Of a stretch of DNA of 64,000 nucleotides, positions 1-64,000 are shown in pieces. Both the position numbers and the translations under genes were made by a program. This DNA is from Ostrinia nubilalis (lineage: Eukaryota; Arthropoda; Insecta; Lepidoptera; Crambidae). Location of the stretch: NCBI RefSeq assembly GCF_963855985.1, contig NC_087112.1, positions 10,108,501-10,172,500 of the forward strand, given 5' to 3'. Below the pieces are notes generated by a model. The model was not told the DNA's origin and searched no databases. It saw nothing but the letters and a program-made list of their open reading frames with translations. Each line of letters starts with the position of its first letter. Position 1 is the first letter of the stretch.

Positions 1-83
1 AACAAATTACATACAGGGTGTTAGGTAAATGGGTATATGAGCCGACACTAGCCCATGTTAACATGGTTATAATATGCCATGTT

Positions 84-1289
84 TCAGCCAAATGACGTCC
101 ACTGCTGGACAAAGGCCTCCCCCAAGGTTTTCCACAATGAACGGTCCTGCGCTGCCCGCATCCAGGCTCTTCCCGCGACCTTTACCAGATCGTCGGTCCA
201 CCTAGTAGGAGGCCTGCCCACGCTACGTTTTCCAGCCCGTGGTCGCCACTCGAGAACTTTCCTGCCCCAACGGCCATCGTCTCTACGAGCTATGTGCCCC
301 GCCCACTGCCACTTGATTTTAGCAATTCTGCGAGCTATGTCGGTTACTTTGGTTCTCCTACGGATCTCCTCATTTCTGATTCGATCACGCAGGGAAACTC
401 CGAGCATAGCCCGCTCCATCGCCCTTTGGGTGACCTTGAGCCTTCTTATGAGGCCCATAGTAAGCGACCACGTTTCGGATCCATATATCAACACTGGCAA
501 TACACACTGCTCGAAGACTTTTGTCTTGAGACACTGCGGTATTTCGGACATGAGTATATGGCGAAGCTTCCCGAACGCTGCCCATCCGAGTTGGATTCGA
601 CGATTGACCTCTTTCTCGAAGTTGGACCTACCTAGCTGGACTGTTTGTCCCAGGTATACATAATTGTCGACAACTTCGAGTGTAGAGTCTCCAACCTTCA
701 GAGGAGTGGGTGCAACACGGACATTAGACATGATTTTTGTCTTGTCCATGTTCATTCTGAGGCCCACTTGTTGAGAGGCTCTACTGAGGCCATCGAGCAT
801 TGTGCCTAGATCCTCCAAGGTCTCAGCCATGACTACGATATCGTCCGCGAATCGAAGGTGGGTGATGTACTCGCCGTTGATATTTATGCCAAATCCGTTC
901 CAGTCCAGAAGCTTGAAGACATCTTCCAGGGCGGTGGTAAACAGTTTTGGAGATATAACGTCTCCCTGTCTTACCCCTCGCTGCAACTGGATAGGTTTCG
1001 AATCCCGATCCTGGAGGCGGACCGACATTGTGGCGTTTTTGTACAAACCCCTCAACACTTCGATATATCGATAGTCAATTTGGCACCTTTGGAGAGACTG
1101 TAGCACTGCCCAGGTCTCGACCGAATCGAAGGCTTTCTCATAATCCACAAACGCCAGGCAAAGTGGTTGATTATACTCCTCGGTCTTCTGTATAATCTGC
1201 CTTAACGTATGTATGTGGTCTATGGTACTAAAGCCTTTTCGGAAACCGGCTTGTTCGGGAGGCTGGAAGTCGTCGAGCCTGCGAGCCAT
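84..1289 (-). CDS. RTE-type LINE reverse transcriptase, 5'-truncated
   Basis: Open frame of 401 codons covering the reverse transcriptase from the fingers/palm to the C-terminus of a non-LTR retrotransposon. Visible motifs are YEKAFDSV (motif A aspartate), RQGDVISP, and the catalytic FADD box in LRFADDIVV. The C-terminal tail [13 protein letters not shown] followed by [11 protein letters not shown] is typical of lepidopteran RTE-family elements. The endonuclease and the first RT blocks are missing, so this is a 5'-truncated copy. The ATG at 1289 is internal to the family protein and not a genuine start. The frame has no stops, which suggests a fairly recent insertion. It abuts a plus-strand RTE tail of another subfamily at about 1299. 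Confidence 0.85.
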   Translation of the reverse strand: MARRLDDFQPPEQAGFRKGFSTIDHIHTLRQIIQKTEEYNQPLCLAFVDYEKAFDSVETWAVLQSLQRCQIDYRYIEVLRGLYKNATMSVRLQDRDSKPIQLQRGVRQGDVISPKLFTTALEDVFKLLDWNGFGININGEYITHLRFADDIVVMAETLEDLGTMLDGLSRASQQVGLRMNMDKTKIMSNVRVAPTPLKVGDSTLEVVDNYVYLGQTVQLGRSNFEKEVNRRIQLGWAAFGKLRHILMSEIPQCLKTKVFEQCVLPVLIYGSETWSLTMGLIRRLKVTQRAMERAMLGVSLRDRIRNEEIRRRTKVTDIARRIAKIKWQWAGHIARRDDGRWGRKVLEWRPRAGKRSVGRPPTRWTDDLVKVAGRAWMRAAQDRSLWKTLGEAFVQQWTSFG

Positions 1290-1298
1290 AAGGCCATG

Positions 1299-1503
1299 TT
1301 AATAGGGTTCAAGTGGAGGCTACGTACCGGAAAGCGCATCGTAGGACGTCCACCTACAAAGTGGACCGACGACCTAATAAAGGTAAGCAGGAAGGTGCTG
1401 GATGCAGGCCGCTACCAAGCGGTCATTATGAAAATCATTGGGGTACAGGCCTATGTTCAGCAGTGGACGTCCTATGGCTGAAATGATGATGATGATGATG
1501 ATA
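1299..1503 (+). mobile_element. RTE LINE 3'-end fragment, second subfamily
   Basis: Plus-strand remnant encoding GRPPTKWTDDLIKV and a YVQQWTSYG-like terminus, followed by a GATGATGATGATGATG tail, the short tandem-repeat 3' end expected of RTE elements. It differs in sequence from the minus-strand RTE next to it, so it is a separate insertion, not an inverted part of the same copy. Confidence 0.7.
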
Positions 1504-2630
1504 AAATGTTGCTTTATTAAAATTCCTACGCTAAAAATTATCCATTTGTATTTGATGCCACTATGCAGTCCTAGTTTAACTATTACGAGAAAAACTCATT
1601 TTTGCAGTTTTCATACTAGTTGCTATTCAAGTAGCCATAAGATAAAAATAATACAGAATACATAAGCTTGTGATACCTTTTCAGAATCTCAATTAACCAA
1701 GGAAGTTTTTAAGGTAATGGGCACGATGGTCTTCCTACATTTTTTTTACACGATGGCTGATCAAAAGTGCAAGACAATGAATTCATTTTTCCTTCTTCTC
1801 TGCGATTTCTTAAAATTTTCATACTTTCGAACTAGTTTGTTGAACTTTAATCTTTTCTTTTGATAGCCCAACTATCCCTTGTGATAAGGAAAAAAACTAG
1901 ATTGAAAAGTATCCTCATTTGTAGAAATGGCATGAGAAAAAGTAATCGCAGGTGGCAATTTTCTAAAAATGCACAAAAACTTAAAAATCTTGAAAACGGT
2001 GATATTTTTACTGGGGTCAAAATTGGACGTTAGGGAGACCATGGCGAGGCCTATCGATGGTTACAGGGTTATCCATTGTTTTTGGGACACCCTGTATATT
2101 GTTTACCTTTAAGTCTGGATAATTTTAACTGGTAGGGCAAAAAGATTATGAGACATGTAAAGTCTCCTTAAGAGCAAAACTTTTTTTTCATTAGTCTTTA
2201 TTTTTTCTTTAAATATTTGGCGATTTGTAAGTACACACGCCCACAATGTTAACTATCCATTTCCGTTTTTGGTCTCGCTCTAATCAAATGGCGATTCTTT
2301 GCGATAGAACGAGATGACATGACTTTCAATGGGCAGTTAACACTGTTGGCGATAGTACCTACTATTAAAATAAAATAAAGAAATTTTGACTTTGATCTAG
2401 TCCCCTATCGTGTGGTCACTGTACACATGACCGCCAGCGTCACGCCCGACTGGTAATGGCACGTCTCTAGGAAATCATTTCCGCCGGCTCTACTGGACTG
2501 AACTTTACACTGATCGAGTTGATTAATCGTAGATCATTGTTTAATTCATTGTTAGGATCGATAAAAGAAAGAAGTTGTTTAATGTAAAGATAACATGGAT
2601 ACGGTTTTTTCCCTGACTGCGTTAAAAGGA
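1504..2630. other. AT-rich stretch, no gene recognised
   Basis: No convincing open frame. The right-hand part up to about 2096 may be the body of the TIR element that begins at position 13. Bases 2400-2560 are of more balanced composition but show no domain or RNA gene. Confidence 0.4.
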
Positions 2631-2638
2631 GCGTTAAA

Positions 2639-3124
2639 AGAGTGCAAAAAACTCACCTATTACATTAGCTGGTATAGCACCTAGCTCTAGAATCATCTGA
2701 TGATGACAATTCATCAAGTCATTTACTGCAAGAGCATGACTTTCTTCTCTCTGATTTACCAGAGGCAAGTTGAGGATATGGCCTTCACTCTCCATGCTGA
2801 CCAGTGTGCTTACCATGAGTTTACGCAAGGTGTGCTTGCTAGCGACTGCGTAAAAAAATAACATTAATTGTATGACATATTGTGCAGCGCCCCTAGCGGC
2901 TACTTTCAAGAAACAAAATCTTCATAGAGATTTTTGACATACTCGCTAGCGAGCACACCTAATGTAAACTCATGGTAGGTACAATGATGGTTTGGGAACT
3001 TGGGGAGGCTTGATGTTCTCAGATTTGTCCCATAATCTCCTCCTACCACATCCACGTAAAGCATAAGCCTGTTATTTCTGCTCTTCAGGACCACACGGCC
3101 AATAAAAACAGCACAGACAGACAC
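2639..3124 (-). other. Unrecognised minus-strand open segments split by a small inverted repeat
   Basis: Two minus-strand open segments are separated by a hairpin element at about 2812-2980. The upstream one (3124-2906) contains GRVVLKSRNNRLMLYVDVVG, the downstream one ILNLPLVNQREESHALAVND. The downstream segment ends at a consensus donor: TAATAG is followed by GTGAGTTTT just below 2650. The composition looks protein-like and the donor is good, so this may be a fragment of a host or transposon exon broken by the MITE. I do not recognise the family and assign no function. Confidence 0.25.
2812..2980. mobile_element. Short hairpin (MITE-like) element
   Basis: ACCATGAGTTTACGCAAGGT at about 2812 is matched in inverse orientation by a segment ending ACTCATGGTAGGT at about 2980, giving arms of roughly 45 bp around a 75-bp centre. 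It interrupts an otherwise open minus-strand segment. Confidence 0.55.
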
Positions 3125-3127
3125 TAA

Positions 3128-3223
3128 CGCCCGTATTCACAAACATTACTATGAGGTCTCACAGTGCGCGTATTAAACGCTGTGCGTTCGATTTGAAGTA
3201 AGCATCGTTTGTGAATACGGGCG
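3128..3223. mobile_element. Tourist-like MITE, copy 1 (internally deleted)
   Basis: Inverted ends CGCCCGTATTCACAAAC and GTTTGTGAATACGGGCG are flanked on both sides by TAA, the 3-bp target duplication typical of PIF/Harbinger MITEs. Longer copies of the same family sit at 13416 and 33112, where the centre carries about 45 extra bases. Confidence 0.8.
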
Positions 3224-3488
3224 TAATACATGACTATGTCTTCATTTTCCATTACCCAAAAGGCATTGACATCTATTAGCCAAAGGGCGTAATTTGCAAC
3301 ACTGCAAATGTTTGCACACAGCATAAACGTTATTTCTATAAGATTCACTGCTGACTGTTACGCAAGTGTCAACTGTCAACAGAGGCTGTGTCAATGCATC
3401 CTTAAGATGCGCATGCGCAATGCGCGACGCGTTTGCTTTTGTTCCGCTGAATAGAGCTGGGGCACTTCATGTTTGGTTGTCTCTTTAA

Positions 3489-3600
3489 AAATTTATTTAT
3501 TTATTATTTATTTATTTATTTATTGACAAAGATCTAACAACAACACATCTTTACACAAACAAGTAATGCATGCAATGATGACAAGACCAAAAGATGTGTC
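3489..3600 (-). repeat. TTTA-rich tail, probable LINE 3' end
   Basis: A run of TTTA units (3489-3524) is followed by TTGACAAAGATCTAACAAC. The layout resembles the 3' end of a minus-strand non-LTR retrotransposon. No coding remnant is visible. Confidence 0.35.
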
Positions 3601-4195
3601 TTTATTTGTGTCTTTATGTGTTTTATTTGAGAAGAAGGTATGTAATTCAAAAGCTTCGCAAAAAAATTTAGAGATGGTAAAAAATAATTAGGAGCCAATT
3701 AAACTCAAATTCTCATGAGACTGACATTGTTTTGATTAAAAGAATGCTGCAATGGGAATTCATGTTTTAAATCTTGTTATTTTTAATTGCCGCAACGACG
3801 ACCAATCAAATATTAAAACAGATCTCACCAACTAAATGTTTTTTTACAAATTATTACTTTCTTGCTGTTTTCTTAACGTTATGTTACGGTAGAAATAGTA
3901 TAAATTAAATCGCTGGCAATAATATACAAAGTGTCCATTTTATCGATACGATGTTATCGTCACATCACTATTCCTCTCGACCCAGTGCATTATGAAATGT
4001 TATTTCAAACACTTTTGCTCTCTGTCAATGCCCTTCTGCTGGTGTTGTTAGTCTGTAGTATGACGTAGTAGACCATTTAAATAATGGAGGTTTAACTAGC
4101 TTCTGCCCATGACTTTGTCCACCATACGGTGTTCTACAGAAAGTATTGCGCGTCTTGAGTTTGATTGTGTGTTTTTGAAAACACAATCACAATGT
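3601..4195. other. AT-rich stretch, nothing recognised
   Basis: No open frame above noise, no RNA gene and no repeat match to other parts of the window. Confidence 0.5.
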
Positions 4196-4201
4196 TTTAA
4201 A

Positions 4202-4345
4202 TAAACAACTAGAAAAAATCGAACTGCCTCTAAGGCGGGACTCGAACCCACGACCTTCCGCTTGCCGGGCGACTGCTCTTCCAACTGAGCTACTTAGATG
4301 TCCCGCCTCAGGCAGTTCGATTTTTTAAAGTTGTTTATTTAAAAT
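4202..4345. mobile_element. Palindromic element enclosing a tRNA-like gene
   Basis: The left arm runs AATAAACAACT, GAAAAAATCGAACTGCCT, AAGGCGGGAC. The right arm is its inverse: GTCCCGCCT, AGGCAGTTCGATTTTTT, AGTTGTTTATTT. The arms are about 45 bp. The middle is the tRNA-like sequence on the minus strand. A fragment of the same arm occurs at about 15297. The whole looks like a small foldback transposon or SINE derivative. Confidence 0.65.
4228..4299 (-). tRNA. tRNA-Ala(GGC)-like gene or tRNA-derived pseudogene
   Basis: A 72-nt cloverleaf can be drawn. The acceptor stem has 6 of 7 pairs (TCTAAG with CTTAGA). The D arm carries a consensus box A, TAGCTCAGTTGG. The T arm carries a consensus box B, GGTTCGAGTCC. 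The anticodon loop is CCGGCAA, which puts GGC (Ala) in the anticodon position. A T6 run, a Pol III terminator, follows about 10 nt downstream at 4212-4217. Two features argue against a working tRNA: C at position 33 instead of the near-universal U, and mismatches in the acceptor and anticodon stems. It is probably transcribable but derived. It sits inside an inverted repeat. Confidence 0.5.
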
Positions 4346-4349
4346 TTTG

Positions 4350-4934
4350 TTGAGAAGCGACTCTATTCGCTAAGAAATTTTGATAACAATTACAATGATG
4401 GTGAACCAATGAAAAAACGTTTTATAGAGCTCTTGCCAGTTTCTGATTATTACGATGATCTCATACTAAATCCTTAAAATGAAAATTAATACAAATAACA
4501 ACACAATTGTGTTATTAATTAATCAGCAACGCGTTAGATAAACAAATGAACATTGTGCTATCAAAGTACAATGTCCATTTATTTATCTAATTATGAAGCG
4601 GTTTGTATGGTTTTTGGTGTGTCACGATGAAACATAATAATTAAGAACACTATGGAAATTTCTAGTTATGTATGAGTATTTCATGTTCAAGGTCTAAGAG
4701 GAAAACAACATGCTTGATAATTTGGGAAAAAATATTACAAATTGTCCATATAAAATACTTACCTACAGTTCTAAAATTGTATTGCACATTGCAACGCCTT
4801 GTGGTTTTCGAATCCATTGAGTCATCATGCCTTTTTTGTGGTGAGGTGACTAAAAAAATAAAAATAAAGTGATTACTGTCATTCGTCACGAACTGCAGCT
4901 GTTGTTTTGACGAAGCTGCATATTGTTATGAATG
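4350..4934. other. AT-rich stretch, nothing recognised
   Basis: Short open segments occur on both strands but none looks like a protein domain. Confidence 0.5.
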
Positions 4935-5030
4935 TGGTCGATTAAAAATTAAAATAAAATAAAATTCATAAAATTCATTTATTTTTGCAAATAGGCTTTA
5001 AAAAAGCGCTTTTACACGTCCCAATATTAA

Positions 5031-5888
5031 CCCTACGTGCTTGCACACGTTGACTCGCGGGCGCGGGCGCGGGCGCGGTGACGAAATATCAAACATATGT
5101 AGTGATTCCAAGTGTTCACGTACGAAACGCACGTGCGGTCTAACTAGCGGGCAAGCTAGCGACTGGCGCGCGCGGAGCGCTCGCGGTAATTTCAACGCGT
5201 GAAGATGTTTGTGTGTGTTCATGTCAAACTAGCGGCGGCGCGCGCGTTTCACTCGCGACGTCAGGTAAGTTCAACCAGTTTGATCTTGTCGCTAGAAACG
5301 ATAGCACGTTTTTATCATGTCGTTCAATACAGAAGAGTTTATTAGTGCTATTCAGGCTAGAACTCCTATTTGGCAAAGTAAACACAGTCATCATATGAAC
5401 AGAAATGTTGTTTAGTTGATAACGATAATATTAATTAAATTAAATAATAAAGAGGAACCTTGTTTGAATTTGATTTTGATTGAAAATTATAAATTACTTA
5501 CTAAGAAAATTTTTTTTTTAAACTCACCTTATAGTTACAAATAGTCTTTCTTCGGGCTTTATACTTTTATGAAAATTTGTGTCTACTTTTGAAATATCAC
5601 TCCTTATTGAATCCAGTATGTAATCAAAACAGTTGACACTCATCCTGGTATATCCAAAAAACCTTGAAGGATGTTCTCTCAAATTACGATATAAAGTATG
5701 AAATTCACCATACCGTTCTCTTTCTTTATTAATCTCGTGCACACCAATTCTAATTTTTAGCATCTCCCACTTTAGGTATGAATTTTCGGTTAAAAATAAA
5801 AGATCGTCGTCCATAATTCGACCTCTGACAATACGTCACAATCGCGCGAACGCCTGGTCGTCAATATGAACACGAGCTCGCGACGTTA

Positions 5889-5919
<31 letters not shown>

Positions 5920-5943
5920 GTGCCTACGTGAACAAGCACTATC
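5031..5943. mobile_element. PIF/Harbinger-like element with GC-hexamer terminal repeats
   Basis: Inverted ends begin GTGCTTG and pass into arrays of GCGGGC hexamers: about three units on the left (5057-5080) and about four on the right in inverse orientation (5888-5920). Inside is the N-terminal exon of a Harbinger transposase on the minus strand. The catalytic DDE part is absent, so the copy is non-autonomous. The target duplication is unclear (CTA or TA). The insertion splits the LINE 3' UTR. Confidence 0.65.
5528..5814 (-). pseudogene. Harbinger transposase (HARBI1-like) N-terminal exon
   Basis: The open frame starts at an ATG at 5814 and ends at a consensus donor (CTATAAG followed by GTGAGTT, boundary 5528). 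The 95 codons include YGEFHTLYRNLREHPSRFF, RMSVNCFDYILDSI and KSIKPEERLFVTIR. This is the conserved N-terminal block of PIF/Harbinger nucleases, in which the EFH-LY and MS-FDYLL motifs precede the catalytic domain. The following exon with the DDE residues is not found downstream, so the gene is a remnant. It overlaps nothing else except the interrupted LINE UTR. Confidence 0.75.
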
Positions 5944-6085
5944 ACTGCTTCGGGACAATAAATGGGCCAGTGCTGAGAAGAAGCAGCGCAAGAAACTCAG
6001 TCACTATTGTCAGCCTCCTTTTCAAGGTTTTACAGTCTTTAAAATATACAAATTATAGTCATAAGTATTAATGCGAGCTAGGTAG

Positions 6086-7829
6086 TTAAACATTCCAAAC
6101 ATTTTTATCCTTTATATAATCATCAACTTTATAGTAGCCCTTTTTCATTAAGGTGCTTTTGATATGTGCTTTAAATTTATGAATGGGCAATTCTACAACA
6201 GTTTGTGGTAATTTATTGAAAAGTTTAATACATTTCCCCATAAATGAATTACCAATCTTGTGCAGTCTGAAATTTGGAACGGCAAGTTTATTTTTGTTTC
6301 TTGTATTGAACTTGTGTAAATCACTCTTTCTAGTAAATTGCTCTATATTTTTGCGAACATATAAAAGGTTTTCATAAATGAACTGTGAAGCTACTGTCAG
6401 TATATTAATCTCCTTAAAGAATTCTCTCAAGGAAAATCGGGGTCCAAGGTTATAAATGGCCCGCACTGCTCTCTTCTGCAGAACGAACACAGTTTCAATG
6501 TCCGCAGCTGAGCCCCACAACAATATGCCGTATGACATTATACTATGAAAATAGCTAAAATAAACTAGCCTTGCCGTTTCAATGTCAGTTAATTGCCTTA
6601 TCTTTCTCACTGCAAAAGCAGCTGAACTGAGCCTTGCTGACAAGGTTTCAATATGAGGACCCCACTGAAGTTTAGAGTCTAAAGTGATTCCCAAGAATGT
6701 TGTGGAACTTATGCTATTTAATGGTTCATTCTTCACCATCAATTGTGTGGGAACCTGCCTCACATTAGGTAAGGTAAATTTAATGCACTTAGTTTTGTTT
6801 GCATTTAACAATAAGTTGTTAACAGTAAACCAATGCAAAACCTGTGAGAGTGTGTCATTTATATCATCAAGGTTTACTTTACCTATATCAACTTTGAAAA
6901 TGAGAGATGTGTCATCAGCAAATAACACAATATCACATAGATCTTTTACAAAGTAGGGAAGGTCATTAATATAAATAAGAAATAGCAAAGGTCCCAATAT
7001 CGATCCCTGTGGCACACCCATGGTAAGAGGTGCTCCAGAAGACTCAGTTCCGTTAATACAAACTTTTTGCTTTCTGCCTGTGAGATACGAGTTCAACAGA
7101 TCAAGTGCCTCATCCGAAACACCATAATGTCGCAATTTTTTTAGTAAGGTTTGGTGGTCTACACAATCAAACGCTTTTGAAAGGTCACAAAAAATACCAA
7201 CAGCGTCTTTTTTACTCTCCCAAGCATCAAAGACGTGTTTCAGTAGTGCTACTCCAGCGTCAGTAGTACTTCTACCTTTGGTAAAACCAAATTGTTTCTT
7301 GTGAAGTAATTTGTTGAAAATAAAATGAGAAAGAAGTTGATGAAATATAATTTTCTCAAAAATTTTGCTAAGTACTGGTAAAATAGAAATCGGCCGAAAA
7401 TTAGAGGGGTCACATTTATCACCAGCCTTAAACAATGGGATTATTTTACTTAATTTCATTAAACTAGGAAAGCAACCTTGATCAATGCATGTGTTAAAAA
7501 TGAATGCAAGGTGAGGAGCTATGGTGTCAATAATTGTCCCAATAATACTGACAGAGATTCCCCAAAGGTCCTCGGTTTTTTTCATATTCAATTCTCTGAA
7601 GGTTTTAATTACTGTATTACAATCTATATGCCTGAACTGGAGTAGAGACTGGCACTCGGTGACATTAGATTTTAAGAGAGACTCTGCAAGAATTGGCGAT
7701 GAATTCAATGCTTTAGTTGTTTCGGACGCAATGTTTGAGAAGAATGTCTCAAATGTGGTTGCAACATCTGTATCTGAATTTATAACTTCATTCCCGACTT
7801 TCAGTGAGAAGGTGTTATCCTTTCAGTGA
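6086..7829 (-). CDS. CR1/jockey-superfamily LINE reverse transcriptase, 5'-truncated
   Basis: The frame is open from just below a TGA at about 7830 to the stop at 6086, roughly 580 codons. No ATG is needed because the 5' end is truncated. The RT domain is complete: FRPISILPVLSKIFEKII (block 2), FCDLSKAFDCVDH (motif A), GVPQGSILGPLLFLIY (motif B) and VLFADDTSL (catalytic FADD). The C-terminus holds the usual thumb and tail region. The endonuclease domain and ORF1 are missing. The frame has no stops, suggesting a fairly young copy. The exact clade (CR1, L2 or jockey-related) would need a tree. Confidence 0.88.
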
Positions 7830-7830
7830 G

Positions 7831-8561
7831 ATTGCAGTTTATTTCGAGTCAGTAACATTTGGACGGTCACTCACATCGTAGTCTTCTTCTTTTTCTTTGT
7901 TGATTGGTTTTCCAGTGTCAAGTGGCATTTCCTTAGTAGTCAACATAACAGATAGCTATTTTAAAACACAATCCCCATGTAATTAAAATGATTTTTAAGT
8001 GCGTATTTCATCTTTTTCGCCAGAACATTTTACATTCAATGCATCTTTTTTTTTGTAAAGTGTAGAACTTAAAATTTTATCACATAGATCTTTTAGTTGG
8101 GTTAAAAATATGACGGAAGAACGGACATTGTAGAGTGTAGGTATATACGATAACAAAGGATCGCAAAGATGCGCACGAGCAGATTTACTGGCACTGATAA
8201 GCGGTTCCTGTGGGTGAATCATCTGTGTAATCCATACATTGTCAATATGACTAACCAATACTCGAAGTCAAATTGCCTTTGCTAGCTTTCGCGAGACAAT
8301 AATTAAAAAGAATTCATTGAATCTTCACAGCGCAGTTTACAATTCGAATTCGTGGTAAATTTTTGTCATAAACGTGTTTTTTTATTCTTCCCGATACTTC
8401 GGCATTGGCATTTGAAATTGGACGCTTGATTTGAAATTCTATGCTAAATCTCGGTCTCTGGCATGTTATTTAGCAATAAGTGCCATTTGCAACTCAAATA
8501 TAGTCTGACGTATCACTGGCGACGTAAAAATCGCAAATCGTTTCTGCGAATTATAATTACA
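7831..8561. other. AT-rich stretch, no gene recognised
   Basis: There is an 87-codon open segment on the minus strand at 7995-8258 without recognisable domain content or splice sites of note. I regard it as chance. Confidence 0.4.
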
Positions 8562-8984
8562 CTAGCTTTCCGCCCGCGGCTTCGCTCGCGTGGACTACAT
8601 ATTTTTTTCCAAAATGAAATGTAGCCTATGTTACACGTGGATAATGTAGCTTTCTAATGAAAGAAGAATTATTAAAATCGGTCCAGTACTTTTTTAGTTT
8701 ATTCGTTACATACAAAAATACTCGCTCGTAGAGACGATGGCCGTTGGGGCAGAAAAGTTCTCGAGTGGCGACCACGGGCTGGAAGACGTAGCGTGGGTAG
8801 GCCTCCTACTAGGTGACCGACGATCTGGTAAAGGTCGCGGGAAAAGCCTGGATGCGGGCAGCGCAAGACCGTGCAGTGTGGCAAACCTTGGAGGAGGCCT
8901 TTGTCCAGCAGTGGACGTCATTTGGCTGAAACGAACGAACGATACAAAAATACAAATCTTTCCTCTTTATAATATAAGTGTAGA
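8562..8984 (-). mobile_element. Non-autonomous Helitron, interrupted by an RTE fragment
   Basis: Read on the minus strand, it begins TCTACACTTATATTATAAAG and ends with a GC-rich hairpin (GCGAGCGAAGCCGCGGGCGG) followed by AAAGCTAG and then T. This matches Helitron rules: 5' TC, a 3' hairpin before CTRR, and insertion between A and T. An RTE fragment occupies 8722-8941 with its own target duplication. Confidence 0.7.
8722..8941 (+). mobile_element. RTE LINE 3'-end fragment with 12-bp target duplication
   Basis: The fragment encodes the degenerate RTE C-terminal tail and ends in GAAACGAACGAACG, a short tandem-repeat tail. ATACAAAAATAC occurs immediately before (8710-8721) and after (8942-8953), a clear target-site duplication. 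It lies inside a Helitron. Confidence 0.85.
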
Positions 8985-9626
8985 TATATCCAGTCTGATT
9001 TTGGAAGATTGGAAGTCCCAATTACACACAATCATACCCAAAGCAGATGTTTCATAGTATCCTCATCATCCTTAATCGGATCGCATCATATTTGGAGTCT
9101 CCGAGGCCAGGGAGAGGACAGACCTGACCTCAGCTATTGTTAAGGCTAGGTGCTAATGAGGTATTTAGCACCTCTCTCTAACGGCTTCCAGTGGGACGTA
9201 TAATGGCATCGTTCTATCGCGAGAACAGTGTCAACGATGTTATGCTGACTCAACAGTGTAAAAAAATTCAGCACATGGTTAAAGGTTTTTGTCGCAAAAT
9301 ATTACTTATTTCAACTGCATAAAGTGCTTTGATTAATGAGCTGTCGTATATGCGACATACTAAACTCGGTTAGCGTACAACATTTATTTTAAAGCGTACT
9401 TAGCGCTCAGTTAATTACTCGTAGTTCAACAGTTTTGACACCACCAAATAATTGACATACTTTTAATGAGTTGTGAAAACTGCAATTGCCCCAAAGATTT
9501 CGCATTAAATCGGTTGTTCTTGTTCGCCTACTTGATCAAAAATTCGTCTAATCTGACTGTTAAAATTGAAAGCCTGGGCTAAATAGGACACCTGTGGGTC
9601 AGGTATACCAAAAGATCGCTTGAAGC
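8985..9626. other. No gene recognised
   Basis: Mixed-composition segment. 9060-9200 has near-balanced GC and may be an old repeat, but no domain is readable. Confidence 0.4.
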
Positions 9627-9960
9627 TTGAAGTTCAGACTGTCCCTTTTTTGTAGCACATCAGGGATATTTGCGGATTACCAAACAGACGGGTTTAGGGC
9701 CATAATACGCAAGAAATCTGTATCCCTTATTACCAGGGTGCGAGCCAGTCGCAACAGCATTCTGAGGACCCTAGCGGACAGATACACATCGCCGCTATGG
9801 AAGTGTCTTGTGCAGAGACTGATCACGGGGCCTTATCCACCCCCATGATGGTCCGTCTCTGCACAGGGTACAATTTTCGAATTTTAATTTGTTGTTGTTT
9901 TTGTTTATGTTTATTTCGAACCCGCTTAATATGGACTTTTAAAATTGTCTGAAATAAAAA
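9627..9960 (+). mobile_element. LINE C-terminal and 3' UTR fragment
   Basis: The open segment contains YQTDGFRAIIRKKSVSLI, VRASRNSILRTLADR and SPLWKCL. It resembles the C-terminal tail that follows RT in some insect non-LTR elements. An AT-rich trailer with GTTGTTGTTTTTG follows. No RT core is present. Family assignment is tentative. Confidence 0.4.
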
Positions 9961-10697
9961 TTTTTTAGTTTATTATTCTTCTTTTCGTGTCGACAACAAA
10001 CCTACACAGTGTCAGCCCAAAACTCCGCCACAAGAGTGGCGTTGTCAGTAGCACTCATCAAATCCTCCTGAGTGCAGTTGCTGTTTATTATTGATTTATT
10101 TTATAAAAGGACTACCCCCTTTTCAAAGAAGTTGAAATTGGAAAATTTCATTATTATGTGATTGTTCCTCTTCTTCAAGGAATATGAGAATGTATTTTCC
10201 TCTTAAAATCAATTAATTACATATAGATTATGTAACTATTTTCCGGGATCTTAAGCATCTTCAAATAAAACTTAGGAGTAGTGTAGAGTTCTCGCGCAAC
10301 TACTCATTTATAACGACGAAACTTTTGTAGTCTTGTCATTTTAACCTCACTTAAACTTTCTACTGCGTTTCCTACTTTAACAAAAATTATCACGAAGGTA
10401 ATTAGCCACTAGTCGCTTGACATAGTCTTGTACGAACACCAGCATTTCAAGCTAAACAATGTTGTATCTTATCTAGTTGTAATAGGTGTGATTTTGTTAC
10501 TACAACACAGTGAGTTACCTCCTCATGAGCTCATCCGCTTTACGCCATTGTTAACGGAGTTACAAATCACAAGTAAAATAAGTGGTAATGATTTACACTT
10601 AAATTTTAATTAAACAATACTTTCCTATGGTTTATAAATGATCATCCAAATGCTTTTCTAATTCAGCCGCTGCCTGATATCTTCTTGACAGTTACTT
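9961..10697. other. AT-rich stretch, nothing recognised
   Basis: One 61-codon plus-strand open segment (10428-10613) has no domain signature. Confidence 0.45.
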
Positions 10698-10931
10698 CGT
10701 CTTCAAGACAGTTGGTCCATCGAGTCGGTGTATTGGCATCCTACACTTAGATTTAAGACCACCACCGACTTAAGACCACCACCGACTTAAGACACAGAGG
10801 TCCCGGGCTTGATTAACAGTGGGGGCAGATTTTCCTGTTCGGTTTCCTCTGTGGTTGAGGATTCCGGGTGAAGTTAGCTCCTACCTTGGAGATGCAGGCC
10901 AAGAGTTTCCTCGTTGTGGATAAAAAAATAC
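10698..10931 (+). mobile_element. tRNA-derived SINE-like repeat
   Basis: Contains GGTTTCCTCTGTGGTTGAGG and ATTCCGGGTGAAG, then a conserved tail AGAGTTTCCTCGTTGTGGAT before an A-rich end. The same blocks occur inverted at 13259 and 15095, and the tail recurs at about 25280. A local duplication of AAGACCACCACCGACTT is present at 10757-10795. The tRNA-like head is degenerate. Confidence 0.55.
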
Positions 10932-11104
10932 TTTGAATTCAGCAAATCAGAATCTGCCATTTATCAGATATCTAGGACGCTTTGGAAATAAAATCGTAAT
11001 TAGTAGATACGTAATTTTAATAACTTTTCAGCTGATAACCTTCGACATCCGGGTCCGATAAGACTCTGATAAAGCGTATTATTTAGGGTTTTCTTTTGTT
11101 TAAA

Positions 11105-11215
11105 TAGAAATGGAATAGCAGTCCACTGCTGGACATAGGCCTCCCACAATACCCTTCATTTTACCCTGTCTTCTTCTCGTAGAATCGAGCTTAACAGCTT
11201 CAACCAGAGCTGGTA
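11105..11215 (-). mobile_element. RTE LINE 3'-end stub
   Basis: AGTCCACTGCTGGACATAGG and following bases match the 3' coding end of the RTE elements elsewhere in the window, in minus orientation and diverged. Confidence 0.55.
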
Positions 11216-11752
11216 ACCTAAATAGTAAATATACTTGTTGTTGCGTATGGGTTCCCCACAATAGTCCAGCGTCGTCCTTTCGTAAGTCGTTCCAATTTGT
11301 AACTTAGATACAAAGTGTACATTATTTGGGCATACGATTACATTACTTTTGATCAGGGTTAACGTTTACTTATTTGCTAATATATGCTCACATTGCAAAT
11401 CATTGAAGCCTTGAGATTGTAAAAGTTTTGGTGAAATTCTTGAACATGTTGCAATTTTCAGAGGTATATCTTTAAGCAGTTTTTGTTCTTCTACGGTTCT
11501 TTGTGTGGTAATTTCAAATTTTTACTTCATTACGTGAATATTTTTTGGATTCTTTTGTTCGTTTTTTATTCATTTTCATTTATTCACATAGAAACAAAAT
11601 AACATATTTAAAGTCATTGTGGTTCCATCCATCTTCCGTATCGGAATTATGCTAACAGAATCTTCTAGGTAGGAATAATTGAGATCTCAAACAAAGCTGA
11701 TGATAAACTGGTTTTCCAATCGGCTGATGACACCAAATTTGGCAGTCCTCGC
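11216..11752. other. AT-rich stretch, nothing recognised
   Basis: It would be the upstream flank of the candidate non-coding first exon. No clear TATA box can be singled out in this AT-rich context. Confidence 0.35.
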
Positions 11753-12012
11753 GTGATTTACACGGCTCGTGATTCAAAATTTTCAATTCCAACTTCGAAC
11801 ACGTCTCGTGTGAACCGGCCTTCAATCAGATGTTGGCCTCGTAAACTGATTCGAACGATTCGAGAATCGAGATATCAGTTGTGGTCAAGTCGCCAGCGAG
11901 AACGCACGTCACGTCACTCGCTCTCGCCATCGACCATCGACGATTCGAGACTCGATTCTGTGGATGTGATAGTGATCAGTGTTGTGCCATTTTTATTCGG
12001 ATTCTGTTTCCG
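11753..12012 (+). promoter_or_regulatory. Candidate 5' non-coding exon / promoter region
   Basis: A local rise in GC and CpG content stands out from the AT-rich surroundings and ends at a consensus donor (TTTCCG followed by GTAAGTTTCC). An arthropod initiator-like TCAGTT occurs at about 11875. No long frame is open; the only upstream ATG near the end is followed at once by TGA. It could be the first exon of the ABCD gene, whose next exon begins with a strong acceptor at 35469. That would imply a 23-kb first intron. Transcript data are needed to link them. Confidence 0.35.
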
Positions 12013-13258
12013 GTAAGTTTCCAATTTTAAATTTATTCTGCTAAGTCAGTCAATCGTTGAAAAACAAATTATTGAGAATGTTGTTGACTCAGTTAGTAAC
12101 AAGTCTGAAAGACAATAGAGACTGCAATGGGTTAATTTTAATTAATAACTACAATTGAAAATATCATTATTCATGATGCCATTCAAAGGCGATGTTTACA
12201 TTCTAAGCTGTCAAAAGGGGAACAATAGGTTTTTACAGCGGTTGGTGTTAAATCTTCCATTCGGCTTTGTTTGAAGAATTATGCCTACATCGTTAAATAA
12301 TATGTATGTGCAACAAACAACATTGTTTGTCGTGTTTCCTTTAATTTTAGGATTCCCCGAACATTTCTGATGAAGGACTTTACTCTAAATTGTTTATGGA
12401 TTGATTCTGTTTTTGGTCTCTTGTTATTACAAAACCAGCTGGTTTTGTATCAATATTATTGTAATTTTAGTCAAGTTCTTCTAGAAAAAAGATCTAGTGT
12501 TTCTTGTAAACAAAGAAAAAGTTTGCGAGGTCGAGCAAAAGATCGCAGACGTAACATTATCCAAAAAAAGACAGTTTCGCATAACGAACAAAATCTCTTT
12601 TTTATCCAAATAGTATCTGATGAAACTTGCCTACTTACAAGAAGCCATTTTAATCGATCCTTTTGAGTTCATGACCATCAGCATTCTCCTATAATCAAGC
12701 CTTAAATATAAATGTGGATAAAAAAGCACTATCCGCTTATTTCCTTCATATGAGTCAGTCGTCCAAAAATAAATCTGCATAGCTAGACTAGACAATACGT
12801 TGTGGACAATAAGTTGTTTAGCACAGTCTATGGGGCAATATTGATCAGGTCTTATCTATTAGATAATGATGTTGGCGTTCAAATCAGTACTGCGGAATAC
12901 GAGTTTTTATTACAGCAGATAATACCAGTAACTGCCCTTGTTTATGCTAATGGTATGGATGAAACATCTTCATTATCATCAACGTCATCATCATCATCAT
13001 CAGTTCATTTAGTCTTCGCAACAGGAGGACGATCCTAAATACCTACTAGATATCAGGCAAAATACTAGAGGCAAATGGAGAGTTGGTGGAGAATCTTAAA
13101 TAAATCCGTATAATTTAGTACTATGGCTAGATCAAGTATTGGTTACTTTTGGACTGTATGGCGCTGTGTAAAATGTCTTTCTTGTTATATTTAGGACAAG
13201 GATATTTACTTTCTAATTTTCACAACTCAACAGTTACTACATCAACTACTTAGGGCCG
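12013..13258. other. No gene recognised
   Basis: Open segments at 12370-12666 and 12802-13038 lack domain signatures. The second ends in a CATCATCAT-encoded serine run and may be a decayed LINE tail. Confidence 0.4.
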
Positions 13259-13400
13259 ATTTTGTCCGCATCCGACACAACAAGGACTGTATCTCACTCG
13301 CCTGTTGAAAAGTGATGATCAGGCCGAAGCTGGAAGAGAGCTTCACCCGGAATCCTCAACCACTGAGGAACTGGCTATCTTACCAATGCTGTTGACATTG
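13259..13400 (-). mobile_element. SINE-like repeat, inverse copy of the 10698 family
   Basis: On the minus strand it contains CAGTGGTTGAGGATTCCGGG and TGAAGCTC, shared with the copies at 10698 and 15095. Confidence 0.5.
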
Positions 13401-13415
13401 TTATTAATATTTTCA

Positions 13416-13562
13416 CGCCCGTATTGACAAGCATTACTATGAAGTCGCACAGTGCGCGTGGTCGCACAGGGTGACACACGGAAGCAATCACAGAGCTCTA
13501 TTCAACGCTGTGCATTTGATTTGCTGCTTCACTTATGCGAGCATCGTTTGTGAATATGGGCG
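13416..13562. mobile_element. Tourist-like MITE, copy 2
   Basis: Ends CGCCCGTATTGACAAGC and GTTTGTGAATATGGGCG match the copies at 3128 and 33112. It is followed by TAA, but the left flank is TCA, so the target duplication has decayed. Confidence 0.75.
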
Positions 13563-13996
13563 TAAATCTATATGACAATTGCTAACTGATGCATACCATC
13601 AACAAGAATAACTTCTCAACAATAGTTTGGAAAAATATCTGGCGCTTATTATTAAGTAAATACATAGATTTGATTAATTACAATGATATTGTACTATCAT
13701 TAATCGAGATATGACAACACCCCTGCGTAATAATTACAAGTAGGTAAAATAAAATATTATCACATTTCTAGCCTTGAATTAAATTCTTACAATAATAATT
13801 AATCTAGGCAAAAATATCTAATTAACATAGAGTCTAATTAATTATTACCACTGATATGTTATCATTATCGCTGGAGACGGATTTAATATTTGGCGAATAC
13901 GTATGTTAAGATTAAGATAATTAATGTTAATTTCTGTCGAATTTCTTATTTGTTTGTCATGTTGGAGTGCAGACAAAATCGTACAAAGCTTCTGTA
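13563..13996. other. AT-rich stretch, nothing recognised
   Basis: Very AT-rich, no open frame of note. Confidence 0.5.
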
Positions 13997-14045
13997 TTTT
14001 CAACCGACTTCAAAAAAAGGAGGAGGTTCTCAATTCGACCCGTAT

Positions 14046-14084
<39 letters not shown>

Positions 14085-14385
14085 CTATGTTTGTTACGCG
14101 ATAACTCCGCCAATTATGAACCGATTTGAACAAATCTTTTTTCAGCGTATAGGTAATACCTCAAGGGTGGTCCCATTTAAATTTAATAATAAAAAAACAA
14201 CCCCCAAGGGTGGAAAATTAGGGATGAACTTTTTTATACGCAATATCTCCGCCGATTATGAACCAATTTGAACGATTATTTTTTTGTTGAATAGGTATTA
14301 TCAAAAGAGTGGTTTCATGTGAATTTGAAGAAAATATTTCACCCCCAAGGGTGGAAAATTGGGGATGAACTTTTTTATAATATAC
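13997..14385 (+). repeat. Interspersed repeat with poly-T tract and CCGACTTC terminus, copy 1
   Basis: Begins TTTTCAACCGACTTC, then GGAGGAGGTTCTCAATTCGA, an uninterrupted T run of about 35 (14050-14084), then TATGTTTGTTACGCGATAAC and two related blocks ending in AAGGGTGGAAAATT. The second copy at 19771 is split by a LINE, so this copy shows the uninterrupted structure. Confidence 0.7.
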
Positions 14386-14469
14386 ATTAAGTATATGGTC
14401 TCAATGTACTGCCTACCTTCAGTGGTAACATCAAGGTAATAATTAGTTAACTAAAAAGCAAGAAATAAG

Positions 14470-14720
14470 TAAAATTTTATAAAAAAAATTAAAACCGACT
14501 CCAAAAAACCTACACTAAAAAAGTAAAAAAATAATTACTAATTACCTACTTATTTATTAGGACGAATTATTAATATTTATGTAGGTATACCATGATTGAT
14601 ACTTTTGGAGTCGGTGCCAAGATTATGAAACATGTAAAGTTTGCCTGCACCTACTTTTTGCACTTACTTTTTTAGTGTAGGTTTTTTGGAGTCGGTTTTA
14701 ATTTTTTTTATAAAATTTTA
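14470..14720. mobile_element. Foldback element with ~65-bp arms
   Basis: The left arm contains AAAACCGACTCCAAAAAACC and TACACTAAAAAAGTA. The right arm carries the inverse (TTTTTTAGTGTAGG, TTTTTTGGAGTCGGTTTT). The spacer is about 110 bp. It adjoins the CCGACTTC-type repeat and shares its terminal motif. Confidence 0.65.
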
Positions 14721-15094
14721 TATTTTCTTTACAATGCAGTAAAAAATCACATAGTAACGTCAAGTTTAAATTGGTAATAGGTATTGTCGTATTTCTAATT
14801 AAAACCACGAATGTTGCTTTGTCTAGAAAGGGCTTTGACAATGTTAAACTTGCTGTCGAGATCGATTCGGTAGTCGGTAGTCGCATTTTTACTGTTTTAT
14901 ACATAGGGTCTTCTTGTTCAATCAGAATCTTGAAATATTTTTTTACTTAGATTTCATATTCTTCAAAATCAGTTTTTCCTTCGCCACAGTATTGACACGC
15001 GTCATCAACCACATTATTGAAAACAAAAACAATTTACTTGGAAAGTTATTAACAACTCAAGCGATTTGTTGTGGACAATTTAATAAAATTGATT

Positions 15095-15275
15095 GTCGTT
15101 GGTTGCTGAGGCTACGGTCTCATTTGCAGCGGGAAGGTCAGCTTGTGGTGTTTAACTTAACGACAGAGTATTTAACTTCTAAGCTTGCATCTCATCTGAT
15201 GGAAATTGATCATCAGGCCGAAGGAGGAAGCGAGCTTCACCCGAAATCCTTAGTCACAGAGGAATTGACTATTTG
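15095..15275 (-). mobile_element. SINE-like repeat, third copy of the 10698 family
   Basis: The minus strand contains GATTTCGGGTGAAGCTCGC and GGCCTGATGATCA, shared with the copy at 13259. The open segment of 120 codons overlapping it on the plus strand has no protein signature. Confidence 0.5.
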
Positions 15276-15315
15276 AAATTAAAATAACTTGAAAAAATCG
15301 AACTGCCTAAGATGG

Positions 15316-15964
15316 GAATTTTACCTATAACTGCCGAAACAAATAATAATGGTTATTTTCTTCATAACGAGGAGTGAGTTTTGCTTGCCACTGACTTAAC
15401 TGGATGAAGAGAGATCGCGCTTTGGGGCGCTCCAAGACGCTTCTTGGAGCCCTATAGATCCTCCTTACGTAACGTGATGATTATTAAATAGGTGAATAGG
15501 AAATATGACCATTTCCAATGGCATAAATCTATCAATTCGGTTATGAATTGTGTAAAGATCGGTATCGTGGTTCGCTCGCTCGCTCCGCTCCACTCTCCGC
15601 TGTGTGAAGGACCACAGTAAAGTCTAATGCGTAAATAATCGAGTGTCAGGCGACCTTAGATAGCTTTAGTGATAAAACAAAAACAATGTTCATGTATTAG
15701 ACAATTTGGGTCATTTTGAATAGTTTAATAACATATCGGTCCATTGATCGTTATTGGAAAACGGTAGGCTTTTAGAAATTTTAAATGACTCGCCTCCCTG
15801 AGCTTTGCCTCGCCTGGCCAGGTGTGTACAAGGTCAAATCCTCCATTTGCTTCTAGTAAAATAGAGAGTAAGGGTTGTCCTGCAGTGGAGATTGAATAAC
15901 CCGAGTCATGCACACTATCCGTTTTTGGGAAACCTATATCTTAATGGCAAAAATATTTTTGACT
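15316..15964. other. No gene recognised
   Basis: Bases 15297-15313 match one arm of the tRNA-bearing palindrome at 4202. The rest shows no gene. Confidence 0.4.
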
Positions 15965-16150
15965 TAGCAAATACTGTAAACCCTTGAAAAAGAGGCTGAC
16001 AATAGTGAATGGGTTTCTTGCACTGCTTCTTCTCCGCACTAGCCCATTTATTGTCCCGAAGCTGTGGTAGGGTTAATACTGAAACGTGTAAAAGTGATTT
16101 TTAAAAGCCTAATTAACAAGTAAGCAAAAATAAATGAGTTTTTATCAGTT
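15965..16150 (+). mobile_element. LINE 3' UTR fragment, same family as the element at 4935-7830
   Basis: GCACTGCTTCTTCTCCGCAC, TAGCCCATTTATTGTCCCG and the trailer AGCAAAAATAAATGAG match the 3' UTR of the LINE at 4935-7830 in opposite orientation. It lacks the Harbinger insertion and so shows the empty site. Confidence 0.65.
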
Positions 16151-17829
16151 TTTGCCAATTTCAAATTTATGATTGATTATGCACCAGGCCAACTGGACCT
16201 CACGGATTTCAAAGGTGTTCCTAGATGGCTAAAAGCCCATGGTTTTAGTGGGTCCCATAGAAGACTTTCTCGTGAACTAGACCCCCTCTAAACGAACACT
16301 TATGATTAACCGGCAGTCTGCCTGCGCTTTCTACCATCGGAGAAAGTTGATTGCGACTCGTTTTGGCAGTTTGACAGCCCACCGCTTCCTAGCTATAGCT
16401 ATTTATAAAGATTCGGGCGAAATAAAGTATGGTTTGTCGTGAACGTGAAGGTCAAGACGACGAATTATTATTGAATATTGACTCTAGGCCTGTGCTCAAC
16501 TGCATGGATCTTTACTGAAAACTTATAAAAGATAAATCAATTACGTCCAATTTAGAAACCAATAAAGGATTGAATTTAGACTTAAGTTTAAATTAATTAG
16601 AATTTGAGCTTCGTTTTATCGTTAGAGCCTTTCCTTTAACTAAAGCTTGATTTGAAAATTTTAATAAACCTTGATTGTTGTTTATTTATGAAAACATTCG
16701 TTGATCCTAGTATTTTTATGGACTGCTTGCTCTTTATCTAAATGGTTGTAAGCTACAAATAAACCAACTTTTCTGGGTTATTTTAATAATTAAATATGAG
16801 AATTTAAAAATCCGTTTGTTTTTATTACAGTTTCTCGAATATACTAGATTAAACTAGTTTTTACACAAATAGAATATGATAATAATATGAACTTATAAAC
16901 TTTGCTTGATTTTATTTCACGTCCAGACAGTAGTCATTCTACTACATATTATTACTAGTATCAGAAACTAGTTATTATTTGATATTACTATAATTTGTAT
17001 TTTGAAAATACCGGTCTGAAGTGTATTATTTTTGAGATTTTCTAAACATCTTGTGTTCTTTCAAATTCAATAATTTATTTGCTAGAATACATATTACCTA
17101 CATTCTTAATAATCTTGCATTATTAATAATTAATGAATATTCATGTTTTGTTTTATTATATTCGTGGTAAGTCTTCATCAGTAATTTGTCTTAGGGTTAC
17201 GGAGAGGTTAACCCGAATATTAATAAATTAATAAGTAATTACTTACCGAATATTAATAAATTACACTTACCACGATGTGTCAATGTTATGAATATTTGAA
17301 TTTAGTCTATTAGAATATTATTCAATTATCAAATTGAATGCTTGTTTTTAACTTATCGATTAAAACTTTCTTCTTGAAGTTGTCGTTTGCTTTCTCCGTC
17401 CCACACAAAGCACAAAGGTTCGTCATTAGTGGTTAACTTCTCTAACGTTTTCGTTTCTTAACCTCTTGACTGCCGGCGAAACATTAGTGCATCATCAATG
17501 CATTTATGTTAACTGGCCGCCTACGTTTCTACGTTTTAGAACGCGTTTCACTATCGGATTGTGATAAAAAGTCATAATTTACGAAATCATAATTCGATTA
17601 AAGAACTTTTAGATCTAGAAATGATTTTTTTGAATAAAATACTTCTGCCTCGTCTGTAGTATCGACTACTAATTATATTTCAAGATTAACGGGACCAGTA
17701 TGTGTCGAAACATTCGGATATTTCGTTACGAAAATGCTTATTGCTGCTTATGTCCGGAGGTCGCGCCAAGGCTGCGCTGGCGCAACGTATCATATCTCGT
17801 ATCACAGATGTGTTGTTATGGAAATAATA
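16151..17829. other. AT-rich stretch, no gene recognised
   Basis: 16160-16410 is of balanced composition and may be an old LINE piece, but I cannot read a domain. 17180-17280 holds a local duplication of CCGAATATTAATAAATTA. Confidence 0.4.
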
Positions 17830-17975
17830 CCGAGCCAGAAGCCGAACAGTGAATGGGTCGGTCTGGCCGACTCGAGATCCGAGGAACGCGGGTTCGAATC
17901 CCACCGCCGCTCAACTATTGTGGTGAGCCCACTCGTAACACAAGCATAATTTAGCTTACCACTTTTTTTAAATAC
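17830..17975 (+). mobile_element. tRNA-derived SINE-like repeat
   Basis: GTCGGTCTGGCCGACTCGAG followed by a box B-like GGTTCGAATCCC, then TTGTGGTGAGCCCACTCGTA and an A/T-rich tail. The layout is that of a tRNA-headed SINE. Box A is degenerate. Confidence 0.5.
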
Positions 17976-18043
17976 AAAATTTTCTTTATTTAGGTACTAC
18001 AAGTTATAGCTTTACAGGTGGTGGGTGTAGTGGTTATTTGTAA

Positions 18044-18264
18044 CTAGCTTTCCGCCCGCGGCTTCGCTCGCGTGGAATTTTGTCTGTCACAGAAAAACTT
18101 TATCGCGTGCGTCCCTGTTTCAAAAGCCAGGATAAATACTATCCTATGTCCTTTCCCCGGACTCAAACTATCTCTATGCCAAATTACATCAAAATCGGTT
18201 CAGTGGTATAGGCGTGAATGCAAGACAGACAGAGTTACTTTCGCATTTATAATATTAGTATAGA
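18044..18264 (-). mobile_element. Non-autonomous Helitron
   Basis: Minus strand: 5' TCTATACTAATATTATAAAT and 3' hairpin GCGAGCGAAGCCGCGGGCGG then AAAGCTAG|T. It is inserted between A and T. The body shares GGACATAGGATAGT with the copy at 26018. Confidence 0.75.
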
Positions 18265-18954
18265 TAGTATAGATTTGTGCAAAAACAAATTGCTAATATT
18301 TTTTTAAAAATGCCGTTTCTAGAAAATTTGTGCAAAAACAAACAGACGAACGTTGAACCTTCTCCTTTATTGAAAAACAGAAATATGTAGTTTATTTGCT
18401 GTATGTTAACCTTTCCAACCTCTCCTATTCATATCGTTAGGACGTGAAAAAAGACAGACAAAAAGCTAAACTTATTCTAGAATAATCTCGGTATTGTATG
18501 CAAATCAATTCTTCGGAAAACGTATTTTTGATTTTTTGAAGCAAGTCACAGGAAGATTATAGACTCATAGTGACTCATGGCAGTCCCTTTAATCCCTTTG
18601 CTTGCCCATTCATTACTCATACTCACAATAACATAAAGAACATTCTCGCATTTATGTGTAAACGACCGGTCCCACGAATGAAAGTTATTACGCGCCATTC
18701 CTTTATGTTTATTGCGCAGCATACGCAGGCTTACCTAAATCTGCATTTATATAAAAGGCAATCGTTACTGAATGATCTATCAATACATAGTTCTAGCTAT
18801 TAAACGCATTGCGCTAAATTTTGGCAAGTAGATAGTGTTATGTTATGAGTGTTATGACGTAGGCATAGGAAGGGTTTTAAAAGATTTTCCAAAATAAAAA
18901 AAGAAAGGAAGGATTTTTCTAAATCCACCCAATAAGGGAGTGCACATAGTACGC
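18265..18954. other. AT-rich stretch, nothing recognised
   Basis: No domain-bearing frame or repeat match. Confidence 0.45.
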
Positions 18955-19162
18955 AGAACTGACGGCAAGGTGGACCGACGACATCATAAAGGTAGCAGGA
19001 AAGCGCCGGACGCAGGCCGCTACCAATCGATCAACATGGAAAGCATTGGGGGAGGCCTATGTTCAGCAGTGCACGTCCTATGCCTGAAATTATGATGCAG
19101 GGGTCCATTTCATCCCCTTATGGGGAAAAACTAAAGCGAGCGAAGCCGCGGGCTAAAGCTAG
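18955..19162 (+). mobile_element. RTE LINE tail followed by a Helitron 3' end
   Basis: 18971-19087 encodes the RTE tail (WTDDIIKVAG, then LGEAYVQQ). From about 19091 to 19162 a Helitron 3' terminus follows: GAGCGAAGCCGCGGGC, then TAAAGCTAG|T. The Helitron body is largely missing. Confidence 0.6.
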
Positions 19163-19770
19163 TCACACTTATTGTGTGAGCAACCGGAATGCATAGCAGT
19201 GCGCAGGCACGCGACCGTTTTCGTCATCGCCCATTTGCAGGGGTAAACAAAGATGAGCCTTCGCGGCTTGCATGAAGGGACGCGGCCTGACTGAGAGCGA
19301 GTTCTGTGAACTAGAGTAAATCCTAAATTAATAAAAAAGAAAAATGTAAACCAGTGGTGAATTTGATAGGGACGTGGCCTGACTAAAAGCGACTAGATTG
19401 AAGTACATACATTTTTGAATTAATAGGTTCTTAAAAAAAATTAAGCTAGTGATAGTAAAGTTTGCGCTTCAGTCCATGTTTTTCCATTTTAACGTTACAC
19501 TATTAGATGATTTAATTACCATAATGGATGCCACAAGTGACCCCTAAACAATAGTACTTACGTCTTTTGTCTAGATTTTTGACGTAAATAACAAAGAAAC
19601 CAAGTTAAGTCACCTTACAAAGGGTCATTCGGGCTAAGCTGGTTTAAGAGCAAATGGATTTCTATTTACATATTTAAGCTCAATAGGTAGTACTGAATGT
19701 GTTGCGCAATTTATGTCTTTATCCATAAACATCAGGCAAACCATAACTTACTTTGCATTTACCAGTCCTA
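19163..19770. other. No gene recognised
   Basis: 19200-19330 is GC-richer but shows no splice-bounded open frame. Confidence 0.4.
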
Positions 19771-20010
19771 TTTTCAACCGACTTCAAAAAAAGGAGGAGG
19801 TTCTCAATTCGACCCGTATGTTTTTTTTTTTTTTCAAATTCAAATTCAAATTCAAAAACGTTTATTTGCCAAAAACACAGTAATACAGGGTGACAATATT
19901 AAATAGGATCATGTGTTTAGTCTGCTCGCAGACGTGCAAAAATTACAGGATTCAATAATATTAATGTCAAATAATTAAGAAAATGTCAATGTAAAATTAA
20001 ATTAATAGTA

Positions 20011-22980
20011 TCAATGTCGCCAATTAAAATATTCCTTATAACTATAAAAACATTTGTCCAAAAGCCAGCAAGTCAATCTGCTTTTAAATATAGGGCCTTG
20101 GAGTACTTTAAGTTCTTCCGGTAGTAGATTATACATAACTATACTCGTGTTATATGCATTTCTTTTATATATATCCTTGCGACAGGGAGGTTGATGCATT
20201 AGGTTTAAGTATTGCTGTCTTATATGAGGTCTTACAGTGACTTCTCTGCGGGTCTTGTAATAGCTGGGGAAAGACTTTACAAAGAGGCAGCTTTCCCTGA
20301 TATAGATGCATGGAAGCGGAAGCAAGCTAAACTGTCTAAAGAGGGGCTTGCAACTATCCAGGTACCAGACATTGCACAAAGCGCGAATGCATCTTTTTTG
20401 TATTTTGAATACTCTATCTATATCTACCGAATTACCCCACAGAACTATACCATAATTCAGTACCGTCGATATGTATCCATGGTATGCCGTCAGTGCAGCT
20501 TCGACCGACACCGTTTGTCGTAGTCTTTTTATTGCGAAAGCGAAGCGCTCGAGTTTTTTGCATATAACGTCAATGTGTTTTTTCCAGTTGAGGTGTGTAT
20601 CAATATATATTCCTAAAAATTTAAAAGTCTCAACTTCGTCTATTTCTTCTCCCTTATATTGAATGTTTAATGATTGTTTAGAAGTATTATATGACCGATA
20701 TTGCATGACTTTAGTTTTGCTGACATTTAGCATCAGGTCGTTAGCACTCAACCAGCCTATAACATTTTCTAAGGCCGTATTTGCTATTGAGTCAATAGGG
20801 TCTTTGTCCCCTGCCTTTATTACGAGTGTCGTGTCATCTGCGAAAAGTATACACTTGTGTGAGGTAGCATTTGGGAGGTCATTGATGTATAATAAAAAGA
20901 GCAATGGCCCAAGAATGCTGCCTTGAGGTACACCTGTTTTTTTAATTAATAATTTAGATCTATATGTTTCCTTAACTATGTTTTGGTTTATTTTTACAAT
21001 TTTTGTCAGCTCGGTGCATTGTTTCCTGTTCCTGATGTAACTCTCAATCCAGTCGTAGGCCTTTCCCCTTATGCCATATGATTCCAGTTTGCGTAAAAGC
21101 TTATCGTGATTTACGAGATCGAACGCGCTACTCATATCGAGAAATACTGACATTACTGGTGTACCGTGGTTTATACTTTCTGAAACATACTTTATTAAGT
21201 CAAAGCAAGCTAAGGTCGTTGAACTACCTTTGCGAAAACCATATTGTTGAGGCTGTAGTATGTTAAATGCAGCCACAAAGTTATTCAGTCTCTCAAGCAT
21301 TGCTTTTTCAAATACCTTAGACAGTACAGATCCTAAGGTAATTGGCCTATAGTTACCCAGATCTTTTTTATCGCCCTTCTTATATATTGGTTTTATAATT
21401 GAAAATTTCAAATCATCAGGAAAGAGACCCTCAGAAAAAGAGAGGTTTAAGATATGCATAAGGGGTCTGCCTATGTATCTGGCACTAGATTTCAGTACCT
21501 TAGTAATGATATTATCATACCCGCCTGATTTACTATTATTTAAGGACATGATTATTTTATAAGTCTCGCTTTCATCAATCGGTTTTAGATAAATTGATTG
21601 AGAAGTACTGGAGTAGCTATGTGTCATTTCGCTGTCAGGTCTCTGTTGACCAGTCAAATTAGTAAAATAATCATTGAATAAATTGCAAATGTCAAGAGAA
21701 TCCGTGTATATCCTATTATTAAATTTAATCATGTCAATATCACTACTCCCCACTGTGTTAGAGAGAGTTTTTGAAATAGTGTCCCAAGTAGCTTTACCTT
21801 TATTTTTGCTACTACGTATAAACCGGTTGTTACTTATTTTTTGTGCATTTTTTATACATTTCTTTAAAATTTTACTATACTGATGGAAGGTTTCCCTATG
21901 CAACTTCTTGTTTGTTTTACACAAACGAGATTTTAGATATAATTGCCGTTTACTTTTGCATGATTTTCTTAGCCCTTTTGACATCCATCTTATCTTGGCC
22001 GGTCTATTGTTTGTCTTGACCTTGATCCTAGGAAAACACAGATCATAGAACAAGATGAATATTTCATAAAAATATCTAAATGCCTCTTGTAAGTTATTAC
22101 ATTCCATGACGTCGGAAAAAGTGAGACTAGATATGCAGTTGCAAAATTTTTTAATGTTATCCGTACAATAATCCCGTTTGTGTTCAAACCAAGTTGTATA
22201 ACTTTTTTTTATTTTATTGACTTTAAATGTTATTGTTTGCGCAGTTTCGTGGTCTGAAAGACCAAGGTAATGCACACCCGACTCTACATGTTTTATGTTA
22301 CTAGCTATTTGGTCCAAGCAAGATTCCCCTCTTGTTGGTAGCTGAATGTGAAGCTGAAAATTGTAACTTTTTAAGATACTATTTAGGTCTTCGGTGTAGT
22401 TGTTGTGTTTTAGAATATCCAAGTTCCAATCTCCACATATAACAACCTTTTTTCTTTGAAATTTATTTGACAGGTAGTCTAATAGCCTATCGAGTTTATG
22501 CAAAAAAATACCTATAGAGGCCTTTTTTTTGTCTGGTATTCGATAAATCGTACAAACAATTAAATTCAGACCTACAACTTCCATGCCACAGCATTCAAAA
22601 TGAAGTTTAGTAACCATCCCAGATCCTATAGTCAATGGCCTGACATCCCACAACTCCTTAACCAGCATACACGTGCCACCTCTACTTTTGTCTCGGCAGT
22701 AAGCCGAGGCTAGCTTATAATCTGTCAGCTTTATATTCGCTTTTGTACTTTCCTTAACGAATGTCTCACTAAAACATAATATATCCACCTCCCTGTTATT
22801 GTCATTAAACTCATTAATTGTCAATTCAATAATGTCAAGTTTGTTACAGATACTTGCTATATTTTGATGTAGTATTGTTATCTTATTAAGATTGCAATCA
22901 CATTTTTGGTTAGTTAGATTTTGAGAACTCTGACAACTCGTAGTTTTTTCAATTGGTAGACTAGGGGCGAAAAAACTGTT
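20011..22980 (-). CDS. LINE ORF2: apurinic-type endonuclease plus reverse transcriptase
   Basis: The frame is open from just after a TAA (22981-22983) to the stop at 20011, 989 codons. The N-terminal endonuclease starts near ITILHQNIASICNKLDII and has LCFSETFV, GDWNLDIL and LSDHETAQ, the catalytic E, D/N and SDH motifs. The RT domain has NYRPITLGSVLSKVFEKAM, VFLDMSSAFDLVNHD, KKTGVPQGSILGPLLF and the catalytic ILFADDTTL. No ATG lies in this frame before the endonuclease domain; the first is beyond CFSET. Translation probably depends on the overlapping ORF1, in the +1 frame relative to it. The C-terminus (about 250 residues after FADD) is complete. Confidence 0.9.
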   Translation of the reverse strand, partial: NSFFAPSLPIEKTTSCQSSQNLTNQKCDCNLNKITILHQNIASICNKLDIIELTINEFNDNNREVDILCFSETFVKESTKANIKLTDYKLASAYCRDKSRGGTCMLVKELWDVRPLTIGSGMVTKLHFECCGMEVVGLNLIVCTIYRIPDKKKASIGIFLHKLDRLLDYLSNKFQRKKVVICGDWNLDILKHNNYTEDLNSILKSYNFQLHIQLPTRGESCLDQIASNIKHVESGVHYLGLSDHETAQTITFKVNKIKKSYTTWFEHKRDYCTDNIKKFCNCISSLTFSDVMECNNLQEAFRYFYEIFILFYDLCFPRIKVKTNNRPAKIRWMSKGLRKSCKSKRQLYLKSRLCKTNKKLHRETFHQYSKILKKCIKNAQKISNNRFIRSSKNKGKATWDTISKTLSNTVGSSDIDMIKFNNRIYTDSLDICNLFNDYFTNLTGQQRPDSEMTHSYSSTSQSIYLKPIDESETYKIIMSLNNSKSGGYDNIITKVLKSSARYIGRPLMHILNLSFSEGLFPDDLKFSIIKPIYKKGDKKDLGNYRPITLGSVLSKVFEKAMLERLNNFVAAFNILQPQQYGFRKGSSTTLACFDLIKYVSESINHGTPVMSVFLDMSSAFDLVNHDKLLRKLESYGIRGKAYDWIESYIRNRKQCTELTKIVKINQNIVKETYRSKLLIKKTGVPQGSILGPLLFLLYINDLPNATSHKCILFADDTTLVIKAGDKDPIDSIANTALENVIGWLSANDLMLNVSKTKVMQYRSYNTSKQSLNIQYKGEEIDEVETFKFLGIYIDTHLNWKKHIDVICKKLERFAFAIKRLRQTVSVEAALTAYHGYISTVLNYGIVLWGNSVDIDRVFKIQKRCIRALCNVWYLDSCKPLFRQFSLLPLPCIYIRESCLFVKSFPSYYKTRREVTVRPHIRQQYLNLMHQPPCRKDIYKRNAYNTSIVMYNLLPEELKVLQGPIFKSRLTCWLLDKCFYSYKEYFNWRH

Positions 22981-23431
22981 TTAAACTCTTTTTATTTGCC
23001 TTTTTTATGCCATTTATAATAAAGTCATATTCATACCTTAAATAGTCAATCTCTATGTTTAATTTAAAAGTGATATAATCAAATTTATTACCGTTTAGAG
23101 TTTTCATCATAATGTTATAATGTTGCTGGACGTCTATAAACTTACAATTTTGGTATTGCTTTGCAATTAATTTTAACTGTAAATTTACATGCTTAACATT
23201 TAAATAGCAGTTATTACATACACTTAACAATAGTATTTTGCACTGTTTAAGATTAAAACAGGCATTGCTTATGTTACATAATAAAGCATAAGGATCTTTA
23301 TCGTGGCTGCCAATGCCTAGTATGATTATGTCGTCCTTAGTTACAGTTTCATATAGACCATGGACACTGTGCATAATGTCCTTTGAAGTTGCGTATGGTT
23401 TTACCAGTCCAGTGATGCTGTTAGTGTCATG
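22961..23431 (-). CDS. LINE ORF1 C-terminal part, SGNH-hydrolase-like
   Basis: The minus-strand frame ends at TAG 22961. The LINE-derived part (about 156 codons) contains VTKDDIIILGIGSHDKDPYA and CKILLLSVCNNCYLN. These resemble the G-x-(N/S)-H/D block and following beta strand of the SGNH/esterase domain known in CR1-type ORF1 proteins. The frame continues upstream of 23431 into the flanking CCGACTTC repeat, which supplies an in-frame ATG at 23482, so ORF1 is 5'-truncated and fused to foreign sequence. It overlaps ORF2 by 20 nt, with TTT_CGC just before its stop. Confidence 0.65.
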   Translation of the reverse strand, partial: HDTNSITGLVKPYATSKDIMHSVHGLYETVTKDDIIILGIGSHDKDPYALLCNISNACFNLKQCKILLLSVCNNCYLNVKHVNLQLKLIAKQYQNCKFIDVQQHYNIMMKTLNGNKFDYITFKLNIEIDYLRYEYDFIINGIKKANKKSLKQFFRP

Positions 23432-23787
23432 TTCTATGTTTGTTACGCGATAACTCCGCCAATTATGAACCGATTTGAACAAATCTTTTTTCGGCGTATA
23501 GGTAATACCTCAAGGGTGGTCCCATTTAAATTTAATAATAAAAAAAAACAACCCCCAAGGGTGGAAAATTGGGGATGAACTTTTTTATACGCAATATCTC
23601 CGCCGATTATAAAACAATTTGAACGATTATTTTTTTGTTGAATAGGTATTATCAAAAGGGTGGTTTCATGCGAATTTGAAGAAAATATTTCACCCCCAAG
23701 GGTGGAAAATTGGGGATGAACTTTTTTATACGCAATATTTTTAATTTTTAGTTTTTTTTTGTGCTTACGCATTTGAAGTCGGTTTTA

Positions 23788-24555
23788 TTTTTTTTAAAAG
23801 TTAATTATAATTTCGGGCATTAGTGATCAGATGCTAACATATTCTTTAGACGCTAGACTATCAAGATTTATCCTTTATCCTGGTATAATTTAATATTCAC
23901 ATTTGTCTTCGACGTTTCTGTCAAATGTCAGACAATTAATCGTGTAAGCACACGGCATGCTAAATGGCTAATCAAATTCGAATCTCGTCGGAATACTCGT
24001 ACAAAGCCATGGCGCTTAACTTTAGCACACGCTGTCAAAATTCTTTTGTACCTTCTGCTGTTAGGATAAAATATTTATGACATATTCAGAAATGCCAAAG
24101 TGTTACTAAGGTGACAATAAAGGTGACTTGAATGATAAAATCTTATAGAAAAACCTTTTTTTCACATTGTTTGTGTAAAACAAATACTTAAGTATTCCAT
24201 TTTTCTATTGCTTCTTATACAAAGCTTGTCAATTACATAAAATAAATAAAAATAATTGCATATGAAAATTGAGGGTAAATATTTAATAAAGCAATTTCTC
24301 ATACAATTGATCTATTAAAGTATTATTTATAATTAAACTATTTACAAATAATAACCGTTTGCTAATTTAGCATCTCGTTAGCTGGACTTGTAAAGGCTTG
24401 AACTTGACACGTGTTTGTGTTATGGTTTATAATAATAATTGAGATAATTAAATAATTATTATTCGTGATTAACTTTAGTTAATAGTTATTTTTATGCACT
24501 TGGCCTGCTTTACCATATTGCTTCCATTCAAAAATCAGCTATTTCTTTTGTTTTT
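23788..24555. other. AT-rich stretch, nothing recognised
   Basis: No convincing frame, RNA gene or repeat. Confidence 0.45.
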
Positions 24556-24655
24556 ATACAGGGTGTTAGGTAAATGGGTATATGAGCCGACATTAGCCCA
24601 TGTTAACATGGTCATATAAATGGTATGGTGAAGTCAGAAATTTGAGCCCTGTATA
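24556..24655. repeat. Short repeat matching the window start
   Basis: ACAGGGTGTTAGGTAAATGG and the following 45 bp are almost identical to positions 13-70. It ends AGCCCTGTATA, an inverse of its first bases, so it may be a small element of about 100 bp with short inverted ends. Confidence 0.5.
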
Positions 24656-24658
24656 GGA

Positions 24659-24826
24659 CTAGCTTTCCGCTCGCGACTTCGCCCGCGTGGAATTTTTTTT
24701 GGTTTTTTATACAATAACCTATGACACTTGGTGAAAGAATTTTTAAAATCTGTTCAGTAGATCCCGAGATTACCCTTTACAATTTAACAAACACACAAAC
24801 TTTACCTCTTTATAATATAGGATAGA
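24659..24826 (-). mobile_element. Non-autonomous Helitron
   Basis: Minus strand: 5' TCTATCCTATATTATAAAG and 3' GCGGGCGAAGTCGCGAGCGG then AAAGCTAG|T. It is a short member of the family. Confidence 0.7.
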
Positions 24827-26017
24827 TTTATTGTTATTTACTGCAAATAACGTTGCATATCAGCTGTTATTACGTTTTGAATTAATTCAGATTGATATGC
24901 GCGTGCGCATAAGGCCCACGCAACCGTCAGTCATTAGCGGCAGATTGCCCGCAAAAGGTTGTTATCGTATCATGTAGGTAACTGGTAAGTTTGTGCATAA
25001 AGCAGATGGGATATGTACTTAGGTAATAGACTGATGCTATGTACTTACATTGTGTGTGATGCTGATATTGCATTCGAACAGCTTTGTTCATTGATACACG
25101 TGTTCTTTTAGGTAACATTTCTTGTCAAATGTGATTCATGGTTATGAATAGAAAACACTTTTCTCAACATCACTGTTCGTTGGAAGTTTCAGCTCTAGAT
25201 ACACCATGACACCATCTACAAAAAAACAAAATATTTTTATTATAAATACCTAAATAATAAAACGTTTCAAAACAAGTCAAGAGCTTCCTCGTTGTGGATA
25301 AAAAAAAGTAGTTTGTCGGATATTTAAAAACAACAGACCGATTTTAGATTTTTTTTTATTCGTGTACGATTTCTCAAATAGCAAAGCTTTATGATCTTTT
25401 TGTTAGTCTTTTATTTTTATTATTTATTTCTTTAAATATTTTAAATTTTTGTACTCTTTTTTTGCTTGACCTCGCTCTCCGCTGTCACTCAAGCCACCGC
25501 AACCGCAGGAATTATAATAATGCCCGCGCGAGGGCTTGACTGAGATGCTGGAACTGGGTCAATATTGTATTGTGTAGAATACAAGTTATTCACAGTTATT
25601 ATTGCGTTAGTAAAATTTTACGATTATGAGCTAGACAGACTCAAATTTTTAGGTATTTTTGAATTTGTGTCACCATTTTAACGGCGGTTTTATTTAAAAG
25701 AACTGAAATATTGAACTCATCAGTTGATATTTGGCATCGTATAATGACATCGTGAAATAACTTCACTTTTGTATGCGACAGATATAATATCTCTAAGTTG
25801 TAAAATCCAATAAGATTCTTGAGAAATCTCACATTGCAAATTGTATCTTTAATTAACAAAGAGACTATAAAAATGAAGTAAATTACACTTTATGGAGTTG
25901 TAAAATCGCAACTTTACGTACATGAATAAATAATAATAAACAAGAAGTTAATACATACTTTAGAATTAGATAACTTGTCTCTTCAGTCTCTACGCCAGAT
26001 CAATATTTATAAGATTA
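24827..26017. other. AT-rich stretch with one SINE tail
   Basis: AGAGCTTCCTCGTTGTGGAT at about 25280 is the tail of the 10698 SINE family. Nothing else is recognised; the 60-70 codon open segments have no domains. Confidence 0.4.
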
Positions 26018-26243
26018 CTAGCTTTCCGCCCGCGGATTCGCCCGCGTGGAATTTTGTTTTTTCACTAAAAAATCTTTATCACGCGCGTTCCTGTTTCAAA
26101 AACCGGGATAAAAATTATCCTATGTCCTTTCCCGGGACTCAAACTATCTCTATGCCAAATTTCATCAAAATCGGTTCCGTGGTTTTTTCGTGAAAGAGTC
26201 AGACAGACAGAGTTACTTTCGCATTTATAATATTAAGTATAGA
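26018..26243 (-). mobile_element. Non-autonomous Helitron
   Basis: Minus strand: 5' TCTATACTTAATATTATAAA and 3' GCGGGCGAATCCGCGGGCGG then AAAGCTAG|T, with A and T flanks. It is closely related to the copy at 18044. Confidence 0.75.
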
Positions 26244-27685
26244 TTTGGCGATTATATTATGTCACCTATTTATTTTCAGGCGAATAAAAACTAGGTCAAA
26301 AAAATAAAGTATTTGTTTGACTCGCGGGTTTGGTGCAATCAAACTCCATTTGATCATAACACAAACGTTTATCGATATTTAACCAGTTTAATTCGATACT
26401 TTGTGAATCGATGTCTGCTAGAGTGCACCGTACGAGACATAAGAGAAAGTATGAAGCCCCAGTGACTCAATTATTTTTTAAGGGCAAAACCGTGCCGTTG
26501 CTTTCTCTCGGCCGATGACTGGTGAATGCACCTTTTTGGGTTCTTTGGCTTAATTAAAAATAATATTTATTCGATAGAAGAAGATTATCACGGGTTTTCC
26601 AGAAAAGAAACAAAGGATTATTGACCCATGGAATTTGTAAATCAATACAAATCTTACCTATACTTCAAGTTCGCTCTCGACTCGAACGTTTATTCTGAGA
26701 ACGTTCTTTCAAACAACAAATTTGAAAATAACGAAAACAAAACACTTGGACAAAAATATTTCCATGAAGTGGCTTTTGTCACCTTTTCTGTATTTTTATA
26801 GGGCTTTAAGTATAAACTTTTCAAGTGCATTTGTTAATTCCCCAATTGAAACGGTGAATCACATCCTTAATGGTTGTAAACAAATATTATGTTGGTATTA
26901 AAATATTGTTTGTCTATGCATATTGCATATTCATGACAAGTTTATTTGATTCGTGTCGAAATCACTCAAAAGTTAGTAGGTCGTCGACATATTTATGTCG
27001 CCCATACATTTTTATGGGCATAAAATTGACGGACTAAGCTCTACCTATTTATCTATAGGATTGAAGTTACTCTAGGATATTTTTTTTAACCCTTAAGAAT
27101 TTAAGACAGACGGAAATAAGTTAACACCTTATTTTTAGCAATATTCCCTTGTCTTAATATTTAGAGCCTCTGAAATTGAGTCACAATTCACAAAACATCA
27201 CATATGCCATTCCACTCAAAAAAAAAAAAACTCGATGTTTTTTTGAGTTTTTATTAACATCCAAAACTTTTAATCTAAATCTAGAGATAATGAGTGTAAA
27301 AAAATAAAATAAAAATGTCTAGTTCTTTTACTGACAAGATTAGCAAGACAAGTCGCGGCCGGAAGTTAGTATTATAAAACAAAATGTCGAGAAAGTGCAT
27401 AGAACTGGTTTGCGGGTAACTGAACTTGCCGTTTTATCACGATGCAATTCCAGCCTTACTGCAGTTTTACTGTTACTTTACTTCTAAAGATATTTATCAT
27501 TACCGTAATTATAGTGAAAAATCGATTTCGACGTCCTAGAAAGTTAAGTGAAAGTATAGTTGATAAGAAAATTTTACATTAATTTCAGCAAAAATCCCAT
27601 TAAAATTGGCTCATATTAATGTTAGTGTTAATTTTATCTTTTTTAGCTATGAGCATCTTATAAACTATACCAATGGAGATGCCAT
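26244..27685. other. AT-rich stretch, no gene recognised
   Basis: A 35-codon arginine-rich frame starts at 26411 but has no supporting signal. Otherwise nothing is recognised. Confidence 0.4.
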
Positions 27686-27695
27686 AAGAAAAGAT

Positions 27696-27740
27696 CGTTC
27701 GTTCGTTCGTTTTAGCCAAATGACATCCACTGCTGGACAA
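27696..27740 (-). mobile_element. 45-bp RTE stub with 10-bp target duplication
   Basis: On the minus strand only the last bases of an RTE element remain (GTCCAGCAGTGGATGTCATT, then GGCTAAAACGAACGAACGAACG). It is flanked by AAGAAAAGAT at 27686-27695 and 27741-27750. Confidence 0.85.
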
Positions 27741-27750
27741 AAGAAAAGAT

Positions 27751-30699
27751 AGTAAAGAAGCAAAAAATATGTTAGCAGTTGTATGTCAAGATGTGGACAT
27801 ACAACCAGATATTGCGCTTTTTATAGTTAAAAATAATGTTTTTTAACTCTTCATAGCAATCGAGAATAGTCTAAATGAAATAAATAAATCCACAAGACAA
27901 AAACATCCTGATAACGTCATGCAGTTTATTGCCGTTTTACGAGAAAAGTCTGTGTTTCTAGTAAACATGTGGATTTTATGGTTTTACTATCGCGTGAGGA
28001 TATTCTGATCTCTGCAGTTAATCGTTTGCATAGCGTTTCTCTGTCTCTTTCATACAATAGTCTAAATTATTATTTATTTACAAAATATCATTTCTGTCAT
28101 ATTTCTTATCTAGATTTAGATAAATTACCTATATGCTTCTAGAATTCTTTGCATGTTCTTAATTATTTTGCTGTTAGCATGCTGTTTGACTATATACCTA
28201 ATTTAACAATATTGCCTCTACTTAAACAGACTGTAAAAAAGCTCTGAAATGATACAATCGGCTATTAAATTGTATGTCAGTGGTTGTCATGGCATGGTTT
28301 GAGAGTGCAAAATATGCAATGAGCGATTGAAATTTTGATAAATCATCTAATTACAATGTATTACATGATCTTTGACAGCTACATTAATTTGTTTAGCGCT
28401 TAAGTAACAAGATAAATGATCCAGTTTCTCCTTGGTCGGACTTTTAATCTGATCTTAATAAAACCAAATAATATTGTGGAACAACCGGTTTTTGTCGAGA
28501 TAAAAATGTATGATATGAATAAAATAAATATTTGGTATAAAAAATTCTGCAAAAGTCAAGTGCATCACGTCTTGACTAGATTTAAATATTAATACATACA
28601 TTCGTTTGCAGGAAAATGCACAACTAATTATACTTTTTAAGACTCGACTAATTTATTGGTCGTCGCTATTTCTTAGTTTACTCCATATTGGTCGTATGAT
28701 TGGTTATTTGGAACAGTTCTTTTGGATTCGGGGATGCCAAACATTTTAAGTTACGGATTTTGTGAGTAAAGTTATTAATATCTTGCTGATCAAAACTAAT
28801 ATGATAGAAGCTTTTAATTTTACGACAGAACGTCTGTCACCATCATAATGTATCATAATATATGCTCTATTAATTAAATTTAACATTGTCTATAGTGACC
28901 TTCATCATCGATGGATCATAAAAGCCTACAAACCATGTCTATTAACTAGAGCGTGCACCATTATCAACGTATGTATTTGCAAGCGGAGAAATTGCTTTCT
29001 TTTCTTTAAACAGCCTATAAAAAGCGGCGTAGATTAAAAATAGATTCGTGTTTACGTTTTCTTTTAATAAGGTTTGGTGGGTCAAGGCAAACGTCTTATT
29101 GCAACCATCAGAAAAGTAGTCGAATCGATATTACTCGTACAGGTTCTATTTCAATGTCACCTGTTTGTGTACAAATATTGAAATTAGGTTTTTGTAAATA
29201 TTTAACATTGACAAGAACTTTTCCAAATAATCTGACATATCTTAATAGTTTTGTAAGTTCAAAGGTTGATATGAAGTGATATTGGCAAGTATGTTTATTT
29301 TGGCAAACTTTACTGCTTACATTATAACCAGTTTAAAAGGCGACCTCAATGCCAATACCTATCTCATCGTTTATCTTCCTGATTTGCCTGACGATATAGC
29401 TCCTATGATTCTTTATAGTTCTAGAACTTTCTAAAATCGACGGTTTACAATATGCTTTAACTATAACCGCTATGAGTACCATAGTCTCAGATTCTATTAA
29501 CCCACTTTCTCGTTACCTATCAAGTGCACGCATCTAGCTTCTACCGCCAATGATCATCATCTGCTATTAATATAGTTTAGCTTTTACTGTTTTCAATCTA
29601 ACATCCAACAAAGTTCTCGAACTACAGCCTGCAAACACTTCCACATACGTCATTCGTTTGTCTTGTCTTAATCACTTCCTGCAAAGAGATAATAACAACT
29701 GGCCAAAATTACCGCGAAGAATTGATGACGTTAATGCAATATATTTTTGGGCATATGAAAGCAACAAGTTGAACAGACACAAACAAAAAATATTTACACG
29801 ATATCGTGACGTAGGTATCCTACATATTCTTTAGTACTTAGATTGCCATCCTACACATTAATTAATAATGCAGCTGCCCATTTGGAACGGTTCGCAAAAA
29901 GGAAGTTACTTCGACGCTGGCCTTCGACCGAAAAGTCTCACTGGAAATTTCCGATGCGGTTAGTTTAGTTTTCCTTTTAGTTATTGTAACTAAAGCAAAC
30001 AAAATTAGGTCGGCATTTAAGTTGTAACATAGTTTAATTTATAGATCCTCTGTAAAATTGTTTGAAATAAACGTCATTATTATTATTTGTAGATCAAACA
30101 TACCAGTTATGATTTATTTATTTATTTTATTGGGCTATCAACATGAGATACAGTATTATACACAATTAAAAAAATTAAGCCAAAGGTCTCTAGCTAACTG
30201 CTCCCACACAAACGATAACCACAGCATGCATAATATTATAATGTAAGCAACCCGTGAACTTTACACAATACAATAACATAATATAGTACCTAATTACAAC
30301 TTTGAATTTAAACAACAAAAAGAAAGCAACAAAAAAATAAAATAATAAGAGGCCTCCTAGATGCATGCCACCAGGGGCACGTCACCCGTCTTAATTGTTT
30401 TTAAGAAACCAGCGAGGCTTTGAAAATTAATATCAAGTTCTGGCAACTTTTTGCTGAGATCATTGTACAAACGAGATACACGAACAGTTTATCACCATTA
30501 TCGCGTCATTCGTATAAAAAATCTGCAGAGGTCAAAAAGTGGATTATTACAATACAAAGAAACTATGTTTATAAAGGATGTCAAAGTGTTTCATTAAGAA
30601 AAATAATAATACGTAACGTAATCATTACGTGGCCTTTGATAATTACGTTGCAGTACACTTGTGTTATTACACTTGCTCTCGGCTGATCCCAGCCTCACG
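27751..30699. other. AT-rich stretch, no gene recognised
   Basis: Almost 3 kb without domain-bearing frames, RNA genes or clear repeats. 30110-30170 resembles an A/T-rich LINE trailer. Confidence 0.4.
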
Positions 30700-30935
30700 C
30701 GACTGGCATTGTCTATTCATTGGACTTAACAAAGGCATTTGATTATGTGCATCACGCTCATGCCTCTTCTTATGGAGATATGTTTTCCTTTTTAACAGAC
30801 TGTTAAGGCTTGTGCCGAGTACGGACCGCTTGCGTATCTGACTCACGCAAGGGTCAAGGCTGTTGCGTACTGGTTTGTAAAACACGTGTGGCGTTCTGCA
30901 GGGATCACGTTTTGGACCTCTATTATAAATCATTT
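30700..30935 (+). pseudogene. Degenerate LINE reverse transcriptase fragment
   Basis: SLDLTKAFDYVHH (RT motif A) is readable at about 30715. Further on, in the same orientation, VLQGSRFGPLL at about 30890 is a decayed form of the (V)PQGS-LGPLLF motif B. Stops and indels separate them. Confidence 0.65.
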
Positions 30936-32599
30936 GTGGTCGAATGTGGAACAGAGATTTAATTCGTTTGTATTCTTGTATATTTATTTATATCTTAGAT
31001 CAATTGTTTAACGAGCTATAGGATGTAGGATTGTTATAACGATAATTATCGTTATTAAGCAAGATTACGCTATTTATTTCAATGATAAGTAATAAGTATA
31101 TATTGTTATTTACTGTTCTAATAAATGTTGATAATAACTTATTGTTAAGTTTAAACCATCTTTTACTAAATTATTTGAAGTGTTTTCAAGGCCATTGAAT
31201 CATTTGTTATAGTCGATACATAGAGAAGTAAATTGTAGAGACACGTACCCGCCTTCATTAAAATGCTATTAAGCACAATTCCTAGGTCGATATATTTGAG
31301 TAGATGCAGATAGTATTTACGAAGTAGAAATAACAATTTTGAAATATAACTGTAAGTCGATGATTCATTTCCTTAATAATATGTGCAACAAAAGTTGTAA
31401 ATAAAAAAACAACTAATTAAACTTTAAACTCGCTTCCTGAACAATATTTACTCATTTGCGTGCTATTTGATTATGCATGTCTTGTACCTTAAATTCTTGA
31501 CAATGTGCCAATCATACGGTTCAAGAGTCAAAGCAATGTTGTACCTACGAGGTGGGGCTGAGAATTGATAACTGTCGAAAATATATCGCAGATAATTATT
31601 TTGATTTCAGATGTTCTTATTGTGATTAGACATTATTTTTTGTCATTTAAAATTTTTCAATAATTAATATATTAACGTATGAAAAAATATTTTGTGATCT
31701 TCAATCGACTTAGCTCAAAAGTTAACTGGATGAGAATGCGCTAGGTTTGTCTTTAAGGTTGCTTGGTACTCTATTATCTTTGAAGTACAGGTGCTCTTTC
31801 ATGTTAAAATTTAATAAAAAATGTCTTCTTGAAAAAACACAACGAATTTAATTTAATTAATTTATTATCGGATTATAATTCATTTATATTTTTATTAATT
31901 ATAATAATTAAATATTTAATTGAACCTACACGGAAAATTGGCAAACGCAGGATCTAGAATTTTCTATTTTAGACCATAAATATCCGTTCATAATCATATT
32001 ACCTATTATATTGTGATTGTATATCCGCTGTAGCCCACGATTTAGAAATTTCGAAACGAGCACCAAACGTCTATAATGGCGAATTTAGACAAACGCAGGA
32101 AATCTCCATTTATTGAAACAACAAATGCAGTTTATCCCTCGAATGTTCCAGCATGATTGCAGAACCTCTATCCTCTAGCATGAACAACTTTACTGTATTC
32201 GACAAAATTCGATACTCAACTCAACCTTAGAATTAAAAGATAACGTGACAATTTTGATTCTCAAAATAAGTTTCGTGCAATCATTTCTCATACTAAGTTC
32301 ACTTTACGACACGTTCACAAGGGCGTTGTTGTAGTTTTCGTACCTACTAAATATTTTGATGGCGATTCGAATACGCAAACGATTCGAACTCGAAAGTTTT
32401 TCGTGCTAGCCGTACAGTGCAGATTGCATCGGCATGATTAATACGGATCTAGGTTTACAACGTGTAATTGTAGGGTGAAGGATCATTAAGAAAATTACTG
32501 GATGACCCGTGCCCTCGGGAGAATACCGCGGAAAGCATTTAAAATTGACTATAATTTAGCGCAGATTCTTAGCAGGTCAAGATCTTGATCAATAATAAT
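30936..32599. other. AT-rich stretch, nothing recognised
   Basis: No frame, RNA gene or repeat match. Confidence 0.45.
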
Positions 32600-33010
32600 T
32601 AGAACTCTTTATTGCACACCACAATAAGAACAAGATCAAAAATCAAAACCAAAAATATTTATTCAATTTAGACCACTGATGAACACAATGAACGTCAAAA
32701 TACAGTTAATAAAAATAAGGTAGCCCTTATGGCGTACATTTTTCCTTATCTTTTGGGCCCTACCAGCGCTTCTGGTAGTCTGCTGAGAAGAAGAACAGTA
32801 CCTACCTATATCAAAACAAGATTAATGTTGCGATTTACGCAAATGCCTCAATTTTTAGCGGCAGTTTACGTCGTTTTTTTGCAATTAGACAAAAGATATT
32901 TTACACGTCCCAGTGACTTTTAATTTCCATTGCTTCAGAAGAATGATGCTGAAAAAATCAGCGGAAGAAATTCACTCTTGCGAATCAAAGTTTTACAATA
33001 GGGTTTTTAA
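32600..33010 (-). repeat. Probable LINE 3' end
   Basis: CTCTTTATTGCACACCACAA and the following bases have the look of a minus-strand non-LTR 3' UTR. GCTGAGAAGAAG motifs similar to the 4935-7830 LINE UTR follow. There is no coding remnant. Confidence 0.35.
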
Positions 33011-33111
33011 CTAGGCAGTGTTTTTCATTCCTTGGTCAGTGTAAATTGTAACGACAATAAGATCTTAGAACAATTTGGTTTCGGCTGGCTTATAACTTTG
33101 ATAGTTTCTTA

Positions 33112-33256
33112 CGCCCGTATTCACAAACATTACTATAAGGTCTCACAGTGCGCGTGGACGCACAGGGTGACACATGGACCAATTACAGAGCTCTATTCAC
33201 GCTGTGCGTTCAATATGTTGCTTCACTTAAGCAAGAATCGTTTGTGAATGCTGACG
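33112..33256. mobile_element. Tourist-like MITE, copy 3
   Basis: Left end CGCCCGTATTCACAAAC and right end CGTTTGTGAATGCTGACG are flanked by TTA on both sides (33109-33111, 33257-33259). It shares the AGTGCGCGTGGACGCACAGG centre with copy 2. Confidence 0.8.
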
Positions 33257-33259
33257 TTA

Positions 33260-33772
33260 ATTGATGTTGTTTAAGTGACGTCTTCTTCAAACAACCCTGT
33301 TGTCAATTTGTAAAATTCATGCACGTTTCCAAAATATACCAACAATCATCTGACGTTTACTAAAATAACTAGAGGTATCCAATACATAGGTACACCTTTA
33401 ACACATGTAGGTTCTTTGTTCAATTACAACATAGCAATTATGTAAACATTATTATCGGTAAGTTCTCGTTATTATCCGTAATTAGAGGCTATCTTATAAT
33501 GCTTCAGTTCTAAGGATCGCTGCGATTATGTGGAAACAACCCAATCACTGTTTTAATTAAAACTATTATCGGTTTATATTGGTCGTCGAGTCATCAGGCT
33601 TGGTTATACTAGATAATTGGTTCATATTTTAACTGTGTCAGAATTTGCAGATAACTGAGTCAGTGCCTGGGGCAGGAGAGCGGCACGGGAAGGTGACCCT
33701 GTGACGTCAAACTTCAGCGAGACTTCAGATGTGCTTCAGATATGCTCTGTCACGTCAAATAATATTAAATGT
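33260..33772. other. AT-rich stretch, nothing recognised
   Basis: No gene signal. Confidence 0.5.
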
Positions 33773-34162
33773 CGTTTCAGCTCGGAATGACAACTTCTCA
33801 AAATGACAACCGGGGCGCAAAATGTCCACTTCTCGAAATGACAACTTCTTAAAATGTCAACTTCGCCAAAAGACAACTTCTCGTAATGTCTATTTCTCAC
33901 AATGACAAATTCGCATTTGGTCAACTTCACATAATGTCAACTACTTGTTGATATTTTATTTTCATTATTTTATAGAGTTCTAGTTCTTCTAAAGTTGTCA
34001 TTATGTGAAGTTGACCAAATGCGAATTTGTCATTGTGAGAAATAGACATTACGAGAAGTTGTCTTTTGGCGAAGTTGACATTTTAAGAAGTTGTCATTTC
34101 GAGAAGTGGACATTTTGCGCCCCGGTTGTCATTTTGAGAAGTTGTCATTCCGAGCTGAAACG
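33773..34162. repeat. Long hairpin built from ~16-bp tandem units
   Basis: Two near-perfect inverted arms (about 33773-33945 and 33992-34162) flank a spacer of about 46 bp. Each arm is itself about ten degenerate tandem copies of a 16-17 bp unit like AAATGACAACTTCTCG. The outer ends read CGTTTCAGCTCGG and CCGAGCTGAAACG. No coding potential. It may be a foldback transposon or a locus producing double-stranded RNA. Confidence 0.8.
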
Positions 34163-35240
34163 TTAAATCGTTTTAAATGTCACCCCTCCCGTGGCCGCTT
34201 CCGTACATCAAGACAGTATTGACAAAGTTATGTATGAGCTAGACCTATATTAGTAGTAGGTACCTCGGAAACAGCTTTAACGGCTTAGTTAAAAATATTC
34301 GCAGGCTATAAAGTAAAATCCTATAAAGTTTTATTTCTCTGTACTTACTCACTTTCACGGTTTTTACCATTCAAGGTTTTGTCCTGAGAGATGAGAGAGA
34401 TGACTCTAGTTTCTCTAGTGCTGCCAGGATCTACAGATATGTCCTGCGATAAAGGAGGAGTTATTAATGAAAAATAAATTTTATACTAGCTACTCTACAT
34501 TAATCAAAAGAAGCGTGAAGTTTAAATTACGTATATTATAGTGGAAACACTAATAATAAATTGTCATTCAAAGTTATAAAAGATGAAAAAAAAAAGCATT
34601 AGGTAACTCAATAACACGGTTCTTCAACAGTTGTGTTTGGTAATTGGCGGCAAAAAACAGTTACAGCTGTCGGTTGTTTCGTTATAAATGTTACTTTTTG
34701 CATAAATGGCGCTATAATGACACATGCACCGCTAGTTTACAATTATTGCGGTACTTTGGAGTCGTTGTTTGGATCATTTTAAAGAACGGATCGTTTTCGG
34801 CCGATTTTGAAATGTTGCTTGCTTCATAGTAAACATAACATACGAGTATGTACAGCAGACGAGCACTTGTATTAAGGGCGATATTGCAAAAAAAAAAGTA
34901 TGTCTGTCACAGATTTCCGTAAGTCAAAAATAGTCGAATTATACTGTGGTTTAATAATACAATACATTGCCTATTTCAATGGAATTCAAATGAAGCAGGT
35001 CAATTGATGCGACTTATGAACTGACATCAATTAGTCAAGCATACATTAAACTCATTAAAGTAATTCATTGTTAAAGTTACACTTCATTTGTATGCTATGT
35101 TATCTGTCTATCTCTACATATGAAAAGGAAACATTTTTATACTAATAAAATTTGTCTGATTTTGGGATCTAGAAATTACAAACCAGTTTCATATTTTAAG
35201 GATATCCAACATACTAGCAGTATCATTATAATACCTTGAC
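34163..35240. other. AT-rich stretch, nothing recognised
   Basis: Upstream flank of the first coding exon of the ABCD gene, within its presumed first intron. No gene signal. Confidence 0.45.
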
Positions 35241-35430
35241 TTTATAAATGTGTAAATCTGTGTAGGTACGTACGAACTGAAAGAGGAAAGATTTGATTGT
35301 TTGTATTGAATAGGCTCCGAAACTACTGAATGAACCAATTTGAAAAAAAAAATTCTATGAGACATTATCCCTGATGAACACAGGCTATAGATTTTTTATA
35401 GGCGTACCAAGTTTGCCGGGTCAATTAGTA
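35241..35430. repeat. Possible decayed Helitron
   Basis: GACTTTATAAATGTGTAAAT at the left and TTGCCGGGTCAATTAGTAAA at the right loosely match the two ends of a Helitron family, but the 3' CTRR and the hairpin are not convincing. Confidence 0.25.
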
Positions 35431-35468
35431 AATTAATAAATACCTAATGTCCCTTCTCCTTGTTACAG

Positions 35469-35578
35469 AAAAATGGACGATCATCTCCGAGACGCCACCA
35501 CATAATATTATTCCTCTGACCGATCGACGTCAATGAGACAGCTGGACCGGTAGCCGCCGCTGTCAACCGCCAGCTACG
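35469..35578 (+). promoter_or_regulatory. 5' UTR part of ABCD exon 1, with two upstream ORFs
   Basis: A strong acceptor (CTTCTCCTTGTTACAG, ending 35468) begins this exon, so transcription starts further upstream. Two short upstream ORFs precede the main ATG: 35473-35505 (10 codons, A at -3 and G at +4) and 35533-35553 (6 codons). The main ATG at 35579 has A at -3. The upstream ORFs could lower translation of the main frame. Confidence 0.7.
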
Positions 35579-35737
35579 ATGCCGGCCATTCTGACGAAGA
35601 TCCGGGAGCAGGCGTCGAGGGTCCAGCCTTCGCTGGCCGTGGGCGTGGGTGTGGGAGTGGCCTTAGCTGCTTGCGCGTTATACGGCACGAGGGAGAAGAA
35701 GCAGCCGCCGCCGTGTCACAATAATAATAATTATAAG
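35579..35737 (+). CDS. ABCD: ABCD coding exon 1
   Basis: Residues 1-53, from the ATG to AAG followed by donor GTAAGA. It ends in phase 0. It encodes a basic start and a glycine/valine/alanine hydrophobic stretch ([16 protein letters not shown]), probably the first membrane segment or part of the peroxisomal targeting region, then an asparagine run. Confidence 0.85.
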
Positions 35738-38700
35738 GTAAGAATGAGCTTTAGGTTCTTTGGTTTCTGCAACGCAGAATTAAGCGGCTTGGCTCAATGA
35801 TGGAAGAGTCAATCCAAGATTACAGACGTTCAGGTTATATTGGCAGTATTTGCACATGGTCCAGGAAAAATACCTTGCTATGTCGCTTGGTTAAACCTTA
35901 TTGCGTATAATCTAGTGATCAGCTCATAAATTCTTCCACCCTGTAAGGTACAGCCAGAAGAACCTGCGTCGCTTCGCCACGCTAAGAATATTTCCAATTT
36001 GCTTTTCTATCAAGCCAATCCCTCTAGACATGAATTAACCATTCACGATTGTGGCATACCCCAGTAACAATTTTCATACAATTCCAGGTCGCAAAAAATG
36101 GCAAGCTCCAAACAGTTACAAATGGCGATGCGCCGGCGCAAGCGTGCGGCGGCCGTTGCGGCGCCGAGCAGTGCGCATTGTGTCGCGGCGACGCCGACAC
36201 CGACAACAAGCAGAATATTGTGAGTATACCCTATACTACTAGGTGGACCGACGATCTGGTAAAGGTCGCGGGAGGAGCCTGGATGCAAGCAGCGCAGGAA
36301 CGTTAATTGTGGAAAACCTTGGGGGAGGCCTTTGTCCAGCAGTGAACGTCATTTGGCTGAAACGAACGAACGAACCCTCATAATACACTTCACTGGTTGG
36401 GTTTTTATTGGCGGTCAAGCTGAAGATCCTTGTTACACTGGAGTTACAGCGGTGGGAACGAGAAGTGAGAATAGTCCCGTACAAGTACCCTCATACCGAG
36501 CAGTACCATTATCAGCCTACAACTGACACAATATTGATAGTACCCTCATGTCTAGAAGTACAGCTATAATTAGCCTACCTTAGTCGGCTGCCAGGGCTAC
36601 GCCCATGGGCCTGATCTTCTCATATCTACAAGTACGATAATTATCAACTTATGTCACAATTATAAGCCTGAACTTCAGCTATTCCTTTCCAGAAACTTAG
36701 TTTATGCTGTTTCTCCATCATGCTTAACGATGTCTTATTCATACTAAAAGATGTTAATTCTAACTTTGACATTCACGGCGATCCCCAATCTTGCAGGAAG
36801 ATGCAGACGATCCCGCGCCGACTCCAGAAGAACACGTTCCCGGCTTGAACCTGGAGTTCCTCCGGCAGCTGGTGACCCTCGCCAAGATCATGGTTCCAGG
36901 AGTCCGCAGCCACGAGGTGGCGCTGCTGACGGCACATACCTTGTGTCTCTTCTCCAGAACCTTCCTGTCGATATACGTGGCGTCCTTGGAAGGGTCCATT
37001 GGTGAGTCCATCAGGTTCTAGAAATGGTTTAAGAATTATGATTTTTGTACACTCTTCTACAAATGAGAACAACCATGGGAACAAACTTCAGGTGAACATG
37101 AATCTCTGATGTGGCTCAATGGATCAATATCGCTTGTAATTTTCTGAACAGTAAGTTGAAAAGCCTTCCAATAATGAAATTAAACCAAATTGGTACCTTT
37201 AAACCACTTTTTTGAAAAAAAATAAAAATAAACCACTACCTTTTTGCCTATATTTACGAGTATCATGGTGTTGATTTTCCCACCCAGTAGGGCACATAAT
37301 CCAGAAGGTTTTCTATTGCTGCTTGACTCTCGGTAATCATCTTATTCTGCATGATGTCAGATACTACTTTATGGCCTATATTCTGGTGATCAGCTCAGTC
37401 CAGAAAGTCTTATGTATGTCAGGCACTGTATATTCACTGTTTAATTTTCCCACTCAGTAATGCACATGTCCAAAGTTCTCTACATCTTAATAATCATCTC
37501 CATAATCCTTCCAGTAAGGCACATAGTCCAGAAGGACCTGCGTCGCTTCGCGGCACTCCTACTCCAGTGGTTCGGCATCGCAGTACCAGCTACCTTCATC
37601 AACTCCATGATCCGGTACCTCGAAGGCAGGCTAGCGCTGGCCTTCCGCACCAGGATAGTCAACCACGCCTACGAGCTCTACTTCAAGAACCAGACTTACT
37701 ACAGAGTGGCTAATTTGGATGCCAGGATCGAGAATGCGGATCATAGGTGAGATGTTTTGAACACTATAGCGTGGCGAGTGCTCGATGCGAATGAATGTAA
37801 TGAATGAGAATGAGTAACTGAATGAAGTGAGAGTATTCGCATCGAATAGTTTGGTCTGTGTAGGCAAAAAGTTGCCTTTTAGGTTTTCTCCATCGGCGTG
37901 TAACAAGAGCTGACGCACACAGCTAGACGGGGAACTAGGCAAAATACTTCTTGAATTTAAGACGGATTTAATTGTAATAAATAACAGAACTGCCAAACCG
38001 TCTAGTCAGCGTGGGCCTTGGGGAGTGTAGGCCAAATTCTCCATTAATTGCTTTTGTAGGATGCTTTCTAAAACCACAAATCTGGCAAGCGTGAGGAGTG
38101 GAGGCCCTCCATTTGCCTTTGTAAATGAGTTTCTAGCTCCTATAGTGGAGGGAGAACTAAAGATGATGTTAAACTTTCAGGCTGACCGAAGACGTATCAG
38201 TGTTCACACAATCAGTGGCGCACCTGTACAGCTCGCTGACCAAGCCGTGCTTCGACCTGCTGCTCATCGTGCTGACCCTGGCCAGCTATTCCAGCAAGAT
38301 GAAGGGCAACATCTTCCTCGGTGAGTGTCGTCACTGTTGTTGTGTTGTGTGTCGGTGTTCACCAATCAGTGGCGCACCTGTACAGCTGTTACACTCGCAA
38401 CGGACGGATGACCAGTAGTGACCACCTCCACTATTCTTGTATTCCAGCAGTAGACTGCAATTGATTAGTGGCGATTTAAAATGATATTTATTTATGTACT
38501 AGCTTTTGCTCGCGGCTTCACCCGCGTGAAATTTAGTTTGTCACAGATCTTCATAAATTATAGCCTATATGTTATTCTGGTTTATAAATAATAATACTGT
38601 AAAGTTTCATCAAAATCCGTTCAGTAGTTTTTGCGTGAAAGAGCAACAAACATCCAGACATCCAAACTTTCGAATTTATAATATTAGTAGGATAGGATCA

Positions 38701-41700
38701 TATGAACTCTCGCTGTGCTTTCCAGTACGTAATATCCACTCCAGAACCTTGCTGCCCCATTGGCCGTCAGTTCTGCGTACCATGTGCCCTGTTCATTGCC
38801 ACTTCAGCTTGTTAATCCTTCGGGCTGCCCATTCTTAAGGCGCTGGATGCAGGTCGCTACCAACCGGCATTATGGAAATCATCAGGGGAGGCCTATGTTC
38901 AGCAGTAGACGTCCTATGATGATGTATGAATTCTCAATGTTGTTACAACAGATATCAATCTGCTCGCTTCCATTCACCATGGTAAAAATAAACTGTTTAC
39001 TGACAATCTACTCTGTTTCTACAGGGCCAGGCCTAGCGACGGTGGTGATCTGCCTAACGGGACAGGTGCTGCGCCTGCTGTCGCCGCGCTTCGGCGCGCT
39101 GGCCAGCGAGGAAGCACGCATGCGGGCGCAGCTGAGGCATGCGCATGCGAGACTGATTGCACACTCGGAGGAGGTCGCCTTCTATGGAGGACACAAGGTG
39201 GGGTACATTCATAGTCTCTTCACACCTAGCGTGATCTGCCTGACGGGGCAGGTGCTGCGCCTAGGGTTGCCAGGTCCAAAATCACAAAAGCCGGACTGTG
39301 TGCTTCATTTGGCCGGACATTTAACCGGACATGTGATTTGGGGGGGGGGGGGGGGTTGCAATTAGTGTCATAGCTCACGAGTGAGTACTATCATCATCGG
39401 TTGCCCCACATCATGATGCGTGCGCTTCATATTATTCTGTGGCTGGCACGGTAGCATAAAAAAGCCGGACAAGCCAATATTTGGCCGGACTAGACCTTAT
39501 AAAGCCAAACATGTCCGGCTAAAGCCGGACACCTGGCAACCCTAGCTGCGCCTATTGTCACCACGCTTCGGCGCGCTGGCCAGCGAGGAGGCGCGCATGC
39601 GGGCGCAGCTGAGGCATGCGCATGCGAGGCTCATTGCACACTCGGAGGAGGTCGCCTTCTATGGAGGACACAAGGTAGGATACAGTCGTAGTCGTTTGTT
39701 ACGTCATACATAGCGACGGTGGTGACGTATGCGGGCGCAGCTGAGGCATGCGCATGCGAGACTGATTGCACACTCGGAGGAGGTCGCCTTCTATGGAGGA
39801 CACAAGGTAGGATACAGTCGTAGTCGTTTGTTACGTCATACATAGCGACGGTGGTGACGTATGCGGGCGCAGCTGAGGCATGCGCATGCGAGACTGATTG
39901 CACACTCGGAGGAGGTCGCCTTCTATGGAGGACATAGGGTGGGATATAGTTGTGGTCATTTATAGTCAGTCATTTGTCTCTTCACACTTAGTTAGTTTTG
40001 CAGGGCAATCGCAATGTCTAGCGACGGTGGTGATCCGTATACGGGCGCAGCTAAAGCATGCGCATGCGAGACTTACTAAAGTCGCCTTCTATGGAGGACA
40101 CAAGGTAGAATATCATATAAAGCCTGGTCTGCGCGCTCGCACACTCACTGCGGGCGCCCGTCGCACAGTCGCGACAGCAATATAATTACGCGCGAGCGAT
40201 AAGGATGGGAAATTGGGGTCATTGGACAAAATTCTACGTGCTCGCAGACCAGACTATAGATCGTTCCATCCACGAAGACACGCCCCACGAATAGTAGTCG
40301 TCGTTTCAGCCAAATGACGTCCACTGCTGGACAAAGGCCTCCCCCAAGGTTTTCCATAATGAACGGTCCTGCGAAGCCCGCATCCAGGTTCTTCCCGCTA
40401 CCTTCACCAGATCGTCGGTCCATCTAGTGGTGGGCCTACCTACGCTACGTCTTCTGGTCGAAACTTGAGAACTTTTCTGCCCAATGCGCATGTGACTCTG
40501 ATTGCGCATTAAGAGGAGGTCGCCTTCTATAGAGGACACAAGGTGGGATACAGTCATAGTGTCCACTCCTAGCGACTGTGGTGATCTAGCTGAGGCATGC
40601 GCATGCGACACTGATTGCACACTCGGAGGAGGTCGCCTTCTACGGCGGACACAAGGTCGGTTATAGTTGCGGTCATTTGTAACGTCATACATAGCGACTG
40701 TAGTGATTTGCATGCATTCGGAGGAGGTCGCCTTCTATGGGGGACACAAGGTGGGATACAGCCATAGTTTCTTCATACTTAGTTACTTTTGCAGGGCAAT
40801 CGAATGTCTCATTTAGCCTCATGATTAGACCATTATGCGCTCTTCACACCTAGCGACGGTGGTGATCCACATGTGGGCTCAGCTAAAGCATGCGCATGCC
40901 AGGTTGATAGCGCATTCGGAGGAGGTCGCCTTCTATGGCGGACACAAGGTCGGTTGTAGTTGTGGTCATTTGTAACGTCATACATAGCGACGGTGGTGAC
41001 GCATGCGGGCGCAGCTGAGGCATGCGCATGCGAGGCTGATTGCACACTCGGAGGAGGTCGCCTTCTATGGGGGACACAAGGTAAGAAACGGGCGAGTGAC
41101 TGAATGACTGACATAGTGATCTATCAACGCACAGCCCAAACCACTGGATGGATCGGGCTGAAATTTGGCATGCAGGTAGATGTTATGACGTAGGCATCCG
41201 CTAAGAAAGGATTTTACGAAACTCCACCCCTAAGGGGGTAGAACGAGATCCACGCGTACGAAGTCGCGGGCGGCCGCCAGTTATATAGATCGTTCCGTCC
41301 ACGAAGACGCGCCCCACCATTCTGCCGCTAATGTTAGAGTGTTATCGGTACACGCTAAATTATCCATGAGTGCACACGCACACTACAATAATGACGCTCG
41401 GATTGCTCGTATCAAACTCCCCGCACCATAAGCTGTGGTGGTTTTAATCGTCACGCATTCGGAGGAGGTCGCTTTCTACGGGGGACACAAGGTAGGATAT
41501 AGTCATAGTCTCCACTCCTAGAGACGGTGGTGATAGGGGCTGCGCTTACTGTCGCCGCGTTTCGGCGGATCTTCTCGATGATCTTTAGCCTAGGCGCAGA
41601 CCACCAACTCTTCGTTGGCCGATAGTTGAGTCGGGCTGTTAATCAGTATGGAGATGTATGAAAGTGCGCACATTACGCCGATTTGGTATCGGCCGATTCT

Positions 41701-44700
41701 TCATACAAATTAGAATCGGGACCAACTATCGGCCAACTAAAAGTCGGTGGTCTGCACCTAGGCTTACTGATGGACACTAGAAAAAAACGATTTGTTTTGA
41801 CCCTCAACGGTGGATATAAAAATCTAAAAAATTCGTGTCATGCTCTGGGGCGGGACTACCTTATCGTAGGTACATAGAATAGGTATGAAAGAAATGTATA
41901 AAAAATGTATATAATTGTAGCCTTAACTTAAAAAAATGTATATCTATAGTTTTGTTGTAAACATTAATTATAAGTGGGCCCGCTGGAGAGCATACTCCCT
42001 AGCGGGCCCACCTAGAAGATTCTGTTACTGAAGGTTTCTAAATTCGTTTATGAGACCATAAAAATGTATATTAAATGTATACAAATCTGCTATACCTACT
42101 CAATTTTGTATTTGATTTAGTATAAACCGATTTACGGCAAATTTAAAATTTCCTTTCGGAATATTTAGGGGAGACTGGCCCAAAGCGGGCACCTCAAGGT
42201 AAAATAGAAAAAAAACATGTGAAATGAAAATTGAGTGAGTGAAGTGAATCTCACGAGAATGAATACAGAATATGTGAAATGGAATTCCCACTCGAATTTT
42301 TTTTACAAAGTTTAAAGGCAATATTTATTTGTTTATATCTGTTACGCTAAAGATAGGTGTGAACATAAATTTAAGATTAGCCGGCTAAACTTAAGTGTAA
42401 CCGCAGGCTAAAAATGTAGATGGAAATGGAAAAGGAAACAATGTAATAATGTTTACTATTTTAACACGAAAACTTTATTAAAAAATAATCATTTTCATTA
42501 CACATACTTTTATGTACCTATGTAGGTATTCAAAATTACAATTATTACAATAACAAAATATTAATTACTTAATCATTACAGAATCGTCTGTAGGTATTTA
42601 AAATTACAAAATAAAACTGCGGACGCGCTGTCTCCCCACCGTCCTCAAGCCCTCCGCCGGCCTGGCGCGCCCATCGAATACATTTTTAGCCGTTTCGTTT
42701 TGGCTAATGTGCACATTAGCCGGCTAAAGATGGAATATCACGACGCAAACTAACATGTTATCGAACTTTAGCTGCTTCTCGAAGATAAACTTAAGTTTAG
42801 CCGGCTAATCTTAAGTTTATGTTCACAACTATCTTTAGCCGTAACATATCTAATCCTCAGCCCATAGTGAGTGGACACGTTTCTGAGCCATAGGTACTTA
42901 TATCATCACTCGTAGCACACGCACACAGTTTGTAGACTTTCGTCTTTAGGTAGGTACTGAGATATTGTTTTGGATGAAATGATGTTGCGTAATTTACCGA
43001 ACACTGCCCAACCGAGTTGGATACGATACGACGATTGACATCTTTCTCGAAATTGGACCAACCTAGCTGAATCGTTTGTCCGAGGTAGACATACTTGTCA
43101 ACAATCTTGAGATCGAGCTCCCAATCTAATATCAAAATTTTGCATATTCAGTATATTTTTTTCCGACTTTACCTTGAGGTGCCTGCGCTTTGGGCCAGTC
43201 TCCTCTAAATATTCCGAAAGGAAATTTTAAATTTGTTGTAAATCGATTTATACTAAATCAAACACAAAATTGATTATAGCAGATTTGTATACATTTAATA
43301 TACATTTTTATGATCTCATAAACGACTTTAGAAACCTTCAGTAACAGAATCTTCTAGGTGGGCCCGCTAGGGAGTATGCTCTCCAGCGGGCCCACTTTGA
43401 ATTAATGTTTACAACAAAACTATAGATATACATTTTTTTAAGTTAAGGCTACAATTATATACATTTTTTATACATTTCTTTCGTACCTATTCTATGTACC
43501 TACGATAAGGTGGTCCCGCCCCAGAGCATGACACAAAAATTCAGCTGTTCCATACCATTGGATTTTTCAGATCAGATGATGAATGATGACATAAATAAAT
43601 GCTGAAATTGCAAAGCAAAATATGTATATTTTTAAACTCTTCCAGATAGCTACTAGCTTTCTTTAAAACTCAAACCGGCAGTTACCAACACCGTTGGGTG
43701 GAGTATTGTCATCTTGAAATGTATATTTGCTTGTAAAAGTGCACGGAACAGAAATCTTTTATTGCAGCAGACTTTTTAAGACTTTGTATTTCGCTTGCAG
43801 GTGGAGCACGGCCAGCTCCAAGCCGCTTACAAGTCGCTGGTGGCGCAGATGACGCACGTGTTCAAGCAGAAGCTGTGGTACGTCATGCTGGAGCAGTTCT
43901 GCATGAAGTACGTGTGGTCCGGCGCCGGCATGGTCATGCTCGCGCTGCCCATCCTCACCGGCGGCAAGGACGGTGAGCAACACGATCTATACTAATCTTA
44001 CGGGACTATTCCCACCTAGGGTTGCCAGGTCCAAAAAACACATGACTATGTGCTTCATTTGGCCGGACATTTTACTCTAAAAGCCGCAATTAGTGAGCTC
44101 ACGAGTGAGTACTCATCGGCATCATCGGTTGCCTAACGTCCTGATGCGTGCGTGCCTTATTCTGTGGCTCGACTTTCGCCTGGCGCGGCAGCCAAATAAA
44201 AAGCCGGACAGGCCGGACATCGGTTATTTTGGCCGGACACGCAATCAAAAAGCCTAACTATGTCCGGCTTTATCCGGACGCCTGGCAACCCTATTCCCAC
44301 CTCTCGTGTAGCCAGGATCCACAGCTTGACCGCCACAAAAACCCAACCAATGAAGGTCAAGTTTGTCCCGGGGGAAAGTTAAACTGTCATTGGACCCGCA
44401 ACGAAATTAATCAAAAGAACATAGGAGGAGTTTGAAATTAATCTTGTAAAATCTTTGAAAAGACAGACAAATAGTGACCGAATTTCTTGCGCTGCTTCTT
44501 CTCAGCACTGGACAGGCAGTGGTAGGTTGCGACGTCTAAATGTGGTATTTGGGTGCCTATTTGCATAAATAAACAATTTAAATTTAAATTGTCAATGTGA
44601 AGTTTGTTTAGATGAACGCGCTAATCTCGAGAACTGATCCGATTACATAAATGATTTTTGTGTTGAATAGCCCTTTTATCGAGGAAGGCTTTAGGCTCTA

Positions 44701-47700
44701 TAGCATTATGCTACGACCAATAGGAGCAGAGCATCAGTGAGAAGTGTTGCGAAAACGGAATCAATTTAAACGATTTTTACATGACGAAATCGCGGGCACA
44801 GCTAGTTATACTAGGGAAAGTTCTGTAATGGAATTATAAATTAAGTTACAGATCAAATAAAATTATGATAGATGGTATCCTTAATATTACACTCATCAGT
44901 TACGCCATTGTCGCAATTGCCAGTGGCGCCATATGGTAATCGTAATTCAGGAAACCCTCATCGAACCGGCCCCGTCTTACGCAAATCTTTACCAAACCAC
45001 ATTCAAATATTTTCGTCCTCGTAAAACATACCTGCATATCCGGCTCGAAGGACCAAAATAACCGTCACATCTGTCCACAGGCCAGAACGGAACAGAGAGC
45101 ATCAGCGCGCGCACGGAGTACATGACGACGTCTCGCAACCTGCTCAACTCAGCTGCCGACGCCATTGAGCGCCTCATGTCCAGCTACAAGGTGACGTATG
45201 ACATCCGGCTCGCAGGACCATGTCACAGGCCGGGCGGCACGAGTACATGACGTCACGCGACCTGCTCAACTCCGCCGCCGACGCCATCGAGCGCCTCATG
45301 TCCAGCTACAAGGTGACGTATGACATCCGGCTCGCAGGACCATGTCACAGGCCGGGCGGCACGAGTACATGACGTCACGCGACCTGCTCAACTCCGCCGC
45401 CGACGCCATCGAGCGCCTCATGTCCAGCTACAAGGTGACGTATGACATCCGGCTCGCAGGACCATGTCACAGGCCGGGCGGCACGAGTACATGACGTCAC
45501 GCGACCTGCTCAACTCCGCCGCCGACGCCATCGAGCGCCTCATGTCCAGCTACAAGGTGACGTATGACATCCGGCTCGCAGGACCATGTCACAGGCCGGG
45601 CGGCACGAGTACATGACGTCACGCGACCTGCTCAACTCCGCCGCCGACGCCATCGAGCGCCTCATGTCCAGCTACAAGGTGACGTATGACATCCGGCTCG
45701 AAGGACCAGCCTATACGCAGGTCACAAGCCAGGGCGGCATGGGGAGCATAAATGTTGTGATGCCGTCCACTAAAGGACAAAGGTTTTCCTCATGGATTTC
45801 TACAATGACTGGACTTACACTATACTATGATAAAATTAAAATTGTGATACAACTGTTAGAAGAGCTTGTTTAAAAGTCAGCCTAGCTTCCTTCTGGGTTC
45901 AACAATTTAGCAGTTATAGACGTGAAAGTGTAGGTGACAAAAAATAAGGGTTTGCATTTGCCAAGCACGCATATTTAAGCGGGTCAGCATTGTCGGTTCG
46001 GCAGTATTTGTTATACGACCAAGCAGACCCAAAGAAAGCAAAGAAAATACTACATTTTTACAGCAGTCTACAGCACGGAGATAGCAACACTCATCTACAT
46101 AATTATGTAATTCAATTTTAAGACCGGACTGTGCCGTTTAATTCTATCCTGTTTATGTCTACAGTACAGTTGCCGCGAATACTCGCTATTATTCGGTATT
46201 ACTCGAGACATTTTTTTGATATTCGTCGAATACCGAATAATAGCTAGTATTATTCGGCATTGATCAACCTCCCACTGATCACTGGTCAAATTTTTATATT
46301 ATTTATGTCGAATAGTAATGTCGAGTTATTCGACTATTCGCCAAAGTGAATGGCGATTAATCGGTATTCGACTATTCGCTATAACCACTATTCGCGGCAA
46401 CTCTAGTCTACAGCAATCCTTTACCATGTCCCATCTGTTCCCAGGAAGTGGTGACGCTAGCGGGCTACGCGACGCGCGTGTCGGACATGTTGAAAGTGTT
46501 CGGGGAAGTAGCGCGCGGCCGCTGCGTGCGCGCCGTGCACGTGGCGCCCGCGCCGCACGCCGCCTTCCAGGTCACCTTCCGCGACCGCCAGCCCGTGCCA
46601 GAAGGTATGTAACTATCTAAGCCAGGGTTTCCCAAACTAGGCCCAATATTTAGTGGGCCCTGCCTCTAGAACAACACACCACCCTACCGATCCAACCGCT
46701 GGTCAACGGGCGAAATTTCCCATAATAGGTGGGTCCCGAGTTTGGAATCGTAGCCCAGAAAACTTTGGGAACCACTGATCTGAGCTATTGCTGTCATAGG
46801 GTCTACGCTAAACATTGCCGTGTTACGAGTACTCACTTATCACACGCTAAAACTTCCACAGAGCGTGTGACCATACCTCTGCTAAATTAGTTTCATCGCT
46901 AGTATATGGGCCGTGGGCACTCTAGGTCACCTTCCGCGACCGCCAGCCCGTGCCCGAGGGTAAGTTAACTCAAAGAGAGCTCAGAAAATAATCAGACGAG
47001 CAACAAACCTCGGTCATCAGATATGAGAATGAATACCTAGTGGCGACAAAGAGGCCGCAATATGCTGGGGGGCCACGGCATAATATGCTGAGTGGGGTCC
47101 CATTGCGATGGGCATCGCTGTGCGACAGGGTGGCACTGCTTAGTTTACTTGTTCTTTCATTGTATGTTTTATGTCACCTCTGTCTTATTTGCTTTTTTTT
47201 TTTATTTTACCTCTTTTGTCTTTTGTGATGTCCATGGCAATAAATGTTTCTTTCTTTCTTTCTTTCAATAGCGCAGCACGTGACCTGCGTGCCGCTCGCT
47301 GGAATCTGAATGACTCCTTGGTTTTGACGCAGGACGTCATATTCGCAAATGTCATTACGAAACATTTGGTTACTTTCTCAAAAAGTCACTTTCGTAATAG
47401 GTCACTTTCGCCTGATTCAGAATTTTTTTCGCGATGACATTTTGCGAATATGACTTTGCGTCAAACTCAAAACCGACGACGGTTTTCTCTGTGTGAATCT
47501 CGCTCTACACTGAGCGAACCAAATGCCGAGTAGGGAACGCGGATGCTTGAGGCAACCAACGATAGTAATGTCCCGCGTTCCCGACTCATGGCTTACTGAG
47601 AGCACCGTCAGGTTTATAATGGAAAGGTCTGTCCTTCTAGCAGGCCTCACAATGTCGATACCCGGCTTTATTTATTGCAATCAATAAAGCTACGTTGAAA

Positions 47701-50700
47701 AAAAATACGTCATTGTATCCTGCACATTTTCTCAACATTGTAATAGAAGCCTTAAGCCTAATTTACTTACTACTTTCGACATAGCAGAAGTTAAAAACTA
47801 CACAATGTAGCACATTATTTTACATGTCCCACAGGAAAGATAATGTACACCAACGACCTATCAATACGTCTCCGCAACGTGCCCATCGTGACGCCGGCCT
47901 GCGACGTCGTGGCGTCGGGCGTGTCGCTGCACATCGCGCCCGGCACGCATCTGCTCATCGTCGGCCCGAATGGCTGTGGGAAGTCCAGGTACGATGGGGT
48001 TACGACGTCATATGCGTCTTTAAATCGATATTTTTTAACACATTGATGGACAGTAACGTCCACGAGCGTTCAGGTAGCAAAGAATGATACGACAGAACGC
48101 ATATAGACGTCATAGTTTTTACTCGATTTACATTGACACTACCTACTCCATATGTGAATAAGTGATGTCGTATTGGGAAGTAATTCTTAACTTGTACTGT
48201 CCGCCAAAGTGTTAATGTCAATCAAGCGTAAACAAAAAGGCGTGATCACATAAACAACGTAGCAAAGCGAACCCAGATATATTTCGCCACTTTACAAGAA
48301 TAACGTGGTATTTTTAAAACCACCACTATAACATGTCACGTTGTTCTTGTAAAGAGGCGATTTATTGAAAGGGTATCACTGCTTGTAAGACATTGTTTTT
48401 GTGGCTGCAAAATCAGCTAAGAAAAAAAATGAAATGTTTTATTCAGCGACGCAAAACAACATCAAGAATATAAAAAAAACTAAACCTAAATAATGTGCGT
48501 GTCAGAAATGGTATCCATTCAGCATCATGCCGACCTGGTGTCGCAAGGGACACCACTCAATGATAGCTATCGCTTTAGCGGTCACTAGTTGGCGCTACTG
48601 TAAAGTAAGGTCACTGTCACTTGCTAGTGGCGAAGACAGTGGCACCAACTGATGAGCGCTGAAGCGATAGGAGAACTATCGCATTTGCACTCACCAGGAT
48701 GGCGCCACTGTAGAGTAGGGTCATTTCACAGTGGTGGCAACTGTTAGGTCGCTTTCACATTAGGGCGTGAAAAGCGCGACAGCAGCGCGGCAGCGGCGTT
48801 TTTATAATGTGAAGGCAGGAATATTATCCGCTGTCATAGTATGAAATTATCGGCAGCGCGTCTGTTGCACGTTTGTCGCGCTGCTAGAGTTTAGGCAAAG
48901 CGCTCTTAAGTATAAAAACGATAGCCCTTATTACGAATCTACAGTCAACCCAAAAGTATCTCTTCTTAACTAAAGCCTGGTCCGTGCGCACGTAGAATCC
49001 CGTCCAATGACCCCAAGCTGCCCATCCTTATCGCTCGCACGTAATTATGTTGCTGTCGCGCTCACACACTCACTGCGGGCGCGCGTCGCACAGTCGCGAC
49101 AGCAATATAATTACGCGCGAGCGATAAGGATGGGTAGCTTGGGGTCAATGGACGGGATTCTACGTGCTCACGGACCAGGCTTTACCATCTTATTGACATT
49201 TTTAATTTATGTTATTTGCACGATTGTACCTATAACTTGTTGGCGCGTTGGATTTTCCGTAAGCCTTCAAGCAGCCTTCTAAAATAAATAAATAAATCTT
49301 CATTCCAGCTTATTCCGCATAATCTCCGGCCTCTGGCCAGTGTTCGGCGGCGAGCTGTCCGTGCCCAAGCCTTGCGAGTGCGCGCACTGCGCAGACGAGA
49401 CTAGTCTGGACACGCACGACCAGTGCACCAGCAGGCCCATCATGTTCTACATACCGCAGAGGTGAGATACGCCATCATCATCGTCAGGTCATTCATTTTC
49501 TAAGCTGGTAACCGACATAGCCAAGCCGACCGGCCTTTGTTTGTTTACTGCTGGAACGGCATTTGGTTGAAATAAGTAGCTACGACGATGATGCTCCAGT
49601 TGTGTTATTAGTCTCCAAACTACGCTCCTGTTGAGCTGGAGGACTAGTGCCTGAAGTTTTTTTTACCATAACCACGGGAAAAGTGAAGGTGTGGTTCATA
49701 TGTTATGCAGGTCGTCGTCGTCGTTTCAGCCGAAAGACGTCCACTGCTGGACAAAGGCCTCTCCCAAAGATTTCCACATCCTATGGAGGAATAATACAGA
49801 ATATGTAATCAATATAACATTTTTGGATGATTTTACAAGACACCTCTTCTTTTATTTGGCAATGATTCAAGATCTGTGGTTGTGAAAATCTTTTATTAAG
49901 GATTTTCTCCATCAGTGGGTATTTTTAAGCTGATGATTGACGTGTAATACCCAACTATCACCCACTAACTTTTTTATCATCTTCCAGACCATACATGTCA
50001 GTGGGCACGCTCCTCGACCAAGTGACGTACCCGTCGCGCGGGCACGGGCCGGAGGCGGAACAGCGCGCGTTGCACGTGCTGAAACTCGTGCGACTGGACG
50101 CGTGCGCCGCGCGACACGGCGGACTGCGGGCCGAGCGCGACTGGCGCGCCACGCTGTCTGGCGGCGAGAAGCAGAGGATGGCTATGGCTAGGATGTTCTA
50201 TCACAGGTCAGTAAGGGAAGATATCCGTTGAACGGAGCGCACTTACATGGCCGTAAAGAAAATAGTATTTTATTACAGTTCCTATAGTCTTTTTCACCTA
50301 AGATGATCCGTATCACACTTCAAGGTTGTCCATATTACGCATACTACATATTATGCAGAATATGTTTTAAAAATAATTTGTATACAATTAACAATATAAG
50401 ACAAAAATTAAACTACTTATCTTGAAATGTATAGTAAAATCTGAGTCTATTGGATTATATTTTAATTAAATACGATGTAAAAATATTTTTTATTTAAAGT
50501 ACGCAATGTGTGATACGGAATAGATTTAGAGCTGGGATACAACCAAATCGATTATATCGCGGTTCATTAATCGATAACAGTGAATACTTACCTCCTTACT
50601 AATAAAACTTACACGCTCGTTGATCAGTGTTTTAAAGTGACGTTTAGTATAGAAATGTCATTTTAAAACAGTGATCAACAACTGTGTAACTTTTTATTAG

Positions 50701-52056
50701 TAAGGGGGTTAGATATTATAAACATCACAAAAATCAACTATATTTTTCGATATTTCGCTGTAAAAATTGCATAAATATTTGAATTTTGAACAGCCAAGAT
50801 TTTCAATCACAATAAAGGAAATGGCGTCTATTCATAGATACCTAGTATGACCTAAAATATAATTCTATGCCTCACAATCAAAATTGAATTTCTGGGCTAG
50901 TTTTTGATCCTTTTTAACCGACTAAATACGTATAAAAATGTTTCTTTAAAAAGTAGGTGCTACTGACTTAGAAAAAAAATCGAATCTAAATCGCTATGGT
51001 AATAGTTATGGGACATCTCTATAACTTTCAAACTCGAAACGTCATAAGGATCATCATACGTGAAAAAGACTATAGAGTCGTAATTGCTTACAACTGATTA
51101 ACTGACATTTCAATCCGGACGGCTGCTCGAGCATGCGTCGGAAGCCGGTCGGCTCCGAGCGTATTCCAGCGGATAAATAAATAAATAAATAAATATCCTT
51201 GGACATTTTACTGCGCTTTTAGTCTCAAACTAAGCAAAGCTTGTACTATGGGTACTAGACAACGGATATAAACATACTTAAATACTTTTTTTTTGTAAAT
51301 ACATACATATTTATACATAGAAAACACCCAGTCTAATACAAACAAATATGTTCATGCACACAAATGTTTGTACTGTGCGGGCATCGAACCCGCAACCTCC
51401 GGAATAGTAGTCCGTTTCGAACCACTACACCAAACGGCCGACAACTGCGCAGACGCGCGCATTCCACCGCATTTTTGGCCGAACGGACGCTGCGTTGCGC
51501 GCCGACTCGCGCTGGTCAATGGGAATTCTACTTAAGGCTTAAATTTAATAATTATGAATATGAATTACATGCATTTCAGTTAAATCCAATTTTGTAAAAA
51601 AATAATTATTTTTTCTTGGGCCCAGGGCCAAGCCGAGGGGGCTTAGGCTTGATTTCCTTTTAGGCTGAACATCGGTGACCGACGTCAGCGGCGCGCACGA
51701 TTACACACTAGTTCTATGTAATCATCTGCCGCTGACGACGGCGTTGCAGTGCGGTGCTTCATAGAACATTGTGTTTATTCGTACGCTCGACCGATGTACG
51801 CGACCGACGTCAGCGTAGGAGGAAATGAAGCCTTAGGGGCCCGTGGCATTTCGTCAGCCCTGCCACCCTGTAATTACGCCACTGGATTTATAAAACTCAC
51901 TTACCCTAATGTCTGTTTTCAGGCCCGTATACGCGCTATTGGACGAATGTACCAGCGCCGTTTCCATGGAGACAGAGGTGGTGATGTATGAAGCAGCCGT
52001 GCGCGAGGGCATCACGCTACTGTCCATCACGCACCGGCCCAGCGTCTGGTGAGTAC

Positions 52057-52088
<32 letters not shown>

Positions 52089-52367
52089 GGTGGTGATGAC
52101 GAGGCAGCCGTCGCGAGGGCATCACGCTGCTGTCCATCACGCACCGGCCCAGCGTCTGGTGAGTACCATCATCATCATCATCATCAGGTGGTATGACGAG
52201 GCAGCAGTCGCGAGGGCATCACGCTGCTGTCCATCACGCACCGGCCCAGCGTCTGGTGAGTACCATCATCATCATCATCATCATCATCAGGTGGTGATGA
52301 CGAGGCAGCCGTCGCGAGGGCATCACGCTGCTGTCCATCACGCACCGGCCCAGCGTCTGGTGAGTAC

Positions 52368-52399
<32 letters not shown>

Positions 52400-52477
52400 G
52401 GTGGTGATGACGAGGCAGCCGTCGCGAGGGCATCACGCTGCTGTCCATCACGCACCGGCCCAGCGTCTGGTGAGTAC

Positions 52478-52509
<32 letters not shown>

Positions 52510-52779
52510 GGTGGTGATGACGAGGCAGCCGTCGCGAGGGCATCACGCTGCTGTCCATCACGCACCGGCCCAGCGTCTGGTGAGTACCATCATCATCATC
52601 ATCATCAGGTGGTGATGACGAGGCAGCCGTCGCGAGGGCATCACGTCACGCACCGGCCCAGCGTCTGGTGAGTACCATCATCATCATCATCATCATCATC
52701 AGGTGGTGATGACGAGGCAGCCGTCGCGAGGGCATCACGCTGCTGTTTATCACGCACCGGCCCAGCGTCTGGTGAGTAC

Positions 52780-52811
<32 letters not shown>

Positions 52812-52889
52812 GGTGGTGAGGACGAGGCAGCCGTCGCGAGGGCATCACGCTGCTGTCCATCACGCACCGGCCCAGCGTCTGGTGAGTAC

Positions 52890-52921
<32 letters not shown>

Positions 52922-53097
52922 GGTGGTGAGGACGAGGCAGCCGTCGCGAGGGCATCACGCTGCTGTCCATCACGCACCGGCCCAGCGTCTGGTGAGTACC
53001 ATCATCATCATCATCATCAGGTGGTGATGACGAGGCAGCCGTCGCGAGGGCATCACGCTGCTGTCCATCACGCACCGGCCCAGCGTCTGGTGAGTAC

Positions 53098-53135
<38 letters not shown>

Positions 53136-54326
53136 GGTGGTGAGGACGAGGCAGCCGTTTGACCAGAGCCAAAGGAAAGATTTGGTCATTCTAATATTCT
53201 GGCCAGACGTCATTTGGAGGCCAGGTTCATGCATTGAGTGCTTCATCATCATCATCGGGGCTTTTAGGCCTGCTATACACGGACAGCTTGAAGCAGTTAG
53301 TGTCGGCAGCTTCAAGCTGCGACTGCATAGCAAACTACGGAAACAGTTGTAACTGCTCCAGCGGTTCCGTGTAGTATACTGCAATTTGCTATGCAGTCGC
53401 AGCTTGAAGCTGTCAGATACTAGCTGCTTCAAGCTGTCCGTGTTAGGCGGGCCTTAGTCTCCGCTGTGGGAGCACAACCCTCTTTAATTTAATAAAGGCA
53501 AAAAGGAGGTTACCCTACATTGCTCATGCTAGCTAGGCATAATTTGGTGGCCAAGATCGCGCGCTCAGTACTTAACTCGTGATAACAAAGGTACCTCTTA
53601 GAGTAGGCGCACACCGTTGATTTTTCGTCGATAGTTTAGTCGGGCAGTTGATCAGTATGGGCATGTATGGGAGTGCGCATACTACGCCGATTCGATTTGG
53701 CCGATTCTTCATACAAATTAAAATCGGGCACAACTATCGGCCAACTAAAAATCAACGGTGTGCGCCTACTCTTATAGATCATGATCGTAATGATTCTTCA
53801 ATTTAACACAAGGACAACAAATTCTTTGTGAGAACACCACATACACGGTTTACGATAACGTAAGCTTATTTAACTATAGTCTGGTCCGGGAGCACGTAGA
53901 ATTTTGTCCAATGACCCCAAGCTACCATCCTTATCGCTCGCGCGTAATTATGTTGCTATCGCGCTCGCACACTCACTGCGGGCGCCCGTCGCACAATCGC
54001 GACAGCAATATAATTACGTGCGAGCGATAAGGATGGGTAGCTTGGGGTCATTGGACAAAATTCTACGTGCTCACGGACCGGGCTTTACATCATCATAAGC
54101 TTTAACTAACGTATAAATATTTTTCAGGAAATACCACACGCACGTGCTAGAGTTCGACGGCGCCGGCGGCTGGTCGTTCCGGCCGCTCGACCGCCTGGCC
54201 GCCGCCGCGCCCGCCGTCGCCATCGCCGACTACACGCACGCCGCCGCTACCGCCACCGCCACCGCCACCGCTACCGTCACCGCCGCGCCGCAGGAGGCCG
54301 ACAGAGCGATCGCTGTGCAGAACTAG
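35579..54326 (+). CDS. ABCD: ABCD1/2-type peroxisomal ABC half-transporter (14 coding exons)
   Basis: Joined exons: 35579-35737, 36088-36219, 36797-37001, 37515-37746, 38181-38320, 39025-39197, 43801-43972, 45081-45190, 46445-46604, 47835-47988, 49309-49461, 49988-50206, 51923-52048, 54128-54326. All junctions are GT/AG, phases match, and the total is 2334 nt or 777 residues (human ALDP is about 745). Order of parts: N-terminal hydrophobic segment (19-36), transmembrane domain with [14 protein letters not shown] (150-163), EAA-like motif SEEVAFYGG (337-345), Walker [10 protein letters not shown] (538-546), Q-loop Q596, signature LSGGE (653-657), Walker B YALLDE (673-678), H-loop H707. This family works as dimers in the peroxisome membrane and imports very-long-chain acyl-CoA for beta-oxidation. 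ABCD1/2 fits better than ABCD3 because of motifs such as NSMIRYLEG and CTSAVS. Six exons have extra partial copies in the introns. Confidence 0.93.
35930..35983 (+). repeat. Diverged copy of the exon 4 5' end in intron 1
   Basis: TTCTTCCACCCTGTAAGG, then CCAGAAGAACCTGCGTCGCT and TCGCCACGCT, align with the exon 4 acceptor and first codons at 37505-37556 (CCAGAAGGACCTGCGTCGCT) with a few mismatches and small indels. Confidence 0.75.
36088..36219 (+). CDS. ABCD: ABCD coding exon 2 (cysteine-rich)
   Basis: Acceptor CAATTCCAG, donor ATT followed by GTGAGT, phase 0 to 0. Residues 54-97. It carries C73-x3-C77-x4-C82-x2-C85 within [17 protein letters not shown], with no counterpart that I know of in vertebrate ALDP. 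It ends in an acidic linker. Confidence 0.8.
36239..36376 (+). mobile_element. RTE LINE tail in intron 2
   Basis: GGTGGACCGACGATCTGGTA through GTCATTTGGCTGAAACGAAC, ending in a GAAC repeat. It begins 19 bp after the exon 2 donor. Imperfect ACCCT-type flanks hint at a target duplication. Confidence 0.75.
36388..36483 (+). repeat. Interspersed repeat, family shared with 44294, 59650 and 63160
   Basis: GGTTGGGTTTTTATTGGCGG, then TCAAGCTGAAGATCC and GGTGGGAACGAGAAGTG. The same blocks occur at about 59770, 63165 and, inverted, at 44300. Confidence 0.6.
36797..37001 (+). CDS. ABCD: ABCD coding exon 3
   Basis: Acceptor CAATCTTGCAG, donor ATTG followed by GTGAGT, phase 0 in and 1 out. Residues 98-165 begin the transmembrane domain, with the family hallmark [15 protein letters not shown]. 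It includes LKIIVP-like [15 protein letters not shown]. Confidence 0.93.
37271..37475 (+). repeat. Two decayed copies of the exon 4 acceptor junction in intron 3
   Basis: 37271-37309 reads TTTTCCCACCCAGTAGGGCA then CATAATCCAGAAGG. 37439-37475 reads TTTTCCCACTCAGTAATGCA then CATGTCCAAAG. Both mimic the true junction CCAGTAAGGCACATAGTCC at 37511-37529. Confidence 0.7.
37515..37746 (+). CDS. ABCD: ABCD coding exon 4
   Basis: Acceptor ATCCTTCCAG, donor CATAG followed by GTGAGA, phase 1 in and 2 out. Encodes [20 protein letters not shown], the [15 protein letters not shown] segment and [19 protein letters not shown], strongly conserved in ABCD1/2. Confidence 0.93.
38181..38320 (+). CDS. ABCD: ABCD coding exon 5
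   Basis: Acceptor AAACTTTCAG, donor CTCG followed by GTGAGT, phase 2 in and 1 out. Encodes [20 protein letters not shown] and [20 protein letters not shown], the next membrane helix pair. Confidence 0.92.
38356..38390 (+). repeat. Partial copy of exon 5 in intron 5
   Basis: GTGTTCACCAATCAGTGGCG then CACCTGTACAGCT, 36 bp after the exon 5 donor, copies the part of exon 5 around 38202-38236 with one base missing. Confidence 0.8.
38499..38697 (-). mobile_element. Non-autonomous Helitron in intron 5
   Basis: Minus strand: 5' TCCTATCCTACTAATATTAT, 3' CGGGTGAAGCCGCGAGCA then AAAGCTAG|T. Confidence 0.7.
38713..38925. mobile_element. Two RTE fragments in opposite orientation
   Basis: 38713-38840 matches the RTE coding tail on the minus strand (ACCTTGCTGCCCCATTGGCC). 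38841-38925 matches the last coding part on the plus strand (GAGGCCTATGTTCAGCAGTA), ending in GATGATG. Confidence 0.6.
39025..39197 (+). CDS. ABCD: ABCD coding exon 6 (EAA-like motif)
   Basis: Acceptor CTGTTTCTACAG, donor CACAAG followed by GTGGGG, phase 1 in and 0 out. Encodes [39 protein letters not shown] and [12 protein letters not shown]. The last block is the EAA-like motif between membrane helices 4 and 5. Copies of its 3' half are scattered through the following intron. Confidence 0.93.
39225..39674 (+). pseudogene. Exon 6 copy 2, split by a hAT MITE
   Basis: 39225-39261 (CTAGCGTGATCTGCCTGACG) and 39545-39674 (CGCTTCGGCGCGCTGGCCAG through GACACAAG) together form a nearly complete exon 6 copy with donor GTAGGA. 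The CTCTTCACACCTAG before it resembles an acceptor but lies only about 30 nt from the exon 6 donor. Seven bases are missing near the start. Confidence 0.85.
39262..39544. mobile_element. hAT-like MITE with 8-bp target duplication
   Basis: Ends TAGGGTTGCCAGGT and ACCTGGCAACCCTA are flanked by GCTGCGCC on both sides (39254-39261, 39545-39552), an 8-bp duplication as expected for hAT. It contains a run of about 15 G (39341-39355) and GCCGGACAT-rich sub-repeats. A second copy is at 44017. Confidence 0.88.
39711..39938 (+). pseudogene. Exon 6 copies 3 and 4 (132-bp tandem period)
   Basis: Copy 3 is 39711-39806 and copy 4 is 39843-39938. Each has the first bases of the exon (TAGCGACGGTGGTGA) joined to ATGCGGGCGCAGCTGAGG through CACAAG, with about 77 bases deleted between. 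This deletion puts the two parts in different frames. Copy 3 has donor GTAGGA; copy 4 reads ATAG before GGTGGGA. Confidence 0.8.
40004..40104 (+). CDS. Candidate alternative exon 6 (copy 5), phase-compatible
   Basis: The acceptor-like TTAGTTAGTTTTGCAG ends at 40003, followed by GGCAATCG where exon 6 has GGCCAGG. The exon is 101 nt and ends CACAAG before GTAGAA. Its length gives phase 1 in and 0 out, exactly as for exon 6 (173 nt), and the frame is open: [20 protein letters not shown] then [14 protein letters not shown]. It lacks about 24 residues in the middle, and the conserved glutamates of SEEVAFYGG are replaced (LTKVAFYGG). It could be a mutually exclusive exon or a fossil. No expression evidence is available here. 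Confidence 0.4.
40120..40256. mobile_element. MITE with long inverted ends, internally deleted copy
   Basis: AAGCCTGGTCTGCGCGC on the left and GCTCGCAGACCAGACT on the right. The centre holds GCGACAGCAATATAATTACG. Larger copies at 48973 and 53877. Flanked by TA. Confidence 0.65.
40293..40484 (-). mobile_element. RTE LINE 3' end in intron 6
   Basis: CCAAATGACGTCCACTGCTG through GAACTTTTCTGCCCAA is the minus-strand RTE coding tail with a GTC-type tail. It interrupts the exon 6 copy array. Confidence 0.75.
40485..41080 (+). pseudogene. Exon 6 copies 6 to 10
   Basis: Copy ends, each directly before a GT: 40542 (GTGGGA), 40655 (GTCGGT), 40750 (GTGGGA), 40948 (GTCGGT) and 41080 (GTAAGA, the best consensus). 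All keep GGAGGAGGTCGCCTTCTA and CACAAG. Starts are near 40485, 40570, 40692, 40851 and 40984. A second acceptor-like TTAGTTACTTTTGCAG at about 40796 is followed by an in-frame TAG. Confidence 0.8.
41095..41280 (+). mobile_element. Helitron-like repeat in intron 6
   Basis: GACTGAATGACTGACATAGT at the left and TACGAAGTCGCGGGCGGCC at the right, the same family as 59070-59605. It ends CCAG instead of CTAG. Confidence 0.5.
41452..41567 (+). pseudogene. Exon 6 copy 11 and a 5' exon fragment
   Basis: 41452-41491 (GGAGGAGGTCGCTTTCTACG, then CACAAG before GTAGGA). 41519-41567 carries the other half of the exon (GAGACGGTGGTGATAGGGGC, then TGTCGCCGCGTTTCGGCG) and lacks a donor. Confidence 0.75.
41587..41765. 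mobile_element. MITE, TIR family shared with 53599
   Basis: Left end AGCCTAGGCGCAGACCACC, right end GGTGGTCTGCACCTAGGCT. Centre GCCGATTCTTCATACAAATT is shared with the 53599 copy. Confidence 0.7.
42341..42845. mobile_element. Inner TIR element nested in the foldback
   Basis: GTTACGCTAAAGATAGGTGT then TAAGATTAGCCGGCTAAAC on the left is matched by the inverse on the right, ending CTATCTTTAGCCGTAAC. Arms are about 70 bp. The centre includes a GC-rich block at 42620-42670. Confidence 0.65.
42850..43140 (-). mobile_element. Degenerate RTE LINE fragment
   Basis: The minus-strand frame reads [20 protein letters not shown], then FEKDVNRRI and [11 protein letters not shown], matching the mid-C-terminal part of the RTE protein at 84-1289 with frame damage. 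Confidence 0.75.
43801..43972 (+). CDS. ABCD: ABCD coding exon 7
   Basis: Acceptor TATTTCGCTTGCAG, donor GACG followed by GTGAGC, phase 0 in and 1 out. Encodes [40 protein letters not shown] and [14 protein letters not shown], the fifth and sixth membrane helix region. Confidence 0.93.
44017..44293. mobile_element. hAT-like MITE, second copy, 8-bp target duplication
   Basis: Same TAGGGTTGCCAGGT ends as 39262-39544. TTCCCACC flanks both sides (44009-44016, 44294-44301). Confidence 0.88.
44294..44440 (-). repeat. Interspersed repeat, inverse copy of the 36388 family
   Basis: The minus strand contains GGTTGGGTTTTTGTGGCGG and GATCCTGGCTACACGAGAGG. The hAT MITE inserted into it, because TTCCCACC belongs to this repeat. 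Confidence 0.6.
44441..44590 (+). mobile_element. LINE 3' UTR fragment, 4935-7830 family
   Basis: TTCTTGCGCTGCTTCTTCTC and AGCACTGGACAGGCAGTGG match the family UTR, ending TTGCATAAATAAACAATTT. Confidence 0.5.
44600..44805 (+). mobile_element. Non-autonomous Helitron, 5'-eroded
   Basis: The body shares TATCGAGGAAGGCT and CCAATAGGAGCAGAGCA with the 54341 copy in the opposite orientation. It ends ATCGCGGGCACAGCTAG|T. Confidence 0.65.
45081..45190 (+). CDS. ABCD: ABCD coding exon 8
   Basis: Acceptor CATCTGTCCACAG, donor TACAAG followed by GTGACG, phase 1 in and 0 out. Encodes [20 protein letters not shown] and [17 protein letters not shown], the conserved helix leading from the membrane domain to the nucleotide-binding domain. 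Four extra copies follow directly. Confidence 0.92.
45191..45750 (+). repeat. Four tandem exon-8 copies (122-bp period)
   Basis: Exon-like copies at 45229-45312, 45351-45434, 45473-45556 and 45595-45678. Each is 84 nt, separated by identical 38-nt spacers that begin with a GT donor (GTGACG) and end with CATGTCACAG. The four are identical to each other but differ from exon 8 by four synonymous changes, one Asn to Asp change, an in-frame 3-nt loss and a shorter 5' end. Placed after exon 8 in phase 0, each is open: [20 protein letters not shown] then ERLMSSYK. A fifth unit starts at about 45716 and then diverges. The 38-nt spacers are too short to be introns, but skipping to copy 2 or later leaves an intron of 160 nt or more. 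Confidence 0.85.
46165..46405. mobile_element. hAT-like MITE with 8-bp target duplication
   Basis: Ends TACAGTTGCCGCGAATA and TATTCGCGGCAACTCTA, flanked by GTCTACAG on both sides (46157-46164, 46406-46413). It lies 39 bp upstream of exon 9. Confidence 0.85.
46445..46604 (+). CDS. ABCD: ABCD coding exon 9
   Basis: Acceptor CATCTGTTCCCAG, donor GAAG followed by GTATGT, phase 0 in and 1 out. Encodes [20 protein letters not shown], then [13 protein letters not shown] and [11 protein letters not shown], the linker before the nucleotide-binding domain. The alanine/histidine-rich [10 protein letters not shown] stretch is lineage-specific as far as I can tell. Confidence 0.9.
46623..46777. mobile_element. 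hAT-like MITE directly after the exon 9 donor
   Basis: Ends CAGGGTTTCCCAAAC and TTTGGGAACCACTG. Flanks ATCTAAGC (46615-46622) and ATCTGAGC (46778-46785) form an 8-bp duplication with one mismatch. It starts 18 bp into intron 9. Confidence 0.82.
46924..46959 (+). repeat. Partial copy of the exon 9 3' end with a strong donor
   Basis: GGTCACCTTCCGCGACCGCC then AGCCCGTGCCCGAGG, followed by GTAAGTT. The donor is closer to consensus than that of exon 9 itself. It is preceded by CTCTAG. The one change inside, CCA to CCC, is synonymous. Confidence 0.85.
47040..47272 (+). mobile_element. LINE 3' end with CTTT tail
   Basis: TGTGATGTCCATGGCAATAA then ATGTTTCTTTCTTTCTTTC. The same trailer occurs inverted at 63738-63800. 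Confidence 0.55.
47321..47473. repeat. Small hairpin with ATGTCATT-type units
   Basis: GTTTTGACGCAGGACGTCAT then ATTCGCAAATGTCAT on the left is mirrored by ATGACATTTTGCGAATATGA then CTTTGCGTCAAA on the right. The centre has TTACTTTCTC and CACTTTCGTAAT units reminiscent of the 33773 hairpin. Confidence 0.65.
47474..47705 (+). repeat. Possible retroposed 3' end with poly-A
   Basis: Balanced-composition sequence ending in TGCAATCAATAAAGCTACG and AAAAAAAA, that is, a poly-A signal and a short A tract. No frame is recognised. Confidence 0.35.
47835..47988 (+). CDS. ABCD: ABCD coding exon 10 (Walker A)
   Basis: Acceptor CATGTCCCACAG, donor TCCAG followed by GTACGA, phase 1 in and 2 out. Encodes [20 protein letters not shown] and [15 protein letters not shown]; the P-loop serine codon is completed in exon 11. 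Confidence 0.94.
48276..48366. repeat. Hairpin repeat
   Basis: TCGCCACTTTACAAGAATAA then CGTG is mirrored by CACGTTGTTCTTGTAAAGAG then GCGA. Confidence 0.6.
48367..48972. other. Intron 10 sequence, repeats of uncertain type
   Basis: 48540-48745 contains repeated blocks such as GGCGCCACTGTAGAGTAGGG and GGCGCTACTGTAAAGTAAGG. 48750-48900 looks like another MITE. No coding signal. Confidence 0.35.
48973..49182. mobile_element. MITE with ~90-bp inverted ends, copy 2
   Basis: AAGCCTGGTCCGTGCGCACG on the left, TGCTCACGGACCAGGCTT on the right, with GATAAGGATGGG in both arms. Flanked by TA. Confidence 0.8.
49309..49461 (+). CDS. ABCD: ABCD coding exon 11 (Q-loop, cysteine-rich insert)
   Basis: Acceptor CTTCATTCCAG, donor CAGAG followed by GTGAGA, phase 2 in and 2 out. 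Encodes [16 protein letters not shown] and MFYIPQR with Q596. Between them is a segment rich in cysteine and histidine ([12 protein letters not shown], then HDQC) that replaces the short KPPPQR-like linker of vertebrate ALDP. Confidence 0.92.
49533..49785. mobile_element. Two RTE stubs in intron 11
   Basis: 49533-49590 is a plus-strand 3' end (ACTGCTGGAACGGCATTTGG, ending GACGATGATG). 49709-49785 is a minus-strand stub (GTCGTCGTCGTTTCAGCC, then GACGTCCACTGCTGGACAAA). Confidence 0.65.
49988..50206 (+). CDS. ABCD: ABCD coding exon 12 (ABC signature)
   Basis: Acceptor TTATCATCTTCCAG, donor CACAG followed by GTCAGT, phase 2 in and 2 out. Encodes [15 protein letters not shown], an arginine/alanine-rich helical part, and [18 protein letters not shown] with the LSGGE signature. 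Confidence 0.95.
50590..50708. mobile_element. Hairpin MITE in intron 12
   Basis: ACCTCCTTACTAATAAAACT on the left and TTTTATTAGTAAGGGGGTT on the right. The arms continue inward with TTGATCAGTGTTTTAAA and TTTTAAAACAGTGATCAA. Confidence 0.75.
51173..51447 (-). mobile_element. tRNA-derived SINE
   Basis: The minus-strand head has box A TTTGGTGTAGTGGTTCG and box B GGTTGCGGGTTCGATGCCC. A SINE body follows, and an ATTT-repeat tail at 51173-51196. It is inserted in intron 12. Confidence 0.8.
51923..52048 (+). CDS. ABCD: ABCD coding exon 13 (Walker B, H-loop)
   Basis: Acceptor GTCTGTTTTCAG, donor GTCTG followed by GTGAGT, phase 2 in and 2 out. Encodes [20 protein letters not shown] and [14 protein letters not shown], with Walker B D677/E678 and H-loop H707. 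Its 3' half with the donor is repeated ten times downstream. Confidence 0.95.
52049..53158 (+). repeat. Array of ten exon-13 3' copies separated by CAT microsatellites
   Basis: Units of about 88-110 bp: GTGAGTACC, a run of CAT (5 to about 14), CAG, GTGGTGATGACGAGGCAGCC, then the exon 13 end up to GTCTG. Copy ends, each before GTGAGT: 52158, 52255, 52359, 52469, 52579, 52667, 52771, 52881, 52991, 53089. Copies are nearly identical, with single differences (for example TTTAT for CCAT in the 52771 copy). As extra exons in phase 2, most would read TGG TGA at once, a premature stop. Confidence 0.9.
53267..53453. mobile_element. Hairpin MITE with TTA duplication
   Basis: Ends GGCCTGCTATACACGGACAG and CTGTCCGTGTTAGGCGGGCC. 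Arms share GCAGCTTCAAGCTGCGACTG. TTA lies on both sides. Confidence 0.75.
53599..53773. mobile_element. MITE, second copy of the 41587 family
   Basis: Ends AGAGTAGGCGCACACCGTTG and CAACGGTGTGCGCCTACTCT. Confidence 0.8.
53877..54085. mobile_element. MITE with ~90-bp inverted ends, copy 3
   Basis: Same family as 40120 and 48973 (GCGACAGCAATATAATTACG centre). It ends 42 bp before the last coding exon. Confidence 0.8.
54128..54326 (+). CDS. ABCD: ABCD coding exon 14 and stop
   Basis: Acceptor AATATTTTTCAG, phase 2 in, stop TAG 54324-54326. Encodes [17 protein letters not shown], the conserved end of the nucleotide-binding domain, then a low-complexity alanine/threonine tail encoded by GCCACC hexamers (about 54246-54285) and ADRAIAVQN. 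Confidence 0.93.
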
Positions 54327-54340
54327 CAAAACATACTTTA

Positions 54341-54561
54341 CTAGCTGTGCCCGCGACTTCGTACGCGTGAAAACCCGTTTTCCGCAACATTTTTCATTAT
54401 TGCTCTGCTCCTATTGATCGTAGCGTGATGTTGTATAGCCTATTATAGCCTTCCTCGATAAATGGGCTATCTAACACTCAAATCGGACCAGTAGTTCCGG
54501 AGATTAGCGCGTTCAAGTAAATAAACAAACAAACTCTTCAGCTTTATAATATTAGTATAGA
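54341..54561 (-). mobile_element. Non-autonomous Helitron in the ABCD 3' UTR
   Basis: Minus strand: 5' TCTATACTAATATTATAAAG, 3' CGCGTACGAAGTCGCGGGC then ACAGCTAG|T. It starts 14 bp after the stop codon. The first plus-strand AATAAA after the stop (54520-54525) lies within it. Confidence 0.75.
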
Positions 54562-54640
54562 TTTGCAGAGTGGCGTACATGGGCAGCATTGCTGTAGTAA
54601 AAACATTTTATTTGCTGTGACACGATGTACATTCACTTTT

Positions 54641-55473
54641 TAAAGGCTGATTTACACGTATTAAGTAGATAAGTAGATAACTATGGTACTTCCTGTCAAG
54701 TTGGTGGGCGGGGCTTGTCCTTTGACACGTTTTGACAAACACTTTCATAGTAAACAAGAGCTTGACGTTTGGAATTAAGTTAAAATTTAGTTACGCTGCA
54801 AATTGATCACATAAAATTAAGTTAAAGCACAGAATAAGTAATAGTACAGGTACAGAAGGATTACTCCGCAAGACGATTTAAATAAATGCGAGTCTTGCTA
54901 CGACGCGATACAGTGGAATTCAGCTCGCACAGCACTACGTACCTACAATTTTATTCACCTACAAGTTTTGTCTCTTTCTATCGCGTGCCTCTGAACTCTT
55001 CTTACGTTGTTAGGGTTGCTGTCTAGTGAAAAATTAATTAATCTACTTATATGTAATGAGGTACGTATGTAGGTAAGTACGCATTCATTATGGAAAACCT
55101 TGGTAGGTTAGGTTCCTATACTATCCTAAGAATTATTGATTACCTACATGACCAACATACCTTTCAGCATCTTTGGGAAGCGAAAAAAAAAGATAAATCC
55201 GGTGTAGATTTCTTTTCGAATTTAAACACCCGAACCCCGCACAATAGGTATTTCTCTTTATGCCCATTTTTAAATAATACTTCGATCATAGAATTAGGTA
55301 CATACTACAACGCACGCCAGCGTCCTGACGGGCGCGCGCGTGACACTCGACTGATATAATACCCGCCGGCGGGGCGCTTCGCTGTAGGTAATTATCGGAT
55401 GTACCGCGCGGAGTGAGCCAGGCCTGGTTAAAGTTAAATACTTAACTACTTAATACGTGTAAATCAGCCTTTA
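54641..55473. mobile_element. 833-bp element with 28-bp perfect inverted ends
   Basis: TAAAGGCTGATTTACACGTA then TTAAGTAG at the left, exact inverse at the right (ending AAATCAGCCTTTA). An 89-codon plus-strand frame (55090-55359) starts MENLGRLGSYTILRIIDYLH and has no recognised domain. 55320-55400 is GC-rich. Confidence 0.8.
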
Positions 55474-57029
55474 GAGGCAATACCAACTTTTTCGTCAAAA
55501 AGTCGTTTAGTCACTTTTGCTTTTAATCCGGCGCATTAGACTACATTTTTGTAGCTTAATCTACAACTAAATATTACGGCCATTTTTATAGCAAAACTCA
55601 CATTTCTTACAACCACATGCGACACAGTGTTTTTCTTAACATGCAGTCGTTTATACCACTCGATTTCCACCAAGCAAGTCACATCACTGGAGTCAGACTT
55701 AGAGCTGCTATTGACGTATGTGACATGACTGCACCGACTGAACTAAACGAAAACAATATGAAAAATTTTCCATAAAATTTCTTCAGTACAATGTACAGAT
55801 TTTTTCGACCGGTAACTTTTATCGGACGAATAAAAATGTGTACTAATTAAACACAAACGAGTTATTTCGTTATCTAGTAACAAACTTAAAAACCAACGTT
55901 TCATAGTTTGAAGTAGAGTCACAATCAGCAAGAAAACTAATACGTCATAATTATCATCATTTTATAATAAAGAGTGATTACCTCTTTCATCTATCATGAG
56001 ATGACGCAGGCCGTCAAATTTTATATTTATATTATAATATTATCGGTGAGAATTACAAAATTACACGTTTACTATACTTAGCATCACAAAGTAGGCGACA
56101 CACCATCCAAAAAAGGAGATTTTCAATAAACTTTGCATGTGATATAATGAAACAAAAAATCGTAGCAATATAGTAAGTTACCATTATTAGAATCGGTGAG
56201 GAACGCGTGTTAAAGTTAGGCCTTATGGTGAGTCCAGGATATGTTAACACGTTATAAAATACAGTTATGTTATATAACAAAAGCTAAATAACATGTAACA
56301 TAATTTGGACGCACCTTTACGTATACGACGCACAAATAGCGACCTTAAAGGAATTAGTGACGTACACTACGATTTTATGTAACGTTAGTGATGACGTACA
56401 CTACAATTTATGTAACGTAGATGACGTTTTATGTAACGTTACTGCACGTTGGATTAAAATAAGATTTTTATAAGGAATATAGTACCAGGAACCACGACAC
56501 CAGTAGTAAATGTAGTGATTATTATTATGTAGTTTTTGATTCGAATCAGAAATTTGACATTTAGAACTGTCATTGCTATGTGTGATGTGATACGACTGTT
56601 CAATTTATATGATTTTATTATTACAATTTGAAATAATACAAATAATGAAAATGTGATTTCCAGTTATTTACTTGATTTTTATTTTATTTGAATTATATGT
56701 TAATTGTGTAATGTAATTTTTTACTTGTAATGGCAACATTGCTTCTGTCAATTTACTGATTTGAATCGTAAGCTAGAGTTTAGTTAATTATTATTAAGTG
56801 ATGAAATTTTCTCTTTTATGAGATTATCAAATGGCTGTTGATGACTTTTATTATTGTGATTTATTTTCTTCGTAAATGTTTTATTGTACTTGTGATTATA
56901 ACATATCGGAGATCGTATGGATATAGTTTTTTATTTTATTTATTTTCTACTTTTGCTAAAGCGTGTATAGTGTAAATACGTTAGTGTAAAGAGAGGTTTT
57001 ACAGGGCGAGATACAATAAAGGGTTTGTA
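55474..57029. other. AT-rich 3' flank; possible distal ABCD 3' UTR end
   Basis: 56358-56445 holds three tandem units resembling GACGTACACTACGATTTTAT then GTAACG. CAATAAAG at about 57014 is a plausible poly-A signal after a T/A-rich stretch. No coding frame is recognised. Confidence 0.3.
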
Positions 57030-57621
57030 TTAACGTAATGTTTTTTATTCCGAATTATTATTACCTACATAATCTATCCTTACAACATGTACATTTTTAC
57101 ATTGAAACTAGGTCATTTTCAGTCCAAAACGAAAAAAATACTTATCTGGAAAAAGAAGAGACCAATTTTTTTTATTGTTTGCGAAAGAAGAAATGTGACC
57201 ATCTACAAAAAATAACTATCTAATAATCAGTTATAACGTGAATTAAGAAAACTAGTAAAAGTTATAAAAAGTTATCTGTAAGTTAACATCAAGTAACACT
57301 TTTCTGCCTTAGGCCCTGCTACCAGAATAAGTTCTTTTAAAAACGAAAACCTAGATAATTATAATGTTAACAATACGGTAGGAAATAAAAAGCACTCGCT
57401 AGGTATCGAGTAAACACAGGTCACTGGATCGAATAAAAAACAACGCGTTATCTGGGTTGAACGCTCTGCTGAAGGTCAACAAATAACCAGTGAACTTAGA
57501 AAGTTGTTGATGTTTACCTGCTTAAATCATTGTTACGTGCTTTCCAGCGACATGTTACTCGCATATGTATGATAAGAAGGCTCTTTTATTCACATACTCG
57601 CCAATTTGTGTGAGAATGACA
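57030..57621. other. AT-rich stretch, nothing recognised
   Basis: A 61-codon plus-strand frame (57038-57223) has no domain. Confidence 0.45.
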
Positions 57622-57629
57622 CTATAGGG

Positions 57630-57818
57630 CAGGGGTGGCCAACCGGTCGATCGCGACTATTAGTCCAGACGATCGTGGCAAGGCAAAAAAATACTACATG
57701 ATTGTGTACTAAACTATGGTGTTTCATTTAAGATTTCAAGAAGTAGGTAAGTGGTAGATCGCCTAGGGTTTCGTTAGGAAACCGTAGATCTTATGTCTAA
57801 TCAAGATGGCCACCCCTG
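57630..57818. mobile_element. hAT-like MITE with perfect 8-bp target duplication
   Basis: Ends CAGGGGTGGCCAAC and GATGGCCACCCCTG, flanked by CTATAGGG at 57622-57629 and 57819-57826. Confidence 0.9.
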
Positions 57819-57944
57819 CTATAGGGTATTTCCCACCAACAATCAAATGACGCACTTTTTAAAACTGTCAAAACGATACTCCCATAAATTTTGTATGGCA
57901 ATACTGGCCAGTGACGTCACTATTTTGTCAACATGCACGTTTTC

Positions 57945-58048
57945 ACCATCAATCCCTAATTTTTGAGTGACCCCTATGAAAACAAAAATCCTGTTGTGTT
58001 ACCATGGGGGTCACTTAAAAATTAGGGATTGATGGTGAAAACGGGCAT
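57945..58048. repeat. Hairpin repeat
   Basis: GTTTTCACCATCAATCCCTA then ATTTTTGAGTGACCCC is mirrored by GGGGGTCACTTAAAAATTAG then GGATTGATGGTGAAAAC. Confidence 0.8.
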
Positions 58049-59069
58049 CAAACTACTTTTTTCAACTACAATGCAACCAACAATCTTAATTGACAGGTAA
58101 TTTAAAAATAATTAAGTTTTTAAGACCAGAATGAAGTGCCTTTTTAAAAAAGGTGTGCTTTAAAATTATTGGGGAGTGGTAGCAAATACCCACCACCACG
58201 GGCATAATAGCACTTTTATCTATCTCCATCTTTGTCACTTTTGTGATACCTATTTTACTCAATACATTATGGTTTGACACGTAGAAAAGACCCAATTATT
58301 ATAAATTAAAGATGACGAGTTTAGACTTTAATTATTTAGACTAAAGTTAAAAAAAGCAATGTAATGTTTTTAAATTACTTTGTGTTCCTACTGAACATTT
58401 ATTCAACTATTACTTTATGTAGGTACTGTAATATAATGTGAGTGATACAAGGGAGTAAACAAGAATGCTTTGTAATTAAATTACTTAAGAAATTGCACAT
58501 AAAGTTTTTTACTTCAATAAATGAACTTGTATCTACACCATTAAATTAAAAAGATTTAGGTCCGAGCAGTTCCTGATATAGTTTCATAAAGTTATCTGAC
58601 GCAATGCTGATGATTCGGTGACAACTCCACCAAGCTTCATCTGAGACCAGTGAAACCAAAGATTTTCTAATAAGTAGTTGAAAAGTAAAGTAATAGACTT
58701 TTTGGGAAGTGGTGAAAAAGGCACATCCTTATAATTACTTATCTGTGCGAGAAAAAAATAATGTAGAAAACATTTTAGCAGGTATCAAAATAAATGTGTT
58801 TGTTGCTGTCATTTTTCAGCCACATCCGTGTCACAGGAGATAAGTGATGTTCAAGGAAATCTTATTAATTAATTATTTACTACTTGACTACTACGAAAAT
58901 AATATTATGTAATAAAAAGTATTTTTACGTACCACATAAATATCTGATAAATTCTGTTCCCTGTTAAAAACAAGGCAGAAAAAGATGACTGAATTTATTC
59001 CGCCACTGTAGCATCATCTGATACATTGTCCTGATCCTGAAGCAGTGGTTGCTATAATTTACAAAAATA
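58049..59069. other. AT-rich stretch, nothing recognised
   Basis: Short open segments only. Confidence 0.45.
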
Positions 59070-59605
59070 TCTAAATATACATATAAAAGGAGAAACTGAC
59101 TGACTGACTGACAGATCAACGCACAGCCTAAACGGCTAAACGTAGGCACTTGAAATTTGGAAGGGACGTAGCTTAGGTACCGTAGAGGTGCACTAAGAAA
59201 GGAATTCCCGAAATTCCCACGGGAACGGGAATTAGCGGGAAAATCCTTTTGTATGAAAAATCTAAACCGCTTAAGTTAGACGCTTGAAATTTAGCAAGCA
59301 GGTACCTTAGTAAACTTAAAGCTAAGTTACAACAGGATATAGCAAAATTCCCACGGGAACGGGAGTTATCGGGAAAAAACATTCGTATGAAAAAATCTAA
59401 ACCGCGTAAGATAGACGCTTGAAATTTGGCATGCAGGTACCTTAGTAAACTTAAAGCTTACTTAGTTACAGCAGGATATTGCAAAATTTCTACGGGTACG
59501 GGAGTTAGCGGGAAAAAACATTTGTATGAAAAAATCTAAACCACGTAAGATAGATGAAGGGAGTAAAACGGGATTTACGCGTACGAAGTCGCGGGCGGCC
59601 GCTAG
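59070..59605 (+). mobile_element. Helitron with internal tandem repeats
   Basis: Starts TCTAAATATACATATAAAAG and ends GCGGGCGGCCGCTAG|T. Contains about three tandem units of 130-138 bp, each with CTAAACCGCGTAAGATAGAC, CTTGAAATTTGGCATGCAGG and CCACGGGAACGGGAG. Confidence 0.7.
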
Positions 59606-59649
59606 TTCACTATAAAGGTTATTAAACTTTTTTTTGTCACTTTTCATCC

Positions 59650-59865
59650 GCTTTGCAATGGAGGGAAGTCGAACCTTAACTTGGAACTACTCCTATGTTC
59701 TTCTAATTAATTTCGTTGCGGGGCCAATGACAGTTTAACTTTCCCTCGGGACAAACATGACCTTCATTGGTTGGGTTTTTATTGCGGTCAAGCTGTAGAT
59801 CCTGGCTACACAGGACTGGCTACTACAGTTGCAGCGGCGGGAACGAGAGGTGGGAATATACAGGT
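59650..59865 (+). repeat. Interspersed repeat, fullest copy of the 36388 family
   Basis: Contains TTTCGTTGCGGGGCCAATGA, CCTTCATTGGTTGGGTTTTT and AGCTGTAGATCCTGGCTACA. Shares its left half with the inverse copy at 44300-44440. Confidence 0.6.
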
Positions 59866-60317
59866 TGTCCCAAAAATTGTGTCAAACCGAAGCAAGAGAG
59901 GTAGAGCATCACTAGGGCTACCCGAATGACCCCCATGGATGTTCCGCGATTTTTTATTGATTTCGAGTTATATTTGGGATGATATTGCTCTGACTGGACG
60001 TCGCTTGCCTCTCTAACTGACGTATCTGACATTTTTTTCGAAACTGAGTTATCTACACCATCGTAATCAATTTCGCAAGACGAATCGATCTCTTTAATCG
60101 CCTGAAAATTTTGCTAAATGTCAGAGGCAAGCGACGTGGAGTATATGTACCTATTCGTAGTTTAAACTGAAAAAAAAAGCTGTAGCACCCGATATTTAAT
60201 AGTTGTTTTTTAAATTAACTGGCATATGAAAAACATTTCACTTTTCTATAAAATCTGCATTTCCTCAATGAAAGCGAGTTAGAGCTGAAAATAAACAGTG
60301 CTAGAAACTTAGTCAGT
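59866..60317. other. No gene recognised
   Basis: ACAGGTTGTCCCAAAAATTG at 59860 may be the end of another repeat. Two short blocks, GGCAAGCGACGT and its inverse, lie about 120 bp apart. Confidence 0.35.
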
Positions 60318-60520
60318 TATCCTCTTTCTTCTTCTTCTTCGTCGCTACACTCTTGCCAGAGTGGTCGTGGTCGTCACACCAGGTCCGGTGGCAAGCCTCA
60401 CAATCCGTCGCCATTCCTCCCGCATTGCAGCCTTTCTTGTGCACTCGTGGAGTGGACCATTGAGTGCGGTTTTGACCTGGTCTGTCCAGCGGATGGGCGA
60501 CCTGCCGCGTGCTCTTTCTT
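60318..60520 (-). mobile_element. RTE-like LINE 3' end with GAA tail
   Basis: The minus-strand frame reads PIRWTDQVKTALNGPLHECT, then AAMREEWRRIVRLA, ending in a GAAGAAGAAGAAG tail. It is a different RTE lineage from the other copies in the window. Confidence 0.75.
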
Positions 60521-62217
60521 ACGTAATAGTTTAAAACTTTACATCGTTTTAACGGAAATAATGAGGTTTGCTTTACATATTGGGTACTCAATTAAAAGTG
60601 GTTTCATCATCTATCACAATTAATTAGCGTAGTTCAAAAAGTTTGTTTCAACAGAGGTTCAAGTGTGAAATAAATAATTAACAATATCTGGGCGGGTCAG
60701 GCCACGTTAGCTATCGCAAATATTTCAAATCATGTGATTCACAGATCTTTTATTCAGAAAAAGAGGTTATTGAAATACGTTTTTTCGAAAGTTAATTTTT
60801 TTGCCCTATAAGATGATAATGTAGCATCTTGAATTAATAGCTAACTTTGATTTTTGGGAATATTCGTTTCACCACAGAATAATAACAAGTACTTACTAAG
60901 GTTTCACCTATAAAAATTCCAGCCACGCGAAGCTTTTGTAATCGATTACATAAATTGACTTGACCAGAATCCAACCTGGGACTTATACTGACTGTGCCAC
61001 AGACTGAACTACGGTTTTTAATCACCACTCGGTAAAATATCAAAAGAAATTATTAAAATTTCCAGTATTAACTCTTCGTTAATTAAAGTTATTTTAATTA
61101 AAGTAACATACAAGAGATTACTACGCAGTAACACACATTAAAGTGACCTCCTTATTAATGTACATACGACCAGTTAATTATTATTTATTTTGGCAATTAT
61201 GTGCCATTTTATTACATAATTAAAAGCTTGCGTGCGCGTGCTCAACGCGTGTTAAACTATAACGAAACGATATTATTAATAAATTTATTATAATACTACT
61301 TTTTATCAGCGTAAAAATCTTACGTATTGTAAACTTACTATGATAAAAGTACGTAGGTAACTACACTAACTGCCTATTAATTTATCGTAAAATATTACAA
61401 AAACGCGTGTATGCGCATGCTAGCTGATACCATACGCACAGCACACGAGTGACGCACTGAAAATCACAAAATACAAGGCGAGAGTGAATAGGCACTTACA
61501 GGGCAGATATGTACCATCCTAGACTGCATCCCACTTAACATCAGGTGCGATCGTGGTCAAATAACTGCCTTGGTGGTAAAATACTTAGTGTTCTTTCGAG
61601 TATTAGAATAATGTCTGTCTATTCGTGAATAAACTCATAGAAGAGATTTTTATGCAGTTTTCATCAAAAGAGATATCCATGAAGATTGTTTAGGTACTAT
61701 GAAGTCTTTCTGTTACTGACCGATATCCTCGCGAGCGAAGCTTTAGGTAAAAGTTACTCATACATCAGTATTCAAATCAAATCATATATTCAGTAAGTAA
61801 CTACCTAACCGCGTGGTCTAGTCGAAAGAAATTGTGCTGTAATTTCGACTTACTTACTTCATCATCGAAATAAGCACTGCCAATTTTTTTTCTATAGAAA
61901 GTCAGTTGATACAGTGGAGTAGGAATAATTGTCTTTCAAATGATGTTGAAAGAAAATTAAAACCTTCCACTGTTTAACCGCGTGACCCTCGTAGGCGGAG
62001 GTAGCAACAATTTTACAAAGAAACAGATAAACACCATATTGTTCTCGGTTAGGTATTTGTAAAAATACTCGTGAGTAGTAAGTAGTGCTAACAGTTGGCT
62101 TCGTGCGAAAAGAGATCAGTAGGACCATTGCACGCGAAAAGAACGAATCGAATTATCAAAACGTGATCTAAGTAGGTACTTACTCCAAATAAAAAATAAA
62201 TAAGTAGAATGAACCTT
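60521..62217. other. AT-rich stretch, nothing recognised
   Basis: No domain, RNA gene or clear repeat. Confidence 0.45.
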
Positions 62218-62220
62218 TTA

Positions 62221-62426
62221 GGCCCAGAACAGACGGTGAAACGCAACTGCAACGAAACTGCAACTGCTAGTTACTTTTGAGTTGCATCTAAGTTTCTGCC
62301 ATAGCGTCCGTTGAGAGACCACACATGACGCGACCAGTTTGAAACTTTCAGTTTCAGTTTCATTCATCAGAATCATCAGAAAGTTGCAGTATCGTCGCAG
62401 TTGCGTTTCACCGTCTGTTCTCGGCC
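62221..62426. mobile_element. MITE with TTA target duplication
   Basis: Ends GGCCCAGAACAGACGGTGAA and TTCACCGTCTGTTCTCGGCC, flanked by TTA on both sides. Confidence 0.85.
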
Positions 62427-62464
62427 TTAGTATTGGAATTGCCAATCTTAATTAGGAGTATTGG

Positions 62465-62592
62465 GCAGGCACACAGCTCGTAGAACTGATGGCCGTTGGG
62501 GCAGAAAAGTTCTCAACCACAGACCGGAAAACATGAACATCCGGGGAGGCTTTTTTCTAGCAGTGGAAGGCATTTGGTTGACTAACGACGAA
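62465..62592 (+). mobile_element. Degenerate RTE tail
   Basis: TGATGGCCGTTGGGGCAGAA then AAGTTCTCAACCAC and GCAGTGGAAGGCATTTGGTT; internal deletion. Confidence 0.6.
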
Positions 62593-63479
62593 ACCTTTTG
62601 GTTTTACATTATCCCTGTCACGTTTTTTTTGTAAATAAAACTTCCTTGCGTACGACAGACAAGATTTTGTGAAATTAATAATTTTAATTAAGAACTCTAG
62701 TAGTAAACGCACATTTCATGGTATTATATGGACCCAAAGGCGCTCTATAGCATGGCGTTAAGTTACTAATCGCCATAATTATTTTCGTAATTTTGTAACG
62801 TGGTCTGTCTGTTCCCCGCGTGCTGTGGTCAGCGAAATGATATCGGGGGTGAACAAACTCGTGAACCTGGGACCTGAGCAACAGCCACTAATTGGGGCAA
62901 CCGGCCCAACGGCCAGATACGTCCTGACCTTTACCCACTCCGCTGAATCTTAGACCATAAAAACCCTAGCTTATCTAATGCGCTTACCTACCTAACTAGT
63001 AGTTATTTGCCAATTTGGTAAATATCTCTCTTTAAAAATAAAAATATACGGTTTTACATTCTAACCACTTTCCACATGGTCTAGCTAAAACTCTAGTCTA
63101 GAGCCATACTTAATGAATGGATTATTTGAACATGAAACTGCACTGAACTGCTTACAATGACAAGCTGTAGATCCTGGCTTCACAGGAGTTGTGGGAACGA
63201 GAGGTGGGAATAATCCCATTTATAGGTAGAATCCTGTTTCTCTACTTCTCCTAAAAAGGAAAGGAGAGTCTAGAGTAGTAACTTAAGTCAATACCCAGTT
63301 TACCAATTACTATTCTGATGCATTGTTAATTATTTTATTTTATGACCGGCACTAATCTATGTTGGCATTGGCAACCAAATCTGACTGCATTCAATTGATG
63401 ACGTCACATAAATCAAAGCATGCTAATCATGGTTGTTTCCACGCGACCTTATCGAGCTTTACCTACAATTACCTATAAC
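62593..63479. other. No gene; one repeat fragment
   Basis: 63160-63220 matches the 36388 repeat family (AGCTGTAGATCCTGGCTTCA). Otherwise nothing is recognised. Confidence 0.4.
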
Positions 63480-63737
63480 ATTATGCAATTCTATGCCGCT
63501 AAATGAAATGCAAGTTAGGATTACGTCACGGAAGATCAACGATATCGTACAGTCGATTACAGAGTTTTTCCTCTTTAAACTATTCAACTGTCAAGGAGTG
63601 GAATTCCCGGCCATCCTGTGTGTCCCTTCGCACCACGAAGGGAAGTTGGGGACCTGTTCAGGATGACCGGGAATTCTCCGAGGCCTTCAAGACACGTGTT
63701 AACAGGGCAATCTTTTGGAAAGCTCCCACCCCAATAG
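63480..63737 (+). mobile_element. LINE C-terminal fragment
   Basis: The plus-strand frame reads SLNYSTVKEWNSRPSCVS and EFSEAFKTRVNRAIFWK, resembling the WNSLP-VFP and F-k-rv-n end of several insect non-LTR RT proteins. It ends at GAAAGAAAGAAA. Confidence 0.55.
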
Positions 63738-63950
63738 AAAGAAAGAAATAAAGATACATTTATTACAATGGACATCACACAAATACAGGCTATTACATAG
63801 ACATGAAAGTGGCACATAATAATGGAAGAAGAAAAAAACATAAAAACAAGAGTAAACTGAGCAGTGCCAATACGAGTAGGTACGTGTAGTATATCTGCAC
63901 CACTGGATATTGTGTCAAGAGCAAGCTTTATTTCAAAAAAGTTCACTGTC
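63738..63950 (-). mobile_element. LINE 3' end, inverse, same trailer as 47040-47272
   Basis: The minus strand reads TGTGATGTCCATTGTAATAA then ATGTATCTTTATTTCTTTC. It meets the plus-strand LINE fragment tail to tail at the GAAA repeat. Confidence 0.5.
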
Positions 63951-64000
63951 GCTCAAAATGGGTTGGAGTGGACGAAGTGATTGACGTTTTGCTTAAACAC

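Follow-up and report, generated by a model that had tools for sequence, protein, structure and literature searches.

Structure of the ABCD1-type locus

The window, a 64-kb stretch of the Ostrinia nubilalis genome, carries an ABCD1-type peroxisomal ABC transporter gene (35579–54326, +), delineated by a gene model and a protein match. The model is intact: its 14 exons, all with GT-AG borders, give a CDS of 2334 nt without internal stops, and the translation is 100% identical over 777 aa to an O. nubilalis protein record (P0001) that holds one copy of each exon; a 124-aa stretch of it matches ABCD1 in the PDB (E=1.4 × 10−22). Six of the functional exons in the model concern us here, namely exons 4 (37515–37746), 5 (38181–38320), 6 (39025–39197), 8 (45081–45190), 9 (46445–46604) and 13 (51923–52048), all on the + strand. 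Among the best 49 of 120 protein matches listed (P0001–P0049), no protein contains the exon-8 or exon-13 peptide more than once, indicating that the gene's functional exons form the canonical set. The sole doubled peptide among these 49 is that of exon 7, found twice in P0044, a 692-aa gene model of Papilio machaon; this is either a real lepidopteran exon duplication or an annotation or assembly fault.

Intronic copies of six exons

Each exon, with 80-nt flanks, was compared with the 64-kb window by self-BLASTN (E ≤ 0.01), revealing 30 intronic copy segments from exons 4 (n=2), 5 (n=1), 6 (n=12), 8 (n=4), 9 (n=1) and 13 (n=10); the total is 29 if a split exon-6 copy (39231 + 39545) is taken as one, and it leaves out a degenerate exon-8 acceptor-side piece (45691–45749) and a 25-nt exon-13 stub. 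The same search returned no exon copy in the window for exons 1, 2, 3, 7, 10, 11, 12 and 14, the matches of exons 2, 7, 11 and 14 falling in their flanks and not in exon sequence. All 30 segments lie inside the gene in direct orientation, on the gene's strand, and the sole minus-strand exon match is that of exon 9 to itself (65%). A splice junction is crossed by 26 segments, the donor in 24 and the acceptor in two, both from exon 4; three segments consist of exon sequence only (one from exon 5, two from exon 6), and segment 40999–41082 stops 2 bases beyond the exon, with a donor present when read by eye. The exon sequence in copies of at least 80% identity sums to 1806 bp, or 0.77 of the coding length. 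Copy ages are unequal: the four exon-8 units are mutually identical, the exon-13 units are near-identical barring the number of ATC repeats, the exon-4 copies are the most decayed, and many copies are diverged by 5–25%.

The two exon-4 copies comprise an acceptor with the exon start in intron 1 (35913–35977, +; BLASTN 75%) and an acceptor-region copy (37271–37315, +; BLASTN 78%, with a 25-nt core at 92%), and the exon-5 copy (38349–38387, +; BLASTN) covers 40 nt with a 1-nt deletion and no junction. All 12 exon-6 segments lie between 39231 and 41567. The first copy (39231–39693, +; BLASTN) is in two pieces, 39231–39256 and 39545–39693, its halves being split by an insert at about 39257–39544 and its sequence bearing a 7-nt deletion as well (both by reading); ten further segments follow (39712–41570, +; starts at 39725, 39857, 40011, 40484, 40588, 40708, 40870, 40999, 41456 and 41532), most of them ending in a donor. 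The exon-8 array (45191–45708, +; BLASTN and unit alignment, copies at 45237–45708) consists of four identical 122-nt units, each with an 84-nt open copy (28 codons), an acceptor and a donor, separated by 38-nt spacers, and is overlapped at its end by the degenerate acceptor-side copy (45691–45749, +; BLASTN 68%). Exon 9 has a single copy of its 3′ end and donor (46921–46970, +; BLASTN 90%). The exon-13 array (52049–53158, +; copies at 52088–53158) contains ten units of the form GTGAGTACC-(ATC)6-10-exon 3′ end and the stub with (ATC)12, the copies being out of frame with respect to exon 13. TRF reported head-to-tail units of 122 nt (×4.8), 110 nt (×9.2) and 132 nt (×2.6). A whole exon with acceptor and donor was copied for exon 8, in shortened form, and nearly so in the first exon-6 copy, and not for exons 5, 9 and 13.

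These results confirm that the initial observation, made from the sequence by a first-pass annotation, was real and accurately described: about 29 copies of these six exons, nearly all including a splice junction and differing in age. Its assignment of junctions holds for the donor side of exons 6, 9 and 13 and the acceptor side of exon 4, whereas the exon-8 copies, which it had placed with the donor-side group, are whole shortened exons with both sites, and the exon-5 copy lacks a junction. The exon-4 copies are decayed and acceptor-side as described, with only two passing the BLASTN threshold.

Exon-end arrays elsewhere in the genome

A genome profile search with PF06472 (14 matches) identified two ABCD-type loci, the window gene and a gene on C4 that we take to be ABCD3-like. 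In this gene, the first control tried, an exon end with its donor is copied twice more downstream, giving three copies of a 156-nt unit. Ten random 20-kb blocks of the same genome were then sampled with TRF and BLASTN. TRF detected six non-dispersed arrays with a period of at least 50, of which four have at least 2.5 copies; three of these four (B22, B28 and B36) contain a likely coding exon end by reading, called coding from open frames and donors by eye, with the donor of B22 unclear. Array B38 (16863–17673) has no clear exon and was counted as non-exonic, and two further non-dispersed arrays of ∼2 copies each (B22 6875 and B34 5942) were looked at for composition only. BLASTN found ∼21 local direct-repeat families without matches in the other blocks; three were recognised as exonic, and three of the remaining 18 were inspected closely. 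A Pfam search with the array peptides of B28, B36 and the ABCD3-like gene returned nothing above the cut-off; the receptor, Dbl/Trio and ABCD3 labels are presumptive.

The rate was estimated from two gene families. Searching the genome with myosin and kinesin domain profiles yielded 36 genes with 146 distinct exon segments, nine of which are repeated nearby; with muscle myosin on C10 and the doubtful C18:1268097 set aside, seven were accepted as exon-end arrays, in 6 of the 36 genes. At protein-profile sensitivity, arrays thus affect 5% of exon segments (95% interval ∼2–10%, computed on 7/142) and 17% of genes (6–33%), and the accepted copies amount to 8.9% of matched exon length in the two families. 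The segment set aside on C10 (1895670–1897021, −) is one myosin-head exon segment in four copies, most likely, we assume, the known alternative exons of insect muscle myosin. On C1 (15783372–15811450, +), two kinesin exon segments are separately arrayed; they probably belong to a single kinesin gene, which would be a second multi-array gene like ABCD1. On C27 (2638622–2639804, −), a myosin intron contains exon-end copies embedded in a GTGACTCCAGCGTCACA minisatellite, ∼5.4 kb downstream of their parent; over the stretch of exon compared, all five copies equal the parent, and the sequence before it is altered. The peptide of this C27 array gave a good Pfam match.

The suggestion that a process peculiar to one locus was at work is not supported, given the ABCD3-like gene, what look like exon-end arrays in three of the ten random blocks, and 6 of the 36 myosin and kinesin genes. 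Finding the same density of exon fragments in most genes had been named as grounds for rejecting the observation; the same arrays do occur elsewhere, but not in most genes (∼17% of genes, 5% of exon segments). If 5–10% of exons are affected, the chance of 6 of 14 exons in one gene is 3.3 × 10−5 to 1.5 × 10−3, so that over an assumed ∼16,000 genes about half a gene to two dozen such genes are expected even without clustering; the 6 of 14 comes from BLASTN, which is more sensitive than the profile method behind the 5%. Within a common process ABCD1 is an outlier, and it drew attention for that reason. Exon-end arrays look like a habit of the genome and not an oddity of one gene, a view drawn from ∼14 cases, four of them in ABCD1, in a small sample of one assembly.

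Donor-side polarity of the arrays

Almost every array repeats an exon 3′ end together with its donor and lies on the downstream side of the parent. Seven arrays were detected by profile: in six of them, later copies stop within 2 positions of where the first copy stops in the profile, and mostly begin later; in the seventh (C1:15783372) the copies equal the first. Since the parent was defined as the first copy in transcription order, 'downstream' is here partly so by construction; in five of those six arrays the first copy also gives the longest match, the case in which one copy matches longer being C27, whose first copy has an intron-like acceptor tract on reading. The donor was read directly in six arrays (C27 and C18 for myosin; C4, C20, C1:15154 and C1:15807 for kinesin). 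Acceptor-side cases were seen only for ABCD1 exon 4 and the degenerate segment at 45691–45749. Spacers measure ∼6–45 nt in most of the arrays read, and are not short in B22, C18 and C27. A rule placing unit borders at AG-bounded mini-introns seemed to fit several arrays but was dropped, as it failed on reading in the ABCD3-like gene, C1:15154 and C20.

Synonymous excess in the copies

A copy that has been dead since birth changes freely while its parent changes only silently, and about 40–47% of the differences between them, depending on the exon, are then expected to be synonymous, or 47–55% if a GC-to-AT bias of threefold is allowed for. The pool of 15 arrays or single copies gave 88.5 synonymous and 37.5 replacement changes (70% synonymous) against 62.8 synonymous changes expected with bias; these are unique site-state changes, not tree events, and related copies are non-independent, so the P value of about 4 × 10−6 is a guide. 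All nine arrays with at least five changes have a synonymous share of at least 0.6; the other six have at most two changes (synonymous:replacement, exon 9 1:0, exon 4 0:1, exon 5 2:0, C20 0:1, C4 1:0 and C27 0:0). Taken alone, three of the 15 reach P<0.05 against the unbiased expectation, namely exon 6, the ABCD3-like gene and C1:15154.

The excess is most pronounced in particular copies: the first exon-6 copy differs from exon 6 by ten synonymous and no replacement changes over 51 codons compared, exon-6 copy 40870 by nine and two, the first ABCD3-like copy by eight and none (seven of them within 19 nt), and the kinesin array C1:15154 by 16 and six. The decayed exon-6 copies 40018, 40484 and 41532 total 10.5 synonymous and 10.5 replacement changes. 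Of six indels counted, four shift the frame. When exon 6 is begun at an inner CTAG, its phase is kept and its frame stays open, as is likewise true of copies 40022, 40695 and 40854; copies 39714, 39846, 40573 and 40988 fail to match in phase or open frame. Judged from these substitution patterns, some copies were probably usable exons, and alternative use of some of them would be the simplest cause of the synonymous excess. Two other sources of synonymously shifted copies were rejected: PF06472 finds, at its sensitivity, no ABCD1 paralogue beyond the window locus and the C4 gene, and a synonymous difference of ∼20% was judged too high for alleles, given usual ranges of allelic divergence.

Origin of the arrays

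The reading we favour, with a probability of roughly 0.65, is that tandem duplication across the exon 3′ end and donor, followed by minisatellite-like amplification, generated the arrays, and that they are tolerated since the original donor comes first. A short DNA-level tandem duplication would start inside the exon and cross the donor into the start of the intron, and the duplicated segment would then be amplified as a minisatellite. The geometry supports such a course, with direct orientation, an adjacent parent, varying copy number, identical young units and recurrence in other genes of the genome; because the units contain intron sequence, they are not retro-copies. Polarity would reflect a splicing filter: after a donor-side duplication the true donor stays first and a short spacer cannot be removed as an intron, so that normal mRNA would result, whereas duplication on the acceptor side would place the wrong acceptor ahead of the true one and usually be purged. 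GC-rich exon ends beside AT-rich introns may act as fragile sites. The synonymous-biased differences and the phase suggest that some first-generation copies, such as that of exon 6 (39231–39693), were once usable alternative exons, many later units being unusable. The causes named by the first-pass annotation (slippage, local repair and kept exons) were of the right kind.

Several observations fit this reading poorly. Copies that were dead from the start should not show the synonymous excess, and the partial units at the ends of several arrays are not expected from simple duplication. Spacers are not short in B22, C18 and C27, and steric exclusion is therefore not the whole of the filter; nor does a splicing filter account for the high frequency of exon-bearing arrays. 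A seed test gave P=2.7 × 10−4 for at least 20 exon bases falling in every one of six duplicated segments of such lengths, and was rejected since all six had been chosen as known exonic.

A possible but doubtful alternative is that the copies are, or recently were, real alternative exons, mutually exclusive since most spacers are too short for splicing, and kept by purifying selection on the protein. The 10:0 ratio over 51 codons in the first exon-6 copy, the 9:2 ratio in 40870, the 8:0 ratio in the first ABCD3-like copy, the 16:6 ratio in C1:15154 and the pooled 88.5:37.5 all argue for it, as do the exon-6 candidates at 40022, 40573, 40695 and 40854, whose lengths of 83, 83, 56 and 95 nt each leave a remainder of 2 on division by 3, as that of exon 6 does, and three of which are open. 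Set against this, exon-6 copies 39714, 39846 and 40988 are out of phase and 40573 has a stop, the first exon-6 copy has its 7-nt deletion and insert, the exon-8 copies (84 nt versus 110) are out of phase as replacements, and the exon-13 copies are frame-shifted. Moreover, copies 40018, 40484 and 41532 show an even 10.5:10.5, four of the six indels shift the frame, the excess is individually significant in only 3 of the 15 arrays, and the O. nubilalis protein record has single exons. Were the exon itself a mosaic, formed when contraction of an array joins the exon front to the end of a downstream copy, selection on the copies would be latent; this we regard as unlikely. Its support comes from exon-6 copy 39725, whose exon part is that of exon 6 but whose flank is shared with copy 39545 (P=0.002 for the longest clean run), and from exon 8 (P=0.028) and the ABCD3-like exon (P=0.009), which match a copy cleanly over long runs with clustered differences. 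Together, these mosaics in 3 of 14 comparisons (P below 0.05, uncorrected for their number) suggest that exchange between exon and copy may occur, but when latent selection was simulated the synonymous excess was not reproduced: two toy simulations with exchange, one of a single haplotype and one of 60 in a population, had synonymous fractions of 0.35–0.50 and yielded no copy with many synonymous and zero replacement changes.

Two further explanations are highly improbable. Moth genomes contain gene-capturing elements, and the region of the exon-6 copies includes dispersed sequences, so a mobile element could have brought exon pieces back into the gene; yet the orientation is uniform, the parent is nearby, many units are head-to-tail, and the TRF consensus units of ABCD1, the ABCD3-like gene, B22, B28 and B36 match no other sampled block. 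Near-identical units are a classic assembly problem and could reflect single exons multiplied in error, an explanation opposed by the 5–25% divergence of many copies, the differing ages of the arrays, the recurrence of donor-side polarity in unrelated genes and the shortness of arrays of ∼0.5–1.1 kb relative to long reads.

Relation to known systems

We class the arrays as an atypical form of tandem exon duplication with uncommonly high density; the novelty lies in this density and in the polar exon-end form, tandem exon duplication itself having been published. The literature consulted yielded no description of donor-side exon-end arrays in moths, but the claim that this is not a described phenomenon was too strong, for PMC9013439 already reports exon copies that lie unannotated in introns and follow a power-law distribution over genes. 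PMC9013439 and PMC6071210, the latter presenting short spacers as a route to the mutual exclusion of exons, describe features that the moth arrays share, namely tandem same-strand copies with adjoining intron, often unannotated and uneven over genes, and a short spacer that blocks joint splicing. What sets the moth copies apart is that most consist of an exon 3′ end and lack a proper acceptor, and that their arrays can reach ten copies or more. They are also denser: 8.9% of matched exon length in two families compares with exonic nucleotides having homologues at 80% identity of 0.08% in Drosophila and ∼2% in human, as given in PMC9013439, the methods differing so that only the order of magnitude is comparable.

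Like intron minisatellites (VNTRs), the arrays have units of ∼100–350 nt in variable number with a partial last unit, one with an inner (ATC)n; unlike them, they are seeded by exon ends and donors, as in three of the four random-sample arrays with at least 2.5 copies. Tandem duplication across an exon-intron boundary, carrying splice signals, is a known event, being described for an intron gain in potato RdRp in PMC4974935. That duplication was acceptor-side, was tolerated and made a used intron (PMC4974935), in contrast to the moth duplications, which are donor-side, repeated and without a known used new intron. This tolerated acceptor-side case and the spacers of B22, C18 and C27, which are not short, lower our confidence in the proposed mechanism. 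Dispersed copies, the mark of transposon-borne fragments, were not seen for the array units in the sample, whose orientation is uniform, and the absence of intron sequence that marks processed retro-copies is contradicted by the 26 of 30 segments that cross a junction.

Should the two-family rate apply to the whole genome, exon-end duplications would be retained in this moth far more often than has been reported for Drosophila with different methods, and would provide a dense natural collection of tandem exon duplications spanning all ages; such a collection would test the origin of mutually exclusive exons, which splice-site duplications are tolerable and amino-acid retention in copies. A still more tentative extrapolation is that exon-end arrays, produced by a polar process copying exon 3′ ends and donors downstream, involve about 5% of exons and number in the thousands genome-wide, and that a good part of the copies have undergone coding evolution in the role of alternative or replacement exons; introns would then store a reserve of exon ends that stay true to the protein and feed exon turnover. 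Intronic exon copies can confuse exon-finding and short-read mapping in such genomes, which calls for caution.

Other repeats in the window

Beyond the arrays, the gene contains other local direct repeats (36279/38843, 39260/44015, 40255/41284, 41968/43352 and 42361/42781), and most were taken, by reading, for mobile elements. The insert in the first exon-6 copy (39257–39544) carries GGGTTGCCAGG/CCTGGCAACCC as inverted ends and what seems to be an 8-bp target repeat, with a 68% relative at 44015–44293; we take it to resemble a hAT element. Intron 6 contains a large inverted repeat (window positions 41832–43537) with ∼400-nt arms at 93%, between which a minus-strand frame reads like reverse transcriptase. 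Long open frames at 20014–22980 and 6089–7822 (−) (989 and 578 codons, respectively) resemble non-LTR retrotransposon proteins by reading.
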